Source of the DNA: Clostridia bacterium
Lineage (GTDB): Bacteria > Bacillota > Clostridia > Oscillospirales > CAG-272
NCBI GenBank assembly: GCA_017463125.1
Contig: JAFTPV010000005.1
Coordinates: forward strand, 1-64,000
DNA length: 64,000 nt
Direction: 5' to 3'
The notes under the pieces were generated by a model. That model made no database searches and was not told where the DNA came from. It worked only from the letters and a program-made list of their open reading frames with translations. A program made the translations under genes and the position numbers. Shown in pieces: positions 1-64,000 of this stretch (position 1 is its first letter; each line of letters opens with the position of its first letter).

Positions 1-2
1 AT

Positions 3-737
3 ATTCTGGCGGTATACGAAAATCCTTTGAGATACAGGGGATATTACTATGACCGCGACCTTGGTATGTATTATCTTGGTTCAAGATATTACGACTACAA
101 GGTTGGTAGATTTATCTCTCCCGACGCACCTGACGTTCTCACCGTAACTCCTATGTCCTTAACCGACAAAAATCTCTACGCTTACTGTGATAATAATCCT
201 GTTATGCGGATTGACGAATACGGGGAATTTTGGGAAAGCATCTGGGACGTACTATCGTTTGGCGCAAGCGTTGTTGAAGTAGCGGTAAATCCAACAGATA
301 TATGGGCTTGGGCAGGGCTTGTTGGAGATACAATTGATCTTATCCCGTTTGTCACGGGTGTTGGAGAAGTTACACGAGCTGTTAAAACGATAGATAAAGT
401 CGCTGATACAGTACAAATTGCTAAAGCAGTCGACCTTACGGATGACGCTGCCGATATAGTAAAAACTCTTGATAGGAGTAGTGGCTTTACAAAATCAACA
501 GCAAGTGCGGGGCGAAGAATCCATGCAGGATATAAAGCAACAGATAATTTTTCTAGCAGAGGAAAAGAGTATCGCAGGATAAATGGTATTCGCCCAGACT
601 ATATTGATTTCAACACACGAACGATTTATGAGTTGAAGCCAATGAATCCAAGAGGAGTTAGAAGTGGCATTCGCCAGTTGAAAAAATATAATAAAGCTCT
701 AGGCGGAGGTTTCATTTTAAGATTAGAGTTATATTGA
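3..737 (+). CDS. RHS-repeat protein, C-terminal part, with nuclease-like toxin tip (5' truncated by window)
   Basis: The reading frame is open from base 3, so this is the 3' end of a longer gene. It begins with the RHS-associated core signature (NPLRYRGYYYD, then YYLGSRYYD, GRFISPD and NLYAYCDNNPV). This signature closes the RHS shell and precedes a variable toxin tip. After the core there is a hydrophobic segment (about residues 80-115), then a tip of about 85 residues. The tip contains RPDYIDF and, about ten residues on, YELKP, followed by a Lys/Arg-rich helix. That spacing suits a PD-(D/E)xK restriction-endonuclease-like toxin fold. The core assignment is strong. The nuclease reading is inferred from the motif, and I do not assign a numbered Tox-REase family. 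The next gene starts 9 bp downstream, as expected for an immunity gene. Confidence 0.85.
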   Translation: MLAVYENPLRYRGYYYDRDLGMYYLGSRYYDYKVGRFISPDAPDVLTVTPMSLTDKNLYAYCDNNPVMRIDEYGEFWESIWDVLSFGASVVEVAVNPTDIWAWAGLVGDTIDLIPFVTGVGEVTRAVKTIDKVADTVQIAKAVDLTDDAADIVKTLDRSSGFTKSTASAGRRIHAGYKATDNFSSRGKEYRRINGIRPDYIDFNTRTIYELKPMNPRGVRSGIRQLKKYNKALGGGFILRLELY

Positions 738-746
738 GGTTGATAT

Positions 747-1205
747 ATGGATAAAAATGGATTTAAGGCGTTTTGCAAAAATGAATTCGAAGCACGAGGG
801 TTCAAAAAGAAAAAAAATATGTTTTATTTGACAGGCCGCGATCTTTTGTGTGGGATTTATTTGCAAAAATCGAATTATGGTAATGAATACTATGTAGATT
901 TTTTCTATTGCATAGGAGATTACAGTGATGCTGTTGAATTACCTAGTTATTATGATAGTGACATTGAAGAAAGGATTTTAGCAATGTCTAAGACAAAAAC
1001 AGTTCACGGCAAGTGTTTTTTAACCGCAATGATTGAATATGAGGAATATACCGAAGAAGAATTGCGTCCGTATTTTGATAAAGAATTTGAAGAGAGGATT
1101 CTCCCACCGGTGTATCAAGGCAAAAAGTATATTCTCGACAATCTTGGAAAACTTTATTCTTTGACATTACGCAAAGAAGAGATAATGAAAAAACTGCAAT
1201 CATAA
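747..1205 (+). CDS. Putative immunity protein for the RHS toxin (DUF4304-like)
   Basis: This 152-aa soluble, charged protein has no signal peptide or membrane span. Its SD (GAGGT, 736-740) overlaps the stop codon of the toxin gene, so the two genes are probably translationally coupled, which is typical of a toxin with its cognate immunity gene. The N-terminal part (FKKKKNMFYL, then GIYLQKSNYGNEYYVDFFY) resembles the DUF4304 family by eye. DUF4304 members often accompany polymorphic toxins, but I could not test this. The predicted role is to bind and block the toxin tip in the cytoplasm. The coding sequence is more A/T-rich than the downstream ABC transporter, consistent with a horizontally exchanged cassette. 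Confidence 0.6.
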   Translation: MDKNGFKAFCKNEFEARGFKKKKNMFYLTGRDLLCGIYLQKSNYGNEYYVDFFYCIGDYSDAVELPSYYDSDIEERILAMSKTKTVHGKCFLTAMIEYEEYTEEELRPYFDKEFEERILPPVYQGKKYILDNLGKLYSLTLRKEEIMKKLQS

Positions 1206-1304
1206 TCTATAGACGAAGGCTATTGTACTACTGATAATTATCATTGGATTTGTTTGAAATGTTTTTCTGATTTCAAAGATCTTTTCAAATGGAAAGTGGA
1301 ATAA
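1206..1304 (+). pseudogene. In-frame gene remnant after the immunity gene stop codon
   Basis: Directly after the TAA of the immunity gene, the same frame stays open for 32 codons to another TAA at 1302-1304. The translation looks like a real protein C-terminus, with the segment HWICLKCFSDFKDLFKW and a Cys-x2-Cys pair. There is no start codon or SD of its own. The simplest reading is the tail of a displaced immunity-type gene left behind by cassette exchange. Stop-codon readthrough is a less likely alternative. Confidence 0.4.
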
Positions 1305-1310
1305 TTGCCG

Positions 1311-1346
1311 GAAGAGCTTCATTTTTGAAGCTCTTCTTTTCGTTTT
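1311..1346 (+). terminator. Intrinsic terminator after the toxin/immunity unit
   Basis: A perfect 10-bp stem (GAAGAGCTTC, 1311-1320, with GAAGCTCTTC, 1327-1336) and a 6-nt loop are followed by a T-rich run. The same hairpin recurs at 2373-2399. Confidence 0.85.
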
Positions 1347-1486
1347 ATTTACTAAAATCGCCGAAGCGCGCTTGTGCAGGTATCCGAATTTTTGAAAATC
1401 GACATAAATTCCTTGACTTTTAAGGGAAAAATTGATAAAATTAGGGTGAAAGGCGGGAACATCTTTAAGGGAGGCCTAAATAATAA

Positions 1487-1894
1487 ATGAAAAATATAAA
1501 ACTGCATATTGTGATGGATGTTGTGACCATGTGGGTATTGATATTATGCGGATTATATCTAGGATTTACTGGCACGATCCTATATTTTGTTTTTTCTATA
1601 CCACTTATAATCTGGTTTTCCATTCGCACTTTCAAATGGGCAAAAATCTTATTTGATGTAATCTTCTCAAAACCGCAAACAATAATCACTCGAGGCTTCA
1701 GATTTTCCGATCGACAACAGGTTTATGCATTAAACGTATTTAGAAACGTCTATTATTCAATCATAAGATTTAGTGATCCCAAATTGAAAGGCGAATATAT
1801 TTGCTTCGAGTATTACATATTTCGCGGTGGCGAAAAGCTTGAGGTGACCTACTACAAGCATTCAAGGTATATAACAAGCATCAAGCGTATTTAA
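1487..1894 (+). CDS. Small membrane protein of unknown function (135 aa)
   Basis: I do not recognise this protein. Two hydrophobic helices lie at about residues 7-30 and 30-50 and are followed by a soluble, basic C-terminal half of about 80 residues (for example YYSIIRFSDPKLKGEYICFEY). A good SD (GGGAGG, about 1469-1474) precedes the ATG. It lies with the next gene between two near-identical terminators, downstream of an RHS toxin unit. That position suits an orphan immunity or accessory gene of the cassette array, but this is inference from context only. Confidence 0.6.
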   Translation: MKNIKLHIVMDVVTMWVLILCGLYLGFTGTILYFVFSIPLIIWFSIRTFKWAKILFDVIFSKPQTIITRGFRFSDRQQVYALNVFRNVYYSIIRFSDPKLKGEYICFEYYIFRGGEKLEVTYYKHSRYITSIKRI

Positions 1895-1905
1895 GGAGGC
1901 AAGCT

Positions 1906-1938
1906 ATGACCAAGACATATCTTGGTATGTTTGATTAA
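1906..1938 (+). other. Ten-codon mini-ORF with a strong SD
   Basis: A consensus SD (AAGGAGG, 1893-1899) overlaps the end of the preceding gene and leads to ATG at 1906. The frame encodes only MTKTYLGMFD before TAA. The next gene has its own SD (1943-1948). It could be a leader peptide for coupling or the stub of a deleted gene. Function is unknown. Confidence 0.25.
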
Positions 1939-1952
1939 CAACAGGAGGATTT

Positions 1953-2357
1953 ATGAATATGCTACCGATTTTGGGTATAATATCCACTTTGGTTATCTCG
2001 TTGTTATTCTGGGACTGGCATGCTAGAGCAGTTTTTGTTGCAACCGGATATCCACGCAGATACGGACATGGCAAAAGCGGAAACCGAGCGCGAAAGCACT
2101 ATAAAAGCAATTGGACATTCCTTCAACGCCTTATATGGATTCCCGTTTTTATGGAATGGTATGAGAGTAAATATAGGATTATGGCATATATGTCATACGT
2201 GCATTACGCTCTTACAGCCATAGCTATCGCCGGTTTCTTAATAGATGAATTATTGCTTGATAACATTACATTTTGGCATTACATATATGCGATATACTTA
2301 CTATTTCTATTTATCAGGTTCATATATACAAATGCAATAGGTCGAAGGAAAATTTGA
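1953..2357 (+). CDS. Small multi-spanning membrane protein (134 aa)
   Basis: Three hydrophobic stretches are visible: about residues 3-20, 78-97 and 104-127. A basic loop between the first two contains GYPRRYGHGKSGNRARKH. The SD AGGAGG (1943-1948) is 4 nt before the ATG. I recognise no family. It is co-oriented with the preceding membrane protein and ends just before a terminator, so the two probably form one transcription unit. Function is unknown. Membrane-type immunity proteins exist for some polymorphic toxins, which is one possibility given the RHS context. Confidence 0.6.
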   Translation: MNMLPILGIISTLVISLLFWDWHARAVFVATGYPRRYGHGKSGNRARKHYKSNWTFLQRLIWIPVFMEWYESKYRIMAYMSYVHYALTAIAIAGFLIDELLLDNITFWHYIYAIYLLFLFIRFIYTNAIGRRKI

Positions 2358-2372
2358 TTTTGCATCATTGCG

Positions 2373-2405
2373 GAAGAGCTTCATTTTTTGAAGCTCTTCT
2401 TTTTT
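2373..2405 (+). terminator. Intrinsic terminator, duplicate of the one at 1311
   Basis: The stem is GAAGAGCTTC (2373-2382) with GAAGCTCTTC (2390-2399), then a T6 run. Arms and loop are essentially identical to the 1311 hairpin, including the flanking 'attgc' to the left. Confidence 0.85.
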
Positions 2406-2513
2406 GTAATTTTTTCCTGTTTACATATAATTTTGTAAATTTCGTAGAATTGTTCATAAATATACTATATAATTATACTGAAAAATTTTAATTTTGAAAG
2501 AAGAAGAGAGAGA

Positions 2514-5500
2514 ATGTTAGAGTTAAAAAGCATAACGAAGGATTACGTTACCTCGTCTGAAACGGTCAGGGCGCTGAAGGGTGTTGACATCTCCTTCAGG
2601 GACCACGAGTTTGTTTCTATCCTAGGCCCGTCGGGCTGCGGAAAGACGACGATGCTTAACATTGTAGGCGGACTTGACAAGTACACCTCGGGCGACCTCG
2701 TTATAAACGGCAGAAGCACGAAGTCGTATAAGGACAGGGACTGGGACGTTTACCGAAACCACCGAGTCGGCTTTATCTTCCAGAGCTATAACCTTATTCC
2801 TCACCAGACGATACTTGGCAACGTTGAGCTTGCCTTGACTATTGCGGGCATTAGCAAGGAGGAGAGAGTCAAGAGAGCGAAGCGCGCGCTTGACAGAGTT
2901 GGCCTTGAAAATCAGTATTACAAAAAGCCGAATCAGCTCTCGGGCGGTCAGTGCCAGAGAGTCGCGATAGCAAGGGCGCTTGTAAACGACCCCGAAATAC
3001 TGCTTGCAGACGAGCCGACGGGTGCGCTTGACACCGTTACGAGCGTTCAGATAATGGAGCTTATACGCGAGATAGCAGACGAGAGGCTCGTTATCATGGT
3101 AACGCACAACCCTGAGCTTGCAGAGGAGTATTCCTCACGAATTGTGCGCCTGCTTGACGGTCTGATTATCGAGGATACAAACCCTGTAACTGACGAGGAG
3201 CTTTCGGCAGAAGCCAAGCTCGTTGAGGAAAAAGAGAAGGCGGAGCACGAGGAGGCGGCTCGCCTGAAAACCGCTAGCCTCAAGGAAAAACGGGCAGCTA
3301 AAAAGAAGAAGGAAAAGGCAAAGATGTCCTTCCTCACAGCTCTTTCTCTTTCGCTAAAGAACCTTGCTACCAAAAAGGGACGTACGGTAATGACGAGCTT
3401 TGCGGGAAGCATTGGTATCATCGGTATAGCTCTTATCCTCGCGCTCTCGACGGGAATAAACGCATTTATCGCTCAGGTGCAGGAGGATACCCTTTCCACC
3501 TACCCACTCGCCATACAGAAGCACACGCAGGATATGGCGGCTATGCTTGAGGCTATGACAAGCGTTTCAGATGAGGAGGACTACCGCGACTCCGGTAAGA
3601 TATACGTTGACGATTCGTTCGGAACTATGATGGGGGCTATGTCCTCAACTGTTGAAAACAACCTCGAGGCGTTTAAGCAGTATATTGACGAAAACTACGA
3701 CGAAATAAAGGACTATATCAGCGACGTACAGTACTCCTATGACTACGACCTTCAGGTATATACCCCGGACGGCAAGGTCAAGGTAGGAATGGAGACCGTA
3801 TTCTCACACATGGGCGATGCCTTCGCGGGAATGAGCGAGCTTATGGAAATGGGCGGCAGTATGTCTATGGGAATGGACGTATTTTCCGAAATGATTAACA
3901 ACCAGTCCATTCTCGACCAGCAGTACGAGGTTATCTCGGGAAATTGGCCCAAGGAGTATAACGAGGTCGTGCTTGTCGTTAACTCAAACAACCAGATAAG
4001 CAAGATGACCCTTTATATGCTCGGTATGCGCGACCCCGAAAACATCGACCAGGAAATAAAGGATTTGATGAACGGTGAATACAAGTCCGAGGATATTCCC
4101 CCCTTCACCTACGAGGATATCCTTAACATGAGGTTCAAGCTTCTTACCACCTCCGATTTTTTTGCTGAAAACGGAAGCACGTATAAGGTCGACGGAAGCG
4201 ACAAGACTTATCCCGTTTGGAACGACCTGCGCGAAGGCTTTGGCTTCGACCAGGAGAAGTTCGTTTTCGAGAACGGAATCGAGATAAAGATTGCAGGTAT
4301 CGTTCGCCCCAAGGAGGGCGCGACAGCCAGAAGCATTTCGGGCGCTATCGGCTACACCAAGGAGCTTACCGATTATATATTGACACAAAACGCAAACAGC
4401 AAGGTTATCAATCAGCAAAAGGAAACTCCCGGTGTCAACGTGCTGACGGGTCTGCCCTTTGAAAGAACAGTTTACACAAGAGAAAACATTCAGGAGCTTA
4501 TCGACAAGGTTGATTCTGCTACTATGAGTGCTTTCTACAGCTATATGACAAGCTTCATCAAGAATGATGAAAACATTTCCGCGCTTTTGAACGTTAACCG
4601 CGCAAATATCAACACGATGTTTATGCTTCTGCCCGAAAAGGATCAGGCGGAGGTGCTTACGAAAATAATAAACGCCGCTTACAAGAACAATCCCGACAAG
4701 TGCAACGAAACCTTTAACACAATGTCGCTTTCAACAGGCGGTATTCAGGTTACAAAGGAAAATATCATTGTACTTCTTCCCGTTCTTAACAAAATGGAAA
4801 CCATGCCTCTGGTTACGGCTCTCGGTATTCCAGGCATATTGGGTCTTGCCGACAGTGCTGTCGTAGATGACGTGATAAAAGGGATAAACAAAAAGTATCC
4901 CCAGGTTGCCTTAACGCCCTTGGGCGAGGTAACCGCCGAGAATTTCGGAATAGTAGTAGGATATTTGCCCGAGGCTGAACGCAAGGATGCGTATACAAAA
5001 ATCGTCTCTTCAATAAACGACGGTAACGGCACTATGCTTTCTATCCTCTGCGGTATGATTTCGCAAATGACAGGTCAGGGCGGAGCTCAGGTTAACCGCG
5101 ACAATCTTGTAGAGACCCTTACGGCTCTTCCGTCCGACGCTTATCAAATCTCTTACGTTGCAAGCTCTGGTATGCCGGGATTTGTCGATCATGCCGGTGC
5201 GGAGGATATGAAAACGGTTTATGCCGATATGAACGAGCTCATTATGAATCTTGAGGTCGACGATAAAATATTTTCGCTGTTGCTTTTGGCGATGCCCGAC
5301 GAGCAGTTCGTTCAGATGGAAGAAACTCTTTACGGCATGGCTCCCGGCATAGATGCAACCTACGACAGCGTTCTTGAAACTCTGGACGATGCCGAAAAGG
5401 CCCAGCCCGCATCTATAAACTTCTTCGCAAAGGACTTTGAATCTAAGGAGTATATAGAAGAGTTTATCAAGGGCTATAACGAATCCGCCGAGGCAGACGG

Positions 5501-5981
5501 GCGCGAAGGTGACGTTATTAAATATACCGACGTTGTAGGCGCTATGATGTCCTCCGTAACTATTATTATTGATGCTATCTCGTACGTTCTTATAGCATTT
5601 GTTTCCATATCGCTTGTTGTTTCATCGATAATGATTGGTATTATCACCAACATCTCGGTTCTTGAGAGAATAAAGGAGATTGGTATACTTCGTGCTATGG
5701 GTGCATCGAAGAAGGATATTTCCAGAATATTCAATGCCGAAACGCTGATTATAGGCCTTGCGGCAGGCGCTCTCGGTATTTTGACAACCGTCATTCTCTG
5801 CATACCCATTACGGCTATTGTGCAATACCTTACAGAGATTGACAGCATCAGAGCAATTCTCCCCTGGCAGGGTGCTGTTGCGCTGGTGATCGTCAGCATG
5901 GTGCTCACTCTTATCGCAGGCATTATTCCCTCTCGCTCTGCTGCAAAGAAGGACCCCGTTGTAGCTCTCAGAACAGAATAA
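2514..5981 (+). CDS. ABC transporter, fused ATPase and MacB/FtsX-type permease (1155 aa)
   Basis: The N-terminal ATPase domain (about 1-230) has Walker A GPSGCGKTT (38-46), Q-loop Gln90, signature LSGGQ (142-146), Walker B ILLADEP (162-168) and H-loop His198. It belongs to the LolD/MacB class. A charged Lys/Glu-rich linker (about 230-270) leads to a first membrane helix (about 293-315). A very large extracytoplasmic region of about 700 residues follows, then three C-terminal helices in an FtsX-like domain. That gives the four-helix, type VII topology of mechanotransmission exporters rather than a channel importer. Likely roles are peptide or antimicrobial efflux, or cell-envelope work. The substrate is unknown. 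An A/T-rich stretch with TATAAT (2468-2473) lies upstream, but no good -35 is visible. It is monocistronic and closed by a terminator. Confidence 0.9.
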   Translation: MLELKSITKDYVTSSETVRALKGVDISFRDHEFVSILGPSGCGKTTMLNIVGGLDKYTSGDLVINGRSTKSYKDRDWDVYRNHRVGFIFQSYNLIPHQTILGNVELALTIAGISKEERVKRAKRALDRVGLENQYYKKPNQLSGGQCQRVAIARALVNDPEILLADEPTGALDTVTSVQIMELIREIADERLVIMVTHNPELAEEYSSRIVRLLDGLIIEDTNPVTDEELSAEAKLVEEKEKAEHEEAARLKTASLKEKRAAKKKKEKAKMSFLTALSLSLKNLATKKGRTVMTSFAGSIGIIGIALILALSTGINAFIAQVQEDTLSTYPLAIQKHTQDMAAMLEAMTSVSDEEDYRDSGKIYVDDSFGTMMGAMSSTVENNLEAFKQYIDENYDEIKDYISDVQYSYDYDLQVYTPDGKVKVGMETVFSHMGDAFAGMSELMEMGGSMSMGMDVFSEMINNQSILDQQYEVISGNWPKEYNEVVLVVNSNNQISKMTLYMLGMRDPENIDQEIKDLMNGEYKSEDIPPFTYEDILNMRFKLLTTSDFFAENGSTYKVDGSDKTYPVWNDLREGFGFDQEKFVFENGIEIKIAGIVRPKEGATARSISGAIGYTKELTDYILTQNANSKVINQQKETPGVNVLTGLPFERTVYTRENIQELIDKVDSATMSAFYSYMTSFIKNDENISALLNVNRANINTMFMLLPEKDQAEVLTKIINAAYKNNPDKCNETFNTMSLSTGGIQVTKENIIVLLPVLNKMETMPLVTALGIPGILGLADSAVVDDVIKGINKKYPQVALTPLGEVTAENFGIVVGYLPEAERKDAYTKIVSSINDGNGTMLSILCGMISQMTGQGGAQVNRDNLVETLTALPSDAYQISYVASSGMPGFVDHAGAEDMKTVYADMNELIMNLEVDDKIFSLLLLAMPDEQFVQMEETLYGMAPGIDATYDSVLETLDDAEKAQPASINFFAKDFESKEYIEEFIKGYNESAEADGREGDVIKYTDVVGAMMSSVTIIIDAISYVLIAFVSISLVVSSIMIGIITNISVLERIKEIGILRAMGASKKDISRIFNAETLIIGLAAGALGILTTVILCIPITAIVQYLTEIDSIRAILPWQGAVALVIVSMVLTLIAGIIPSRSAAKKDPVVALRTE

Positions 5982-5987
5982 AAAATC

Positions 5988-6018
5988 GAGCGGCACTTTT
6001 TGCAGTGCCGCTCACATT
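5988..6018 (+). terminator. Terminator of the ABC transporter gene
   Basis: A 9-bp perfect stem, GAGCGGCAC (5988-5996) with GTGCCGCTC (6005-6013), is followed by a short T-rich tail. The rest of the gap to 6200 shows no recognisable feature. Confidence 0.75.
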
Positions 6019-6203
6019 TTATCAAAAATACAGGATTTTGTAATCTTAAGTTGTCAAATTTCGCATTTTATCCATATTAGTCGAAATTTTCAAGCAATGC
6101 AAGCAAAAGAATATTTTGCTCAGCTTGATATTGCCCAATGCTCTCTGCAAGCGCGATTTTTATAGAAAATACAAAAAATCTGTAGAAAAGTTATTAAAAC
6201 ACC

Positions 6204-6232
6204 TTGACATATATTTATTGGTATGTTATAAT
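6204..6232 (+). promoter_or_regulatory. Promoter of the pyrimidine operon
   Basis: TTGACA (6204-6209), a 17-bp spacer and TATAAT (6227-6232) form a perfect sigma-A consensus. Transcription should start near 6239, giving a leader of about 65 nt to the pyrC start. The leader is very A/T-rich with alternating TA tracts (about 6250-6280). I see no PyrR-type antiterminator/terminator pair. Confidence 0.85.
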
Positions 6233-6303
6233 ATTGTGAAATAAATTAAGGATATATATTATATATCTTATATATATTCTTAAAGGAAAGAGAGGATCCG
6301 ATA

Positions 6304-7551
6304 ATGAAGGCTTTGTTCCGTAACGCCAAAGTTTATGAAAACGGCGTAATGAAGCAGCTTAATATGTATTTTGACGGTGGATCGCTTGCTCCCTTCACGG
6401 GTGATGTATCCTCCTTTGACCCTTCTTTTGTATTCGATAATACCGTTATTTTACCCGGCCTTTGTGATGTTCACGTGCATCTTAGAGAGCCGGGCTTTTC
6501 TTATAAGGAAACGATAAAGAGCGGTACTATGGCGTCTGCAAGAGGCGGCTATACAGCGGTTTGCTCCATGCCAAATCTTAAGCCGACACCTGACTCACGG
6601 GAGAATCTTGACGCGCAGCTTGACATTATTAAGCGTGACGCCGTAATAGCGGTCTACCCCTACGGCACGATAACCAAGTGCGAGGCGGGGATAGAGCTCT
6701 CGGATATGGAGGAGATAGCCGGTGACGTTATTGCCTTCTCCGATGACGGAAAGGGCGTGCAGAACGAGGAAATGATGCTCGAGGCGATGGAGCGCTCCAG
6801 GGCTCTCGATAAGCTGATAGTCGCGCACTGTGAGGACAACTCACTCCTGCGAGGCGGCTACATCCACGACGGTGAGTACGCGAGGGCTAACGGCCACAGA
6901 GGCATCTGCTCCGAGAGCGAGTGGGGTCCTATCGCGAGGGACATAGAGCTTGTGAAAAAGAGCGGCTGCGGCTACCACGTCTGCCACATCTCAACCAAGG
7001 AGAGCGTAGACGTTATCAGACGCGCAAAGGCAGAGGGTGTAAACATCACCTGTGAAACAGGTCCGCACTACATCCTGCTTGACGACTCGTATATGCAAGA
7101 GGACGCGCGCTTCAAGATGAATCCGCCCTTAAGATCTCCCGAGGACAGAGAGGCAATTCTTGCGGGAGTCCTTGACGGAACGATTGATATGATAGCAACA
7201 GACCACGCCCCTCACTCGAAGGAGGAAAAGTCGCTGGGTCTTGAAAAGAGCGCTATGGGCGTCGTTGGAATCGAAACGGCATTCCCGCTCCTTTACACAA
7301 ATCTCGTTAAGACGGGTATTATGAGCCTTGAGCGCCTTGTGGAGCTTATGTCAAAAAATCCGAGGGAGCGCTTCGGAATAAAGTCCGACCCGGGCTTTAC
7401 CGTCTTTGATATAAGTGCGGAATACGAAATTGACCCCGAGGAGTTTCTTTCCAAGGGACGCTCGACGCCTTTCGTCGGAGAGCGTGTATACGGCAGATGC
7501 CTTCTCACCGTTTACGGCGGCAAGTCAGTCTATGAAAATTTAGTTAATTAA
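6304..7551 (+). CDS. pyrC: Dihydroorotase
   Basis: This enzyme catalyses reversible cyclisation of N-carbamoyl-aspartate to dihydroorotate, the third step of UMP synthesis. It is a class I, amidohydrolase-fold zinc enzyme of 415 aa. The first metal motif, DVHVHLREPG, contains His57 and His59. The catalytic ATDHAPH segment lies about residues 299-305. The N-terminal 45 residues form the small beta domain. It is the first gene of the pyr operon, with a purine-rich SD (GAGAGG) before the ATG. Expression is presumably driven by the consensus promoter 100 bp upstream. Confidence 0.95.
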   Translation: MKALFRNAKVYENGVMKQLNMYFDGGSLAPFTGDVSSFDPSFVFDNTVILPGLCDVHVHLREPGFSYKETIKSGTMASARGGYTAVCSMPNLKPTPDSRENLDAQLDIIKRDAVIAVYPYGTITKCEAGIELSDMEEIAGDVIAFSDDGKGVQNEEMMLEAMERSRALDKLIVAHCEDNSLLRGGYIHDGEYARANGHRGICSESEWGPIARDIELVKKSGCGYHVCHISTKESVDVIRRAKAEGVNITCETGPHYILLDDSYMQEDARFKMNPPLRSPEDREAILAGVLDGTIDMIATDHAPHSKEEKSLGLEKSAMGVVGIETAFPLLYTNLVKTGIMSLERLVELMSKNPRERFGIKSDPGFTVFDISAEYEIDPEEFLSKGRSTPFVGERVYGRCLLTVYGGKSVYENLVN

Positions 7552-7572
7552 TTTACGGAGGATATAAAATTT

Positions 7573-10500
7573 ATGGCAAAGAGAACAGACATCAAAAGAG
7601 TCATGATAATCGGCTCGGGACCTATCGTTATCGGTCAGGCAGCCGAGTTTGACTACGCGGGCACGCAGGCCTGCCTTGCACTGAAGGAGGAGGGCTACGA
7701 GGTAATCCTCGTAAACTCAAACCCCGCTACGATAATGACGGATACGACTATTGCGGACAAGGTGTATATGGAGCCCTTGACCCTTGAGTATATCGCGAAA
7801 ATTTTAAGATACGAGCGTCCTGACGCTATTCTTCCCGGCATCGGCGGTCAGACGGGTCTTAACCTCGCTATGCAGCTTGAGAAGAAGGGCGTTCTTCGTG
7901 AGTGCCACACAGAGCTTCTCGGAACAAGCAGCGAGAGTATTGAGCGTGCCGAGGACAGAGAGCTTTTCAAGGAGCTTTGCCAATCCATAGGCGAGCCTAC
8001 TATTCCCTCCGAGATCACTTACAGCATTGACGAGGCGAAGGCGGCGGCAGAGAGAATAGGCTACCCCGTAGTTCTGCGTCCCGCGTTCACCCTCGGCGGT
8101 ACGGGCGGCGGCTTTGCTAATAATGAGGAGGAGCTTTACGAAATAGGTCTTAACGCATTTAAGCTCTCTCCCGTTCACCAGGTTCTTATTGAGAAGAGCG
8201 TCAAGGGATATAAGGAAATCGAGTTTGAGGTTATGCGTGACTCTAACGACCACGCTATCACCATCTGCGGTATGGAAAACATTGACCCCGTCGGTGTCCA
8301 CACGGGTGACTCGCTCGTTGTCGCTCCTATTATGACTCTCTCCGAGCATGACAAGAAGATGCTCAACGATTCTGCTATAAAGATTATCAGAGAGCTTAAG
8401 ATAGAGGGTGGCTGTAACGTTCAGTTCGCTCTTAACCCCCACTCCTCCGAGTACTATCTCATTGAGGTAAACCCGAGAGTTTCGCGCTCCTCCGCTCTTG
8501 CCTCTAAGGCATCGGGCTATCCTATCGCAAGAGTTACGGCAAAGATTGCCGTCGGTATGGCTCTTGAGGATATAAAGATTGCGAACACCAACGCGGCATT
8601 CGAGCCCCAGCTTGATTACGTTATCGCGAAGCTTCCGAGATTCCCCTTTGACAAGTTCACCGCAGCCTCCAACACCCTTGGTACACAGATGAAGGCAACG
8701 GGCGAGGTTATGGGCATAGGCTCAAATCTTGAGGAATGTCTTCTTAAGGGTGTACGCTCGCTTGAAATCGGTGTAAACCACATTTATCACCACAAGTTTG
8801 ACAATATGACAGACAGCGAGCTGAAGGAATACATCTCCGAGTTCCGTGACGACAACATCTTCGCGATTGCGGAGCTTATCTATCGCGGCACAACTGTCAG
8901 CGAGATACACGAGATTACTAAGATCACTCCCTTCTTCCTTGAGGCTATAAAGAATATCGTTGATATGGAAGAGGTTCTTAAGGCGCACGCCTTCGACCTC
9001 GAAACCCTTAAGGCTGCAAAGAAGATGGGCTTCTCGGACAAGTACGTTGCGAGAATGTGGAAGTGCTCCGAGACCCAAATATTCAAGTTCAGAAAAGAGC
9101 ATAACCTCTTCCCCGTATTCAGAATGGTTGACACCTGCCACACGGGCGCATATATTCCCTATTTCTACTCTTCTTACACCGGTGAGAACACCTCCGTGCT
9201 TACCGACAGAAAGAAGATAGTGGTTCTCGGCGCAGGTCCCATCCGTATCGGACAGGGTGTTGAATTTGACTACTCCACCGTTCACGCGGTTTCGACAATC
9301 AAGAAATCCGGCTACGAGGCTATAATCATAAATAACAACCCCGAAACCGTTTCTACCGACTACACTACGGCTGACAAGCTCTACTTTGAGCCTCTGACTC
9401 CCGAGGACGTTATGAATATTATAGAGTTTGAGAAGCCCGAGGGCGTTATTGCCTCTCTCGGCGGTCAGACTGCTATTAACCTTGCACAGCCACTCTACGA
9501 CCTTGGCGTTAAGATTATCGGTACAGACTGTGCGGCTATAGACAGAGCCGAGAACAGAGATGCCTTTGAGAAGCTTCTTAAGGACCTTAACATTCCCCAG
9601 CCCGCAGGCCGAGCAGTTACCAAGATCGAGGACGGTGTTGCTGCTGCAAAGGCTGTCGGATACCCTGTGCTTGTACGCCCCTCCTTCGTTCTTGGAGGCC
9701 GTGCAATGCAGATAGTTGCAAACGAAAATCAGCTTCGCCACTACCTTAAGACCGCCGTTGAGATTGATGAGGACAAGCCCGTTCTCGTTGACAAGTATAT
9801 CAGCGGTAAGGAGGTTGAGGTTGACGCTATCTGCGACGGTCAGGACGTCTTCGTTCCCGGTATTATGGAGCTTGTTGAGCGTACGGGTATTCACTCGGGC
9901 GACTCTATCTCGGTTTATCCTACCTTCTCTATCTCCGATAAGGTAAAGGGTACTATCCTGCAGTACGCAAAGAAGCTCGGTCTTGGCATCGGAATCGTAG
10001 GTCTTTACAACATTCAGTTTATCGTTGACGACAAAGAGGACGTTTACATCATCGAGGTTAACCCCCGCTCCTCGCGTACCGTTCCCTTCCTTTCTAAATC
10101 TACAGGCTACTCTCTTGCAGATATTGCAACCGAGTGTATTCTCGGCAAGTCCTTAAAGGAACAGGGCATCTTCAAGCTCTATCCCAAGGAGAAGGACAGA
10201 TGGTACGTTAAGGTTCCCGTCTTCTCCTTCAACAAGCTTCGCGGACTTGACGCTTACCTCTCTCCCGAGATGAAGTCCACCGGTGAGGCTATCGGCTACG
10301 ACGATAAGTTCTACAGAGCACTCTACAAGGCTCTTCAGGCATCGGGCATGCACCTTCAGAACTACGGCACCGTTTTCGCAACCATTGCAGACTGTGACAA
10401 GGACGAAGCTCTTCCTCTCATTCGTCGCTTCTACAACCTCGGCTTCAATATCGAGGCAACCGGCGGTACTGCAAGCTTCCTTAAGGAAAACGGCATCAGA

Positions 10501-10746
10501 ACCCACGTGCTGAAGAAGCTCTCCGACGGCTCTGAGGAGATTGCAGAATCTATCAGACAGGGACACATCGCTTATGTTATAAACACATCCGACCCCTCGT
10601 CCTCGGGAGTTATCCGCGACGGCTTTGAGATAAGAAAGTACGCGACCGAAAACAACGTAACTATGTTCACCTCTCTTGATACAGTAAGAGTTCTCCTCGA
10701 CGTGCTTGAGGAAACCACGCTTACTATATCCACAATAGACGCGTAA
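7573..10746 (+). CDS. carB: Carbamoyl-phosphate synthase, large subunit
   Basis: The 1057-aa length is full for CarB. It uses bicarbonate, two ATP and ammonia, normally supplied by CarA, to make carbamoyl phosphate. Two homologous ATP-grasp halves are visible: the first opens with GSGPIVIGQAAEFDYAGTQA near residue 14, and the second with GAGPIRIGQGVEFDYS near residue 550. Each half has a glycine-rich ATP loop and the ending IEVNPR. An oligomerisation domain separates them, and a C-terminal MGS-like allosteric domain starts near 930 (TVFATIADCDKDEALPL). No carA is present in this window, so the glutaminase subunit must be encoded elsewhere. Confidence 0.96.
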   Translation: MAKRTDIKRVMIIGSGPIVIGQAAEFDYAGTQACLALKEEGYEVILVNSNPATIMTDTTIADKVYMEPLTLEYIAKILRYERPDAILPGIGGQTGLNLAMQLEKKGVLRECHTELLGTSSESIERAEDRELFKELCQSIGEPTIPSEITYSIDEAKAAAERIGYPVVLRPAFTLGGTGGGFANNEEELYEIGLNAFKLSPVHQVLIEKSVKGYKEIEFEVMRDSNDHAITICGMENIDPVGVHTGDSLVVAPIMTLSEHDKKMLNDSAIKIIRELKIEGGCNVQFALNPHSSEYYLIEVNPRVSRSSALASKASGYPIARVTAKIAVGMALEDIKIANTNAAFEPQLDYVIAKLPRFPFDKFTAASNTLGTQMKATGEVMGIGSNLEECLLKGVRSLEIGVNHIYHHKFDNMTDSELKEYISEFRDDNIFAIAELIYRGTTVSEIHEITKITPFFLEAIKNIVDMEEVLKAHAFDLETLKAAKKMGFSDKYVARMWKCSETQIFKFRKEHNLFPVFRMVDTCHTGAYIPYFYSSYTGENTSVLTDRKKIVVLGAGPIRIGQGVEFDYSTVHAVSTIKKSGYEAIIINNNPETVSTDYTTADKLYFEPLTPEDVMNIIEFEKPEGVIASLGGQTAINLAQPLYDLGVKIIGTDCAAIDRAENRDAFEKLLKDLNIPQPAGRAVTKIEDGVAAAKAVGYPVLVRPSFVLGGRAMQIVANENQLRHYLKTAVEIDEDKPVLVDKYISGKEVEVDAICDGQDVFVPGIMELVERTGIHSGDSISVYPTFSISDKVKGTILQYAKKLGLGIGIVGLYNIQFIVDDKEDVYIIEVNPRSSRTVPFLSKSTGYSLADIATECILGKSLKEQGIFKLYPKEKDRWYVKVPVFSFNKLRGLDAYLSPEMKSTGEAIGYDDKFYRALYKALQASGMHLQNYGTVFATIADCDKDEALPLIRRFYNLGFNIEATGGTASFLKENGIRTHVLKKLSDGSEEIAESIRQGHIAYVINTSDPSSSGVIRDGFEIRKYATENNVTMFTSLDTVRVLLDVLEETTLTISTIDA

Positions 10747-10782
10747 GTGCACCTAGTATATAAAAGACAGGTTTGTTAAAAA

Positions 10783-11520
10783 ATGAAACAATCAATTTTT
10801 AGAGTAAAAGAAAATACTCCCCTGACAAGCACCGTATATAAAATGGTGCTTGTCGGTGACACGAGTGATATAACGAACTCGGGTCAGTTCGTAAATATTA
10901 AGCTTGACGGACTTTTTCTTCGCCGTCCTATATCGGTGTGCGACTGCGAGGGTGACACGCTCACTCTTGTTTACAAGGTTGTTGGTAAGGGAACGGAGCA
11001 GATGAGCAAGATGTGCTCCGGCGAGAGTCTTGACGTTCTCACGGGACTCGGCAACGGATATAACACGGACGTATCTGGAAATGCCCCCTTACTGCTTGGC
11101 GGCGGTGTCGGAATTCCTCCTATGTATATGCTTTGCAAAAAGCTTATTTCCGAGGGCAAGTCCGTGTCGGTCGTGCTCGGCTTTAACAAAGCTGATGAGG
11201 TGTTTTATGAAAATGAATTCCGTGCGCTTGGAGCTGACGTAACCGTCACCACCGTTGACGGCTCTTACGGCACACCCGGATTCGTTACCGACGTTATGAA
11301 GGATAGGGAATATTCTTATTTCTACACCTGCGGACCCGAGCCTATGCTCAAGGCGGTTTATAAGACCTCTGTGACGGGCGGTCAGTTCTCGTTTGAAGAG
11401 AGAATGGGCTGCGGATTTGGCGCTTGTATGGGTTGCTCTTGTAAGACGATTACGGGATATAAGAGAATATGCAAGGAAGGTCCCGTGCTCGTAAAGGAGG
11501 AAATCTTATGGCAAAATTAA
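10783..11520 (+). CDS. pyrK: Dihydroorotate dehydrogenase electron-transfer subunit
   Basis: PyrK carries FAD and a [2Fe-2S] cluster and passes electrons from the PyrD FMN to NAD+. The 245-aa protein has an FAD-binding barrel (LRRPISVCD), a nucleotide-binding Rossmann part (LLLGGGVGIPPM, CGPEPML) and a C-terminal cysteine cluster (GCGFGACMGCSCKT, then RICKEGPV) that binds the iron-sulfur centre. Its 3' end overlaps the pyrD start by 13 nt, so the two subunits are translationally linked, as expected for the type 1B heterotetramer. Confidence 0.95.
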   Translation: MKQSIFRVKENTPLTSTVYKMVLVGDTSDITNSGQFVNIKLDGLFLRRPISVCDCEGDTLTLVYKVVGKGTEQMSKMCSGESLDVLTGLGNGYNTDVSGNAPLLLGGGVGIPPMYMLCKKLISEGKSVSVVLGFNKADEVFYENEFRALGADVTVTTVDGSYGTPGFVTDVMKDREYSYFYTCGPEPMLKAVYKTSVTGGQFSFEERMGCGFGACMGCSCKTITGYKRICKEGPVLVKEEILWQN

Positions 11521-12416
11521 ACGTTAATTTATGCGGTATAGAGCTTGACAATCCCGTAATTCCCGCATCGGGCACGTTTGGCTTCGGCTACGAGTTTGCC
11601 GAGCTTTACGACATAAATATACTCGGCACGTTCTCCTTCAAGGGAACGACGAAGGACGCAAGATTCGGAAACCCGACACCGAGAATTGCAGAAACCCCTA
11701 TGGGTATGATAAACGCTGTCGGACTTCAGAACCCCGGCGTTGATAAGGTTATCTCCGAGGAGCTTCAGAAGCTGAAAAAATGCTTTAATAAGAAGGTTAT
11801 GGCAAACGTTTCGGGCTTTTCGGTTGACGAGTACGTATACACCTGCGAAAAAATCGACAAGTGCGAGCAGGTCGGCTGGATAGAGGTAAACGTTTCCTGC
11901 CCCAACGTTCACGGAGGCGGTATGAGCTTCGGCACGTCCCCAGAGGCTGCGGCAGAGGTTACCCGCGCGGTAAAGGCGGTTACGACAAAGCCCGTTATAA
12001 TTAAGCTCTCACCTAACGTTACCGACATCGTTTCGATAGCGAAGGCGTGCGAAGAGGCGGGAGCTGACGGTATCAGCCTTATAAACACTCTTCTCGGTAT
12101 GAGAATAGATTTGAGAACCAAGAAGCCCGTTATTGCCAACAAGATGGGCGGCTTCTCCGGACCCGCCATCTTCCCCGTTGCCGTGAGAATGGTTTATCAG
12201 GTATCCCACGCGGTAAATATTCCCGTTATTGGTATGGGAGGAGTTTCGAGCGCCGAGGACGTTATTGAAATGATGATGGCAGGTGCTACCGCTGTTGAAG
12301 TCGGTGCTGCCAATCTCGTTGACCCCTATGCTTGCAAGAAAATAATCGAGGACCTTCCTCGAGTTATGGAAAAATACGGAATAAATTCACTTGAAGATCT
12401 TAAAACCTTGTTATGA
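11508..12416 (+). CDS. pyrD: Dihydroorotate dehydrogenase, catalytic subunit, type 1B
   Basis: It oxidises dihydroorotate to orotate with FMN. I chose the ATG at 11508, which sits 7 nt after AAGGAGG (about 11494-11500) and gives the usual N-terminus MAKLNVNLCGIELDNPV. A longer frame would run into pyrK. Type 1B features include PASGTFGFG, FKGTTKDARFGNPTPR, the active-site cysteine in VNVSCPNVHGGG and the FMN phosphate segment GMGGVSSAED. At about 302 aa it has normal length. Its stop codon overlaps the start of the following GH2 gene (ATGA). Confidence 0.95.
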   Translation: MAKLNVNLCGIELDNPVIPASGTFGFGYEFAELYDINILGTFSFKGTTKDARFGNPTPRIAETPMGMINAVGLQNPGVDKVISEELQKLKKCFNKKVMANVSGFSVDEYVYTCEKIDKCEQVGWIEVNVSCPNVHGGGMSFGTSPEAAAEVTRAVKAVTTKPVIIKLSPNVTDIVSIAKACEEAGADGISLINTLLGMRIDLRTKKPVIANKMGGFSGPAIFPVAVRMVYQVSHAVNIPVIGMGGVSSAEDVIEMMMAGATAVEVGAANLVDPYACKKIIEDLPRVMEKYGINSLEDLKTLL

Positions 12417-15175
12417 CAACTAGATTTTACAATTCACTATCCTTGAACGGCTCTTGGGAGATGGATTACACCGAAGATGATTATCTCTCGGAAAAATTAC
12501 CGAGCTTTGTTGGTGTGAATATCAACTCGGCAGTTCCCGGATACGTAGAGGATATGACCGACGCCTTCTCGGATGCGGGGCTTAACCGTGACTTTAAGAT
12601 AAATCCGGAATATAACGGTCAAAGATATCCGATATCCGCTACCGCGCCAGACATGGCTCTGCCGAATATCGTAGGCACATTTTTCTACCGCCGCACTTTT
12701 GAGTGGGCGGAGGAACGCGAAGCGTATCTACATTTTGAAGGTGTTCAGAATGCCGTATCGGTATGGCTGAACGGCAGATTTCTTGCAAGACACGAGGGAT
12801 ATAGCGCGCCTTTCTGTGTATCTATCCCCTCTGATATACTGAATATCGGTAAAAACGAGATGGTAATGGCGGTTTCCACCCATCATATATTCGGCTTTGA
12901 CGGTCAGCTCATCTCGGGCATTACATCAAGAGCCGCAAGCCAGTATAGCGGAGGTATCACCGGTGACGTTGAGATAAGAACTTATCTCTCACCTCTTCGC
13001 GACGCGGCGGTGATTATAGCTCCCGATTGCAACCGGGCAACCGTGCGTGTGGAGCTTTCCGGAAAGTGCGCTCTTCGCTACGAGGTTTGCGACTCCGACT
13101 CTGTTTTAATACAAGGGGAGTGCGAGGGAGATTTCTCCTTTGACACCTCGGCGCTTACGCGCTGGAGTCCCGAAAATCCAAAGCTCTACACGCTGAAGAT
13201 TTTCTCGGGTGAGTGCGTGCTTGAAAGAAGGTTTGGCGTAAGGAAGCTTGTTGTTGACGGAGTTCATTTCCGCTTAAATGGCGAGCCATATTATCTTCGC
13301 GGTGTCTGCGAGCATTGCTATTATCCCGAAACCGTGCATCCAACGCACGATATTGATTTTTACAGAACCGTTATAAGAAAGCTCAAGAGCTTGGGCTTTA
13401 ACTTTATACGCTTCCATACCCACGTGCCGCCAAGAGAATATATGCAGGCGGCAGACGAGCTTGGTATGCTCATGCATATTGAAAGCCCGAATAATACGAC
13501 ACTCTCACAGTGGCGCGATATCGTTGACTTTTGCAGTCGGCACACGTCAACTGTTATATACTGTTGCGGAAACGAGATGCAGCTTTACGACGACTTTATC
13601 GACCATATTGAGAAGTGCGCCGATTACGTTCATAAGACTACCGACTCGCTCTTCTCACCTATGAGCGCTCTGCGCGGACTTGAATACTGCTGGTGCGAGC
13701 CTGACCAGGATCACCTGACGGTAAAAGAGCCGTTCCGCCATCACCCAAAGAGATTTGAACTCGTGGGGAAATTTTCCGACCTTTATAACAGCTTCTCGCT
13801 CGAACACGTCAGCTACAAATCTCTTGACGCTGACGTAAAGAAGCTCGACGACTGGAGCCGCATTTACGGCAAGCCGAGAGTTACTCACGAGATATGCATT
13901 GACGGAACGTACACCGACCTCTCGCTTGAGGAAAGATACCAGGGTACGAGGATAGGTGATACGACCCAGATGTTTTCTTCTATAAGAGAGCATCTTAAGG
14001 ATAAGGGCGTTCTTGAAAAAGCACCTCTCTATTTTAAGAACTCTTGTGAGTGGCAGAGGCGTGTAAGAAAATACTGCTTTGAGGCGGTAAGACGCTGTGA
14101 AAACATGGCGGGCTACGATTTCCTCGGTCCGATAGACACCCACTGGCACACCTTCGGGTACGACGTGGGAATGATGAACGAGTTTTACGAGATGAAGCCC
14201 GGAGAGAGCGTGGAGAACGTTCTGCGCTACAATTCGCCTACAGTGCTTCTTAACGACATCGGCACAAGAGTGAATTTTACCTCAGGTGAAAGCCTCAGCT
14301 GCGGAATATTTGCCTCCTTGTACGGCATCGGAGATGCAAAATCTGCCCTGCTGCGCGTAGAGCTTACGGCAGACGGCGAGCAGATATATCTCTCGGAGCA
14401 GACCGTCCACGTCGAGTGCGGCAGAGTGATGAGGCTATGCGACGTTTTAGCAGAGCTTCCCGAGGTAGAAAAGCCGAAGGAGCTGAAGCTTTCCGCATCG
14501 CTTATCATTGGCGATATCAAGGCGGAAAACGAATGGGAGCTTTATCTCTTCCCGAAAGTCTGTGAGCCTAATGCTGACGGACTTACCGTACGCGAGAATA
14601 TGAGCGCTGACGAGCTTATCGCAGCACTTAAGGGCGGAGAGGACGTTGTTCTTCTCGGACACGGCCCATTCCCTGCACTCGCATCAACCTACAGAATTGC
14701 TCTGGCAGGAAGAACGAGGGGAAACCTTGCGACTGTGATAAACAAGCACCCAATACTAGAGGATCTTCCTCACGAGGACTTCTGCTCTTGGCAGTTCAGA
14801 GTGTTGCTTGAGGGCGCGTACCCCGTAGCATTCATCGGTGAGGAGGTGCCGTTTGACCCGATAATCGAGGTGGTTTCCACTCACAAGAACGTAACACGCC
14901 AGGCGGCTCTGTTTGAGCTTTCGGCACTCTCGGGCAGGCTGATCGTCTGCGGCTTTAATTTTGACGAGAGTGACCCTTGCGCGACTTGGCTTAAATCAGA
15001 GATAATTAAATACGCAAAAAGCGATGCTTTTGCTCCGAAAAACAAGGTGGGAGAGCGTGAAATACGCGCTCTTATGTCAGGTGAGATTGATAACGGCGAG
15101 GCCAACACCAACGTTGCCGTAAATCCCAACGACAAGACCGCCGTGAGAAAAAAGAAGAGCTTTGACTGGTTTTAA
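12413..15175 (+). CDS. Glycoside hydrolase family 2-type protein inside the pyr operon
   Basis: This 920-aa protein has GH2 architecture: a jelly-roll sugar-binding domain (about 85-190, LHFEGVQNAVSVWLNGRFLARH), an immunoglobulin-like domain (about 195-275) and a TIM barrel (from about 285, LNGEPYYLRGV). The barrel carries the acid/base motif CCGNE (Glu388). No confident nucleophile was found; HEICIDG (near residue 490) is a candidate. There is no signal peptide, so it acts in the cytoplasm. A C-terminal extension of about 250 residues looks like a glutamine-amidotransferase or receiver-type beta-alpha region and ends in a Lys-rich tail. It overlaps pyrD by 4 nt and is followed by pyrF 35 nt later, so it is co-transcribed with pyrimidine genes. 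Substrate is unknown. Confidence 0.8.
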   Translation: MTTRFYNSLSLNGSWEMDYTEDDYLSEKLPSFVGVNINSAVPGYVEDMTDAFSDAGLNRDFKINPEYNGQRYPISATAPDMALPNIVGTFFYRRTFEWAEEREAYLHFEGVQNAVSVWLNGRFLARHEGYSAPFCVSIPSDILNIGKNEMVMAVSTHHIFGFDGQLISGITSRAASQYSGGITGDVEIRTYLSPLRDAAVIIAPDCNRATVRVELSGKCALRYEVCDSDSVLIQGECEGDFSFDTSALTRWSPENPKLYTLKIFSGECVLERRFGVRKLVVDGVHFRLNGEPYYLRGVCEHCYYPETVHPTHDIDFYRTVIRKLKSLGFNFIRFHTHVPPREYMQAADELGMLMHIESPNNTTLSQWRDIVDFCSRHTSTVIYCCGNEMQLYDDFIDHIEKCADYVHKTTDSLFSPMSALRGLEYCWCEPDQDHLTVKEPFRHHPKRFELVGKFSDLYNSFSLEHVSYKSLDADVKKLDDWSRIYGKPRVTHEICIDGTYTDLSLEERYQGTRIGDTTQMFSSIREHLKDKGVLEKAPLYFKNSCEWQRRVRKYCFEAVRRCENMAGYDFLGPIDTHWHTFGYDVGMMNEFYEMKPGESVENVLRYNSPTVLLNDIGTRVNFTSGESLSCGIFASLYGIGDAKSALLRVELTADGEQIYLSEQTVHVECGRVMRLCDVLAELPEVEKPKELKLSASLIIGDIKAENEWELYLFPKVCEPNADGLTVRENMSADELIAALKGGEDVVLLGHGPFPALASTYRIALAGRTRGNLATVINKHPILEDLPHEDFCSWQFRVLLEGAYPVAFIGEEVPFDPIIEVVSTHKNVTRQAALFELSALSGRLIVCGFNFDESDPCATWLKSEIIKYAKSDAFAPKNKVGEREIRALMSGEIDNGEANTNVAVNPNDKTAVRKKKSFDWF

Positions 15176-15210
15176 TTTTGATAAAATAATTTATAAAGAG
15201 GTATACAAAA

Positions 15211-15909
15211 ATGGGAAAAGACGTTATTATTGCCTGCGACTTTGACAGTGCGGAAAAGACCTTTGCATTCCTTGACAAATTCACGGGAAGGAAGCCCTTT
15301 GTTAAAATAGGAATGGAGCTTTACTATGCTGAAGGTCCTTCTATCGTCAAGGAGATAAAGAAGAGAGGCCACAAAATATTCCTCGACCTTAAGCTCCACG
15401 ACATACCCAACACGGTAAAGAAGTCTATGGCGGTGCTTTCTCGCCTTGACGTTGATATGACGAACCTGCACGCAGCGGGTACGAAGAGAATGATGGAGGC
15501 GGCTATCGAGGGGCTTACCCGTCCTGACGGCACTCGCCCCATGCTTATCGCTGTAACACAGCTTACCTCCACCGACCAAGAGGCTATGGAGAACGACCTT
15601 CTTATCAAGGAGCCTATCGACAAAGTTGTTATGCACTATGCTCATAACGCTATGGAGGCAGGACTTGACGGCGTTGTTTGCTCTCCTCTGGAGGCTGGTA
15701 AGGTACATGACAGGTGCGGTAAGAATTTCGTAACCGTAACCCCCGGCGTAAGATTTGCTGACGGTGACATCGGTGACCAGAAGAGAGTTATGACTCCCGC
15801 AGAGGCGAAGAAGATTGGCTCTGACTATATCGTTGTAGGCAGACCTATCACCGCAGCAGAGGACCCCGTCGCAGCATACGAGAGATGCGTAGCAGAGTTC
15901 GTGGATTAA
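15211..15909 (+). CDS. pyrF: Orotidine 5'-phosphate decarboxylase
   Basis: It catalyses the last step of UMP synthesis, OMP to UMP plus CO2. The 232-aa protein has the catalytic Lys/Asp array in [13 protein letters not shown], the N-terminal strand [13 protein letters not shown], and the phosphate-binding C-terminal segment [15 protein letters not shown]. Length and motifs are those of the short bacterial class I enzyme. The SD AAAGAGG precedes the ATG by 9 nt. It follows the GH2 gene in the same operon. Confidence 0.95.
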
Positions 15910-15951
15910 GCGCGTGATTCTTAAAAACAAACACACAAGGAGATACTAATA

Positions 15952-16602
15952 ATGGAAAGCTATAAGAGAGAATTTATACAGTTTCTTGAGAACGCGGGCG
16001 TTCTTAAATTTGGCGATTTTACCGCAAAATCAGGCAGAAAGATTCCCTATTTCATCAATGCGGGAATGATAAAGACGGGCGCAGACATTGCGACCCTCGG
16101 CGAATTTTACGCAAAGGCTTATTTTGAGAAGCTCGGCAAGAAGCAGGCTGTTCTTTACGGCCCTGCGTACAAGGGAATTTCGCTCTCTGTTTCGGCGGCT
16201 GTGGCTCTTTCAAAAAACGGACTTAACGTTCCCTTCTTCTTCAACAGAAAAGAGGTTAAGGATCACGGAGAGGGCGGAGTTTTCGTAGGATACGTTCCCA
16301 CCGCCAGCGAGGAGATCGTTATCATCGAGGACGTTATCACGGCAGGTACCGCTATCCGCGAATCTATGGAGATACTCTCTCACCTTGAGGGCACGAAGGT
16401 TGCCGCAACCTTCATCATGGTTGACCGTAAGGAAAAGGGTCAGGGCGAGAAGGGCGCTATGGCTGAGATTGAGGAGCAGTTTGGCTTCCCTGTTTACTCC
16501 ATAGTTACCGTTTACGATATTATAGAGTACCTTGAAGAAAAGCCCGAAAACAAAGAAAACGTTGAGCGTATCAAAAAATATCTCGAGGTTTACGGCGCTT
16601 AA
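15952..16602 (+). CDS. pyrE: Orotate phosphoribosyltransferase
   Basis: It joins orotate to PRPP, giving OMP for PyrF. The 216-aa protein shows the N-terminal hood KFGDFTAKSGRKIPYF, the GPAYKGI loop, the flexible catalytic loop FNRKEVKDHGEGG and the PRPP-binding motif VIIEDVITAGTAIRES. It starts at an ATG with an AAGGAGA SD and lies 42 nt after pyrF. Confidence 0.95.
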   Translation: MESYKREFIQFLENAGVLKFGDFTAKSGRKIPYFINAGMIKTGADIATLGEFYAKAYFEKLGKKQAVLYGPAYKGISLSVSAAVALSKNGLNVPFFFNRKEVKDHGEGGVFVGYVPTASEEIVIIEDVITAGTAIRESMEILSHLEGTKVAATFIMVDRKEKGQGEKGAMAEIEEQFGFPVYSIVTVYDIIEYLEEKPENKENVERIKKYLEVYGA

Positions 16603-16653
16603 GTAGCATTTTTGCAAACAAAACCTTACATTTTAACGGAGTGAAACGCAAAT

Positions 16654-17715
16654 ATGAGAAATCTTGTAAACATACTTGACCTCTCGACAGAGGAAATAGA
16701 CGAGCTGATAAAGACGGCGTCTGATATACTTGACAATCCCGAGCTTTACACCAACTCCTGCCGAGGAAAAATTCTCGGAACACTCTTCTTCGAGCCTTCT
16801 ACCAGAACCAGACTCAGCTTCACGTCGGCTATGATGGGGCTTGGCGGAAACGTGCTTGGCTTCTCGCAGGCGGGCAGCTCCTCTACGGCGAAGGGCGAAA
16901 CGGTTGCCGACACTATTAGAATGGTCAGCGCCTACTCTGACATTATAGTAATGCGTCACCCAAAGGAGGGCGCACCGATAGTTGCCTCCGAGGTTGCGAC
17001 AGTTCCGGTTATCAACGCAGGCGACGGCGGTCACTTTCACCCGACCCAGACGCTTACCGACCTCCTTACTATAAAAAAGAAAAAGGGCAGATTTGACAAT
17101 CTGACGATAGGTGTGTGCGGTGACCTTAAGTACGGCAGAACCGTTCATTCGCTTATTTCGGCAATGTCGCGCTACCCGGGCGTAAAGTTTGTGCTGATAG
17201 CACCCGAGGAGTTAAGGCTTCCCGATTACGTAAAGGACGAGTACCTTTACAGCACGGGCTGCGAGTTTGTTGAAACAGATAATCTCGACACTGCTATCCC
17301 CTCGCTTGACATACTTTATATGACTCGTATTCAAGCAGAGCGCTTTGACTCAAAGGAGGAGTACGAGAGGCTTAAGGACTCTTACATTCTGACAAGGGAC
17401 AAGCTGGCTATCGCAAAGGAGGACCTCTCAATCCTTCACCCGCTCCCCAGAGTGAACGAGATAGACGTGGACGTAGACGATGACCCGAGAGCCGACTACT
17501 TTGACCAGGCGATGTACGGCAGATACATCAGAATGGCTCTGATACTTATGCTTCTTAAGACGAAGGGCGTTGTGGACAAGCGCGTCACGGGCGCGCCCGA
17601 CCACAGCCTCGTATGCACTAATCCTCATTGTATCAGCCGTAACGAGCGAGGCATAAAACTACTCTTCGACGAGGGCAGATGCATCTACTGCGACCAGGCG
17701 GCAAGTAAAATATAA
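16654..17715 (+). CDS. pyrB: Aspartate carbamoyltransferase with C-terminal PyrI-like zinc tail
   Basis: It condenses carbamoyl phosphate with aspartate, the first committed step. Residues 1 to about 310 are a complete catalytic chain, with the phosphate motif FFEPSTRTR (45-53), the loop Lys80 (AKGET), [11 protein letters not shown] and HPLPR (262-266). After it comes a tail of about 40 residues with four cysteines, C321-x4-C326-x16-C343-x2-C346. The [11 protein letters not shown] segment matches the start of the zinc domain of E. coli PyrI (CPNSNCISH). The nucleotide-binding allosteric half of PyrI is absent. It is the last gene of the operon, followed by a strong terminator. No separate pyrI is seen here. 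Confidence 0.93.
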
Positions 17716-17725
17716 AAAGCTTTCG

Positions 17726-17755
17726 CTCCCCCGAGAAAATCGGGGGAGATTTTTT
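17726..17755 (+). terminator. Terminator of the pyr operon
   Basis: A 9-bp G/C-rich stem, CTCCCCCGA (17726-17734) with TCGGGGGAG (17740-17748), and a GAAAA loop are followed by a T6 run. Confidence 0.93.
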
Positions 17756-17832
17756 GAAAAAGAAAAATCCCCGATCAAAAAGGGTGATGTTCTTAGCGGA
17801 GAATTTGAAAAACACCGTTAAGTGCGAGCGTC

Positions 17833-17932
17833 GCATTTGTCCGGACGAATGCAGTATGGGCTAAGCCCAGGCCCTTATTACAAGCAGAAAGAGAGAACAA
17901 ATCGGTTTATAGCCTAATTGTTCTCTCTTTTT
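17833..17932. repeat. Palindromes and a terminator-like hairpin, possible small RNA region
   Basis: No gene is seen here. There is a 20-nt near-palindrome (17833-17852, GCATTTGTCC / GGACGAATGC), a short hairpin TGGGCTAAGCCCA (17857-17869), then a long hairpin with arms at about 17888-17900 (AAAGAGAGAACAA) and 17919-17931 (TTGTTCTCTCTTT) ending in a T-rich run. The last could terminate a short plus-strand transcript. No promoter was identified. Confidence 0.4.
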
Positions 17933-17965
17933 CTGTTGGGTTAAGTTTAGAGTTATGGGGCTCGC

Positions 17966-18146
17966 GAATTGCTTTGCAATTCATTCGCCGTTATGAATTT
18001 GCTACGCAAATGTTATGATATGATTGCCCATCTAATCTAAAGCTTGGCGAAGCCAATCATAACTATGCGAAGCATATCTAAACTGATAACTTGCCCGTAA
18101 GGGCAATCATAGTTTAGCGTGATTTGTCCGTTAAGGACATCACGCT
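17966..18146. repeat. Tandem array of six small hairpins
   Basis: Six consecutive short stems with tri- or tetraloops occupy 180 bp: GAATTGC/GCAATTC (17966-17982), ATTTGC/GCAAAT (17997-18011), TTGGC/GCCAA (18044-18056), TATGC/GCATA (18064-18076), TTGCCC/GGGCAA (18091-18106) and a larger AGCGTGAT/ATCACGCT hairpin with inner TGTCC/GGACA (about 18116-18146). ATGATTGCCC near 18020-18029 can also pair with GGGCAATCAT at 18101-18110. It lies downstream of both the pyr operon and operon A. It may end transcription or be a repeat family. No coding potential is seen. Confidence 0.6.
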
Positions 18147-18183
18147 AATGCCCGGGGATTTATGTTTTGTCGTTTTTTAGAAA

Positions 18184-19779
18184 TTAATCAGCTACACATT
18201 CTTTATCAATGAAGCCTACGAAGGTATCATCAAAGTATACGCCGGCGCCGCCTGTCAGTCCGTAACGCATATTCATAAGTACAGAGTCGTATGTTGCATC
18301 AAGGTCAAATCCGCTTGTGCTCACCGTCTTGTAATTTATTCTTTCACCGTTTACATACTGAATTTCCTTACCGTTATCATAAACCTCGATGGTTATAGTA
18401 TTCCACTCGCCTATCTTTAATTCTCCTCCGGTGGAGCTTGTATCTATATGATCGTTTGAAGATAAGTAATAGGTATATCCGCCTTCGGCATTAATCTTTG
18501 CAAATATCTTACCGATAACGGGTCCGCTGGATCCTGCCCATGCTCCTGTTGTTCCGCTTGTCTTAGAGAGCTGCAAATCTATAATATAATCGTAAGTTTC
18601 AGTACCGCTTATAACCGACGTGATACCGGTTGTATCAACTAGCATAAATCTCGTTTCGTATACCAAGCAGTTTCCGGATGTCATGCCTGTTTTCTTGTTG
18701 CTCAACACAAAGTCTACCGAATCCTTTACATTATGCCTATGCACCCAAAGAACCTTGTTTGTAGCATCCTTGGGGTCTGTTGCAAGATTGAGATGCAAAC
18801 GGTTATCTGTTGTTTCATACGTGGTCTTATCATAAAGTGTATAGCCGGTAAAGGAAGAGCTAGAATAATTGTAAGTACCGAATGCATATCCGTCTTTTGC
18901 AACGATATATGCATTAGCAGCAGAGTAGTCAACTCCTCCGTACACATCGTAGTACATACCCGCACCGATCTCGCCTGCCTCAACGGTAGTGTGACCTGTA
19001 AGCTCAACCTCTGCTGAAGCGGCAACAGTCTTTGTCGCGGTCGTGACAGTTCCATCAGCGGCGATGGTGTATGTGGTAATATCCCATGCCTTTACGGAAG
19101 CGTCATCGGGAGTGATAGTAACCTTCGAGCCAGGCTCGTATATGCCTGCGCAAACGCCGTCAACCTTACCGCCTACTATATTAACAAAGTGACGGTCTGT
19201 AACGAGGGTTACGTTCTCTTTTCCAAGGAAATTGAGGAAGTAGTCCTGCGCGTCTGCCGCGTGCTCAAGGTAAGAGAGGTAGAGCGCCTTCTGGTAAGTT
19301 TCGGTTTCATCGTTGGGGTTGATTACGTCGTCCACAAAGAGTCTTTCATAGAAATACTCTGCGGGGCTGTATTTCATAGTTTCGCTTACGTTATCGCCGT
19401 CCTTAACGAAAACGTATACCTCATCGCATACGTCTGCTGCCGCAAAACCGGGTACTGTGTAAGTATAGAAGGGGCCTTCTATGCCGTTTACAGTATCGTT
19501 GCAAAGCGCTGCGTCAGCCTTTACGCTGAACTTAAATTCTCCGCCGTTTGCGGGATCGCCGTTATAAACCTCGAGAGTTGCAGTGTCTGATACTGAGCTT
19601 TGAAGAACTGCGTACTGAATTGCAAGTGTTGCGCCATATTTAACGTTTCTTCCCGCTATTTCAATTTCGGGATTCTGTGCTTCACCCTCTGCGCTTGCGC
19701 CAAATGCAAAGGCGGAGCAAGCAAGGAGAGCTGCCGTAAGAGTGAGAATGAGAATTTTTGTTAATTTAGAATTTTTCAT
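18184..19779 (-). CDS. Secreted protein A: operon A exported protein with C-terminal LamG/ConA-like domain (531 aa)
   Basis: I start it at the ATG at 19779, preceded by AGAAAGGA. This gives a classic signal peptide (KNSKLTK, hydrophobic core, cleavage near GASA). After it is an N-terminal beta-domain (about 35-150: NVKYGATLAIQYAV, YTVPGFAAADVCDEVYVF, YSPAEYFYERLF), a middle region with YLSYLEHAADAQ, and a C-terminal jelly-roll resembling laminin-G/concanavalin domains (GNCLVYETRFML, GEWNTITIEVYDNGKEIQYVNGERI, VYFDDTFVGFID). It is the last gene of operon A. The same N-terminal pattern occurs in the operon B counterpart. The C-terminal domain also matches the last domain of lipoprotein A (FDDTFVGIIEKE). 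It probably binds glycan or a partner at the surface. No catalytic motif was seen. Confidence 0.75.
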   Translation of the reverse strand: MKNSKLTKILILTLTAALLACSAFAFGASAEGEAQNPEIEIAGRNVKYGATLAIQYAVLQSSVSDTATLEVYNGDPANGGEFKFSVKADAALCNDTVNGIEGPFYTYTVPGFAAADVCDEVYVFVKDGDNVSETMKYSPAEYFYERLFVDDVINPNDETETYQKALYLSYLEHAADAQDYFLNFLGKENVTLVTDRHFVNIVGGKVDGVCAGIYEPGSKVTITPDDASVKAWDITTYTIAADGTVTTATKTVAASAEVELTGHTTVEAGEIGAGMYYDVYGGVDYSAANAYIVAKDGYAFGTYNYSSSSFTGYTLYDKTTYETTDNRLHLNLATDPKDATNKVLWVHRHNVKDSVDFVLSNKKTGMTSGNCLVYETRFMLVDTTGITSVISGTETYDYIIDLQLSKTSGTTGAWAGSSGPVIGKIFAKINAEGGYTYYLSSNDHIDTSSTGGELKIGEWNTITIEVYDNGKEIQYVNGERINYKTVSTSGFDLDATYDSVLMNMRYGLTGGAGVYFDDTFVGFIDKECVAD

Positions 19780-19820
19780 TATTGTTTCCTTTCTGTTTTT
19801 TGTTTTTTGTAAGAGAGTTT

Positions 19821-19964
19821 TTAAGTCCATGAGCTATCGTAATAATCGTCGCTCCAGTTGGGTGTTTTGCCTTCGCCGGAGGTGGCTATAACGTCCCCTG
19901 CCTCAAAGGTGACAATCTTTATCTCGGGGTCGAGATATGGTGCTTTGCGTTTCTCTTCTTTCAA
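19821..19964 (-). CDS. 47-aa peptide A of the DVIxTSG family (TTG start)
   Basis: This short ORF lies between the solo toroid gene and the secreted protein gene, 48 nt after the former and 41 nt before the latter. It starts with TTG at 19964, 8 nt after a consensus AAGGAGG; no in-frame ATG is available. The 47-aa product has a basic N-terminus (KEEKRK), then PEIKIVTFEAGDVIATSG, then an acidic/aromatic tail ending DSSWT. It aligns without gaps over residues 1-30 with the 47-aa peptide of operon B, sharing KRK(5-7), Tyr10, Pro13, Ile17, Phe20, Asp24-Val-Ile, Thr28-Ser-Gly30, and both carry a terminal Trp-Thr. There is no signal peptide. Function is unknown; a precursor, adaptor or tag peptide are possibilities. 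Confidence 0.75.
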   Translation of the reverse strand: MKEEKRKAPYLDPEIKIVTFEAGDVIATSGEGKTPNWSDDYYDSSWT

Positions 19965-20012
19965 ATTTTTCGCCTCCTTTTTAGATTTTTATGTGTATTT
20001 GCTAATAATAAT

Positions 20013-21275
20013 TTACATTTTAGTGGGTTTCTTTATGTTCTCGAGGAATGCGTCATACTGTTTCTTACCGTGAATAGGCGGCATAAGACCTTCAAGCTCC
20101 AGCGCGCCGAATATCTTGCCGACAAGGCCTGTTGTGCAGAGTATGGTTGCGTTTACGTCACCCTCGTTGATAAGTCCGGGGGTTACAGGTGCGCCCTGTG
20201 AGGTGGGGCAGGTGCAACCAGGACAGTAGGAGAAGGAGCCGTCCGTTTTCTTAAATGTGAGCGCCTTTCTTTTTGATGCTTTGATGCCCTCGGGCGCCAT
20301 GCGTATCAGGTCAAGATATATCTTTTCTGCCTCCGCCTTTTCTGTGTCGTTTCCGTACTTTCTCAGGTTTGATATAGCATTCCATGCAGAGTACCAGGCG
20401 TTAAACTGGTAGCAAACGGTGGAGCATTTTTCATCAGAGCAGATGCAGTCCATAGCCGTTCTTGCTACGTTTGCCGCATTAGGTATTGTGGATTTTGCCG
20501 TACCGTAGAAGCAGCTTATCTTAAGGATACCATTTATCGCCTCGTAGCCTGTCGCTGTGCCCCAAATTCCCGTATCGGCCCTCTGGTGACTGTTAAGAAT
20601 TTCTATAGCTATGTCCTTGTAGCCCGCATTTACTATCTGCGCGCCCTGCGCCGCTATGACGTTGCCCGACCAATACGCCTTCTCTTCCCAGTCGAAAGAG
20701 TTCATATACTCTCTGAAAGCATCCTCCGAGCGAAGATACTCGGGCATTGCCGAGAGGGTTTCATTTTTCTCTTCTCCTTTAGCCTCGCGAGCCGCCTTTA
20801 GTCTCTCGTTTGCGGTAGGTGCGGGGAACTTGTAGCCGAGGCGACGCGAAAGGTCCTCGCTCCACATAAGGTCACGTCCTCGGCGGGAGTCGCGGATATT
20901 CTTGCCCCACTGCTTGTGGTAGATGTATCCGTCCTCGGAGTCAAAAAGGGAGAGATTAAATTCCTTTATTTTTTCGAGCATCCATTTTGGGTGCTCAAGG
21001 TCGGATTTTACCATTCCCGAGCCTTTAAGGTAGTTCATCGCCTGTATTGTGGACTCAATGTCGGGTAGGAAGCCGTCGTTATCCCTTGCGGAATTTGAGT
21101 AATACCAGCCTCCGATGTCGAAGTCAAAAAGCTTTGCAAGCCAAATGACGTCGGGTGTGCCGTAGGCTGAATAGAGGTCCTCTACGGCATCAATAAATTC
21201 ATTGCCGTTACCGCCGAGCCTTGTTACCTCAGCGGAGAGCTTTTCGTATTTTTCTTTTCTAAAAGCTGTATTCAT
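20013..21275 (-). CDS. Solo toroid-like protein A (cytoplasmic, unknown activity)
   Basis: This 420-aa protein has no signal peptide. The sequence is almost all helical, with repeated helix-hairpin spacing that suggests an alpha/alpha toroid (the fold used by terpene cyclases, prenyltransferases and several glycan lyases/hydrolases). Motifs shared with three other proteins or domains in this window are GGWYYSNSARD (55-65) followed by GFLPDIEST, GYIYHKQWGK, RRGRDL, and EGDVNAT near the C-terminus. The conserved His, Trp, Arg and Asp residues suggest an active or binding site. I do not recognise a named family, and the cysteine cluster CPGCTC is not conserved in the paralogue. It lies directly downstream of lipoprotein A, which carries the same domain, and upstream of peptide A. 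Confidence 0.75.
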   Translation of the reverse strand: MNTAFRKEKYEKLSAEVTRLGGNGNEFIDAVEDLYSAYGTPDVIWLAKLFDFDIGGWYYSNSARDNDGFLPDIESTIQAMNYLKGSGMVKSDLEHPKWMLEKIKEFNLSLFDSEDGYIYHKQWGKNIRDSRRGRDLMWSEDLSRRLGYKFPAPTANERLKAAREAKGEEKNETLSAMPEYLRSEDAFREYMNSFDWEEKAYWSGNVIAAQGAQIVNAGYKDIAIEILNSHQRADTGIWGTATGYEAINGILKISCFYGTAKSTIPNAANVARTAMDCICSDEKCSTVCYQFNAWYSAWNAISNLRKYGNDTEKAEAEKIYLDLIRMAPEGIKASKRKALTFKKTDGSFSYCPGCTCPTSQGAPVTPGLINEGDVNATILCTTGLVGKIFGALELEGLMPPIHGKKQYDAFLENIKKPTKM

Positions 21276-21298
21276 TTTCTTTTTTGTGTTTGTGTCGC

Positions 21299-21324
21299 GG
21301 CTTGCCGATATTTCACGGCAAGCC
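21299..21324. other. Stem-loop between lipoprotein A and solo toroid A
   Basis: A perfect 9-bp inverted repeat, GGCTTGCCG (21299-21307) and CGGCAAGCC (21316-21324), starts 6 nt after the lipoprotein A stop codon. There is no T-run on the minus-strand side, so it is not an intrinsic terminator for this operon. It may stabilise or process the mRNA and so set different levels for the flanking genes. Confidence 0.55.
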
Positions 21325-21330
21325 TGTTTT

Positions 21331-24300
21331 TTAGTTTGCTGTGTACTCTTTTTCGATTATTCCAACGAAGGTATCATCGAAGTATGCGCCAAAGCCGTTA
21401 TTTAATCCGCCTCTGGGTCTTACCAAAACAGAATCATAAGTTGCGCCAATATCAATGCCGTCCGACTTAATCGTCTTTGAGTAAATGTATACTCCGTCAA
21501 CATAGTACTTTGAAATTCCGTTGCCGTAGGTTTCAACCCTTAACGTGTGCCACTCATCAGTTTTTATCTCGCCGCCTTTATCAAGCGTGTTTACAAACTG
21601 ATACGGTGCAACGCAGAAGCGGTATCCACTGTCAGCACTAGAATCGGCGACTATTGAAATGCAGGCTGTTATGAGTCCGCGCGTAGTTGTATCAGAAGCT
21701 CCCGAACCGGTGGAATAAACGGTTTGACCGCTTGCATTTGTAGAAGTGTAGGTCTTGCCAAGCTCAATAGCAAAGGCTTCCTTATAAGTTTGTGTCGCAT
21801 AACTTTCAAGCGCTGAAGTTTCTGCACTCTTTATCATAATTTTAGTTTCAAAAACTAAACAGTTACCCGACTTCAAATTTGACTTATTTGTCGTAAATAC
21901 GAGAGGCGTGGTATCCTTCGTATCGTACTTATGATATATGAGCACCTTGTTTGCAGCATTGCATGGATCGGTTATGATATTGAGGTAAGCTCTGTCGTCC
22001 GTCGTGGCGGTGCTTGAGCTATCGTAAATCATATATCCCGCCAGCGAATGTTTATTAATATTATTACGGTTACAACCGTATGCAAGCCCCTCTACTGCAA
22101 GGCTCTTTGCGCTATCAGCATCGTTATAAACAAGACCGCCGTACTCGGTGAAATACTCTCCGTCGTAAACGTCTTTTGGCGTTTCGGGGGGTGTGGGCTC
22201 GTCGGTATCGTCACCGCCGCCTGTGATTGTGTCGTCACCGCTATCACCCGAGCCTGTGCCGTTTGAGCTGAAGCACATATTGTCAAAGTATACTTTAGCC
22301 TCGCTTGCTTCCTTACGAAGAAGGAGCGCAAGGTAAGGAGTGCCGCTGACATCGGCTGTAAATTCTTCGGTAATAATGACCTTCTCATTGATAGAATAGA
22401 TTACCTTGTCGTTATCAAGGTCATACTTTGCAGTAAATCTTATCCACTCGTCACCAGAGACTGTAAGCTCACCAATAGTGAACGTGCCGTCATTGTTTGC
22501 TAAAATGTCAAGAGTTGTATACATTTTCGGTGTTGATTCACCACCGCCTGTGCGGTAATTTGCAGCAAGTGCTACGCGAAGAACCCATTTGTTTTCCTCG
22601 TTCTCGAGCCCTACTACCTCACCTAGCTTCATTCCGGTTTCAAAGATATACACACTTCCTGCGCCGACAACGTTCTTTACGTATATTTCGCCCTGATAGC
22701 TATTGTTTATCTTTGCGTAAAGCAGGCTCTTTCCACCATCATCGCTCGCTATGCTGAGGTAAGCGTAAGTGGTATTTCCGGGCGAGGTGGTAGACTGATT
22801 TCTGACTATCACTCTATCGTCCATAGGAAGCTCGATGCCGGTGCCGCCCTTGTCGATTCCGTTATATGCGTCGCTCATATTATCAAAGCTGAGGCCGCCG
22901 CTGACGAAATTCTTACCTGGTGCGCGTCCGTCAATCTTAAGCTCGGGAACAGTTCCATCGTAGGATTCGGCAGTTGCTATGCAGGTGGTATTATCGAAGA
23001 ATACGTCACGGCTCTTAGTTTGCTTATTAAGAATGAAGCCGACGTGGCTGAAGTCCTCTGGCGAAATCTCAACAGCCGCAGTGTGTACAAGCTCACCGTT
23101 TACATATATTGCCGCGACTCCATAGCTCTCACTTGTTACGGTGTAATACTGTATTCTGAAATTGAACCAGGTGTCACCGTCAACCTTTACGCGCATGCCG
23201 TCAGGAGCCTCAATATCAAAGGTGCCATCAGCCTTTGCGTAGAATTTAATTTCGGAGTAGAAGGTGGGTATTGCATCTGTGGTCGTTGTGCGTATGCCCT
23301 GGGTGAAGCCCATGCGCATAGTCCATGCCGTATCATCAGCGGTGAGCGAGGGCGACACGAGCTTAAGGCTGGTTTCATAGATGAAGGTCTTGCCCTCTCC
23401 GCCCTGGCGCTTGAAGTAATACTCGGAGGTTTTATCAGTCGTATTCTTGCCGAACCTGAGCGATTTACCGCCTATTTCGGTGTTGAATATGATATATGAA
23501 CCCGTTTCCTGATATGCGGCATCGGTAATACCGTTGTTTCTTGCGAATATCTTATCAAAGGCGTCTATTTCGTTGCGCTTGTCAATATCCGTCCACACAT
23601 TTCCGGTATATTGGTTAAAGTTGTTACCGCCGTACTGCTCGAAATACTTGCCTGGGAGGAGTCCCTCGTCTATTTCGGGAAGCGGGTCGGGCTCTGCCGC
23701 TAAGCGCTCGGTTTTAATGTTATCAAGGAGGATGGTACAGTTGGCATCGCTCCACGTATAGAGTCTGACCTCGTTTACGTTGTTTGAGGTATAGGTTGCG
23801 TTATTGTAAGCATTATAGCCCGTACCAATAAGTACACCGTCAATATACACCTTTACAAGAACATCTGCTATTCCGTCACCGGTATAGTCTATATCGGTCT
23901 TTTGATACTCCATACGCAGCTTAAACCACTTGCCCGCCTTTGCAACCTGCTTTGAAATATAGGTTGCTCCGCCGGTGTTGTCGCTGAGAATTACGCTTCC
24001 GCTTGAATACTGGAGCGTCATTTTTGTCGCGTATTGGTTGCCTGCCATAAAGTAGACTTCAACCGCGTCAGATTTAGTAAGGAAGTTTGCCGCAATATCA
24101 GCCTCAAAGGCTACTCTGTTTGTATTTTCATCCGCCTTGATAACGGGTATATACAGAGAGTCGTTTCCGCCGACACTCGTGGTATATTCGAGAACCTTGC
24201 TCGCCGCGCCATCGATTATCATTTCCTTAACCCTGAGATTTGCAGAGCCGGAACGGAAGTCAAGCCTGAACAGCCCCTTAACGTTACCCGTCGAGGTCTC

Positions 24301-27300
24301 TTCAAAGGTGATTTCAGCCTTGTTCTTCTCGGGTGAGGCTGTGTCGGATTTTCCGATAGCAAAGTACATATTATAGCACTCCGCTTTTACGTTATCGAGT
24401 GTGAGAGCTGTATTTGCCTTATTCGAGGTTGCGGTTACGTAATCGCACGAAAGGTCTGCGTTTTCCTGCTTATAGACAAGGCTCGTTGTACCTATCGTTT
24501 TACCGTTTAGCACTACGTTCATAGCGTCCTTAGCCGCGCTGTACTCTATCCGCAGAGTGCCGGAGCCCTGCTCAAAGCTGCAGAGAGGTACAAGATTATA
24601 TACCTTCTGTTCGGTTACCTCGTATACCTTAACGACGTCACCGTCGGTTACAAAATCAAGAGCGGCTATAATGTGTCCGTCCTCATTTGTAAAGGCTACT
24701 CTGAACTCCGAATTTTGCTTTTCGGCTATGGTGAAATCTGCTTCAAGGATAACCGCGCTGATTACAGGGCTTCTCTTATTTACGGGGACTTTAAGCTGTG
24801 AGCCGGAGGAGCTTTGTCCAAAATCGACCTTACCCTCGTTAAGCTTCGCTCCGCTTGCGGTACAATCACCAAGTCCGTCGGTAAAATCGTATACCTTCTC
24901 AGGAATTGTAGGCTCGGTAACCTCGTCGTATGATACTACGTCCCTTTCCGCCTTAACCGTATGCACCAATACCGCACCGCTTACACCGTCTGCCGAGATA
25001 TTGGCAAAGGTCAGCTCGCCGTAAATATTGTTTATAGCTCTTTGACAGAAGGCGTCAAGAGTTGCAACTATTGTTTTATCAAGATATATAAGAGCCGTTC
25101 TCATAGTTCCGAAATACTCAACTCTTATAGTAAATTTCTTGCCTATCGGAGCTTCAAATCCGGATATCTTTGCTCCGGTCGCCCCGCTTGAAGCCTCGTG
25201 AAGCGCAAGATATTTTACTCCGTCACGCTGTTCTACTATAAGATGAACCCTGACCATTGCAACAGAGGTGGTGGTGCGTAAGACAAGCTCATACTTTGCT
25301 CCTACTGCAGTACTCTCGTCAACGGTGAGGGAAAGGTCTGCTACACCGCAGTTTGCCTTCTGGGTTCTGACGGTTACAGGAACCTTCAGCGAGCCTGACT
25401 GCAAATCAAGCGCGCTTGTGCCGTCAATCTCCTTAAGCTGCGAATCGGTTGTCAGGTCACCGTGAATACCGTTTGCAAAATCATATACAACCTCTTCCTT
25501 ATCGGGTGCGTCAACGTTTATAAGAAGCTTCTCTTGCGGGTCGTTCACTATCTCGTATTGCTTTGACGTCTTGGTTACTGTGGTGTTGTCCATAAGAAGA
25601 GTCGTATTATTAGTGGACATTACAGCGACTCTTACACCCCTGTAATTTTCAGAGGGCTTTCCGCCGCCTTCAAGCTTTGCACCGTCTCCGCTGTACCAGT
25701 TGTCGCTGACGGCTATTAGGGTTTCGTTAATGTATATTTTAATTCGGATATTGGCTCTATCCTGGGAGTAATACTCAACTCTGAGCTTAAACCACTCACC
25801 GACAGCCGCTACTCTGCCAAGGGATACCGACCTCGAGTTTTTAGACTCACCGGCAGACTCCTCGTGCAGATATACTCCGTCGTTTTCATCTATAATTTCG
25901 TCACCGTTTTCGTCCTTGACGGTAATGCCTATCATATAAATTCCGTCGTGAATTGTGATGTGCGAAATATAACCCGCATCACTTGACTCAACGAGGAAAT
26001 CGGATTCGCAAATAAAGGTCTTGGCTCCGAGATACATAGACTCGTACGGAATTACTACATAGTCGTATCCGTTGTTCTTCGACTCAAATCTTAAAACGTT
26101 ACCGTCCCTGCCCATTTCAACCGTAACGTCACCGCTTGAAGAAATGCTCTTGGTAAAGCCTTCGGGTGTCTGACCAATCGTGCTGTCCTCATAATCAAGA
26201 GGCTCGGCGTTTGGAACCTCGTCCTTGACCGACTCGTTAAGGTCGGTTACGATCTCCATATATCTTATAAAGTCGCTCTTTGTGTACATAGAAACCATCG
26301 AAAGACCGAGAACTCTGAACATTCTCTCCGTCGTACCGACGCTTCCGAGCTCGGTAGCGTTTATGTCTCCCTCTACCTGATTGGGAAGAGCGACGATCAT
26401 CTCTGAGGAGGTTGGTGAGCTGTATTTCTTCGAGTAGGAAATAGAGCCGTCAGGCTTTATAAAGGCGGCAATACACGAGGTCGTGTTCTTTATTGACTTA
26501 ACCGCATTTTTAAGTATCTCTGATCTTACCTCGGAAAGATTTTCTTTAAGACTCGTGTTATAGCTCTCAATATTCTGAACGAGATTAAGCACCGCATACC
26601 ACGTATTGTAAATATCCGTGATGGCGGTAACGTCATCGGGGTTCATAATACCGATAACCTCAAGGGTAGAGCTTATCGCCTCCATAACGTAGGGGAACGG
26701 GCGGCCAAAGGTTGACCACGCGCCCGAAATCTTAAGAAGGCCGTTTACTCCCTCATAGTCGGCGTAATCGTACGTTGTCCAAAGACCTGTTTTAGGATTT
26801 TGCTTTGTTTCAAGCCAGGTGAAGAGCACGTTCTCAAGCCCCTCTTCTCCGCGTCCCTTAAGCACCTGGTCTCTCTTTTTTATCTGGCTTATCTGAGTTG
26901 AAAGAATAGAGCTTACCTTGTATGGTGATGCGTTTATATCAAGGGTTTTAAGATAATCGGAAAAAGCCTTTGCGCTCACGAAGCGCGCCTCAACGTAAGC
27001 ATCGTCACTTACGGCTATGACCTTGGATACCGCGGTAACAGCCGATGTCTTTTTCAAGGGAGCAAGCATAGACACGGGGGAAACTCTCGTTCCGTCTGCC
27101 GGAATACCGTCGCCCTTTGTTCCGTTTGCCGTATCATAGGTCGGGCTATTGCCAAAACTTTTAAGAATTGCCTCCGCCTTGCCAAGATCTCTGCCCTTTC
27201 TCGTTTCCGAGCCGTCAACCTGTGCCTTCGTCCACTGGGGATGATAGAAATATCCGTTTTCGTCCTGGCGCGACTTAACGAAATATACTATCTGTTCCTG

Positions 27301-28155
27301 CATCCACTCGGGGATAGCAGTCTTAAGTGCGCCTACCTCATCTATCATACCCGAGCCGGAGATAAAATCAAGCGCTTGACCCGTGCTCTCAATGTCGGGG
27401 AGATAGCCTATGGTATTTCTGCCCGAGTTTGAGTAATACCAGCCACCCTCGGTGGGCTCGTAGAGATTGGCAAACCAGGAGATAACGTCGTCGCTGTATA
27501 TCTTATAGTGATTTACAAGCGCGTTATAAACCTCCTCGGCTTCTTTTTCGCTAAGCTTTGCCTTGAGGCTATTCTTTACACTAGCCCACTGCTTTTCTAC
27601 GGTTACCTCGTCAAGCCTTTCCTGGTATTCAACATAGTCCACAAGGCCGCTCGTGACCTTGCCCTCTGCGAGCTTTATCACCTTGTCACCGTCAATACAG
27701 TTATTGACTATGTATTCAAGTGCCACAATCTGCGCAGCTTCAACTCCATAGTCATCGCTGTCAAAGGCTACGGCAATTTTTCGTCCGTCGGAATATATCA
27801 CAAATCCGAGATGATTTTCGTTCTCGGTATAGCTCTTTAGTTTTTCAAGCTCCGCGTACGCCTGCTTTGAAAGCTCACCACCCGTCCTGCCGACGATTAT
27901 CTGTCCGTCTGCCTCGGGAGTGTCAGCGCCCTTTACACTCAGATATGAGCCGATTTCGGCACCGAGGCTGTTTGTGAAATCAATCAGAATTTTCGCGCCG
28001 GCACCCTCTCCGTTTATGACAGTTAAGGATTTTCTGGGGGCGTATATTACCTCATCCGTTGCTCCGCCGACCTCTTTATTTGACGTACAGCCGAAAAGGG
28101 ACACGACAAGTAAAGAAATAACTGCAAGAGCTGCCGATAGTCTAAATTTCTTCAT
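21331..28155 (-). CDS. Lipoprotein A: 2274-aa surface lipoprotein, toroid-like domain plus about seven beta-sandwich repeats
   Basis: The signal ends in SLFGC, with lipobox cysteine at residue 23. Residues about 38-165 form an alpha/beta domain like those preceding catalytic domains of some glycosidases. Residues about 185-660 are the toroid-like domain (GGWYYSNSGRNTIGYLPD at 237, GYFYHPQW, RKGRDL, EGDINAT). About seven jelly-roll repeats follow, each recognisable by a W/FKLRVEYY-type strand, IYINETLIA-type strand and a closing LLMDNTTV/VYFDDT strand. The last repeat follows an acidic Gly/Thr/Pro linker (DDTITGGGDDTDEPTPPETP) and matches the C-terminus of secreted protein A. It is anchored on the outer face of the membrane and probably binds or processes a glycan. 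It is the third gene of operon A, 23 nt after GH20, with SD AGAAAGGAG. Confidence 0.8.
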   Translation of the reverse strand: MKKFRLSAALAVISLLVVSLFGCTSNKEVGGATDEVIYAPRKSLTVINGEGAGAKILIDFTNSLGAEIGSYLSVKGADTPEADGQIIVGRTGGELSKQAYAELEKLKSYTENENHLGFVIYSDGRKIAVAFDSDDYGVEAAQIVALEYIVNNCIDGDKVIKLAEGKVTSGLVDYVEYQERLDEVTVEKQWASVKNSLKAKLSEKEAEEVYNALVNHYKIYSDDVISWFANLYEPTEGGWYYSNSGRNTIGYLPDIESTGQALDFISGSGMIDEVGALKTAIPEWMQEQIVYFVKSRQDENGYFYHPQWTKAQVDGSETRKGRDLGKAEAILKSFGNSPTYDTANGTKGDGIPADGTRVSPVSMLAPLKKTSAVTAVSKVIAVSDDAYVEARFVSAKAFSDYLKTLDINASPYKVSSILSTQISQIKKRDQVLKGRGEEGLENVLFTWLETKQNPKTGLWTTYDYADYEGVNGLLKISGAWSTFGRPFPYVMEAISSTLEVIGIMNPDDVTAITDIYNTWYAVLNLVQNIESYNTSLKENLSEVRSEILKNAVKSIKNTTSCIAAFIKPDGSISYSKKYSSPTSSEMIVALPNQVEGDINATELGSVGTTERMFRVLGLSMVSMYTKSDFIRYMEIVTDLNESVKDEVPNAEPLDYEDSTIGQTPEGFTKSISSSGDVTVEMGRDGNVLRFESKNNGYDYVVIPYESMYLGAKTFICESDFLVESSDAGYISHITIHDGIYMIGITVKDENGDEIIDENDGVYLHEESAGESKNSRSVSLGRVAAVGEWFKLRVEYYSQDRANIRIKIYINETLIAVSDNWYSGDGAKLEGGGKPSENYRGVRVAVMSTNNTTLLMDNTTVTKTSKQYEIVNDPQEKLLINVDAPDKEEVVYDFANGIHGDLTTDSQLKEIDGTSALDLQSGSLKVPVTVRTQKANCGVADLSLTVDESTAVGAKYELVLRTTTSVAMVRVHLIVEQRDGVKYLALHEASSGATGAKISGFEAPIGKKFTIRVEYFGTMRTALIYLDKTIVATLDAFCQRAINNIYGELTFANISADGVSGAVLVHTVKAERDVVSYDEVTEPTIPEKVYDFTDGLGDCTASGAKLNEGKVDFGQSSSGSQLKVPVNKRSPVISAVILEADFTIAEKQNSEFRVAFTNEDGHIIAALDFVTDGDVVKVYEVTEQKVYNLVPLCSFEQGSGTLRIEYSAAKDAMNVVLNGKTIGTTSLVYKQENADLSCDYVTATSNKANTALTLDNVKAECYNMYFAIGKSDTASPEKNKAEITFEETSTGNVKGLFRLDFRSGSANLRVKEMIIDGAASKVLEYTTSVGGNDSLYIPVIKADENTNRVAFEADIAANFLTKSDAVEVYFMAGNQYATKMTLQYSSGSVILSDNTGGATYISKQVAKAGKWFKLRMEYQKTDIDYTGDGIADVLVKVYIDGVLIGTGYNAYNNATYTSNNVNEVRLYTWSDANCTILLDNIKTERLAAEPDPLPEIDEGLLPGKYFEQYGGNNFNQYTGNVWTDIDKRNEIDAFDKIFARNNGITDAAYQETGSYIIFNTEIGGKSLRFGKNTTDKTSEYYFKRQGGEGKTFIYETSLKLVSPSLTADDTAWTMRMGFTQGIRTTTTDAIPTFYSEIKFYAKADGTFDIEAPDGMRVKVDGDTWFNFRIQYYTVTSESYGVAAIYVNGELVHTAAVEISPEDFSHVGFILNKQTKSRDVFFDNTTCIATAESYDGTVPELKIDGRAPGKNFVSGGLSFDNMSDAYNGIDKGGTGIELPMDDRVIVRNQSTTSPGNTTYAYLSIASDDGGKSLLYAKINNSYQGEIYVKNVVGAGSVYIFETGMKLGEVVGLENEENKWVLRVALAANYRTGGGESTPKMYTTLDILANNDGTFTIGELTVSGDEWIRFTAKYDLDNDKVIYSINEKVIITEEFTADVSGTPYLALLLRKEASEAKVYFDNMCFSSNGTGSGDSGDDTITGGGDDTDEPTPPETPKDVYDGEYFTEYGGLVYNDADSAKSLAVEGLAYGCNRNNINKHSLAGYMIYDSSSTATTDDRAYLNIITDPCNAANKVLIYHKYDTKDTTPLVFTTNKSNLKSGNCLVFETKIMIKSAETSALESYATQTYKEAFAIELGKTYTSTNASGQTVYSTGSGASDTTTRGLITACISIVADSSADSGYRFCVAPYQFVNTLDKGGEIKTDEWHTLRVETYGNGISKYYVDGVYIYSKTIKSDGIDIGATYDSVLVRPRGGLNNGFGAYFDDTFVGIIEKEYTAN

Positions 28156-28178
28156 TCACAATCTCCTTTCTGAAGGTC

Positions 28179-30320
28179 TTACTTTACACTGAGAATAGCG
28201 AACAGTACGACCGACTGCTCCATATTCTGTGAAACGTTTATCGCCTTTATCTTGGATATTTTCTTTTCGGGATAGGGGTTTTTCCACTCGTACGCAAAGG
28301 CCGTGCAGGTGTCAGTTATTACGGGAGTGGTGCTGTAACACAGCGACTCAAACCACTGGTGATTATGAGTGAAATAACAGGGTGTTGCACTCTTGTTATC
28401 ACCGCTAACGTCAATATCTATCTCTGCGCCGTTCTTGTCTGTGGACTTGCGATGACGCTCGAAGCTGTATTTACTCCAGCCTGCCTCCTTACCGTAGTAC
28501 ACTCCGACAATTTCAACCGTGCCGTCCTCGTAAGTAACGGCGTAAGCGCCGAGTGCCCAAATGTTTTCGTCCTTGAAGAGATGGCTCGGCTCGAACTTCA
28601 TCTCCTCCTTCGTGTTATGAAGGAAGAGGAGCGAGTCGGCGTATGCATCGGGCTTAACGAGTATCGCGCCCGTATCAACCGATACTCCCGAAAGCTCGTC
28701 ACCGAATACGGAGAGAGCCGTCTTTACCCTTTTATCACTTATGTCGGCATCGGATAGCTTTATTTTCATTGCCGCCTTGCTATCATCACCCTTATATAGA
28801 GGAGTGACTCCACCGCCCGCAAAGAGAGCTGACGGCTCACCGCGCATAATAGCGCGCAGGTAGGGTGTTCGTCTTACTATCTCGTGGCAAACGTCGGAAA
28901 AGTCAGCATTTGTATACTCGCTGTTCCAGAGTATGTAAGAGGAGAACATCATCTCAAAGAATATACCGTCTCTTGCGAAGGTAAATTCGTCGGGAACGCA
29001 CCAGGAGGATACCTCGGCACCCTTGATACAGTTCTTTTTCGAGCGCTCGTCCCAATCGCCGAACTGACTGCCGTGAAAGTTTCCGTAAATAACGTCAATT
29101 CCGCGCTCCATAAAGCAGTCCTCCGACGCGTGACCGAGCGAGTGATACCAGTCGAGCATCAGAATGTCCGAGGGAAACATATCGAGCGACTTATAGGTTG
29201 ACGGAAGATGATAGTGAAGCCCGTACTTATTATTACCCGAGTAGTCCTTGACACCGACGGGGTTTCCCTTATAATTAATGAAGGTTTGAGCGCTCTCACC
29301 CCACATAGCTATTCTTATTCCCTTTTTCTTATAGAACTCGTAAAGCCTTAAAATTTCCTTACCTACAAGCTCGTGACCCGTTTTTTCCTTACATTTATCG
29401 CACCAGCCGAGAACGCGTATCTCGTCGTGACCTATGGAAACGGTCTTTGGCTTAAAGACCTCTATTACCTCCTCGGCAACGTCGAAATAAAGCTCGTAGC
29501 TCTTTTCGTTACTTGGGCAGTACGTATCGGGAAACGGGTCGTCCTGCCTCTCGGCTATCTCGGGGTGGGCTATGCAAAGATAGTATGAGTGAGAAAGTGC
29601 CTGAACCTCGGGGATAACCTCCATTCCGCGAGAACGGCAGTAGCAGACGAGATCGCGTACCTCCTCTTTAGTAAGATACGAGCCGCCTGCAAGCTCGGTA
29701 TGAACCGAGTCCTTCCAGTATACGTCAGAGCCCTGAAGCGCACGGTACTTGCCTTGACCCGGGAATTTATTATTAAGCTGGTCGCAAAATCGCTCCCACG
29801 CGGTGTTTATCTCGGGGTGTCTATCGTACTGCATACCGCCGCCGACCTCTAAAATAACCGTGTTCATCTTGAGGAACGCCATAGTGTCGACAATGCGCTT
29901 AAAGCTCTCTATCTTATCTCTTGCGGGCATATAGAAATGCACACCGCGCATCTCGGTATAGGGCTTATCCTCTACGTGAGTAGACGGAACGGTAAATCCG
30001 TTTTCATTATTTATAAGCTGGATAAGGGTTGAGAGAGCGTATATAGCGCCGCCCTTATCCGCTGCCGTAATGCTGATTTTATTTTCGGTAACGTCGAGGG
30101 TGTATTCCTCATTTCCCATATCACCCCTGCCGAGCTCAATATCAGCACACTCCGAAACTCTCACGGAATCAATCGCGTATAAGGTTTTAACAAGTGAGGC
30201 AAAATACTCCGCAGCCTCGGAAAAGCTCTCGTCCTTTACACTTATTTTCAGTTTTTTATCTATCTTAAAGCAGCCATCGTCCTCGCGGTAGGTTACTGCC
30301 TTGGGGAAAATTTTCTTCAT
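28179..30320 (-). CDS. GH20 beta-N-acetylhexosaminidase-like enzyme
   Basis: This 713-aa protein has no signal peptide and should be cytoplasmic. The N-terminal GH20b-type domain (1 to about 115) ends GGAIYALSTLIQLI. The barrel starts at MRGVHFYMPARD (124-135). The catalytic Asp-Glu pair of substrate-assisted GH20 enzymes is present in SIGHDE (Asp299, Glu300), and WGESAQTF supplies a typical downstream aromatic. A C-terminal extension of about 200 residues is unassigned. GH20 enzymes release terminal GlcNAc or GalNAc. It is the second gene of operon A, 13 nt after the GH39-like gene, with SD AAAGGA. It likely trims imported oligosaccharides produced by the surface system. Confidence 0.88.
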   Translation of the reverse strand: MKKIFPKAVTYREDDGCFKIDKKLKISVKDESFSEAAEYFASLVKTLYAIDSVRVSECADIELGRGDMGNEEYTLDVTENKISITAADKGGAIYALSTLIQLINNENGFTVPSTHVEDKPYTEMRGVHFYMPARDKIESFKRIVDTMAFLKMNTVILEVGGGMQYDRHPEINTAWERFCDQLNNKFPGQGKYRALQGSDVYWKDSVHTELAGGSYLTKEEVRDLVCYCRSRGMEVIPEVQALSHSYYLCIAHPEIAERQDDPFPDTYCPSNEKSYELYFDVAEEVIEVFKPKTVSIGHDEIRVLGWCDKCKEKTGHELVGKEILRLYEFYKKKGIRIAMWGESAQTFINYKGNPVGVKDYSGNNKYGLHYHLPSTYKSLDMFPSDILMLDWYHSLGHASEDCFMERGIDVIYGNFHGSQFGDWDERSKKNCIKGAEVSSWCVPDEFTFARDGIFFEMMFSSYILWNSEYTNADFSDVCHEIVRRTPYLRAIMRGEPSALFAGGGVTPLYKGDDSKAAMKIKLSDADISDKRVKTALSVFGDELSGVSVDTGAILVKPDAYADSLLFLHNTKEEMKFEPSHLFKDENIWALGAYAVTYEDGTVEIVGVYYGKEAGWSKYSFERHRKSTDKNGAEIDIDVSGDNKSATPCYFTHNHQWFESLCYSTTPVITDTCTAFAYEWKNPYPEKKISKIKAINVSQNMEQSVVLFAILSVK

Positions 30321-30333
30321 CGGCTATTTCCTT

Positions 30334-31737
30334 TCAAAATCTGACACGCACCTCAATCATTGAGTGCGCCTTTACGTTTAGTTTTTTATCCTTTATCATA
30401 TTGTCAAGCATAGTGTAGAGGTATTCCTCGTCGGTTTCTATGACCTCTGCCGAGTCTATATCAGCGCCGAGGACGTCAAAATCAAGGGTCACAGGCTCAG
30501 CCTTTGTGTTTGCGATAATGATAACACCCTTTTCCTCATTTTTAGCACCGAGGATATATACCTCCTCATCGTCCGTCCCCGAGGCAACCTCGCAACCCAG
30601 CTTATACGCCTGGTTAAAGGACTTAAAAGCGTAGTAGGTCGGGAATGGGGTGAATGTTAGAGGATTGAAGAGTCCCTTGTAGACCGAAACTCCGAAGCCT
30701 GCATCGTAGTAGCATAGCATATCAACCTCATTTTTCTGCGAACCGAGAAGGACAGCTAAGGTGTTTGCCGCAACCTCGGGCGTGCCGCGCAGTCTTGCGT
30801 CCTGTCGGTACGCGCTCCACTCGTTGAGTATGTCGGGTACGTTCTCAAAGCCGTAATTTGCAAGCACCCTTCTGCAATGCTTCTGGCAAGCGAGTATCAT
30901 CGACGGGCCTACGTTTGTGTATGCGTGCCAGGAGAAGAAATCAAGCGGCACGTTATTATCTCTGACATAGGAGAGGAACTTATGGGCATAATCTATACGA
31001 TAGGCTCTCTTGTATTCGGGATTTGTGTAATCCTTGGTTGAGAAATCAAAATTAGTAACTCCCGTAGCGTCAGGGTCTAGGTAATGGAAGCCTGCAAAGC
31101 CCATTGACGCATATCCTCCGACCATAATCGAGTCACCAAAGCACTTCTTTAAGTGAGTGGCGGCAGTCTTATAGAACTCAAGGAACTGCTCCCTTGTGCC
31201 GTGCCAGGTCTGCGCTATCTCATCAGGATTTAAGTCGACGTCAGGCTCGTTCCATATCTCCCAATACTTAAGATTATAATGGAAGCCGTCAGCCCAGCCC
31301 TCGTTATAATGGCGGATTATATGCTCACATATCTCTGCCCACTTCTGAAAGTCCTTCGGGGGATAGACGTGATATGCCTTTATGTTAGCCCAGTTTTCAA
31401 TAGTTATGCCGAGGCGGTAAAAAGGCTCTACACCGAAATCTAAGAGCGCCTTCAGCAAAACGTCGGTATGGGCGAAATCATAGGATGCCGGGTCGTTTAC
31501 GTCAGCATCAAAGTTGCGGAAGATGTTCGGTATATCGACAAATCTGCCGCCGCCAAACGCACCTGCAACATCGTGAAGCCTTGAATAAGGGATGCCCGCT
31601 TCCTCAAGGTAGTGGAAGAGCTTTGTGTTTACGCTCGCCTCACCGCCGAGAATGGGCGCCTGACCAACTCCGTGCATAGGACGTATCCTTCTGCCTGTTT
31701 CGTTATTAAAATCGGTTGTAACCTTTACTGCTTTCAT
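30334..31737 (-). CDS. GH39-like glycosidase (beta-xylosidase / iduronidase-type)
   Basis: This 467-aa cytoplasmic clan GH-A barrel has acid/base motif EIWNEPD (Glu164) and nucleophile motif DILNEWSAY (Glu306), spaced as in GH39. It starts with RIRPMHGVGQAPIL and RLHDVAGAF, which line the active site in that family. A C-terminal beta domain (about 395-467) follows. The specificity (xylose, iduronic acid or other) cannot be told. It is the first gene of operon A, with a promoter at 31808-31836 and SD CGGAG, divergent from a LacI-family regulator. Confidence 0.82.
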   Translation of the reverse strand: MKAVKVTTDFNNETGRRIRPMHGVGQAPILGGEASVNTKLFHYLEEAGIPYSRLHDVAGAFGGGRFVDIPNIFRNFDADVNDPASYDFAHTDVLLKALLDFGVEPFYRLGITIENWANIKAYHVYPPKDFQKWAEICEHIIRHYNEGWADGFHYNLKYWEIWNEPDVDLNPDEIAQTWHGTREQFLEFYKTAATHLKKCFGDSIMVGGYASMGFAGFHYLDPDATGVTNFDFSTKDYTNPEYKRAYRIDYAHKFLSYVRDNNVPLDFFSWHAYTNVGPSMILACQKHCRRVLANYGFENVPDILNEWSAYRQDARLRGTPEVAANTLAVLLGSQKNEVDMLCYYDAGFGVSVYKGLFNPLTFTPFPTYYAFKSFNQAYKLGCEVASGTDDEEVYILGAKNEEKGVIIIANTKAEPVTLDFDVLGADIDSAEVIETDEEYLYTMLDNMIKDKKLNVKAHSMIEVRVRF

Positions 31738-31782
31738 AGTTTTTTCTCCGGGTTATATAGTATAAATGATGGTTTTCTGGAT

Positions 31783-31798
31783 AGGAGATCATTCTCCT
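31783..31798. promoter_or_regulatory. Candidate operator at the operon A start site
   Basis: A perfect inverted repeat AGGAGA-TCAT-TCTCCT lies just downstream of the operon A -10 box, near the expected transcription start. This position suits a repressor site. Confidence 0.4.
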
Positions 31799-31807
31799 TC
31801 CACTTTA

Positions 31808-31836
31808 ATTATAAAATACGGGTTGGGTAAAATCAA
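31808..31836 (-). promoter_or_regulatory. Promoter of operon A
   Basis: On the minus strand, TTGATT (31836-31831), a 17-bp spacer and TATAAT (31813-31808) are visible, 70 bp upstream of the GH39-like start codon. A 13-nt palindrome CGAAAAATTTTCG (31849-31861) lies just upstream of the -35. Confidence 0.65.
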
Positions 31837-31877
31837 CAAAAAGGCTATCGAAAAATTTTCGAATTTCGTTTGATGTA

Positions 31878-31906
31878 TTCAAATTTGAAATTTATTGTGA
31901 TATAAT
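31878..31906 (+). promoter_or_regulatory. Promoter/operator of the LacI-family gene
   Basis: TTCAAA (31878-31883), a 17-bp spacer and TATAAT (31901-31906) form a moderate promoter. The -35 is the left half of a perfect 12-bp palindrome, TTCAAATTTGAA (31878-31889), so autoregulation by the LacI protein is plausible. Confidence 0.5.
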
Positions 31907-31959
31907 TAAAATGCGTTAGTATGTACATAAGCAAATTTCGCGCAAACGGAGAAGAAAAA

Positions 31960-32931
31960 ATGACACTCACCCAGCTTGCAAAGCTTGCCCACGTTTCAGT
32001 TTCCACAGCGTCGAAGGCATTCTCTATGAGTCCCGAGGTCAACGAGGAAACAAGAAAAATCATTTTTGATATAGCGAAGCAGCACGACTGCTTCAAAAAG
32101 TATTATAACGCCAACTACCCGAAGCTCGTTATCGCTATTATCTGCCCTGATATGACGTCAAGCTCGGGACTTGTAAAAAATCTTCAAACAAGACTTTCCG
32201 AATACAACTGTGAAATATGCGCCACAGCCTCGGCTTTCTCCATTGAGCGTGAGCGCGAGCTTATCGAATATTACGAAAACTACGTTAAGGTCGACGGCAT
32301 AATTTTGCTTTCTCCTCATTCGGTTCCGCCCGCTGATATTGAGGCACACGTTGCGGTTATAGACCCTTATGACGAGAGTGTTCTCGACTGCGAGGACGTT
32401 ATTGTGGCAATGAGAAGCGTTGACAACGCATGCGAAGAGGCAATAGACCATTTCATAAGTCGGGGTATTACCGATATTGCATTTATCGGAGATAGCCGTT
32501 CATCAAGCAAGCTGGAGCTTTTCAAAAAATTTATTACCGAAAAGCTAGGCTCGGTCGATAGGGACAAAATATCTATAAGCGACGATATGACTCCAAAAGG
32601 CGGTTATGAAGCTATAAACTCATTTCTTGACAGAGGGTACGTTCCGCGAGCGATAATAAGCGCTCACTTCAATTGTACGATTGGCGCGTCAAAGGCTGTT
32701 TTCCAGCACGGACTTAAAATTCCCGAGGACGTGGCGATGATAAGCTTTGGCAACTCAGGCACTATGGAATTCATTTCTCCAAGCCTTACGGGCGTGGATA
32801 GCTACGACTACGAGTGCTGTATCAGAGTAGCCGATTCTCTGATAAACAAAATCAACGGGCAGGAATACGAAAATAGAATATTCTTTAAGAGCAACATCGA
32901 ATACAGACGCTCCTCGGAAATTTACGGATAA
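31960..32931 (+). CDS. LacI/GalR-family transcription regulator of operon A
   Basis: I place the start at ATG 31960 (GGAG at 31948-31951), giving MTLTQLAKLAHVSVSTASKAF, the typical LacI helix-turn-helix and hinge start. The upstream in-frame ATG has no SD. The 323-aa protein continues with a periplasmic-binding-like sensor: VIAIICPDMTSSSG, then a sugar-binding core (DIAFIGDSRSS, AIISAHFNCTIGA, VAMISFGNSGTMEFISPSLTGVD). It is divergent from operon A, the usual position for its regulator. The effector is probably a sugar, not identifiable from sequence. Confidence 0.9.
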   Translation: MTLTQLAKLAHVSVSTASKAFSMSPEVNEETRKIIFDIAKQHDCFKKYYNANYPKLVIAIICPDMTSSSGLVKNLQTRLSEYNCEICATASAFSIERERELIEYYENYVKVDGIILLSPHSVPPADIEAHVAVIDPYDESVLDCEDVIVAMRSVDNACEEAIDHFISRGITDIAFIGDSRSSSKLELFKKFITEKLGSVDRDKISISDDMTPKGGYEAINSFLDRGYVPRAIISAHFNCTIGASKAVFQHGLKIPEDVAMISFGNSGTMEFISPSLTGVDSYDYECCIRVADSLINKINGQEYENRIFFKSNIEYRRSSEIYG

Positions 32932-32932
32932 G

Positions 32933-32969
32933 AAAAAAGTGGTTTTTCGTAATGAAAAACCACTTTTTT
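32933..32969. terminator. Bidirectional terminator between the LacI-family gene and xth
   Basis: A 16-bp perfect stem, AAAAAAGTGGTTTTTC (32933-32948) and its complement (32954-32969), has a 5-nt loop. A/T tracts on both sides let it serve the converging genes. Confidence 0.88.
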
Positions 32970-32980
32970 CTTTTATAAAA

Positions 32981-33730
32981 TTATTTCAAAATAAGACCTA
33001 CGGGACAATGGTCGCTGCCCATAACGTCGGTGTAAATTACGGCGTCGTCTATCCGCTCTCTCAATCTATCCGATACAATAAAGTAATCTATACGCCAGCC
33101 CGCGTTCTTTTCTCTGGCTTTGAACATATAGCTCCACCAGGAATACTCCACCTTATCGGGATAGAGGTAGCGGTAGGTGTCGGTAAAGCCCGAGGCGAGA
33201 AGGTCGCGCATTTTTTGTCTTTCCTCGTCCGAAAATCCTGCGCTTTGGTGATTGGTTTTCGGGTTCTTGAGGTCAATTTCCTCCTTCGCCACGTTGAGAT
33301 CCCCACAGTAAACGACGCATTTTTCTCTGTCAAGGGCAAAGAGGTACTCGCGCATAGCGTCCTCCCAAGTCATACGGTAATCAAGGCGCAAAAGCTCGCG
33401 CTTTGAGTTCGGGGTATAGGCGCAAACGAGATAAAAATCCTCATACTCGAGGGTTATCACTCTGCCCTCGGTGTCGTGCTCGGGGATACCCAGACCGTAC
33501 CTTACCGATAAGGGCTTATGCTTTGTAAAAATCGCAGTACCTGAGTAGCCCGCGCGCTCGGCGCTGTTAAAGTATGAGTAATATCCCTCGGGAGAGAAAT
33601 CCGCCTGCCCTTCCTTCATCTTCGTTTCCTGAAGGCAGAAGAAGTCAGCGTCAGCGGAGTCAAAAAAGTCGGCAAATCCCTTTCCCAGACAGCTTCTGAA
33701 GCCATTTACGTTCCACGATATAAATTTCAT
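32981..33730 (-). CDS. xth: Exodeoxyribonuclease III
   Basis: This AP endonuclease / 3'-5' exonuclease acts in base-excision repair. It is 249 aa from the ATG at 33730, which has an AAGGATG SD; the upstream GTG is less likely. Motifs: MKFISWNVNGFRS, CLQETKM (metal Glu), SGTAIFTK, CGDLNVAKEEIDL, WRIDYFIVSD and the final MGSDHCPVGL with the catalytic His. It lies 11 nt after pepF and is probably co-transcribed with it. Confidence 0.93.
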   Translation of the reverse strand: MKFISWNVNGFRSCLGKGFADFFDSADADFFCLQETKMKEGQADFSPEGYYSYFNSAERAGYSGTAIFTKHKPLSVRYGLGIPEHDTEGRVITLEYEDFYLVCAYTPNSKRELLRLDYRMTWEDAMREYLFALDREKCVVYCGDLNVAKEEIDLKNPKTNHQSAGFSDEERQKMRDLLASGFTDTYRYLYPDKVEYSWWSYMFKAREKNAGWRIDYFIVSDRLRERIDDAVIYTDVMGSDHCPVGLILK

Positions 33731-33741
33731 ACCCACATCCT

Positions 33742-35541
33742 TTATCTCTTCTTGCCGTAAATTTCTCTGAATAAGCGAATTGCCTCGGCAAAGTCCTCTA
33801 TAGCACCGTTTATTACCTCGGGGTCGCTCATATCTATTCCTGCAACCTTGAGGCTGTCAAGAGGCGAGATTTTGCCACCGCACTTAAGGAACTCGATGTA
33901 TTTTGAAACGTAGGCATCTCCCTCTGTTTCAATGCGCTTAACTATTGCGGAGGCGGCGGAGATGCAGGTTGCATACTTATAGACGTAGAAGGCGGAGTAG
34001 AAGTGAGGGATTCTCATCCACTCGTAAGCTATCTGCCTGTCCTTTACTACCTTAGGACCGAAGTACTTGCAAACGAGCTTTTTATAATGAGAAGAGATAA
34101 CCTCTGCCGTGAGTGGCTCACCGCGCTCAGCCTTTGCGTGCATATCACGCTCAAACTCCGCAAACATCGTCTGACGGTAGAGAGTACCCTTGTAGGTTTC
34201 CATAAGTCCGTCTAAAATTGAGAGTCTTTCATTATCGCTCTCACACTCGGAGAGCTTCTTGTGAGCGAGGAGCAGCTCGTTTACCGTAGAGGCGACCTCT
34301 GCTACGAAGATAGTGTACTGCGAGTCGTGGGGGAGATTATTCTTTCTCGAAAAATAGGAGTGCATCGAGTGACCTGCCTCGTGTGCAAGAGTTGAAACGT
34401 CGTCAAACTTTCCGTTATAGTTCAAGAGAATATACGGCTCCGTTTCGGGCGTTCCGGCGCTGAAGGCACCGCCTTGCTTACCAACCGAGGGATAGACGTC
34501 TACCCAGCCGCGCTCGGTAAGACCAGACTTTAGCGTATCATAGTACTCATCGCCAAAGACCTTTGCCATATCGAGAACCTCTGATACCGCCTCGTCGTAG
34601 GAATACTCCCTCTCACACTCGGAAACGAGTGGTGCGTACAGGTCGTACATATGGAGTCTGTCCACGCCGAGCACCTCGCGCTTAAGCTCGTAGTAATCGT
34701 ATATCGTCGGAAGAGAGCGGCGCACCGATTTTATAAGGTTATTGTAAATTACGGGCGTGACCTCATCGCGAAAAGTTGACGCTACGATAGAGCTCTTATA
34801 GCCTCTCATTTTTGCTAAGGTACACTGCTCCTTAACGTAGCTTGAATATAGGGTTCCGAAGGTATTTGCAAATTGCTCGTAGGTCTTGTAAAGAGTCTGG
34901 AAGGCAGAACGCCTTACACCCCTGTCGCCCGACATAAGATACATAACGTAATTCGTATCAGCGAGCTGTACTTTTTTGCCGTTTTCGTCCTTTATTTTAC
35001 CAAATTGTAAATCAGAGTTTGCAAAAATCCCCCTAATGCTCTCGTGACTGTCTATACAGTCGGAGAGCTTTGCCATCAATTTTTCACACTCATCGGAGAG
35101 GGTGTAGGGCTTCTCACGCAGAGTTTTCTCTATCATACGCTCGTAATCCTTAAGCCTCGGCTGCTCCTCGTACCACCGGCTTACAGTCGATCCGTCAAGC
35201 CTTAAAATATAGGGGGATACGAACCACGTAGCGCTATCCGCTCTTGCGGCAAGGGTACGCACTCTTGCCACCAGCCCCTGCGCCTTGTTGTTTTTAGTAT
35301 CCACGACGAAGGCGAGGTAAGAATAACACCACAGCTTCTCTATTTTCGCGGAGATTTTAGTCACGTCGTCCATCGTGGAGAGAAGACCCTCGGCAGAGGA
35401 GAGCATCTCACCCTCGTGGCGAGAAAACTCGGATATAAGCTTCTCGCAAAGGGAGAAATCCTCCTCAACTGCCGCCTCGTCCTTATAAATGGCACTCAAA
35501 TCCCACTTGTATTTTGCTTCTATCTCTTTTCTTTCCAGCAT
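33742..35541 (-). CDS. pepF: Oligoendopeptidase F, M3 family
   Basis: This cytoplasmic zinc metallopeptidase cleaves oligopeptides. It is 599 aa, standard for PepF. The zinc motif HEAGH is at residues 387-391, with the third ligand expected about 25 residues later (FVAEVASTVNE). The N-terminal helical lid begins KYKWDLSAIYKDE. The SD AGAGGTG precedes ATG 35541. A promoter is visible upstream. Confidence 0.93.
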   Translation of the reverse strand: MLERKEIEAKYKWDLSAIYKDEAAVEEDFSLCEKLISEFSRHEGEMLSSAEGLLSTMDDVTKISAKIEKLWCYSYLAFVVDTKNNKAQGLVARVRTLAARADSATWFVSPYILRLDGSTVSRWYEEQPRLKDYERMIEKTLREKPYTLSDECEKLMAKLSDCIDSHESIRGIFANSDLQFGKIKDENGKKVQLADTNYVMYLMSGDRGVRRSAFQTLYKTYEQFANTFGTLYSSYVKEQCTLAKMRGYKSSIVASTFRDEVTPVIYNNLIKSVRRSLPTIYDYYELKREVLGVDRLHMYDLYAPLVSECEREYSYDEAVSEVLDMAKVFGDEYYDTLKSGLTERGWVDVYPSVGKQGGAFSAGTPETEPYILLNYNGKFDDVSTLAHEAGHSMHSYFSRKNNLPHDSQYTIFVAEVASTVNELLLAHKKLSECESDNERLSILDGLMETYKGTLYRQTMFAEFERDMHAKAERGEPLTAEVISSHYKKLVCKYFGPKVVKDRQIAYEWMRIPHFYSAFYVYKYATCISAASAIVKRIETEGDAYVSKYIEFLKCGGKISPLDSLKVAGIDMSDPEVINGAIEDFAEAIRLFREIYGKKR

Positions 35542-35570
35542 AAGACACCTCTGATATTTTTTATATCATT

Positions 35571-35599
35571 ATGTTACCATAAAAAGAGAAATAAATCAA
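35571..35599 (-). promoter_or_regulatory. Probable promoter of pepF-xth
   Basis: On the minus strand, TTGATT (35599-35594), a 17-bp spacer and TAACAT (35576-35571) preceded by TGG (extended -10) lie 30 bp before the pepF start. Confidence 0.5.
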
Positions 35600-35618
35600 G
35601 TGATTATATAAAAAGAGC

Positions 35619-36347
35619 TTAAAAAAGCCAGAAATCAAATATCAGCATAAGCGAAAAGCCAAGCAGCAGCGCGTAACTCTCGTGGCTGGCAGAGCGGCTG
35701 TCGCCTTTTGCGGATATATCACAGCTTATAACGTATATCATAATACCGCCGGCAAACGCCAAAACAAATGGCAAAAGTGCCGAGCTGATATTTACGGCAA
35801 AGTAGCCGATAAAGGTTCCGACAACCTCGATGAATCCCGTTGCCAGAGCGTAGCCGAGAGCCCGCGTGGGCTTTATCCCCGCCGAAATCATAGGAGGGAT
35901 TATAACCATTCCCTCGGGTATATTTTGCAGGGCTATTCCCCCTGCTATAAAAAGTGCCTCATAGGTATCCCCTGTGCCGAAGCCAACTCCTGCGGCAAGC
36001 CCCTCGGGCAGATTGTGTATTGCGATAGCAATAACAAAAAGCATTGCGGCTCTGCCCCGCTCGTCCTCGGAGGGCAGGAGCTGCTCGGGCAAGAATCTGT
36101 CAGCCATATCAAGCACCAGCGCGCCGAGAAACAGAGCAGGTATCGTTATAAGCGGAGCGAGAGCTCCCCCCGTCTCCAGCGACGGCAATATTAAGCCTAT
36201 CACAGCCGACCCCAGCATGATGCCGGATGCGAAGGACATTATCAGCCCCCCGCACCGCAGAGCAAAGCCGCGAGCCGCAAATCCCAAGATAGCACCGAGT
36301 GCGGTTGCGCCACCTACGCCCAGGGCGGTTAGCATTACTATTTCCAA
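35619..36347 (-). CDS. ZIP-family metal transporter
   Basis: This 242-aa protein has about eight hydrophobic segments. The two ZIP signatures are present: IHNLPEGLAAGVG (helix IV) and LQNIPEGMVI (helix V), which form the binuclear metal site. It moves zinc or another divalent metal into the cytosol. The TTG at 36347 has the best spacing to an AAAGG SD; an ATG lies four codons later (36335). There is no regulator beside it. Confidence 0.88.
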   Translation of the reverse strand: MEIVMLTALGVGGATALGAILGFAARGFALRCGGLIMSFASGIMLGSAVIGLILPSLETGGALAPLITIPALFLGALVLDMADRFLPEQLLPSEDERGRAAMLFVIAIAIHNLPEGLAAGVGFGTGDTYEALFIAGGIALQNIPEGMVIIPPMISAGIKPTRALGYALATGFIEVVGTFIGYFAVNISSALLPFVLAFAGGIMIYVISCDISAKGDSRSASHESYALLLGFSLMLIFDFWLF

Positions 36348-36436
36348 AATTTGCCTTTCAATTCTTCGGTTAGTGCGGTTTCCCGCCTATAATTATACTA
36401 TGCGGCAGATAGCTTTTTTGAAACGGAGATATACTC

Positions 36437-36473
36437 AAAAAAACGGCGCCAAGCTTTATGCTCGGTGCCGTTT
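36437..36473 (-). terminator. Terminator of the DUF1538/PII-like operon
   Basis: The arms AAACGGCGCCAAGC (36441-36454) and GCTCGGTGCCGTTT (36460-36473) pair with one mismatch and one wobble. A T-run follows on the minus strand (A-run 36437-36443 on plus). Confidence 0.75.
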
Positions 36474-36493
36474 CCAAAGTATAATATATAAAG

Positions 36494-37234
36494 TTACTTA
36501 TCTTCTTCGCCGTCGATATAGTCCTCAAATCTTCCAATGCCTACAAGGTCGTCAACAGGTAAAGAGAAGATTACGGCACTGCCCGGCGTCTTAAGACCGG
36601 CGGCATCTCTTACCGCCTCCATAATTTTGGTCTTATATTCAAGGGTCGTTAAGAAGAATACGCTGTCGGTTTCCTGACTTACGGTCGTACCTATTCTCTG
36701 AGCGGCCTTCTCGTTGTTTACACTCTTGGTGTGGAATACGGTCGCTCCGGTAGCTCCCGCGCCCCTCGCAGCCTCTATTGCGGTATCTGTATACTTTCTG
36801 TCGACTATGGCAATTACCAGCTCGTGCATACGTTTTTTCTCCTTTTTCTTTGAAATGGGTGCCTGCCTTGTTTGCGGCTTGTCGGTTCTCTCGGAGCCCG
36901 TGATTATAGCGTCATTTATGATATTGGATATACCTGTCAGCGGAACGGTAAAGGCTATTCCGCGTCCAACGAGATAGAGCTTAAGTCCGTGACCTATCTC
37001 GCTGAGTATCGTGTGCTCAAGCTTGCCGGGAATGAGAGAAAGAGTCATCTTTTTATCTATCTCGTTGAATCCAAAATAGTTCATATAGCTGGAGCGGGCG
37101 GTTCCGTGACCAAGGCCGGAAAAGTGCATCGCAACAGCACACTCGTTCACTATCTCTGTGAACCTCTCCTCGTCTTCTCTGTTGATTATGCCAATCAGGA
37201 GCTTAACGCGCTTGTTTTCTGCCGTTTTATTCAT
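36494..37234 (-). CDS. PII-like tandem-domain protein paired with DUF1538
   Basis: This 246-aa soluble protein appears to contain two ferredoxin-like PII-type domains. The first is about residues 10-110 (VKLLIGIINREDEERFTEIV), and the second starts at MHELVIAIVDRKYTDTAIEAA (about 135). A Lys-rich linker joins them. The second domain has GAGATGATVFHTK and VFFLTTLE, features typical of PII-like regulators. Its start overlaps the DUF1538 stop by 4 nt (ATGA), so it is very likely the cytosolic regulator of that membrane protein. Confidence 0.75.
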   Translation of the reverse strand: MNKTAENKRVKLLIGIINREDEERFTEIVNECAVAMHFSGLGHGTARSSYMNYFGFNEIDKKMTLSLIPGKLEHTILSEIGHGLKLYLVGRGIAFTVPLTGISNIINDAIITGSERTDKPQTRQAPISKKKEKKRMHELVIAIVDRKYTDTAIEAARGAGATGATVFHTKSVNNEKAAQRIGTTVSQETDSVFFLTTLEYKTKIMEAVRDAAGLKTPGSAVIFSLPVDDLVGIGRFEDYIDGEEDK

Positions 37235-38778
37235 TCTGCGTCACTCTCCTTTGCTTTTTTGTTATTTTGCGGTACTCTGTCGTAGGTGTAGCCGTAATCG
37301 ATAAACGTTTCGCTTGCGGATACGAACTTACGCGCTCTGTCCTCAGTATTAATCCTGTACGCGAGTCCGCATATCTGTATCGCGATGATAGGCGCCATAG
37401 CAACCAGAGCAACGCAACCGAAGGCGTCGGTCATAACGTCCGCTGTGGGAAGCGCGTCGCACGCTCCCATACAGAGAGGAAGAACGAAGGCGCTCATCAT
37501 AATACCGCTGGCAACACCGCCAGAGTCAAAGGAGATACCCACGAATATCTTGGGTACGAAGAAGGACAGCACCAAGGCAATTATATAACCGGGGATAAGG
37601 AACCAAAGTATGTTTATACCGGTAAGAACGCGCACAGCGGCAAGTCCCAGCGCCGCGCACACACCGACAGAAAGTCCGAAGCCGGTAGTCTTACCCGAAA
37701 TGGCACCCGCACTCATATCCTCAACGAGCTTGTTAAGCACGTATACCGAGGGCTCTGCCTTAACGATAAAGTAACCGAGAAGCATACTGATGGGAATGAG
37801 AGGAAGTCCTCCGAAATATCCTGCAAGGCTCCTGCCTATCTCGGTTCCCATAGGAACGAAGCCTACGTTTGCGCCCGTAAGGAATATTGCAAGTCCTACG
37901 AGAACGTAAACCATACCGACACCGAGCCTTATCATCTGAACCTTGGTAAAGGCACGGGTGACAAGCTGGAAGAGAATTGCAAAGGCGATAATGGGAAGAA
38001 GAGCCTTAAGAACCTCAAGACCGTGATGAAGAAGGCTGTCGGCATAGAGAAGCGCGCCCTCCCTTGTATTTTCAACAACGGTGGGAACCGTTGCGTCATA
38101 ATCACCGTTTTGTCCTCCGATTATACCGAGTGCAAGCACGGCGATAATTGGTCCTATGCTGCAAAGACCCGTAATACCGAAGGAGTCGTCGCGGTTATCC
38201 GCCGATATTTTTGCCGCCGAAACGCCCGCACCGATTGACATAATGAAGGGAACGGTCATAGGACCCGTCGTAACTCCGCCCGAATCAAACGCAAGGGGTA
38301 AGAACGAGGGTGAAACGAAGAATGCCATAATAAAGGCGGCAACATAGAAGAGTATCATAAGAAGAGTGAGGCTGATGCCGAATACTATACGCAAAACGGC
38401 TATCATAAGGAATATTCCCACTCCGATAGATACGATATAAACAAGCTCCGTGCTATTTACACGCCCTGCAAGGATGAGAAGGTCGGGCTCTGATATAGTA
38501 ACGAGAATGCCTATGATAAAGCTGATTAGCGCGATAAGCCACACCTTGCCGGAGCCGGCAATAGAGCTACCTATCTTTGCACCAAGGGGCTGCATAGACA
38601 TCTCAGCGCCTGCAGTAAAGAGGCTCATTCCAAAAACGAGGAACACGACGCCGATGATAAACAGAAGCATATCTCCAACCGGCATCGGAACGATGGTAAT
38701 GCTCAGCGCAAACACTATGAGCGCTATCGGCAAAACCGACTTCAGCGACTCCATTATTTTGTCCTTAATTAAATTCAA
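37231..38778 (-). CDS. DUF1538 integral membrane protein
   Basis: This 515-aa protein has about 12 or more transmembrane helices arranged as two homologous halves: PMPVGDMLLFIIGVVFLVFG and ISEPDLLILA in the first, PMGTEIGRSLAG and KAEPSVYVLNKLVEDMS in the second. SPSFLPLAFDSGGVTTGPMT and IFVGISFDSGGVASGIMM repeat the same motif in each half. That pattern belongs to DUF1538, a putative transporter family often coupled to PII-like proteins. The substrate is not known. TTG 38778 follows GGAGAAGG closely; ATG 38754 with its own AAGGA is an alternative start. Confidence 0.8.
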   Translation of the reverse strand: MNLIKDKIMESLKSVLPIALIVFALSITIVPMPVGDMLLFIIGVVFLVFGMSLFTAGAEMSMQPLGAKIGSSIAGSGKVWLIALISFIIGILVTISEPDLLILAGRVNSTELVYIVSIGVGIFLMIAVLRIVFGISLTLLMILFYVAAFIMAFFVSPSFLPLAFDSGGVTTGPMTVPFIMSIGAGVSAAKISADNRDDSFGITGLCSIGPIIAVLALGIIGGQNGDYDATVPTVVENTREGALLYADSLLHHGLEVLKALLPIIAFAILFQLVTRAFTKVQMIRLGVGMVYVLVGLAIFLTGANVGFVPMGTEIGRSLAGYFGGLPLIPISMLLGYFIVKAEPSVYVLNKLVEDMSAGAISGKTTGFGLSVGVCAALGLAAVRVLTGINILWFLIPGYIIALVLSFFVPKIFVGISFDSGGVASGIMMSAFVLPLCMGACDALPTADVMTDAFGCVALVAMAPIIAIQICGLAYRINTEDRARKFVSASETFIDYGYTYDRVPQNNKKAKESDAE

Positions 38779-38826
38779 GACCTTCTCCTTTCATAAAAAC
38801 AGAGCGAAACGTATTTAACCATATAT

Positions 38827-38854
38827 ATTTTATCAAAAAAGCTAAAATTTTCAA
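38827..38854 (-). promoter_or_regulatory. Probable promoter of the DUF1538/PII-like operon
   Basis: On the minus strand, TTGAAA (38854-38849), a 16-bp spacer and TAAAAT (38832-38827) lie about 50 bp before the DUF1538 start. Confidence 0.5.
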
Positions 38855-38908
38855 GTGTTGTTTTCTAAAAACAGACCTTGATTTTTAAGCCCCGCGCCAA
38901 AGACTCTG

Positions 38909-41494
38909 TCACCTCATATATTCCTCTATCTTTTCTCTTATCAGCTCGACTGTATTCTGAAGCTCCTGCCAAAATTCAGACGTGCTGACGCGCAGTCCGC
39001 CGCTGCCGAGAATGATAAGCTGCTCTTGCAGGTCTGCCGTCACGACTCTGACGCTGTGGTCTGCTGCCATCTCGTAGGTCGTACGCTCAATAAAGGCGTC
39101 GGCAGTCTGCGACTCCTTGGTATAAACCACAGTGACCGGTCCTATGACCTCCTCGCTCCCCTCTCCGCCCTTGCGCTTATATGCATCAAAGACGACAATA
39201 GCCTTCGATTTATGATATGAGGAATAGTCACACATCATTCTGACAAGAACATCCCTGGCTCTTGCAAAGTCGCTTTCTGCAATCTTTTGAAGCTCATCTG
39301 TAGCGAAGATGAAGTTATATCCGTCTATTATAACGAAGTCGTCACCGCGCGCCTTTTGCTTTTTCGGTCTTTCTCGCTTCTCGACAGGCTTTGCGGCATT
39401 TTCCACCCTCTCGGCAACCCGCCTTGGCTTCACCTTGCCGTAGGTGCTCTCGAAGATACGCATAAGCTCCTTATCCTCCTCGAGCGTTCCTCGATAGTCA
39501 AGCCGCTTTGCCACCTTTGGCGCCGCGCTGTCCTCTTCGGTAAAAGTCCTTTTCTCACCCGGGAGAGCAACGTGCATAAGAGCGTCCGCCTCGTCCCAGG
39601 GAACAGAATAGCCTGCTCCCGCCTTGCAGAAAACGGAGCCTGCGGGGTTGCGCTCGTCAAGAGTCGGGTCGTAGCCTATCCTTGCTATTACCTCCTCTGC
39701 ATTGTGGCAGGGAGCGTACTCGCCGACCGTCAGGGCTATTTTGCCCTCCCCTTTAGTAAACGCACGAATCTCGGAGGCGTAGGAGCGCATGGTTGATACG
39801 GGGCAGTTGCCCTCGATAATGGCACTATCCCCAATAAACTCGGGCGGCTCCATAGTTCCGTGCATATTCGTAATATCCGTCATAACTCTGCCGACGCTGT
39901 CGGCGGGTAGCTCAATTCTGAAATCAAATGTAGGCTCAAGCAACACTCCGCCGTCCTTCATTAATCCCTGCCTTATCGCTCTGTACGTTGCCTGACGAAA
40001 ATCTCCGCCCTCGGTGTGCTTCGGGTGTGCTCTGCCGGCAATGACGGTTATCTTGACGTCGGTTAATGGCGAGCCTGTCAGCACTCCTCTATGTAATCTC
40101 TCCTCTATATGAGTGAGTATCAGCCTCTGCCACCCTCGCCCGAGAGTATCAACCGAGCATTCACTCGCCGTAACTATTCCGCTGCCGTAAGGCAGAGGCT
40201 CGATACGCAAATGCACCTCAGCGTAATGGCGCAGTGGCTCAAAATGACCTCTGCCAATCACCGTGTCCGACACGGTTTCCTTATACAGTATGCTTCCCTC
40301 ATCAAAGCTGACGGATATGCCGAAGCGGTCGAGTATCACGCGCGTCAGCACCTCGAGCTGTATCTCCCCCATAAGCCGCACGCGTATCTCGTGCGTGCGA
40401 TTGTCGTAGGAGAGTGCGAGTGCCGGGTCCTCCTCCGTCAGAGCCATGAGGCGCATATACGTTTCGTAGGGACTGACGCCTCCCGGCAGTATCATTCTAT
40501 AATCAAAAACCGGCGTGAGAGCAGTTTCGTCGTCCCCCTCCGAGCCGATACCCATACCTGCCCCGGTCGATACAGGACCGAGCACGGCACAAACGACGCC
40601 CGCCTCTGCTGTCGAAACGCTTTTATATTTATCACCGGAATAGATTCTTATTTCCTCAATCTTTTCGCATATCTGCTCGCCGGATTTATCGGTAAAGGTA
40701 ATAGTGTCCTTGGTTTTAAGCCTTCCGCCTGTCACCTTAAGGTAGGTCAGGCGCTTTCCTTGATTATCTCTTGCAATCTTGTATACTTTTGCGCCTAGGA
40801 CGGTTTCTGAATAATTTTTCGGTACGATATACTTATCAAGCGCGAAGAGAAATTCGTCAACGCCGGTAAGCTTTAGCGCGGAGCCGAAGAAGCAGGGGAA
40901 AATTCTGCGCTTCAAAATTGAATGGGCAATATCCTCTGCCGAAACGCGCTCACGCTCGAAAAACTGCTCCATAAGGCGCTCGTCGCATCCTGCAACAGAC
41001 TCGTAAAAGGCGGTAGTGCCGTCACAGGTAAAGTCAACGCAGCCACCCGAGAGAACGGTTCTCAGTTCTTCTATAAGAGCGTCGCGGCGTCTGTCCGAAA
41101 TGTCAAGCTTGTTTACGAAAATAAACGTGGGAATACGCCTTGCGGCAAGAAGGTGCCATAGCGTCTTTGTGTGCGCCGTAACACCGTCGGTCGCGCTGAT
41201 TATCAAAACGGCGTAATCCTGTACCGACAGAGCGCGCTCTGTCTCGCAGGAAAAATCAATATGTCCCGGGGTATCAATCAAGGTGAGTGACATACTCTCA
41301 AGCTCGAGAGATGCCTGCTTTGAAAACACGGTGATGCCCCTCTCCCTCTCGATAGCGTGAGTGTCAAGATACGCGTCACCCTTGTCAACTCTGCCGAGTC
41401 TTGACACAGCGCCCGACCTATATAAAAGAGCCTCTGTCAACGTGGTCTTGCCCGCATCAACGTGGGCTAGTATTCCGACGACGCACCTTTTCAC
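38909..41494 (-). CDS. TetM-like ribosomal-protection GTPase fused to a YacP/Rae1-like NYN nuclease domain
   Basis: I choose the GTG at 41494, 7 nt after AAGGAGG, giving MKRCVVGILAHVDAGKTTLTEALL (861 aa). Residues about 1-640 follow EF-G/TetM: P-loop AHVDAGKTT, RGITVFSKQ, DTPGHIDF, FVNKLD, then domains III-V with the C-terminal SECSVDTLGRGWQRLILTHI region. After a basic linker rich in Lys/Arg/Glu, a NYN domain of about 144 residues starts near 718 (DDFVIIDGYNFIF). It has the acidic triad Asp in VIIDGYN, QTADAFIE and VVTADLQEQ, as in YacP/Rae1, the ribosome-associated mRNA endonuclease of Bacillus. The protein would bring a nuclease to the ribosomal A-site region. It is the last gene of an operon with RR, HK and GNAT. 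Confidence 0.88.
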   Translation of the reverse strand: MKRCVVGILAHVDAGKTTLTEALLYRSGAVSRLGRVDKGDAYLDTHAIERERGITVFSKQASLELESMSLTLIDTPGHIDFSCETERALSVQDYAVLIISATDGVTAHTKTLWHLLAARRIPTFIFVNKLDISDRRRDALIEELRTVLSGGCVDFTCDGTTAFYESVAGCDERLMEQFFERERVSAEDIAHSILKRRIFPCFFGSALKLTGVDEFLFALDKYIVPKNYSETVLGAKVYKIARDNQGKRLTYLKVTGGRLKTKDTITFTDKSGEQICEKIEEIRIYSGDKYKSVSTAEAGVVCAVLGPVSTGAGMGIGSEGDDETALTPVFDYRMILPGGVSPYETYMRLMALTEEDPALALSYDNRTHEIRVRLMGEIQLEVLTRVILDRFGISVSFDEGSILYKETVSDTVIGRGHFEPLRHYAEVHLRIEPLPYGSGIVTASECSVDTLGRGWQRLILTHIEERLHRGVLTGSPLTDVKITVIAGRAHPKHTEGGDFRQATYRAIRQGLMKDGGVLLEPTFDFRIELPADSVGRVMTDITNMHGTMEPPEFIGDSAIIEGNCPVSTMRSYASEIRAFTKGEGKIALTVGEYAPCHNAEEVIARIGYDPTLDERNPAGSVFCKAGAGYSVPWDEADALMHVALPGEKRTFTEEDSAAPKVAKRLDYRGTLEEDKELMRIFESTYGKVKPRRVAERVENAAKPVEKRERPKKQKARGDDFVIIDGYNFIFATDELQKIAESDFARARDVLVRMMCDYSSYHKSKAIVVFDAYKRKGGEGSEEVIGPVTVVYTKESQTADAFIERTTYEMAADHSVRVVTADLQEQLIILGSGGLRVSTSEFWQELQNTVELIREKIEEYMR

Positions 41495-41506
41495 CCTCAC
41501 ACCTCC

Positions 41507-42382
41507 TTAAAGTCTTTTTAAGTAATAAATCTTCCCGTCCTGACGGGCATATTCCTCAAAGCAAGCCGATAAAATATGGCTTGATACGGAATTTCTATCG
41601 TCAACTCTTGCGTAAAGAGTGCCTATTTCTATATTCTCTGCAAGCCTTACAAGAAGCTCCATAGTTCTCCTGCCAAGGCCCCTTCCCTGATATTCACGGG
41701 AAATCTTAAATGCTATCTCGCACCCTCCCATAAGGTCAAAGCCCCATAGGACTCCCTCTCCGATAAGGGTGCCACCGTAATATACACCGAGAGTCAGCGA
41801 TACGCCGTCCTCAAAGCCGCGCTTTGCGCTATCGTAAAAATATCTGTCAGAGGAAGCCTGCGGGTCATCTCTATAATCGTAGCCCCAATATTTATTCAGC
41901 TCGGCGTCACGTTGGAGGCGAGCGTATTCGAGTATATCCTCCTCCTTTAGAGCAGAGAGGCTTATCACCCCGTCACAAATTTCAGGCTCGCTATCGAGCA
42001 GAGCGCACTCGCTGATAACGTTTACCGCATAGCACTCACCGTCAAAATATTCTCGGGTGTGGGTAAACAGCTCTGCCACCTCGTCGATACATTCGGGGGG
42101 AATATCGCATATTACGAGAGGCAGCTCCTCCTTTTTTGCATATTCCGAAAGACGTGTAAGTGCCTCCGTATCATCGGCAGCGTCAGAGAGCGCTATGGGA
42201 TACACGAAGGAGTATTCTCCGTCTGCAAAAAGCCTAATAAACAGGTGAGTAGGAGAAAGAGCGTAGCAAACCTCCACCCCATCGTCTGTGGCGGGCAAAA
42301 ATGAGGCGAGCACCTCGCGTGAGTAATCGTCAAAGGAATCATCCGAAACAGTCTTTTTGTCCAGTAAGGTAAAGTGAAGCAT
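41507..42382 (-). CDS. GNAT-family N-acetyltransferase
   Basis: In this 291-aa protein the C-terminal half is a GNAT fold: ISLSALKEEDILEYARLQRD, YGGTLIGEGVLWGF, and the acetyl-CoA loop EYQGRGLGRRTMELL (about 236-250). The N-terminal 130 residues form an extra unassigned domain. The start shares one base with the histidine kinase stop (TGATG), and its own stop overlaps the SD of the TetM-like gene. Tight coupling suggests a joint role, perhaps modifying a ribosomal protein, tRNA or an antibiotic. The substrate is unknown. Confidence 0.82.
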   Translation of the reverse strand: MLHFTLLDKKTVSDDSFDDYSREVLASFLPATDDGVEVCYALSPTHLFIRLFADGEYSFVYPIALSDAADDTEALTRLSEYAKKEELPLVICDIPPECIDEVAELFTHTREYFDGECYAVNVISECALLDSEPEICDGVISLSALKEEDILEYARLQRDAELNKYWGYDYRDDPQASSDRYFYDSAKRGFEDGVSLTLGVYYGGTLIGEGVLWGFDLMGGCEIAFKISREYQGRGLGRRTMELLVRLAENIEIGTLYARVDDRNSVSSHILSACFEEYARQDGKIYYLKRL

Positions 42383-43881
42383 CAGAACGACTCCTCCCGC
42401 CCGTCTATCTTGATAGAGAGCCTTGCGACAAAGCTGCCCGCCCTCTCCTCCGTAACGAACTCCTCCACGACGAAGGGAGCCAGACGCTTGCAGGTTTTCA
42501 GTCCAATGCCGTTACTCTCCGCCTCCGAGCGATTTTCCTTTATCTTATTTTTCGCTTCGAAGATTACCCTTTTGGGTCCTATATCTATCAAGAAAAGCAC
42601 GGGGTTTGATTTATCCGCATATTTATAAATGTTTGAGAAAATATTGTCCACGATACGCATAAGCTTCGGTGCATCGGTAGTAACCGTTGCCCCCTTGGGC
42701 AGTGGCTCTTCCCTTCTGTCCAGCTTAACGGTATATCCGTTCTCCGAAAGCAAAAGTATATGCTCAGAGAGTATCTGGTCCGTCAAAGTCAGGGCGTCGT
42801 ACGGCACGAGCTTTATGTTTTCCTTCATATTGCCGAATGCCAAGGAATAGTTAAACATATCGTCGGAAAGGGTTTTAAGCCTCATAGCAGTATTTTCCGA
42901 TGCCAGAACGTACGCGCGCATCTGCTCGCTCTCTGCGCACTCCTTCATAATATCAAGGTAGCCAAGCAGAACAGTCAGGGGCGTCCTTATATCGTGGGAC
43001 ATAGCGGTTATAAGCTCGGTGTTTGCCTCCCTTGCCTCCCGCTCCTCTCTCGTGCTATCGAGGATAGCGCATCTCATATTTTCTACGTTTTTAGACAGCC
43101 TTGATATTTCGTCGTAGCCGTCGGAGAGTATCGGACGGTTCATATTTCCGCCGGCAACCATCATAACCTCGCGCTCAAGGCGCTTTATCCGTGAAATAAC
43201 CGTTCTGAAATAAAGTATGATTATCAAAGCCAGAGACAAAAATGCTGCAAGTAGCCCGGCTATGTTAAAAACGTCGTAATAAAAATATTCCGAAAACTCG
43301 GCAACCGAGGCAAAGAGTATACCGTCCGAGAGCTCAAGCTCGTAAAAGTCGTTTTCCTCCGCATATTGCTTGAGCTCCTCTCTTGTGGGGTAATCAACGG
43401 TTATTCCCGAGCCGAAAATATCGTCAAGAGCATCGTCCTTTGAATCGGAACTATCCGTGACCCCATCTCCACTCTCTTCTTTAGACTCCGAGGAGGACTC
43501 TCCCGAGGCACCGTCTTGCGTCGGGGTTTTATCCTCCGCGTCGGGAATCATATCCGAGGAGAAGAACAGCTCGTTATCACGGTAGAGCAAAAGATATACG
43601 TATTTATGGGACTTGGCAAATCCCGCTATTCTGTCGGTATCCTCCGAGGAAAGCTGATTTTTGTCAACAAAAGATTGCAAATTCGCAATATAGCTCTCTT
43701 CTCTCTCGCTCCTGCCCTCGTCGGTAACGTAGTAATTGCTTATATAATAATTTGAACCGGCCCTCATCAGCATATATATTAAAACGGCAACGATAATAGC
43801 CGCGCCGATAATCATTACCAGCTGTAGATACAGAGAATGGAAGGGGCGGTGCCTCTTGCTTTTTTTCGTTACGTTAATCAA
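42382..43881 (-). CDS. Sensor histidine kinase
   Basis: This 499-aa protein has a first membrane helix at about 19-40 and a second at about 205-227. Between them is an extracytoplasmic sensor with a Ser/Asp/Glu-rich low-complexity stretch (about 113-155). A HAMP-like linker leads to the HisKA box ITAMSHDIRTPL (His296). The ATPase has N-box NIFSNIYKYA and G-box NGIGLKTCK. It overlaps the response regulator by 8 nt. It is likely activated by an envelope or antibiotic signal. Confidence 0.92.
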   Translation of the reverse strand: MINVTKKSKRHRPFHSLYLQLVMIIGAAIIVAVLIYMLMRAGSNYYISNYYVTDEGRSEREESYIANLQSFVDKNQLSSEDTDRIAGFAKSHKYVYLLLYRDNELFFSSDMIPDAEDKTPTQDGASGESSSESKEESGDGVTDSSDSKDDALDDIFGSGITVDYPTREELKQYAEENDFYELELSDGILFASVAEFSEYFYYDVFNIAGLLAAFLSLALIIILYFRTVISRIKRLEREVMMVAGGNMNRPILSDGYDEISRLSKNVENMRCAILDSTREEREAREANTELITAMSHDIRTPLTVLLGYLDIMKECAESEQMRAYVLASENTAMRLKTLSDDMFNYSLAFGNMKENIKLVPYDALTLTDQILSEHILLLSENGYTVKLDRREEPLPKGATVTTDAPKLMRIVDNIFSNIYKYADKSNPVLFLIDIGPKRVIFEAKNKIKENRSEAESNGIGLKTCKRLAPFVVEEFVTEERAGSFVARLSIKIDGREESF

Positions 43882-44563
43882 TCTGGTAGCCCTTTCCCCA
43901 AACGGTTCGTATTATTTTCGGGTCAGCTGGGTCGTCCTCGAGCTTTCTGCGTAGGTTAAGGATATGGACGGTTATGGTATTGTTAGACGACGGGAGTGCC
44001 ATCTCGCCCCAAACACCCTGGTACAGCTCGGCGGGACCGACCACCCTGCCTCGATTTTTAGCAAGATAAATCAGCACCTCAAGCTCTTTGTCCCTGACGT
44101 CAACGGCGTTTCCGTTCTTGTAAACCTCACGCCCCTCGGGAAATAGAGTTACACCGCAACGCAGGCGCACCTGCTCGCCGCTCTCTGCCTTTGCACTATA
44201 GCTATTGTATCTTCTGGTAAGGGCGTCAACCTTCATAAGCAGCTCCTTTGATGAAAAGGGCTTTACGAGATAGTCGTCACCGCCCTCGCCGTACGCCTCC
44301 TCCTTGTCACTGTCAAGCGACTTCGCAGTAAGGAAAAGTATCGGCACGGCAGAGAATTTTCTTATACCTGCGGTGGCCGCAACGCCATTCATCACAGGCA
44401 TCATTATATCCATAATACAAAGGTCAACAGTCTTGTCCTCGCGCACAGCATTTATCGCGCTCTCGCCATCGGGCGCTTCAATAACGGAGTGTCCGGCATT
44501 CTCAAGAAGCAATCTTAATATATTTCTGATTTCTATCTCATCGTCAACTACAAGTATTTTCAT
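43874..44563 (-). CDS. OmpR/PhoB-family response regulator
   Basis: In this 229-aa protein the receiver domain has acidic pair DDE (7-9), phosphoacceptor Asp52 in CIMDIMMP and Lys in FLTAKS. The C-terminal winged helix reads ELEVLIYLAKNRGRVV, NTITVHILNLRRKLEDDP and IRTVWGKGYQID. It is the first gene of the four-gene operon RR-HK-GNAT-TetM-like, with SD GGAGG before the ATG. Confidence 0.94.
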   Translation of the reverse strand: MKILVVDDEIEIRNILRLLLENAGHSVIEAPDGESAINAVREDKTVDLCIMDIMMPVMNGVAATAGIRKFSAVPILFLTAKSLDSDKEEAYGEGGDDYLVKPFSSKELLMKVDALTRRYNSYSAKAESGEQVRLRCGVTLFPEGREVYKNGNAVDVRDKELEVLIYLAKNRGRVVGPAELYQGVWGEMALPSSNNTITVHILNLRRKLEDDPADPKIIRTVWGKGYQID

Positions 44564-44614
44564 CAGGTCCTCCGTTTTGATATTTTATAATTAGCACATA
44601 TTCTACCGATTATA

Positions 44615-44643
44615 ATTATATCATAAAATATTTTGATATGCAA
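44615..44643 (-). promoter_or_regulatory. Promoter of the two-component/GNAT/TetM-like operon
   Basis: On the minus strand, TTGCAT (44643-44638), a 17-bp spacer and TATAAT (44620-44615) lie about 50 bp before the regulator start. Confidence 0.6.
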
Positions 44644-44705
44644 GGAAATAATTCAAAAGTCACAAACTTTAACAAAAAGTTGAGGCTCTGTTCATAAGGA
44701 GCGCA

Positions 44706-44740
44706 GTAAAAAATACAGCAGGCCGATATCAGCCTGCTGT
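44706..44740 (-). terminator. Terminator of perR-rubrerythrin
   Basis: The stem CAGCAGGC (44716-44723) with GCCTGCTG (44732-44739) is followed on the minus strand by a T-run. Confidence 0.8.
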
Positions 44741-44758
44741 ACAAAGCTCTATTATTAA

Positions 44759-45292
44759 TTAATAATTCTCTTTTCTAACCTCGAAGAAGCTCTGGGGATG
44801 AGCGCAAACGGCACATGCTGCAGGAGCCTTTGTTCCCATTACGAGATGGCCGCAGTTACGGCACTCCCACATAGTCATCTCACTCTTCTCAAATACCTTC
44901 TGCATTTCTACGTTAGAGAGAAGCTTTCTGTATCTCTCCTCGTGTGCCTTCTCTACTGCTGCAACGGCTCTGAACTGATTTGCAATAGCCTTGAAGCCCT
45001 CTTCCTCTGCCTCCTTTGCAAAGGTGGCGTACATATCGGTCCACTCGTAGTTCTCGCCCTCTGCTGCTGCAAGAAGGTTTGCCGCAGTGTCAGAAAGACC
45101 GCCGAGATGCTTGAACCAAAGCTTTGCATGCTCCTTCTCGTTATCTGCTGTCTTGAGGAAGATCTCTGCGATCTGCTCGTAGCCCTCCTTCTTCGCAACG
45201 GATGCGAAATATGTGTACTTGTTTCTCGCCTGCGACTCACCGGCGAAGGCAGTCATAAGATTCTGTTCTGTTTTTGTTCCCTTAAGATTCAT
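44759..45292 (-). CDS. Rubrerythrin
   Basis: This non-haem di-iron peroxidase protects anaerobes from H2O2. The 177-aa protein has a four-helix ferritin-like domain with ligand motifs [23 protein letters not shown] and EKAHEERY, followed by a C-terminal rubredoxin domain with two Cys-x2-Cys knuckles ([21 protein letters not shown]). It lies 40 nt after a PerR-type regulator gene and is very likely in its regulon and operon. Confidence 0.95.
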
Positions 45293-45332
45293 TGTTTTTT
45301 CTCCTTAATATGTTGTTTTTTATAATAATTGT

Positions 45333-45713
45333 TTACATTTTTGGCGTTTCAACCATTTTTTTGCATTCTTTACAAATGTATCTGACCTTCAACTCGTAGG
45401 AGTCTATCTCTCCATCAGCAACCGCGCAAAGATGCTCGGTAAAGCTCGGTAGCTCAAAGTCCGTAATTTTTGCACACCGGGTGCAGTAAAGATGCCCGTG
45501 CGGTATATAAGAGCTGTCGTATCTGTCGGAGGAGTCCTCTGCGGTTATGCGCCTTATCAGTCTGTCCCGCTCAAGAGCATGTAAGCTATTGTAGACGGTT
45601 GCTCTGGAGATCGTTGGCAGGATAAGCTTCGCTTCCGTAAATATCTCTTCCGCCGTATAATGACATCCCTTTCGGCTGACAACGCTAAGCACTGCCGCCC
45701 GCTGTCTTGTCAC
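45333..45713 (-). CDS. perR: Fur-family regulator, PerR-like
   Basis: This 126-aa protein has a winged helix (TRQRAAVLSVV, ISRATVYNSLHALERDRLI) and a dimerisation domain with the regulatory metal segment PHGHLYCTRCAKI and a second Cys-x2-Cys (CKECKKM) for structural zinc. The start is GTG 45713 after AGGGGGGA. Its operon with rubrerythrin argues for peroxide sensing (PerR) rather than iron (Fur) or zinc (Zur). Its own promoter carries a matching inverted repeat. Confidence 0.85.
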   Translation of the reverse strand: MTRQRAAVLSVVSRKGCHYTAEEIFTEAKLILPTISRATVYNSLHALERDRLIRRITAEDSSDRYDSSYIPHGHLYCTRCAKITDFELPSFTEHLCAVADGEIDSYELKVRYICKECKKMVETPKM

Positions 45714-45747
45714 AAAATCCCCCCTAATTGATATTATTAGACTTCAT

Positions 45748-45798
45748 TTTTTAGAATCAGTCTAAAAATATTATAACAGGGAATTTGTGTTTTGTCAA
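45748..45798 (-). promoter_or_regulatory. perR-rubrerythrin promoter with PerR-type operator
   Basis: On the minus strand, TTGACA (45798-45793), a 17-bp spacer and TATAAT (45775-45770) form a perfect consensus. Directly downstream, covering the start site, is the inverted repeat TTTTTAGA-ATCAG-TCTAAAAA (45748-45768). Confidence 0.85.
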
Positions 45799-45815
45799 TA
45801 GTTTTGCCAAAAAAA

Positions 45816-45830
45816 TTAGATTTATTCTAA
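45816..45830. promoter_or_regulatory. Second PerR-type operator half-site pair
   Basis: TTAGA-TTTAT-TCTAA repeats the core and 5-nt spacing of the operator at 45748-45768. It lies upstream of the perR -35. Confidence 0.55.
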
Positions 45831-45834
45831 AATT

Positions 45835-47061
45835 TTATTCTTTATTTTCTTCATTTACCTCGGGAGCCTCGTCTGCATCCGTCTGCTCGGCCTCAGCCTC
45901 TGTCTCGGTAGCCGTTTCCTCTGCCTCTACTGCGGATACAACTTCTTCCTCTGCCACCTCGGCTTCTGCTTCTGTCGTAGCTTCCTCATCTGCCGCCTCT
46001 GCTTCTGCTTCGGTAGCCGTTTCTTCTGCCTCGTCTGTCTGCTGAACGTCGGTCTGTACGGCTTCTTCAGGGGCTTTCTCAACTGCGGGCAAGGTATTTG
46101 CCTCCTCGAGTGCTCTCGGGTCTATTACAAATTCTGCAAGCTTCAGAAGAGCATCTCTTATGATCTCGATGTTGTTTCCGCTGCACTCGGTATCGTTATT
46201 AGAGTTTAGATTTGCTAAATACAGGAAGCCCAGCTTTGAGCGCTTAAAGGCGCTGACGCAGATCGAGGTCTTGAACTTCTTGTGGTCGGAGGGTATGCTG
46301 ACGCCTCCCGCACATACCTCAAAGCCGTTTTTATTATCAAAGGCTGCTTCGATTATCGGTCTATACTTTTTCGACTTTGCATGCTTGTGGAGTGAAACGA
46401 CTATTTCATCTCCAACACCTACGCTGTCAAGATTTACGATAAGCTTCTTCTTAAGGTGCTTTTTATGCCTTTTTGCAAACTCGGCAGATCCTACGCAGCC
46501 AATGTCGTGAAGGTCAAAGAGAACGAAGGCGGTACGGTTGCGGTACTCCTCGGGCATATTCGACATAAGCTCAACGATGGTAGCAACGCCTGACGTATTT
46601 GAATTTGCAGAATTATCACGCGAGCGACCCGAAACGGTGAGGATCATCGTGCCGACGAAGGCAGCGAATGCGAGAATAATGGATATAAGCATCGTGATGC
46701 TTGCAGGAATGGGAGCAAGCGAAAGGAGCAGATAAGGAACGGCAAAACCGAGCGCTCCTGCGGCAAGGTTGACCAGAGCAATAAGCACCTGGTAAAGCGT
46801 TGTCAGAACGGGTATGCTTGGTGTAACAAAGCTAGGAAGAAGGGACGCCGATGAGGTATCGTAATACGCGGTATAAACGATCTCCGACTCGGCAAGATCA
46901 CCGATTATAATATTTCTTGCATGGGATTTTGATTTATCCACACTGCTGAGATACCCTGCGCTTGCAGCAAGCGAACAGATGTACTGAATGAATGAGGTTT
47001 TTTCTTTTTTTGTTCTCCTTGCCTGATATTTGGAAAACAGCTCGTTAGTCTTTGCCGTCAT
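45835..47061 (-). CDS. M28-peptidase-like membrane protein with degenerate metal site and acidic tail
   Basis: In this 408-aa protein an M28 aminopeptidase-like core is recognisable: TAYYDTSSA, DNSANSNTSGVATIVELM, FDLHDIGCVGSAEFA, NLDSVGVGD. Key residues differ from active enzymes: the His of the HxD metal motif is Tyr here, and the catalytic Glu pair (EE) is replaced by HD. Two membrane helices (about 80-140) are inserted after the first motif. Residues about 335-408 are an acidic Glu/Ala/Thr repeat tail. It is probably a non-proteolytic or altered-metal relative that is membrane-bound. It is transcribed alone from the promoter at 47094-47122. Confidence 0.75.
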   Translation of the reverse strand: MTAKTNELFSKYQARRTKKEKTSFIQYICSLAASAGYLSSVDKSKSHARNIIIGDLAESEIVYTAYYDTSSASLLPSFVTPSIPVLTTLYQVLIALVNLAAGALGFAVPYLLLSLAPIPASITMLISIILAFAAFVGTMILTVSGRSRDNSANSNTSGVATIVELMSNMPEEYRNRTAFVLFDLHDIGCVGSAEFAKRHKKHLKKKLIVNLDSVGVGDEIVVSLHKHAKSKKYRPIIEAAFDNKNGFEVCAGGVSIPSDHKKFKTSICVSAFKRSKLGFLYLANLNSNNDTECSGNNIEIIRDALLKLAEFVIDPRALEEANTLPAVEKAPEEAVQTDVQQTDEAEETATEAEAEAADEEATTEAEAEVAEEEVVSAVEAEETATETEAEAEQTDADEAPEVNEENKE

Positions 47062-47093
47062 AAAAATTCTCCTAAAAATAGTATTATAAGAAG

Positions 47094-47122
47094 ATTATAG
47101 CAGAGTATTTGAAAAAAGTCAA
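47094..47122 (-). promoter_or_regulatory. Promoter of the M28-like gene
   Basis: On the minus strand, TTGACT (47122-47117), a 17-bp spacer and TATAAT (47099-47094), with TG making an extended -10. The -35 lies inside the stem of the GH31 terminator. Confidence 0.75.
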
Positions 47123-47153
47123 GAAAGATGACGTTTTTTCACCCTTCTTGACT
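47112..47153 (-). terminator. Terminator of the GH31 gene
   Basis: Arms AGTCAAGAA (47117-47125) and TTCTTGACT (47145-47153) are followed by a T-run on the minus strand. It overlaps the promoter of the M28-like gene. Confidence 0.7.
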
Positions 47154-47164
47154 GATTTTTTCGG

Positions 47165-48730
47165 TTATTTTCTTTTAATAAAATAAGGAAGAGTTTCGAT
47201 AGGAGCATCAACCGTGACGATTCTTCCGCCCTCGTACTCGATTTTTCCAAGATAAAGCCAATTTCCAAGCGGAAGATGAACCGTGCGTACGACCTCGCCC
47301 TTTTTGATAACGGGAGCAACCAAGACGTCCGAGCCAAGCATAAACTGATCCTCTATCTCTGCATACGAGCAATACGGGAACTCATATTCCATATGTCTGA
47401 TTATCGGCTCTCCGCTGAGGGCGGACTCTCTGACAAGCGCGCTTATATATTCCGCAAACTCCTCGTGCAGCCTCGCCGCCTCAAGAGAGAGGCGTGCCAT
47501 CGTGCTATCAAGCACGCGCCAAGGAGCCCACGAGAACTGCATCATCGGAAAGAGCGCCGAGCACTGTGCCATTCTGACAATCAGCTCTCCGTCAATCTTA
47601 AAGCCGCGTTGGTAATTCAGCGACCATTCTCCGCCGCCTATCATATCCGGGCAAATGAAGGGATGACCGATAAGACCTTGGCAAAGCGCTGCGGGAATAA
47701 GGGAACCAAGACCGTACTCGCTGTCCCAGGAATGAAGCCTATCCCTTATTCTCTGTATCGTAGGCTTTCCGCCGCCTCCGAAGGTGTCCTTATACTCGTG
47801 ATACTCGTATTCAGCACCAAAGTCGCACCATGCCCTATTCAGCTCTTTTGGCGTGTATTTCGTTTGGGTGCCGTTCACTATGTTTGCTTCGTTATACGCG
47901 CTTATATTTCCGCCGTCGAACTTAAATCCGTCAATACCGTAGGTCTGCATCAGGAAATCGAGCTTGCTCTTAAGAAATTCCCTGTCCTCAGCCTTACACA
48001 TATTCAGCATAGCGCTATAACCGTTCCACCAATGAACGAGTGCCACACTGCCGTCATCTGTACGCAGAAAATAATTATTTTCTCCTCCGCCTCCTGTGAG
48101 GAATTTACGGTCAGGCTCGGTTGAGATTATAAAATCCTTGCCGTCTGCCGTAACCATAGGCACGACCCAAAGCATAACCTTGAAGCCTAGGGCGTGAAGC
48201 TCGTCTACCATAGCCTTCGGGTCCGGGAATTTTGTAAAATCAAATTCCCAAAGTCCGTAACGCGTATGCCACCCCTCGTCAATCATTATTATGCCTGCGG
48301 GATAGCCGTTCTTTACGATGTTTCTCGCATACTCGAGAACGCCCTCTTGAGTCTGGTTATAATCCATCTCCATCCAGGTGTTGTACTGTGCGGTGGCAAA
48401 AAATTTCATAGGCGGTATCTTCCCGCTAAATGGAAAATGCTTTTTCATTGCGTAAAGATAAGCATCTTTCAGCGTGTTTCCGCATTTCTTTATGATTATT
48501 TCAGACGGTCCCTTGCAGGCGATAACGCCGTCGTGTACGCTGACGGTGAAAGGCTCGGCAGACCATATATATCTTCCCATAGAGGAAAGGAACAGGGGCA
48601 TAGTCTGATTATAAGCCGCGTTCATATCAAGCTCATAAAACGACTTTTTAGTAATAGGGAGCTTACAGGTCATAGCGGTGGAGCCGCCCCACCAATATTC
48701 GTCATCAAGAATTACCGCGTTAAGTTTCAT
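47165..48730 (-). CDS. GH31-family alpha-glycosidase
   Basis: I start it at ATG 48730 (AGGAGAAAGG upstream), giving 521 aa; the longer frame would contain the SD itself. GH31 features include WMEMDYNQTQEGVLEYA, IIMIDEGW, MLWVVP and the nucleophile DGFKFDGGN (Asp272). They also include CPDMIGGGEW and the C-terminal beta domain MLGSDVLVAPVIKKGEVVRTVHLP. It is shorter than most GH31 enzymes and lacks a long N-terminal domain and a signal peptide, so it acts in the cytoplasm. Substrate (alpha-glucoside, alpha-xyloside or sulfoquinovoside) is not determined. It is divergent from an AraC-family regulator. Confidence 0.87.
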   Translation of the reverse strand: MKLNAVILDDEYWWGGSTAMTCKLPITKKSFYELDMNAAYNQTMPLFLSSMGRYIWSAEPFTVSVHDGVIACKGPSEIIIKKCGNTLKDAYLYAMKKHFPFSGKIPPMKFFATAQYNTWMEMDYNQTQEGVLEYARNIVKNGYPAGIIMIDEGWHTRYGLWEFDFTKFPDPKAMVDELHALGFKVMLWVVPMVTADGKDFIISTEPDRKFLTGGGGENNYFLRTDDGSVALVHWWNGYSAMLNMCKAEDREFLKSKLDFLMQTYGIDGFKFDGGNISAYNEANIVNGTQTKYTPKELNRAWCDFGAEYEYHEYKDTFGGGGKPTIQRIRDRLHSWDSEYGLGSLIPAALCQGLIGHPFICPDMIGGGEWSLNYQRGFKIDGELIVRMAQCSALFPMMQFSWAPWRVLDSTMARLSLEAARLHEEFAEYISALVRESALSGEPIIRHMEYEFPYCSYAEIEDQFMLGSDVLVAPVIKKGEVVRTVHLPLGNWLYLGKIEYEGGRIVTVDAPIETLPYFIKRK

Positions 48731-48815
48731 TGCCTTTCTCCTAAACAAAATATTATACCTAAAACCAAGAGAATCTTATATTTGTCATTTTATCACAAAA
48801 AAATCTTAAAAACCA

Positions 48816-48845
48816 TTGATTTTCGCGTCATAAATATGTTAAAAT
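48816..48845 (+). promoter_or_regulatory. Possible promoter of the first AraC-family gene
   Basis: TTGATT (48816-48821), an 18-bp spacer and TAAAAT (48840-48845) lie 30 bp before the start codon. Confidence 0.45.
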
Positions 48846-48874
48846 GTTGTTTAGATACAAACGGAGGAGCTTTT

Positions 48875-49627
48875 ATGATTTCATACAGACTGAAAAAATG
48901 CGAATATCAGGACATAAGGCCGTATAGCGTTGGCAACGATCTGCGCGGTCCGGCAAGACGCGGCCCTTGCATAAAAGAACATTACCTGCTCCATTTCGTA
49001 ACGTCGGGGCACGGAACCCTCGAGAACAAATACGGAGTATATAAGATCGGCCCCGGTGACATGTTTATAATAAGGAAGGGAGAAACCGTAACCTACGAGT
49101 CCTCAAACGACGACCCCTGGTATTACGTATACATAAACCTTGACGGCGATATAGCGAAGGTGTTTGACACAGAAAGGTCGGTATATCCAACTCCAAAAAA
49201 CTTTACCACAAGGTTTGAAAAGCTGCTTAACGACAGGGTTGAGGAGCCGAGCATCTTTACCGCTCTGCTCTACGAGCTTATATATAATCTGTTTGAAAAG
49301 GAGGACCAATCAGCAGACTCTATTACTGCCGTAAAAAACTATATCAGAAGTAATTATACAAAGCGCATTACTGCGGAGAGCGTGTCGGTCGCCTTTGGCT
49401 TCGAGCGTAGCTATCTTTACCGTATGTTCAAGAAAAAATACGGTCTTGGGGTAAAGGAATATATAATACAGACGAGAATGGAGGCCGCCGAGCACCTGCT
49501 CTCGCTCGGTATAACCGTGAGAGAAACCGCCGCAAACGTTGGTTACCACGATGAATTTAATTTTTCAAAGGCGTTCAGAAAACATTTCGGATATCCGCCA
49601 AGTACAATAAAAAGCAGGGCGCGATAA
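48875..49627 (+). CDS. AraC-family regulator, divergent from GH31
   Basis: ATG 48875 follows GGAGGAG (48863-48869), giving 250 aa; the longer upstream frame crosses the GH31 gene and is not real. The N-terminal cupin (HYLLHFVTSGHGTLENKYG, GDMFIIRKGETVTY) is a sugar-sensing domain. The C-terminal double helix-turn-helix (AESVSVAFGFERSYLYRMFKKKYG, VRETAANVGYHDEFNFSKAF) is characteristic of the family. It likely activates the GH31 gene. It is a homologue of the regulator at 62511. Confidence 0.92.
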   Translation: MISYRLKKCEYQDIRPYSVGNDLRGPARRGPCIKEHYLLHFVTSGHGTLENKYGVYKIGPGDMFIIRKGETVTYESSNDDPWYYVYINLDGDIAKVFDTERSVYPTPKNFTTRFEKLLNDRVEEPSIFTALLYELIYNLFEKEDQSADSITAVKNYIRSNYTKRITAESVSVAFGFERSYLYRMFKKKYGLGVKEYIIQTRMEAAEHLLSLGITVRETAANVGYHDEFNFSKAFRKHFGYPPSTIKSRAR

Positions 49628-49641
49628 AAGTGAACAAAAAA

Positions 49642-49974
49642 GCACTCCTTTGGAGTGCGGATGCGATACGGGAATCAGCCTCGTCTTGCAAGCTCTCCGA
49701 AGGAGAGGACGAGGCAATGTTGCGAACCCATGCGGCTTTACCGCTGGGACGATGAGCGGACTAGCCGTCAAAAAGAGATGAGCACTCGCAAGGAGTGCCT
49801 ATTTTACGGGAATTTCAGCCGAGCTGAATATTTGCTCGCTTGCCGCTTACGAGCAAGCTCGACGCGCTCTGCGCGGCAAATACTAACCCATGCACCGTCG
49901 CGCGTAGCGCTAGGTGCTGGGGAGATTCCCGTACGCGTCACCACAGAATGAAAAAAGCACTCCTTTTGGAGTGC
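49642..49974. repeat. Hairpin-rich element between AraC gene and recombinase
   Basis: No gene is seen here. A GCACTCC/GGAGTGC hairpin occurs three times (49642-49658, 49782-49798, 49957-49974), the outer two both preceded by A6. Inside are two related modules, each opening with TACGGGAAT (49667, 49805) and each holding a CCCAtGC.../...GCTGGG hairpin (about 49728-49747 and 49887-49919). The second module is closed by ATTCCCGTA (49925-49933). A nested hairpin with 8-bp outer stem GCCTCGTC/GACGAGGC lies at 49678-49715. The multibranched fold suggests a structured RNA or a palindromic repeat element. Confidence 0.6.
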
Positions 49975-49988
49975 TCATTCTGTGGTGA
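49938..49988 (-). terminator. Long palindrome with terminator core at the recombinase 3' end
   Basis: The outer stem TCACCACAGAATGA (49938-49951) with TCATTCTGTGGTGA (49975-49988) encloses GCACTCC/GGAGTGC (49957-49974). T6 on the minus strand follows the inner hairpin, so it can terminate recombinase transcription. Confidence 0.7.
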
Positions 49989-51452
49989 AGCAAGCGCTTC
50001 AATATCCGAACTTTTCTCGATTGCGTCAAATTCCTCTCTTGTGGGGACTGTTACCGGCTCGTTTTTGAAGTTGAAAGTGATTACAAGCTTGTCGTCATAA
50101 AGGAGCACGCATTTGACCAAACTGTCTATCAAACGCTCTCGATTCCGCTCTAATGTCAAGTCTAGTTTACGAAATTTGTCTAAAACGAATAGAACCTGCT
50201 CCTTTGTAAGCTTTGGAGAGCTTGTCTGCTCTTTCAAAATATTAAGCTGAATTTGTTCTTCCTTGTCTTCAAGCTCTTCTAGCTTTGCTTTAGTTGAACG
50301 AGTGATAATTCCTGCCTCGATAGCCTTCATTACGTTGTCGATGGACTTACGAACTTCCTTTAGCTGAGCCTCAAGAAGCGGTATAACCTTGTTGTCCTCA
50401 TCAAGCAAAGCGACAATCTCGTCGGCAATCTTATCAAGTGCTTCGTCATCAAACAGAACCTTGATGACCTTATTCAGCACAAGCCCCTCAATCCATTCCT
50501 TACGAACGGCTTTTTTATCGCACTCGTGCCTCTTTGCGCTGGCACATTTGTAATAGCGGTAGATATTGCCGTTTTTCTTTTGCGCGGAGTCACCAACCAT
50601 CATACTGTGGCACTTTCCGCAGAAAAGCTTGGTTGTCAGCACGTACTTTTCCGGAGCTTTGTTCTTTGCCGATGCGTGCTTGTTCTGTGCCATGCGCCTC
50701 TCGACTGCCTTAAAGGTGTCTTCTGACACAATAGCAGGTACACCGCCCGGAATCTCAATGCCGTTATAGTGATACACTCCCATATATGATTTGTTTGTAA
50801 ACATTCGGTTGAGCGTGCCGTTATTAAACTCTGAGCCCTTCTGCGTTTTCAAGCCTCTTGCGTTGAGGCTACGGACTATTTCAACAATAGACTCACCGTG
50901 AGCATAACGCTCAAATATTTCAGCCACTATGGGAGCTTTTAAGGGGTCAATTTGGAAATGTTTGTCTTCGTCAACGGTATAACCGTAAGGAAGACCGTTT
51001 CCACCGTTAAAACGGCATTTCAAGGCGTTCTCGGTCATCCCTCTCGTGACCTTCTCGGCAAGGTCGGCTGAATAGTATTCTGCCATACCCTCGAGCACAG
51101 ACTCGAGAATTATTCCCTCCGCACCTTCAGAGATTGCCTCGGTTGCAGAAACAACACGAACGTTGTTTTTCTTCAAAGCAGCTTTGTATTTCGCACTGTC
51201 GTAGCGGTTACGAGAAAAGCGGTCAAGCTTCCAAACTATGACTACGTCAAAGGTCTTTTTAGCGCTGTCGCGTATCATTCGCTGAAACTCAGGACGGTTG
51301 TCTGTCTTGGCAGAAAATGCCCTGTCTATGTAATGCCCAACTATCGTGATACCGTTTTTTTCAGCAAAAGCAGTGTTCTCACGAATCTGCCCCTCAATCG
51401 ACTCCTCACGCTGATTATCCGAGGAATACCGAGCGTAAATTACACCTGTCAT
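49938..51452 (-). CDS. Large serine recombinase
   Basis: In this 504-aa protein the N-terminal resolvase domain has the catalytic serine in YARYSS (Ser10) with the DNQREESIEGQ, WKLDRFSRNRYD and GIILESVLEGMAEYYSADL motifs. A recombinase domain follows, then a zinc ribbon (LFCGKCHSMM, then YYKCASAKRHECDKK) and a coiled coil (about 360-420). These enzymes integrate or excise mobile elements or invert segments. No cargo, relaxase or phage genes adjoin it, so it appears to be a solitary remnant. The last 15 codons are encoded by a palindrome (49938-49988) that also forms its terminator, so the native C-terminus may have been replaced. Confidence 0.9.
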   Translation of the reverse strand: MTGVIYARYSSDNQREESIEGQIRENTAFAEKNGITIVGHYIDRAFSAKTDNRPEFQRMIRDSAKKTFDVVIVWKLDRFSRNRYDSAKYKAALKKNNVRVVSATEAISEGAEGIILESVLEGMAEYYSADLAEKVTRGMTENALKCRFNGGNGLPYGYTVDEDKHFQIDPLKAPIVAEIFERYAHGESIVEIVRSLNARGLKTQKGSEFNNGTLNRMFTNKSYMGVYHYNGIEIPGGVPAIVSEDTFKAVERRMAQNKHASAKNKAPEKYVLTTKLFCGKCHSMMVGDSAQKKNGNIYRYYKCASAKRHECDKKAVRKEWIEGLVLNKVIKVLFDDEALDKIADEIVALLDEDNKVIPLLEAQLKEVRKSIDNVMKAIEAGIITRSTKAKLEELEDKEEQIQLNILKEQTSSPKLTKEQVLFVLDKFRKLDLTLERNRERLIDSLVKCVLLYDDKLVITFNFKNEPVTVPTREEFDAIEKSSDIEALASPQNEHSKRSAFFILW

Positions 51453-51697
51453 TCTGTTTCCGCCTTTCTTAAAGTAGTGGTCTTATTGTAGCATGGAGAA
51501 AAAGAATTTTCAAGTCGTTTTGGAGATAAATTTTTCTGCTTTTTCGACTTCCGAAGTATATTTTTTTACCGCTTAAATCAAAGATCAATGAATTCAAAAG
51601 ACGGTTAGTACTTGCAATCACAAAAGCAGTGTGTAAAACAATTTATAAAAAAGGAAAGAAAATGAACGGACCGTGGAGACTTAGGAAATGTTTTTTG
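51453..51697. other. Intergenic gap with no clear gene
   Basis: This is 245 bp of A/T-rich sequence between the recombinase start and the end of the GH106-like gene. A plus-strand AAGGAAAG followed by ATG at 51662 opens a short frame that runs antisense into the GH gene. I do not consider it real. No promoter was confidently identified. Confidence 0.4.
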
Positions 51698-54325
51698 TCA
51701 AAAGCAAATTTTCACAGGACCGAAAAGTCCCGCAGAAAGGTTATCCTCGCAAAACACCATTTGTCTGTCATGATAAGGTGAAAGCTGCCATTTTGCAAAC
51801 TTCTCAAAGGTTTTTGTGTACTTATATTCATTTGCGGCACTACCGGTAACACGAATTGCCAAAGTATTATTGGCTTTTAGCATATCGGCAGAAAGTGTGA
51901 GCTTATAAGGCGGCATAATAAGTACACCTACTGACTCACCGTTAAGAAATACTTCTGCAGAATAGTCCACTCTACCCAGGTCTAGAGTAAATCTGTCAAA
52001 GGCTGCATTTGGCTTTTCAAATTCGGTAAGGTAAGAGCAAGTACCTGAGAATCCGTCTCCAAGTCTTGTTCTCCAATCGCCCAGTTGTATAGGCAAATAC
52101 GGCTCATCAAACGCTTTTCGATATATATTCATATCCCCGAGAACGATTTGTGTGTTTTTCTTAAACAGATACTCTTCGCTTAGTGTGACTTCATTTGAAT
52201 ATGTATCTTTTTCGAGCTCAAAATCTTCATCTGTATAGAGAAGAGCTGCGACCTCTCCCGACTCAAGCGCAAATTCAGCTATACCGTCTTTCACTTCAAG
52301 CTTAAGGAGCTTTCCGCGTGTGATGTCTATAAGCATCGGTGCTTTTCCGTTCACGGTAAGTACAACCCTATCCTTTTCAAATCCCTGGTTAAAGATGATA
52401 TCCATTTTTCCGTTTTCAAGCGACTTTGAATAGACACGAAGATTGCCTGAGGAAAAATCTATCGATGTATCAGAAGAACAAATCCCCTTACAGCTTTCAA
52501 CCGCTTCGGCACCGAAAATTTTCGGAGTAAGGTCGTTTTTTACGGTAACAACTCTTCCACCCGAGGCTATAAATTTCTCAAGGCGTTTTATAATGCTATC
52601 GGGAATGTATTTAGCGGGCGGAATTATAATCGTTTTATATTTCGCTTTTCCCATAGCTATCATACCGCAAAGCAGAGCATCCTCGTCACAGCCACAGATA
52701 ACGTCATCATCAAGAATGTCAAAGTAAATTCCATCCTCTTCAAGCTCAAATCCTGCCTTCTCGTATCCTTCGCATACCGTTTTAGTATTATTACCCGACC
52801 AAATGTCGCACATAGGTAAATAAAGGGCGGTGTCAACAAGTCTATCGCCAAGAGATGTAATATAAGAAAGTCTTTCGCAATACTCGTTAAAGGCTCTTAG
52901 TTCATTGTAGTTTTGCAATTCCTCACAAAAGTCGGGGCGTTCTCCGGTCATAAAGAACCCACCTTTGCCATAGTTCTTTATCATCAAATTGAAAACATTA
53001 ATGCCCCGCACGGCTTGAAATCCAAAGACGTAACGCATTTCTTGATAAGTGATACTCTGTCCGTAAACGCCAAAGCTCTCTGTAGCAGAAAGGACACTGC
53101 CTATCTGAGCCGCTGCAGATGATGCATATCTTGGGAAAAATCTGTTTTCTGCCGTCATTGTTATTCCAACAAGCTTTGGTTCGGCGGGGAAAATCTGTCG
53201 CCATATAGCATCAACGGCAGGAATGTTAAAATTACGAAGCGCTCGCATAATATGATAGTTCGCCTGTCTTATGCTTCCCAAAGGATTATCATCACCGTTA
53301 AGATGACCGACAAAGGACATATTATGCTCGTTTGCCCACTGCTTTTCACGCAGGAGATAGTTTTTACAAAAAAGCTCGCTGCAAAGGTCATACCATCTTA
53401 TGATCGCCTTTGCGGATGCTTCGGGTACCGTAACATCTTCCAAGTCTTCCGAAGACCTTGTTGCAGTCACGGTTACAGTATTTTCCGTTGTGTCAATATC
53501 CTCATATTCTTTCCAAAGTCTTTCATTGTTTTTCCACAATACGTCAAGATGGGGTCTAATAGATTCGCCGTACCTGCGTTCATATTCCTTTTCAATTTCA
53601 GGTCTGAACGGCATAGGTGTCGGTCCGCAAGGCTCGTCTGAGAACACCGCACTTATTTTATTACCAAAATGCTCTGATAGAGTACGAGCGTAACCAGGGA
53701 AGGTTTCATCAATGAAGGCATCGGTGGCCTCCGCAAGCATGAGGTCGGGGAAATCGGGAGAACCAGGTGAGCCAAAATAGAAGCGTCGGGAAAAGTACTC
53801 ACTCACCTCGATATCCTCGGTAGCTACGTAGTTTTCTTCTATCATTTTACCGTCAGGTAAAAATGCCGCTGCGGTACACTCGCCCGGAACATACTTATCT
53901 CCGCCTTTAAGCTTAATCTTTCTTTGTCCAAGACCGCGTCTTGCAAGCTCGGGGTGTTTCAAAAGAACTCTTCCGCACGCGCCTCCCGAGGGCCAACCGC
54001 CCTCATCATATATCCAAGCAATCATACCTCGTGAAAATGCAGATTTCAAGGCATAAGCATACGCCTCGTAATAAGGCTCGGTAAGATAGTCAGGCTCAAG
54101 CATAGTGGGCATGCAGTCGGGTCTGAATGTTTTTGGCTCGGGAATTATATAAAACGCCTTTATTCCAAGTCTTTCAAATTCATCTAGCTGGCGATCGGTT
54201 TCCTCGTTTGTAACAGGGGCATTCCAAACCCAACTGTATATAGGCGAGCAGCTCGTTTCAGGAGCTAAAAACTCGCTTTTTGTGAACTTAGATTTGCATT
54301 TCCTGTAATTATCGTTAAAATTCAT
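51698..54325 (-). CDS. GH106-like glycoside hydrolase (alpha-L-rhamnosidase type)
   Basis: I start at ATG 54325, preceded by TGGAAACA; the upstream ATG at 54337 lacks an SD. The 875-aa product begins with YSWVWNAPVTNEETDRQLDEF, the W-W-N and 'Gi...' opening of GH106-like barrels, followed by WIYDEGGWPSGG and AVFSDEPCGP, likely active-site acidic segments. A C-terminal galactose-binding-like beta-sandwich (about 745-875: DRFTLDLGRVDYSAEVFLNGESVG, NTLAIRVTGS) is typical. There is no signal peptide. It follows operon B but is separated by a hairpin terminator 20-50 bp before its start, so it is likely expressed at a lower level by readthrough. Family assignment is by eye. Confidence 0.78.
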   Translation of the reverse strand: MNFNDNYRKCKSKFTKSEFLAPETSCSPIYSWVWNAPVTNEETDRQLDEFERLGIKAFYIIPEPKTFRPDCMPTMLEPDYLTEPYYEAYAYALKSAFSRGMIAWIYDEGGWPSGGACGRVLLKHPELARRGLGQRKIKLKGGDKYVPGECTAAAFLPDGKMIEENYVATEDIEVSEYFSRRFYFGSPGSPDFPDLMLAEATDAFIDETFPGYARTLSEHFGNKISAVFSDEPCGPTPMPFRPEIEKEYERRYGESIRPHLDVLWKNNERLWKEYEDIDTTENTVTVTATRSSEDLEDVTVPEASAKAIIRWYDLCSELFCKNYLLREKQWANEHNMSFVGHLNGDDNPLGSIRQANYHIMRALRNFNIPAVDAIWRQIFPAEPKLVGITMTAENRFFPRYASSAAAQIGSVLSATESFGVYGQSITYQEMRYVFGFQAVRGINVFNLMIKNYGKGGFFMTGERPDFCEELQNYNELRAFNEYCERLSYITSLGDRLVDTALYLPMCDIWSGNNTKTVCEGYEKAGFELEEDGIYFDILDDDVICGCDEDALLCGMIAMGKAKYKTIIIPPAKYIPDSIIKRLEKFIASGGRVVTVKNDLTPKIFGAEAVESCKGICSSDTSIDFSSGNLRVYSKSLENGKMDIIFNQGFEKDRVVLTVNGKAPMLIDITRGKLLKLEVKDGIAEFALESGEVAALLYTDEDFELEKDTYSNEVTLSEEYLFKKNTQIVLGDMNIYRKAFDEPYLPIQLGDWRTRLGDGFSGTCSYLTEFEKPNAAFDRFTLDLGRVDYSAEVFLNGESVGVLIMPPYKLTLSADMLKANNTLAIRVTGSAANEYKYTKTFEKFAKWQLSPYHDRQMVFCEDNLSAGLFGPVKICF

Positions 54326-54351
54326 AATTGTTTCCATTAAATATAGTCGAT

Positions 54352-54387
54352 TAAAAAACGTAAGGCTTGATATTCAAGCCTTACGTT
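54352..54387. terminator. Strong hairpin between secreted protein B and the GH106-like gene
   Basis: A perfect 14-bp stem, AACGTAAGGCTTGA (54357-54370) with TCAAGCCTTACGTT (54374-54387), has a 3-nt loop and T-runs on both sides. It is a good minus-strand terminator for operon B. Confidence 0.85.
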
Positions 54388-54412
54388 TTTGTTTATAAGC
54401 CTTGAGTAAAGC

Positions 54413-56047
54413 TTATTTTGCGGTTCTGTTGAGGTTGGGAAGTGTGGTTTCAACAGACTGAACAAATTGAATGTTATCCATATAAACTATACCCTCGTAT
54501 CCCTCGAAGTTGTTCTCAAGAGTTGCAAATCTTGCAGGAACAGAAGGCCAATTTACATAGAATCCAAGCGAGCCCTCGTTAACGACGTAAGCACCGTCTG
54601 TGTTAAGATATGCCTTTTCGGTAGCACCCGAGGAGGTATGTCTGTCAGCGGTATCCATAATAAATACCTGCTTGCCGTTTACAGATATAACAAGTATGTA
54701 ATCGTTTACGCCGTCCTGAACGTTATGTGTCCAATACTCAAACTGGAGATTGAAGGTCTCACAAAGGTCTCTGGGTGTTTCTGCATCATTGATCTGCATT
54801 GTGTAGAATGTGAACTCTGTTGCACCGCTATCGCCGGGTAAAACTCTGAATTCGATAGCACCTGTAGCTGTGCGGTAGTAAGCTCTTACTCTGTAACCGA
54901 GATTATCTCCGGAGAACGCAAAGTTAATATGAGGAGTTTCACCAGTGCCTGTGTAGTTCAAGGTGTAATCTGCGGAATATACGAAGTGATTGAAGCTTTC
55001 AACAGCCTTGGTGGGAACAACTGCCAGTGTGTTATTTTTAGTTGTTGTGAGCTTGAGGCTATTGCCATCCGCATCCTCGCTCATCTTTTCTACCGAGAGA
55101 GCTATGTGAGTGTTTGTAGAACTTCTGGTACGCAGCGCCTTAAGAACATTCTGATACTTTGCTGTTGCGAAAGGAACTGTGGGACAGGAGCCGGTGAGAA
55201 GCCAACCGCCGCTTATTGTAGTTTCAGTAATTGCAATGTTGCCGAGGTCGCCCTCTTCCATATCGTCAAAGGTAAGGAGCGATGCGGTGTCGAGGTAATT
55301 TTCGACAAGGATCATATCACCGTTTACGGTAATTTCCTCGCCAACGTTGTAGGTCTGTCCGCTGATAGAATCCTTGTATCCGGCAAAGGAAAGACCATCT
55401 TTCGTAGCTTCACCGGTGTGGGTGAGGGTTATTTTGTCGCCCGCGAGAACGATACCTCTCGAAAGAGTGCCGAACGTTCCGTTTTCAACGGTAACGTATT
55501 TATAATCGGTTGCGAGCTTATCAGTGTTGTGACCGAGTATTCTCTGAACGCTTGCACCGTATTCAATGATGGCATTGAAATCTGCATCATTTTCATCCAT
55601 TGTTCCCTCAGTGAATACCATTTCCTTGCAGTACTCAACAACGCTGTACTGCTCAACTTCGCTGTAAACATAAGCGCCGTCAATAAGCGCTCTCGCCTGA
55701 AGATATACCTGGTCGGCAAGGTTCTTTGCATTAACACCGGGAGTTGCGAAGAGCTGGCAATTTGCACCCCAAACATCGCCGCTGCCATAAGGCGCAACAA
55801 CAACCGGAGTTGATGATTCTGTGGGATACTCGTTGTAAACAAGAAGCTCTACATCGCTATCGCCTACGTTCTCTGCCTTTACGGCAACGCTGAGAACTAC
55901 ATTACTCTTAAATGAAACGTTCTTTGACCAGATGTCAAGTGTCGGGGTAGCATCTGCTTCCTCCGCTGTAGTCATAATAGCAAGAGAGGAGCATATAAGA
56001 AGCGCGAGAGAAATTACTAAAACCAAAAGTTTTGTCTGTTTTTTCAT
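54413..56047 (-). CDS. Secreted protein B: operon B exported protein (544 aa)
   Basis: The signal peptide is KKQTK plus a hydrophobic core to about residue 28. The N-terminal domain is paralogous to that of secreted protein A: KNVSFKSNVVLSVAV, VELLVYN, FATPGVNAKNLADQVYL, YSVVEYCKEMVF and IIEYGASVQRILGHN occur in the same order. A small beta segment (LAGDKITLTHTG) precedes a C-terminal jelly-roll (FVYSADYTLNYTG, LQFEYWTHNVQDGVNDYILVI, GIVYMDNIQFVQS). No catalytic motif was seen. It lies 36 nt after peptide B and ends operon B before a strong terminator. Confidence 0.75.
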   Translation of the reverse strand: MKKQTKLLVLVISLALLICSSLAIMTTAEEADATPTLDIWSKNVSFKSNVVLSVAVKAENVGDSDVELLVYNEYPTESSTPVVVAPYGSGDVWGANCQLFATPGVNAKNLADQVYLQARALIDGAYVYSEVEQYSVVEYCKEMVFTEGTMDENDADFNAIIEYGASVQRILGHNTDKLATDYKYVTVENGTFGTLSRGIVLAGDKITLTHTGEATKDGLSFAGYKDSISGQTYNVGEEITVNGDMILVENYLDTASLLTFDDMEEGDLGNIAITETTISGGWLLTGSCPTVPFATAKYQNVLKALRTRSSTNTHIALSVEKMSEDADGNSLKLTTTKNNTLAVVPTKAVESFNHFVYSADYTLNYTGTGETPHINFAFSGDNLGYRVRAYYRTATGAIEFRVLPGDSGATEFTFYTMQINDAETPRDLCETFNLQFEYWTHNVQDGVNDYILVISVNGKQVFIMDTADRHTSSGATEKAYLNTDGAYVVNEGSLGFYVNWPSVPARFATLENNFEGYEGIVYMDNIQFVQSVETTLPNLNRTAK

Positions 56048-56083
56048 AGTTTTTTCCTTTCGTAAATAAGTTTTCTGTTTCTT

Positions 56084-56227
56084 TTAATTAGGTTTTGTCC
56101 AAGAGTCCGGGTTGGGGTCGTCGTCGCCGAAGATGTCGCCGCTTGTGGAAATTACGTCATTTTGCTGAAAATCAATTATTTCCAAAAAAGGCTTATCGTA
56201 AATCGATTTTCTTTTCTTTCTTTCCAT
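56084..56227 (-). CDS. 47-aa peptide B of the DVIxTSG family
   Basis: ATG 56227 follows AGAAAGGAAAGG. The product is 47 aa, exactly the length of peptide A, and occupies the same place: 34 nt after the solo toroid gene and 36 nt before the secreted protein gene. It starts MERKKRK, continues with Tyr10, Pro13, Ile17, Phe20 and NDVISTSG (23-30), and ends DIFGDDDPNPDSWTKPN. The tail closely matches the C-terminal tail of lipoprotein B (DDELFGGNDSTDDAWTKY). There is no signal peptide, cysteine or known domain. Function is unknown. Conservation of both core and tail between two loci shows it is a real gene under selection. Confidence 0.8.
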   Translation of the reverse strand: MERKKRKSIYDKPFLEIIDFQQNDVISTSGDIFGDDDPNPDSWTKPN

Positions 56228-56261
56228 ATAACCTTTCCTTTCTTGTTTATTTAATGTTTAA

Positions 56262-57521
56262 TTAATACTTTAAGTTGTAGAAGAATGCCTGATAACTATC
56301 CTTTGAGTAAAGGGGAATAATCTTGTTTCCTCCGAAGCCTAAGCACTCAAATATTTTTACATTGGTTGACGTAGAACCGAGTACGGTGGCATTTATATCA
56401 CCCTCGTTTGGCGCCTCTCCGTTAGGAAGACGTCTTGCAACAGGCGCGCCCTGCGAAAGTGCTGCTGTGCGATGAGGACACATTGAAATCGACCCATCCT
56501 TTTTCATAAAAGTTGCAAGCTTTTTGCTGGTTGCTCTTATAGCTTCGGGAGCGCGGAGAAGACATTCTTTATTTACCTTTTCAATAAAATCTGCGCCTCC
56601 CCCGCAGGCATTCTTTGCGTTAAAGAGCAGGTTTGATATAGTGTACCAGGTGTTATAGATGTAGCAAACAGTTACCGTAGGCTCGTCGAAGCTTGTGATA
56701 CAGTCCATAGCCGTCATAACGACCTTGTCGGCATAGTTAAAGGGGCGGTTTGCCTCTTGGTAAAGAAAGCTTATCTTGAAGGCACCGTTTACTGCGTCGT
56801 ATCCCGGCTTTTCTGCCCAAAGGCCGTTTTCTTTATTTCTCACATCCTCAAGGAAATCTATCGCGGTATCGAGAAGTCCTGCTGCGGAAAGCTGTCTTAC
56901 CTGAGCCGCAAGATTATTTCCCGAATAATAAGAGTTCGTTTTCCAGTCGAATTTTTCAAGATACTCGATAAATGCCTTTTTGTTTTTCAGATATTCAGGT
57001 AGCGCTATAACAGAGCTTTGGTCGTTTTCATCAAGATTCTGCTTAAGGCGCTCGATAGCTGTGGAGTATGGGAGCTTGAACTTAAGCCTATGCGAAAGAT
57101 CTACCGCCCATTGCAGGTCTCTTCCGCGCCTTGAATCCGTTATATCCTTTCCCCACTGGGGATGATAGATATATCCGTCGTCAATATCAAGCAGTGAGCA
57201 AACGAACATAGCTATCTTTCTTCTCATTGCCTTCGGAAGCTCGTCATCTGAATCTATAATTCCCGAGTAGTGTATAAGGTTAAGCGCCTGGAGCGTGCTT
57301 TCAACATCGGGAAGAAATCCGGAATTATCTCTTGCGGAGTTGGAGTAATAAAATCCGCCAACTCCCTTACTGTAAAGTTTGGCAAGCCATTCAAGGAGAC
57401 TGTCGCTGTACATCTCGTGATGCTCTCTTAACGCCTCTATTACCGCATCTGCGTTGCCGCCCTTGTTGCTTATCTCTTCTTTAAGATCCTTCCATTTGTC
57501 GTTATAAAGTTCGCTGTTCAT
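56262..57521 (-). CDS. Solo toroid-like protein B (cytoplasmic, unknown activity)
   Basis: This 419-aa protein has no signal peptide. It aligns end to end with the operon A solo protein: GGFYYSNSARD at the same residue (55), GFLPDVEST, GYIYHPQWGKD, DSRRGRDLQW, SYYSGNNLAAQ versus AYWSGNVIAAQ, AMDCI, CYIYNTWYTISNL and NEGDINAT. It is predicted all-helical, probably an alpha/alpha toroid. The conserved Tyr-His-x-Gln-Trp and Arg-Asp pairs are candidate functional residues. It lies 24 nt after lipoprotein B with SD AGAAAGG. The activity is unknown. Confidence 0.78.
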   Translation of the reverse strand: MNSELYNDKWKDLKEEISNKGGNADAVIEALREHHEMYSDSLLEWLAKLYSKGVGGFYYSNSARDNSGFLPDVESTLQALNLIHYSGIIDSDDELPKAMRRKIAMFVCSLLDIDDGYIYHPQWGKDITDSRRGRDLQWAVDLSHRLKFKLPYSTAIERLKQNLDENDQSSVIALPEYLKNKKAFIEYLEKFDWKTNSYYSGNNLAAQVRQLSAAGLLDTAIDFLEDVRNKENGLWAEKPGYDAVNGAFKISFLYQEANRPFNYADKVVMTAMDCITSFDEPTVTVCYIYNTWYTISNLLFNAKNACGGGADFIEKVNKECLLRAPEAIRATSKKLATFMKKDGSISMCPHRTAALSQGAPVARRLPNGEAPNEGDINATVLGSTSTNVKIFECLGFGGNKIIPLYSKDSYQAFFYNLKY

Positions 57522-57545
57522 TGGTATTGCCTTTCTGGTTTTGCG

Positions 57546-60500
57546 TTAGTATTTTGTCCAAGCGTCATCGGTAGAGTCATTTCCGCCGAAAAGCTCGTCG
57601 TCGGTTTCGGGAACGGGTGGTGTGTTGCTTTCTCCACCCTCGGTGTCGGGGTTGTTGTTATCATTGTCCGAGCCGCTTTCGTTACCCGTGCCACCCGGAT
57701 TTTCCGTTCCGCCTTGCTCTCCGGAGCCACCTTGGTTGCCGGAACCGCCTTGGTTGTCTGAGCCGCCTTGATTGTCCGATTCTTCATTATCGGGGGCTTC
57801 TGTAAGATTATCGGTAGCAAACGAAACATTATCAAGCAGCATCCTTGCATCAACATCACCGTATGTGTAAAGCCTTACGTTGTCAAGGTTTTCAGGTAAA
57901 ATGGGATTGGTGCCCGAAAGGGCATCTCCCACATAGCTGTTGTTTGCGAATATTCTGACCGCTGAGATACCTGTATCGGCAATGTAGTATTCAAGTCTGA
58001 GATTTACCCATTCACCTGTGCTTGCGACAGTGATATGCTGTTTCGACTGTCCCTTCGGAGTCACGTTCAGAACCTCAACCGCACCTCCATCGGTATATCT
58101 GATTTCAAGGCAGAATGCCGAATCCTTGGCAGGGGTATCACCCTTACGGAAGTAAAGCTGATAAACGCTTCTGCCGCCCAATACGTTGGAGTCAATTTTA
58201 AGGTCAAGGGTGAATACCGCAACACTCTTATTGTCTGTGTTTATCTTCTTGAACACCAAGGCATCATTATTACCCTTTGTGCTGTTAAAGGCGAGAACCT
58301 TTGATGCAACCAGGTTTCTCACCGCCTCTTCAACGGTTACTCTGCCGCCAAGAGATTTAAGAGTGGGAGTTATACCGCTTGGGATATTTCCCGTAAAGCT
58401 GCTTTCGAATGTCAGAAGCTTATTTCCGTTTTCGGAGTTTTCTGCCTCTGATTTGCTTTCCTTATACACCTTGGTATAGCTTTCGGCTATCATGCCGTTG
58501 AAGTAGAGCGAGGAATCGGTAAGCAACTCAAGCTTAATCGAAGTAAGATCGCTTTGAGCAAACTCTTCCTCGTATATGAGGCTTGAATTCGCTACAAACA
58601 CATCATTAATAAACAGTTTTGTGATGTTTTGCGTGGTGTAATACTCGAATGAGAAGAGTGCCTTGTCTGTAATTTCAAAGCTAAAGAGCATAGATGCGTA
58701 TCTTCCCTTGGCTTTTGTAACCTCGTACACCATGACTTTTGTTTCTGTTGTTACAATATCGTATGCCAAAGCGATATCACCGTTTGCCTTGATAAGACTT
58801 ATACGGTATGCTCCGCTTTGAGATTTATTTTTGTATAGCTCGGTAGAGAATATTACGGTTTTACAGCCGTTATCTCGTCTGTTTAGAGGAATAATAATAT
58901 TCGACCCTGTACCTGTAAGGTTAAGAAGCCTATCTGCACCAACGGACACTATCTCACCGCCATTTACGGTTACACCCTCGGGAAGCTGATTATCAAAATC
59001 AACCTCTTCGGAGTCTCCCTCCGGTTCGATTGCCTCGTCAAGACTCTTTTTTATTCTCTCGGAGTAAAGGTCATCGATCATAAGACCGTTTACGCCCGAG
59101 CTTCCGACGATTTCAAGCTTTGCCGCCTTGTAAAGCGCAGCATTCGAGCAAACACTCTGGCTTATGGCAGCTATCTCACCGTCTATATAAAACACAGTTG
59201 CTTTGCCGCTTTCAAAATATTCCGCCTTGAGAACAAAGCTTTCTCCAATAGGCATTTTGTAGCAGTCTGTATACGAGCCGAGGGTGCCGTTAGGATATTC
59301 TCTTATGCTAAGAGTCCTCGTCTCACCGGAAGCCTCAATTTCAATAATAAATCTTGCAACAGGCTTGCCTCTCGAATTAGACTCGCTCATATTAAGCTCA
59401 AGAGTAGCCTTTCCCGAAAGAGACGTGAGAATAAAACGCATCTCGTTTGACATGCACACAGCTCCCGCAGCTCCGGTCACAGAATAAACCGATAGAGAGG
59501 ATGCATCAGCCGATGCAAATTTCAGAGCCTTTGTCGCATCTCCGTCTGCGATAGTATCGGATAACTCAAATGCTCCGTCAATTGCAAGTCCATCCTTAAG
59601 CTTATCAAGGCTGTCTATCGTCTCAAAATCGTGAGTTACTCTGTCTTTGCCTTTGGCATCAACGTTTATTGGCAGATCGGCACTGGGCACTGCCTTATAG
59701 AGGTCGTTGGTTCTGTAAAGGCAAACATTATCCATAAGGAATGACGCTGCCTCTGTGGAAAGAACTGCAATTCTCGTGTTGTTAAACACATTTGTAGGTA
59801 CAGATTCGCCTTCTGTTATCTTGATGCTGTTAGCGTCATAATAGTTATCGCTTACCGCCGCCAGCTTTCCGTTATAATATACCTTGATACGAACACTATT
59901 ATGGTCTCCGTTGTAGTATTCAACCTTGAGATTAAACCACTCGCCGATTTTCGGAGTTATTCCAAGCTCGTTTTCGATATACAGTGAGTGATTTCCGGTG
60001 GAGCTGTCCCAAACGTTGACGGTATCTCCCGTGACCTTAAAGCAAAGCATATATGCCGTGCCCATAATAAGCTGTACTGTGTAGCTTTCATCTGAGGATG
60101 TGATGCACATATCCCCCTCAAATACCTGGCAGGATTCGCTTGAAGCTATACTATTTTGAATATTGAAGAGAACTCTGTCATATCCGTCATCTGTAGATCT
60201 AACCTCAAGAACGTTTCCTTCGCCGCGTTCGTCATTAACAACTCCGATAAATCCGCCCGAAGAAGCAAGAGACGAAATCTCAACGCCTTGCGGAAGCTCC
60301 AATCCGTCATCGAATGTTATAGGTTCTCTTGGATCGCCTACTTCATCCTTTATAACAGGGTCAAGCTCTTCCATAATAGAAAGGAAAATCGCAGATTCAG
60401 CTTTTCCGTACTGCTTTGGAGCATAACTCGCAAGTCCAAGTGCCGCAAGGCAACGCTCAATAGTACCATTTGCGCATAAAGAGGTTGCGTTTACGTCGCC

Positions 60501-62336
60501 CTCGTTGGTGTTTGCAAGAGTAACCTTAAGTCCTTGGCTGTATTCTGCGGCCTTGTCAGGCTCGAAGGAGAAGGAGCCGTCCTTCTTTTTGAAGGTGAGC
60601 TGCTTTTGTGCCGAAATTCTGATAGCCTCCGGCGCCATTTCCAGAAGACGCGCGCGAGTTTTTTCGGCAAGAAGGCGGTCCTCGTCGGTTTTTGCATGAG
60701 TCGTTATGTTCGCTTGCAGCTCCGCAAGAGCGTACCAGACGTTGTAAACGTAGCACACCGTCTTTACCTCATCTTTTGAGGTAAGCATGGTGATACAGGA
60801 TTCAACGGCAAGGTCTGCATTCGGGAATACCTTACCGAATGTATTATAGGTTGGAATTATTTTGAGTAGCGCGTTTGTCGCGTCATAGTTTACGCCGTTA
60901 TCCCAGAGTCCCGTTGACTTGTTCTGGTGGTCGTTAAACCAGCTTATAAGAATGTCACAGAGGGAATAGTCGGCAGAAAGCTCTTTATCACGGTTTTGAA
61001 TTTCCTTTGCCTGAGAGCCTATCTCGTTTCCTATTTCATAGAAGGATTTTTTGCCTTCCTTATTGAGCTTGCTCAATTCATCAAGATAACCCATAAAGCT
61101 AACCTTGTCAACAAGGTGCTCTGTAGTCGTCTGCGCTACCGGTACGACCGACGAAACGGCCGCTACACGCGAGGTCGACAGCCGCATAGTAAGCGCGGAG
61201 GCCTGTTCGGGATACGATAAAGAAGAGCCGTCAGGCAAAATTCCGTCTCCCTTATCGCCAAGCGGAGTGTCATAGGTTGGCTTGTAACCGAAAAGTGCGA
61301 GAGTGGATACCGATTTTGTCAGGTCTCTCGCCCTGCGTGACAGGTGCTTGTCGACATCCGATTTTTGCCATTGCGGATGGTAGAAATAACCGCTCTTTGG
61401 GTCTTGCAGACTTTTTGTGAAATGTACGATCTGTCTCTGTATTGTCTCGGGGAGCTTATCTCGCATATCGGTAGCGTCGTCAAAGAGCCCTGTGGCAATA
61501 GCGAAGGTGAGAGCCTGGTTCGTTGATTCAGCATCCGGTAGATAACCTACAGTGTTACGCGCGGTATTAGAGTAATAGAAGCCTCCGCCACCGCAGTATA
61601 TAGTGCTTTGACATTCGCCCTCACAAACGCAGATAACAGGCTCATAAAGGTTTGCAAGCCAGGAAACAATATCATTTGTTGTAAGTGCATCGTAATAGAA
61701 TTTTACGGCTTCGGCAATAGCCGCACCGTCGCCGCCTGCCTTGTCAGCCTCTTCTATAAAGTTTTCCCAAGCCACAGCGTCGTTTGCATCATCTATTGCC
61801 TGTTGGTATTCAATAGGGTCAACAAAGGCATAGCTTACTATTCCTGAGCCTAGGCTCAAGGTACGCTTGTCGCCCACAATATCGGAAATTAAGTATTTGC
61901 ATGCTGTGGTTTCGGCTGCGCCTATTCCGTATTTATCGTTTTGATAGGCTATCGCAAGAGAAAGGCCATCGGAATAAATGAGATAACCGCTCTCATCCTC
62001 CGAATCACCTTCTGTTCTTTCAAGAAGACTGTATGCTCTCTCTGAAATATCCGTTTCAACATCACCAATATGTATTTCGTGCTTTCCGGTGGATCTGTCC
62101 GGGGTTTTCATCCTTGGACTGTATCCCAAAAGTGAGGTCAACTCTTCTCTTATAAGGTCTACTCCGGGAGAAAGCTCATTTATTATCAGAGTAACACTCT
62201 CTTCAGGCGAAAATATCACGCTGTCCGATGAAGAACCGGAGCCTGCGCCAGCCTCGTTTCCTGCGGTACAGGAAATAAGAGTCAGCATCAAAAGCATTAA
62301 ACAAAGGGCAAGCGTGGTTGCTTTTCTTATAGTCAT
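57546..62336 (-). CDS. Lipoprotein B: 1596-aa surface lipoprotein, toroid-like domain plus about four beta-sandwich repeats
   Basis: The start is ATG 62336 after AAGGAGG. The upstream extension of the frame would bury the signal peptide. The lipobox is LISC with Cys23, the same position as in lipoprotein A. Residues about 40-165 are an alpha/beta domain (HEIHIGDVETDISERAYSLL, GYLIYSDGLSLAIAY). The toroid-like domain follows (GGGGFYYSNTARNTVGYLPD at 249, GYFYHPQW, RRARDL, NEGDVNAT). About four jelly-roll repeats come next (EWFNLKVEYYNGDHNSVRI; ESFVLKAEYFESG; WVNLRLEYYIADTG). A Gly/Asn/Gln/Ser repeat linker leads to the tail DDELFGGNDSTDDAWTKY, closely similar to the end of peptide B. It is the first gene of operon B, divergent from an AraC regulator. 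Confidence 0.8.
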   Translation of the reverse strand: MTIRKATTLALCLMLLMLTLISCTAGNEAGAGSGSSSDSVIFSPEESVTLIINELSPGVDLIREELTSLLGYSPRMKTPDRSTGKHEIHIGDVETDISERAYSLLERTEGDSEDESGYLIYSDGLSLAIAYQNDKYGIGAAETTACKYLISDIVGDKRTLSLGSGIVSYAFVDPIEYQQAIDDANDAVAWENFIEEADKAGGDGAAIAEAVKFYYDALTTNDIVSWLANLYEPVICVCEGECQSTIYCGGGGFYYSNTARNTVGYLPDAESTNQALTFAIATGLFDDATDMRDKLPETIQRQIVHFTKSLQDPKSGYFYHPQWQKSDVDKHLSRRARDLTKSVSTLALFGYKPTYDTPLGDKGDGILPDGSSLSYPEQASALTMRLSTSRVAAVSSVVPVAQTTTEHLVDKVSFMGYLDELSKLNKEGKKSFYEIGNEIGSQAKEIQNRDKELSADYSLCDILISWFNDHQNKSTGLWDNGVNYDATNALLKIIPTYNTFGKVFPNADLAVESCITMLTSKDEVKTVCYVYNVWYALAELQANITTHAKTDEDRLLAEKTRARLLEMAPEAIRISAQKQLTFKKKDGSFSFEPDKAAEYSQGLKVTLANTNEGDVNATSLCANGTIERCLAALGLASYAPKQYGKAESAIFLSIMEELDPVIKDEVGDPREPITFDDGLELPQGVEISSLASSGGFIGVVNDERGEGNVLEVRSTDDGYDRVLFNIQNSIASSESCQVFEGDMCITSSDESYTVQLIMGTAYMLCFKVTGDTVNVWDSSTGNHSLYIENELGITPKIGEWFNLKVEYYNGDHNSVRIKVYYNGKLAAVSDNYYDANSIKITEGESVPTNVFNNTRIAVLSTEAASFLMDNVCLYRTNDLYKAVPSADLPINVDAKGKDRVTHDFETIDSLDKLKDGLAIDGAFELSDTIADGDATKALKFASADASSLSVYSVTGAAGAVCMSNEMRFILTSLSGKATLELNMSESNSRGKPVARFIIEIEASGETRTLSIREYPNGTLGSYTDCYKMPIGESFVLKAEYFESGKATVFYIDGEIAAISQSVCSNAALYKAAKLEIVGSSGVNGLMIDDLYSERIKKSLDEAIEPEGDSEEVDFDNQLPEGVTVNGGEIVSVGADRLLNLTGTGSNIIIPLNRRDNGCKTVIFSTELYKNKSQSGAYRISLIKANGDIALAYDIVTTETKVMVYEVTKAKGRYASMLFSFEITDKALFSFEYYTTQNITKLFINDVFVANSSLIYEEEFAQSDLTSIKLELLTDSSLYFNGMIAESYTKVYKESKSEAENSENGNKLLTFESSFTGNIPSGITPTLKSLGGRVTVEEAVRNLVASKVLAFNSTKGNNDALVFKKINTDNKSVAVFTLDLKIDSNVLGGRSVYQLYFRKGDTPAKDSAFCLEIRYTDGGAVEVLNVTPKGQSKQHITVASTGEWVNLRLEYYIADTGISAVRIFANNSYVGDALSGTNPILPENLDNVRLYTYGDVDARMLLDNVSFATDNLTEAPDNEESDNQGGSDNQGGSGNQGGSGEQGGTENPGGTGNESGSDNDNNNPDTEGGESNTPPVPETDDELFGGNDSTDDAWTKY
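57706..57780 (-). repeat. Coding repeat for the Gly-rich linker of lipoprotein B
   Basis: Four imperfect 18-bp units encode Ser-(Asp/Gly)-(Asn/Glu)-Gln-Gly-Gly. They form a flexible spacer between the last beta-sandwich and the C-terminal acidic tail. Repeat number may vary between strains. Confidence 0.75.
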
Positions 62337-62376
62337 AATTGACCTCCTTGAAATCTGTTTTTTGTTTTCTGATTTA

Positions 62377-62385
62377 ATTTTAGCA
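62377..62385 (-). promoter_or_regulatory. Possible extended -10 of operon B
   Basis: TGCTAAAAT on the minus strand lies about 40 bp upstream of the lipoprotein B start. No convincing -35 is seen, which would suit dependence on the divergent AraC activator. Confidence 0.35.
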
Positions 62386-62510
62386 CCTACAAAAGCGTTT
62401 TTACATATCTTAATGTGTCTAAACAATTTCATTTTGTTGTTTCGCCTTGATTTTGATATTTTATTATGTTAACCTAAAAATAACATCAATAAACAACTGT
62501 GAGGTTATAT

Positions 62511-63278
62511 ATGAAATCTTTAGTGATAGATATAGATATGGCTGATGATATAACCGACATTATCCCTAAAGCTATAGGATATGACAGCTGTTCTGTACCG
62601 GAAGCCTATGAACGATATCTTGCTGATCACTATATTATGCACATCTGTCTCTCAGGATCGGATGTGCTGAAAATAGATGGAAACGAGCACACCATAAGTG
62701 CGGGAGAAATGTTTGTCAATCGCCCCGGGCAAAGACCTTTTTGCAGCCACAAAGCCTCCGAATGTTATGTTTGGGTAGCATTTTGCGGAAAACGCGCTCA
62801 ACTTTTTAGCGAACCCATGAAAATAAAAAAAGCTCCATCGGGAATTGCACACCACCTAATGGATCTTTTGGAATCAAAGGAAAAGGCGCCGGATATATAT
62901 GCTTCTATAATTTTGGAAGTGCTGTACACATTCTACACAAAAACAGTCTCATCACATGACAAGATTTCTGAAGTCCGTAATTATATAAAAGACAATCCGA
63001 TAGGATTTATGACAGTCAATGATATTGCCGCAAAATTTGGATTTGAACGTAGCTATCTTCACAGAATTTTTAAGCAAAGATATGGGATAAGCATAAAGCA
63101 ATTTATACTAGACACAAAAATGATACGAGCAAAAGCGCTGCTGGAAAACGGTAATTCGGTTCTTGAAGTTGCGTACATTGTAGGCTATTCAACGGAGTTT
63201 AATTTTTCAAGAGCTTTTAAGCAATATTACGGTGTTGCTCCAAGCGTTTTGAAAACCGAAAAAATCGATAGTAAGTAG
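62511..63278 (+). CDS. AraC-family regulator of operon B
   Basis: ATG 62511 follows GAGG by 6 nt, giving 255 aa. The N-terminal cupin (YIMHICLSGSDVLKIDGNEHTI, GEMFVNRPGQRPF) and the C-terminal AraC helix-turn-helix pair (VNDIAAKFGFERSYLHRIFKQRYG, VLEVAYIVGYSTEFNFSRAF) are clear. It is divergent from lipoprotein B across 174 bp and is the obvious regulator of operon B. It is paralogous to the AraC protein at 48875. Confidence 0.92.
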   Translation: MKSLVIDIDMADDITDIIPKAIGYDSCSVPEAYERYLADHYIMHICLSGSDVLKIDGNEHTISAGEMFVNRPGQRPFCSHKASECYVWVAFCGKRAQLFSEPMKIKKAPSGIAHHLMDLLESKEKAPDIYASIILEVLYTFYTKTVSSHDKISEVRNYIKDNPIGFMTVNDIAAKFGFERSYLHRIFKQRYGISIKQFILDTKMIRAKALLENGNSVLEVAYIVGYSTEFNFSRAFKQYYGVAPSVLKTEKIDSK

Positions 63279-63347
63279 TTTTTTAACACAAAATCAGCTT
63301 GCTAAAGCCAAACAAGCGAACAAAAAATTTTATCACATGAAACAAAG

Positions 63348-63386
63348 AAAACCGATGTCAGAAATTCAATCTAACATCGGTTTTTT
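63348..63386 (+). terminator. Terminator of the second AraC-family gene
   Basis: AAAACCGATGT (63348-63358) pairs with ACATCGGTTTT (63374-63384), followed by further T. Confidence 0.8.
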
Positions 63387-63433
63387 ATCAAATTATGTTT
63401 TACAAAAAATGCGAATATTATATGAAGAAGCTC

Positions 63434-63470
63434 TTTAAATCCAAAAGCAAATATGGTATAATGATATCAT
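63434..63470 (+). promoter_or_regulatory. Promoter with a palindrome at its start site
   Basis: TTTAAA (63434-63439), a 17-bp spacer and an extended -10 TGGTATAAT (63454-63462). A 10-bp palindrome ATGATATCAT (63461-63470) covers the likely start region. Confidence 0.65.
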
Positions 63471-63631
63471 AAAATTTTATTTGGCGGAAACAAATATTTA
63501 CCCCCGGGAAATGCAAAATCATATTGCTTTTGATATTAGCAAGCATAGCGTCGGGCTACCCTACTCTGCCCGACACTAAAAATGCGGGAGACACGCACCC
63601 CTTATTAAAACCGAAAAAAAGGATTGAAAAA
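63471..63631 (+). other. Leader region of about 160 nt with a stem-loop
   Basis: The leader holds GTCGGGC (63550-63556) pairing with GCCCGAC (63568-63574) around an 11-nt C/T-rich loop, then a G/C-richer stretch. A frame from 63524 is open into the next gene but lacks an SD. It may be a structured leader. No known riboswitch was recognised. Confidence 0.4.
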
Positions 63632-63925
63632 ATGAATTTAGAAACAATAAAAAACAGGCTCAAAACCTTACTTACAGATAAATCCTCGGGCATTCAACCG
63701 GAGTTTCAAAAACAGCTTTCGGACATAGTAAAACGCATTGAAAATTTTCTCCGCGACAATAGCGGTGAGTGCGATATTCCCGATGATTTAATAAAAGAAA
63801 TTGCGAGGTGTCTTGTGCCCGATATAATCGCATTTTTTGAAACCGAAGAAGCGAAACGCGAATTCGAGGCGTGGAAGCTCGATAAAGAAAAACATAATAC
63901 GAATAGAACAATTAAAAAGGACTGA
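63632..63925 (+). CDS. Small helical protein of unknown function (97 aa)
   Basis: I choose ATG 63632, preceded by AAAGGATTGAAAA; the longer frame from 63524 has no SD and a non-protein-like N-terminus. The product MNLETIKNRLKTLL... is charged, predicted mostly helical, with no signal peptide, and includes a Pro-Asp-Asp-Leu-Ile-Lys helix start and a Lys-rich end. I recognise no family. It lies 8 nt before the next start codon, so the two form an operon. Confidence 0.55.
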   Translation: MNLETIKNRLKTLLTDKSSGIQPEFQKQLSDIVKRIENFLRDNSGECDIPDDLIKEIARCLVPDIIAFFETEEAKREFEAWKLDKEKHNTNRTIKKD

Positions 63926-63933
63926 CATGTAAT

Positions 63934-64000
63934 ATGGCAAAAAAAGGATTTGAACTTAAAACTATCACAAGGTTGATTTCATCAGACTCAGACAAGCCTA
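63934..64000 (+). CDS. Start of a gene cut by the window end
   Basis: ATG 63934 opens a frame that continues to the last base, encoding MAKKGFELKTITRLISSDSD and onwards. Only 22 codons are visible, too few to identify it. Confidence 0.45.
   Translation, partial: MAKKGFELKTITRLISSDSDKP

Follow-up and report, generated by a model that had tools for sequence, protein, structure and literature searches.

Sus-like PULs of Bacteroidota are built around a co-evolving SusC/SusD pair that is present in many copies per genome, with neighbours that change from copy to copy. Among the enzymes that act on glycans, GH88 and GH105 are unsaturated uronyl hydrolases with an (alpha/alpha)6 toroid. GH84 enzymes have an N-terminal domain followed by a TIM barrel, and a domain like the N-terminal one of the GH84 enzyme NagJ is also found in GH20. 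In Gram-positive bacteria, PULs (gpPULs) are glycosidase clusters with a sugar-type regulator and surface proteins. One such example is the gpPUL for mixed-linkage glucan in Blautia producta (PMC10318527).

Here we describe two gene modules, A and B, in a 64-kb stretch of DNA from a Clostridia bacterium (the window), each consisting of a lipoprotein, a solo protein, a short peptide and a secreted protein. Like gpPULs, these modules combine glycosidases, a sugar-type regulator and predicted surface proteins. Unlike gpPULs, they have a core without a family model and a companion peptide, and no importer (ABC or PTS) was found among the module neighbours scanned by Pfam. The lipoprotein and the solo protein share a domain for which we keep the label toroid, its fold and enzyme activity being putative. 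As in Sus-like PULs, this toroid pair co-diversifies and is copied many times per genome while its neighbours change. However, both members of the pair would belong to the same family, one at the surface and the other probably in the cytosol, and the core proteins of A and B have no Pfam match to SusC or SusD. Among the papers listed for the peptide motif, Gram-positive PULs, small proteins and toroid lyases, none mentions such a system in its title or the opening part of its abstract.

Two intact modules in the window

A preliminary description of the window had proposed two four-gene operons with short gaps, and all eight genes indeed open at or very near the positions proposed for them (Table 1). 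The gaps are 55, 48 and 41 nt in A and 24, 34 and 36 nt in B, the 41-nt gap presupposing that secreted protein A starts at its second Met (19779). In lipoprotein B, position 62336 corresponds to the Met just ahead of the signal peptide. The two solo proteins align from end to end, as had been claimed, with 45% identity, and the secreted proteins do share an N-terminal domain (29% identity over ~220 N-terminal residues). The lipoproteins are 30% identical across ~1500 residues and the peptides 41% identical (18 identical columns of 50). That both peptides have 47 residues is true but must be put down to chance, since their relatives in the same genome range from 39 to 50 aa. Among the neighbours, Pfam recovers GH39, GH20, LacI and AraC, whereas GH106 comes up weakly (E 4e-6) and misses the curated cut-off. 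As for the domain names used earlier, the lipobox Cys stands, and profile comparison lends weak support to toroid, alpha/beta and jelly-roll.

Table 1. Predicted features of modules A and B and their neighbours in the window
Feature	Position	Strand	Remarks
Lipoprotein A	21331..28155	-	2274 aa; signal, lipobox Cys, alpha/beta domain, toroid-family domain, jelly-roll-like repeats
Toroid-family domain of lipoprotein A	26239..27603	-	residues 185-639
C-terminal domain of lipoprotein A	21334..22161	-	38% identity to C-terminal part of secreted protein A
Solo toroid-family protein A	20013..21275	-	420 aa, without signal-like segment
Companion peptide A	19821..19964	-	47 aa; TTG start behind AGGAGG
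Secreted E-domain protein A	18184..19779	-	frame opens at 19830
GH20 glycosidase, upstream in operon A	28179..30320	-	Pfam
GH39 glycosidase, upstream in operon A	30334..31737	-	Pfam
LacI-type regulator, divergent to operon A	31921..32931	+	Pfam
Lipoprotein B	57546..62336	-	frame opens at 62432 (1628 aa); C-terminal W tail
Toroid-family domain of lipoprotein B	60363..61784	-	residues 217-690 of the 1628-aa frame
W tail of lipoprotein B	57549..57590	-	last 14 residues; resembles tail of peptide B
Solo toroid-family protein B	56262..57521	-	419 aa, without signal-like segment
Companion peptide B	56084..56227	-	47 aa
Secreted E-domain protein B	54413..56047	-	544 aa
GH106-like protein, downstream of module B	51698..54337	-	weak Pfam match
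AraC-type regulator, divergent to module B	62499..63278	+	Pfam

Both modules are intact, and the identities together with the tree indicate that neither locus is decayed or a recent duplicate. A recent or local two-copy duplication is rejected, as the toroids of A and B group with copies from other species. Just past the GH106-like gene (49938-51452 in the window) lies a large serine recombinase with Resolvase, Recombinase and zinc ribbon domains, possibly part of a mobile element.

A module family made of two joined units

In the loci examined, genes were called by a simple longest-ORF script and signal-like segments by a hydropathy threshold rather than a trained predictor. The genome that carries the window (G000, 1.9 Mb) has 11 full four-part modules, A and B included. 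A search with solo B finds 43 matching places in it, and a profile of 27 solos identifies 31 toroid-family proteins in the window and 14 further regions, namely 15 solos and 16 of the lipoprotein type. The toroid-family genes take up ~95 kb, or ~5% of the genome. The idea of a modular system that was duplicated and re-targeted is well supported by these 11 modules with varied glycosidases and regulators and by the co-diversification of toroid pairs and E-domains (see below), but this is a large family and not a pair of copies.

The gene order common to A and B differs in some of the other modules. The order lipoprotein, solo, peptide, secreted protein is found in A, B, L031 and L032; the order peptide, secreted protein, solo, lipoprotein in L035, L039 and L043; and other orders in L034, L037, L040 and L042, the last with a run of two lipoproteins and a solo. 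Two blocks stay constant across the orders: the lipoprotein lies beside the solo, and the peptide is followed by the secreted protein. In other words, the four genes, earlier taken to form one core unit, are two separable units that have been joined, the toroid pair on the one hand and the peptide with its secreted protein on the other. Among the neighbours scanned, glycosidases adjoin five of the 11 modules (A, L032, L039, L043 and, weakly, B) and AraC or LacI regulators seven (A, B, L034, L037, L039, L040 and L043). Gfo/Idh/MocA-type oxidoreductases also occur near toroid genes, one identified by Pfam (L035 11717-12748) and two by eye (L148 4274-5338 and L151 4742-5767).

Distribution in other genomes

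The toroid profile matches 20 of 69 genomes of the genus, so that even within the genus the family is patchy. Seven of these genomes (G000, G001, G012, G014, G047, G083 and G088) have at least 12 to 28 matches each and the remaining thirteen at least one to eight each. In a sample of the order, three of 295 genomes are positive; two belong to the same genus, and the one outside it gives a weak match (7e-7). Complete modules are also present in G014 and G088. A scan of genome contigs, made with one motif and restricted to the best 80 of 115 relatives, yielded 69 loci from MAGs titled Clostridia, Oscillospiraceae or Ruminococcus, and for 54 of the 69 (again among the best 80 of 115) the MAG title names deer or goat hindgut. 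With plasmids and phages the result was negative: neither the 72,556 plasmid records nor the 50,697 phage records contain a match to solo B.

Leaving out 36 of the 69 loci, which come from two genomes already used, 33 loci of other MAGs can be compared. Peptide, E-domain protein (see below) and solo occur together in seven, toroids without peptide and E-domain in 24, and the ORF lists of two contain no toroid. In loci of these other MAGs, there are also solos that lack a lipoprotein within 6 kb. The four families had been expected to be neighbours elsewhere too. They are adjacent in several species, yet toroids also stand alone, so the searches decide fully in neither direction. In L172, L181 and L184, which belong to other species, three or four toroid-family proteins share a locus without peptide or E-domain.

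The peptide has a wider distribution. Its profile matches 50 of the 69 genus genomes, against 20 for the toroids, and in a sample of the class 22 of 245 genomes including our own, there mainly with its front part. We therefore reject the view that the peptide is a part of the toroid system only. Nor is it tied to toroids within a locus: L036 has the peptide with two E-domain proteins (2237-5798) and no toroid in 14 kb. We conclude that the module family is lineage-restricted and that the unit of peptide and E-domain is a separate, wider one.

The toroid pair

For tests on modules we used 27 of them, chosen for sufficiently complete genes (11 from G000, nine from G014 and seven from G088); L101, which is without an adjacent solo, was omitted from the pair tests, and L092, without a lipoprotein N-terminus, from the lipobox count. 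Signal-like segments are seen in 38 of 39 lipoproteins and 30 of 30 secreted proteins, and in none of 39 solos. The lipobox Cys is invariant in 26 of 26 aligned lipoproteins, and a strict lipobox pattern fits 28 of 39. Judging from these segments, the solo toroid is probably cytosolic and so would hardly take part in a surface complex, which narrows the surface system that the preliminary description had in mind.

On the tree, the solo and lipoprotein forms need seven label changes, compared with 26 for shuffled labels, and the distances of cognate solos and lipoproteins are strongly correlated (Mantel r 0.70, 0 of 5000 permutations). The correlation is also seen in single genomes (15 of 5000 permutations in G000, 96 of 5000 in G088), but is not significant within G014 alone (667 of 5000). 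The two forms are thus ancient paralogues that for the most part move as a pair but have been exchanged locally in L034, L038, L083 and L087/L099. In the toroid domains of the same three genomes (39 solos and 39 lipoprotein domains), R64, D72, E74, Q78, H120, Q122, R131, R134, D135, K249, N290, E373, D375 and N377 are near-invariant. The same polar residues are kept in both forms, as would be expected for an active site.

These data also bear on a different explanation, in which toroids are binding or scaffold domains, the modules serve adhesion to mucus or plant fibre, and the solo is a cytosolic chaperone of its lipoprotein. It would account for the strong co-diversification of the pair, for the lack of an enzyme family match and for the great length of the lipoproteins, the larger part of which follows the toroid domain. 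Against it, most of the conserved residues carry a charge or are polar, and they do not differ between the two copies; glycosidases and sugar-type regulators adjoin the modules, and solos occur away from any lipoprotein. On balance, we regard an adhesive function as rather unlikely.

Similarity of the core proteins to known folds

None of the four core families has a match above the curated Pfam or NCBIfam cut-offs, and the toroid family is also without a significant Pfam, NCBIfam or PDB sequence match. In profile-profile comparison, the toroid profile reaches 34.9% probability with GH88, compared with 6.8 and 4.3% for two cyclase-type sets, 1.0% for GlcNAc-2-epimerases and 0.2% for the secreted proteins, while 20 column-shuffled GH88 decoys stay at or below 0.4%. 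With the lipoprotein toroids alone, GH88 (13.1%) and the cyclase-like set (12.9%) are tied. Known toroid families may themselves score low against each other (epimerase/cyclase-like 0.2%, GH88/squalene cyclase 1.9%) or higher (GH88/cyclase-like 32%, epimerase/GH88 94.5%, squalene cyclase/cyclase-like 98.3%). R134 and W138 of the toroid family fall on the W-x-R...W motif of GH88. Any likeness to GH88/GH105 would lie in a weak profile similarity above decoys and in this motif. The differences are that the toroid family is without a Pfam match, that the catalytic Asp of GH88 aligns one or two positions off D72/E74, and that the lipoprotein form has jelly-roll repeats. For the 27 solos, Glyco_hydro_88 (PF07470) is absent at E values up to 10, a search in which the HMMER filters drop most weak matches. 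Of the prenyltransferase/squalene cyclase toroid models (PF00432 or PF13243), PF00432 was found in three of the 27 members, with a best E of 0.094. We take the weak GH88 similarity as a lead to an enzyme, not as family membership.

The alpha/beta domain of the lipoproteins (profile positions ~42-132) matches the N-terminal part of NagJ at E 0.12-0.23. NagJ accounts for nine of the 16 PDB sequences listed for this profile; three matches outrank it, two of them at or near the signal end and one to a designed protein, and the rest lie at the signal end. As in NagJ, a domain of ~90 residues, weakly matched, precedes the main domain. Unlike in NagJ, what follows is a toroid-family domain and no TIM barrel. 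The profile of the secreted proteins has a sole PDB match, 3acf (E 0.011, positions 271-468), which we take to be a CBM28 module with a jelly-roll, and single secreted proteins give weak matches to lectin-fold Pfam families. The C-terminal part of the secreted proteins has its best within-genome match in the lipoprotein of the same module in 20 of 30 cases, where 3.3 are expected. Across all three genomes, the same-module lipoprotein is still the best match for 16 of 30.

The E-domain and its peptide

The N-terminal domain of the secreted proteins, delineated here by profile and termed the E-domain, is without a family model. Downstream of each of the 12 peptides of the genome lies a gene whose product has a signal-like segment, a feature of 93 of 494 control genes. 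A first E-domain profile was built from five seeds, those of the 30 secreted segments of the modules that a pattern had caught. Among 150 genes of G080, G029, G041 and the class loci, 38 of which are peptide neighbours, it matched eight, and all eight are peptide neighbours. After iteration to convergence, the profile matches 32 of 32 secreted proteins in the lists of our genome, G014 and G088. It also matches 17 of 18 peptide neighbours in G080, G029 and G041, genomes without a toroid, five of 23 peptides having been dropped there (four lying at the end of a contig, plus L109, for want of a close same-strand gene). Most of these E-domain neighbours are secreted and large, with 1000-2700 aa. 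Of the 18 peptides, 11 follow the large protein at a distance of 13-28 nt, four overlap with it according to the ORF call, and three precede it. Outside the genus, with loci cut at 1.5 kb, the profile matches four of 20 peptide neighbours.

Among 451 other genes there are 11 matches, nine of which, by position, are E-domain proteins of further peptide loci; one of the 11 (L116:1-4761) is an E-domain gene 151 nt behind a peptide. Because the presence of peptide or toroid guided the choice of both seeds and loci, this enrichment holds within the loci only. The last of the 11 matches lies in L087, a full module of G014, where the gene at 9079-11877 codes for a protein of 932 aa with an E-domain (9-173) and a toroid-family domain (458-928), and ends 50 nt ahead of a peptide. 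By fusion logic, such a protein would place E-domain and toroid in one extracellular system. The E-domain co-diversifies with both the solo and the lipoprotein toroids (r 0.34 and 0.38, 0 of 2000).

The peptide itself has a constant front that ends in a conserved D-[VIL]-I-x-T-S and a variable tail rich in Gly and Asp, and there are many copies per genome. Its front shows no co-diversification with E-domain or toroids (r about 0), a test with little signal because the front has 26 residues. Clustering of the fronts by genome would point to one common handling factor; 532 of 5000 permutations were as high. In the toroid-free genomes G080 (13 of 15) and G029 (6 of 7), peptides have a near-identical tail, S-P-G-T-E-T-T-P-K...D-G-I-W-D, mostly beside very long secreted proteins (L102-L120). 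Peptide relatives in other clostridial families (L202-L220) lie within 60 nt behind another gene in 17 of 20 cases.

Tryptophan tails

A second likeness connects the peptide with the lipoprotein. Trp occurs within the last nine residues of 13 of 27 lipoproteins and of 22 of 288 other genes (Fisher 3e-7; the background contains a few other lipoproteins). In these 13 modules, the summed similarity between the lipoprotein tail and the tail of its own peptide is 412, compared with 300 +/- 29 in within-genome shuffles, 0 of 20,000 of which scored as high, although this test was post hoc. The match is strongest in L043 (63), L083 (42), L101 (40) and B (38), and absent in L088 (12) and L032 (17). In the 14 lipoproteins that lack a W tail, the C-terminal domain in common with the secreted protein is stronger (median 92 vs 31 bits, Mann-Whitney p 0.002), which would fit two alternative means of tying a lipoprotein to its E-domain protein. 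The exceptions are L083, L085, L088 and L099, which have both.

The common tails could be without function, left behind by gene conversion or by copying from one gene to its neighbour. This is what several codons identical in the peptide and lipoprotein tails of L043 would suggest; in most of the 12 modules compared, however, the codons are very dissimilar even though the W and part of the Asp, Gly or Ser residues around it persist, and the enrichment of W tails in lipoproteins also speaks against it. We judge this origin improbable. A RiPP-like precursor, with the front as leader, the tail as core and the lipoprotein tail as a further target of the enzyme that modifies the peptide, would in turn explain the architecture of the peptide, its many copies and the tail in common with lipoproteins. 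But the genome (92% complete) yielded neither a Peptidase_C39 exporter nor a SPASM domain, which are present in two and 48, respectively, of the 69 genus genomes. No modifying gene was recognised by eye beside the peptides, and the two window peptides have no NCBIfam match. With neither Peptidase_C39 nor SPASM found, a canonical RiPP is disfavoured, and we consider the RiPP-like reading as a whole quite unlikely.

A possible function of the modules

Our preferred reading is that each module is a glycan-utilisation unit of a PUL-like system, with a surface and a cytosolic copy of one enzyme family and a secreted binder specific to the operon. We give this reading an even chance. It builds on gene content, the repetition of the modules, the co-diversification of lipoprotein, solo and E-domain, tail similarity, the linkage of the E-domain and the signal-less solos, and extends from these to a putative toroid fold and to presumed activities, cell locations, glycan binding by jelly-rolls and a role of the peptide. 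A glycan would induce the module through the module's own regulator. The lipoprotein, on the outer face of the membrane, would hold the glycan with its jelly-roll repeats and cut it with its toroid domain. Fragments would enter the cell by an importer, and the solo toroid, together with nearby glycosidases, would carry out the same chemistry on them in the cytosol. The secreted E-domain protein, with a jelly-roll of its own, might be released or wall-associated and bind the same glycan, which would give extra reach.

The companion peptide, which would belong with the E-domain protein, perhaps acts in assembly or regulation. Its constant front might be handled by machinery common to all modules, and its variable tail, in part of the modules common to their own lipoprotein, might serve module-specific docking or competition. 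The peptide could thereby help the E-domain protein and lipoprotein of the same module meet, or keep them apart until export. More tentatively, the signal-less peptide, with its constant front and partner-matched tail, and the E-domain protein might form a unit that pairs each tail-bearing lipoprotein with the E-domain protein encoded in its operon. Paralogous surface machines would then be prevented from mixing by an undescribed coding scheme, coupled here to a new family of toroid enzymes that would act both outside and inside the cell; we see this as possible, if doubtful.

For the organism, ~5% of the genome is thus devoted to toroid-family proteins that every family model searched has missed. 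If they are enzymes, they would constitute a new carbohydrate-active family, with one copy outside and one inside the cell for each substrate. The peptide and the E-domain, in turn, would offer a testable case of how parts are sorted among a dozen paralogous surface systems.
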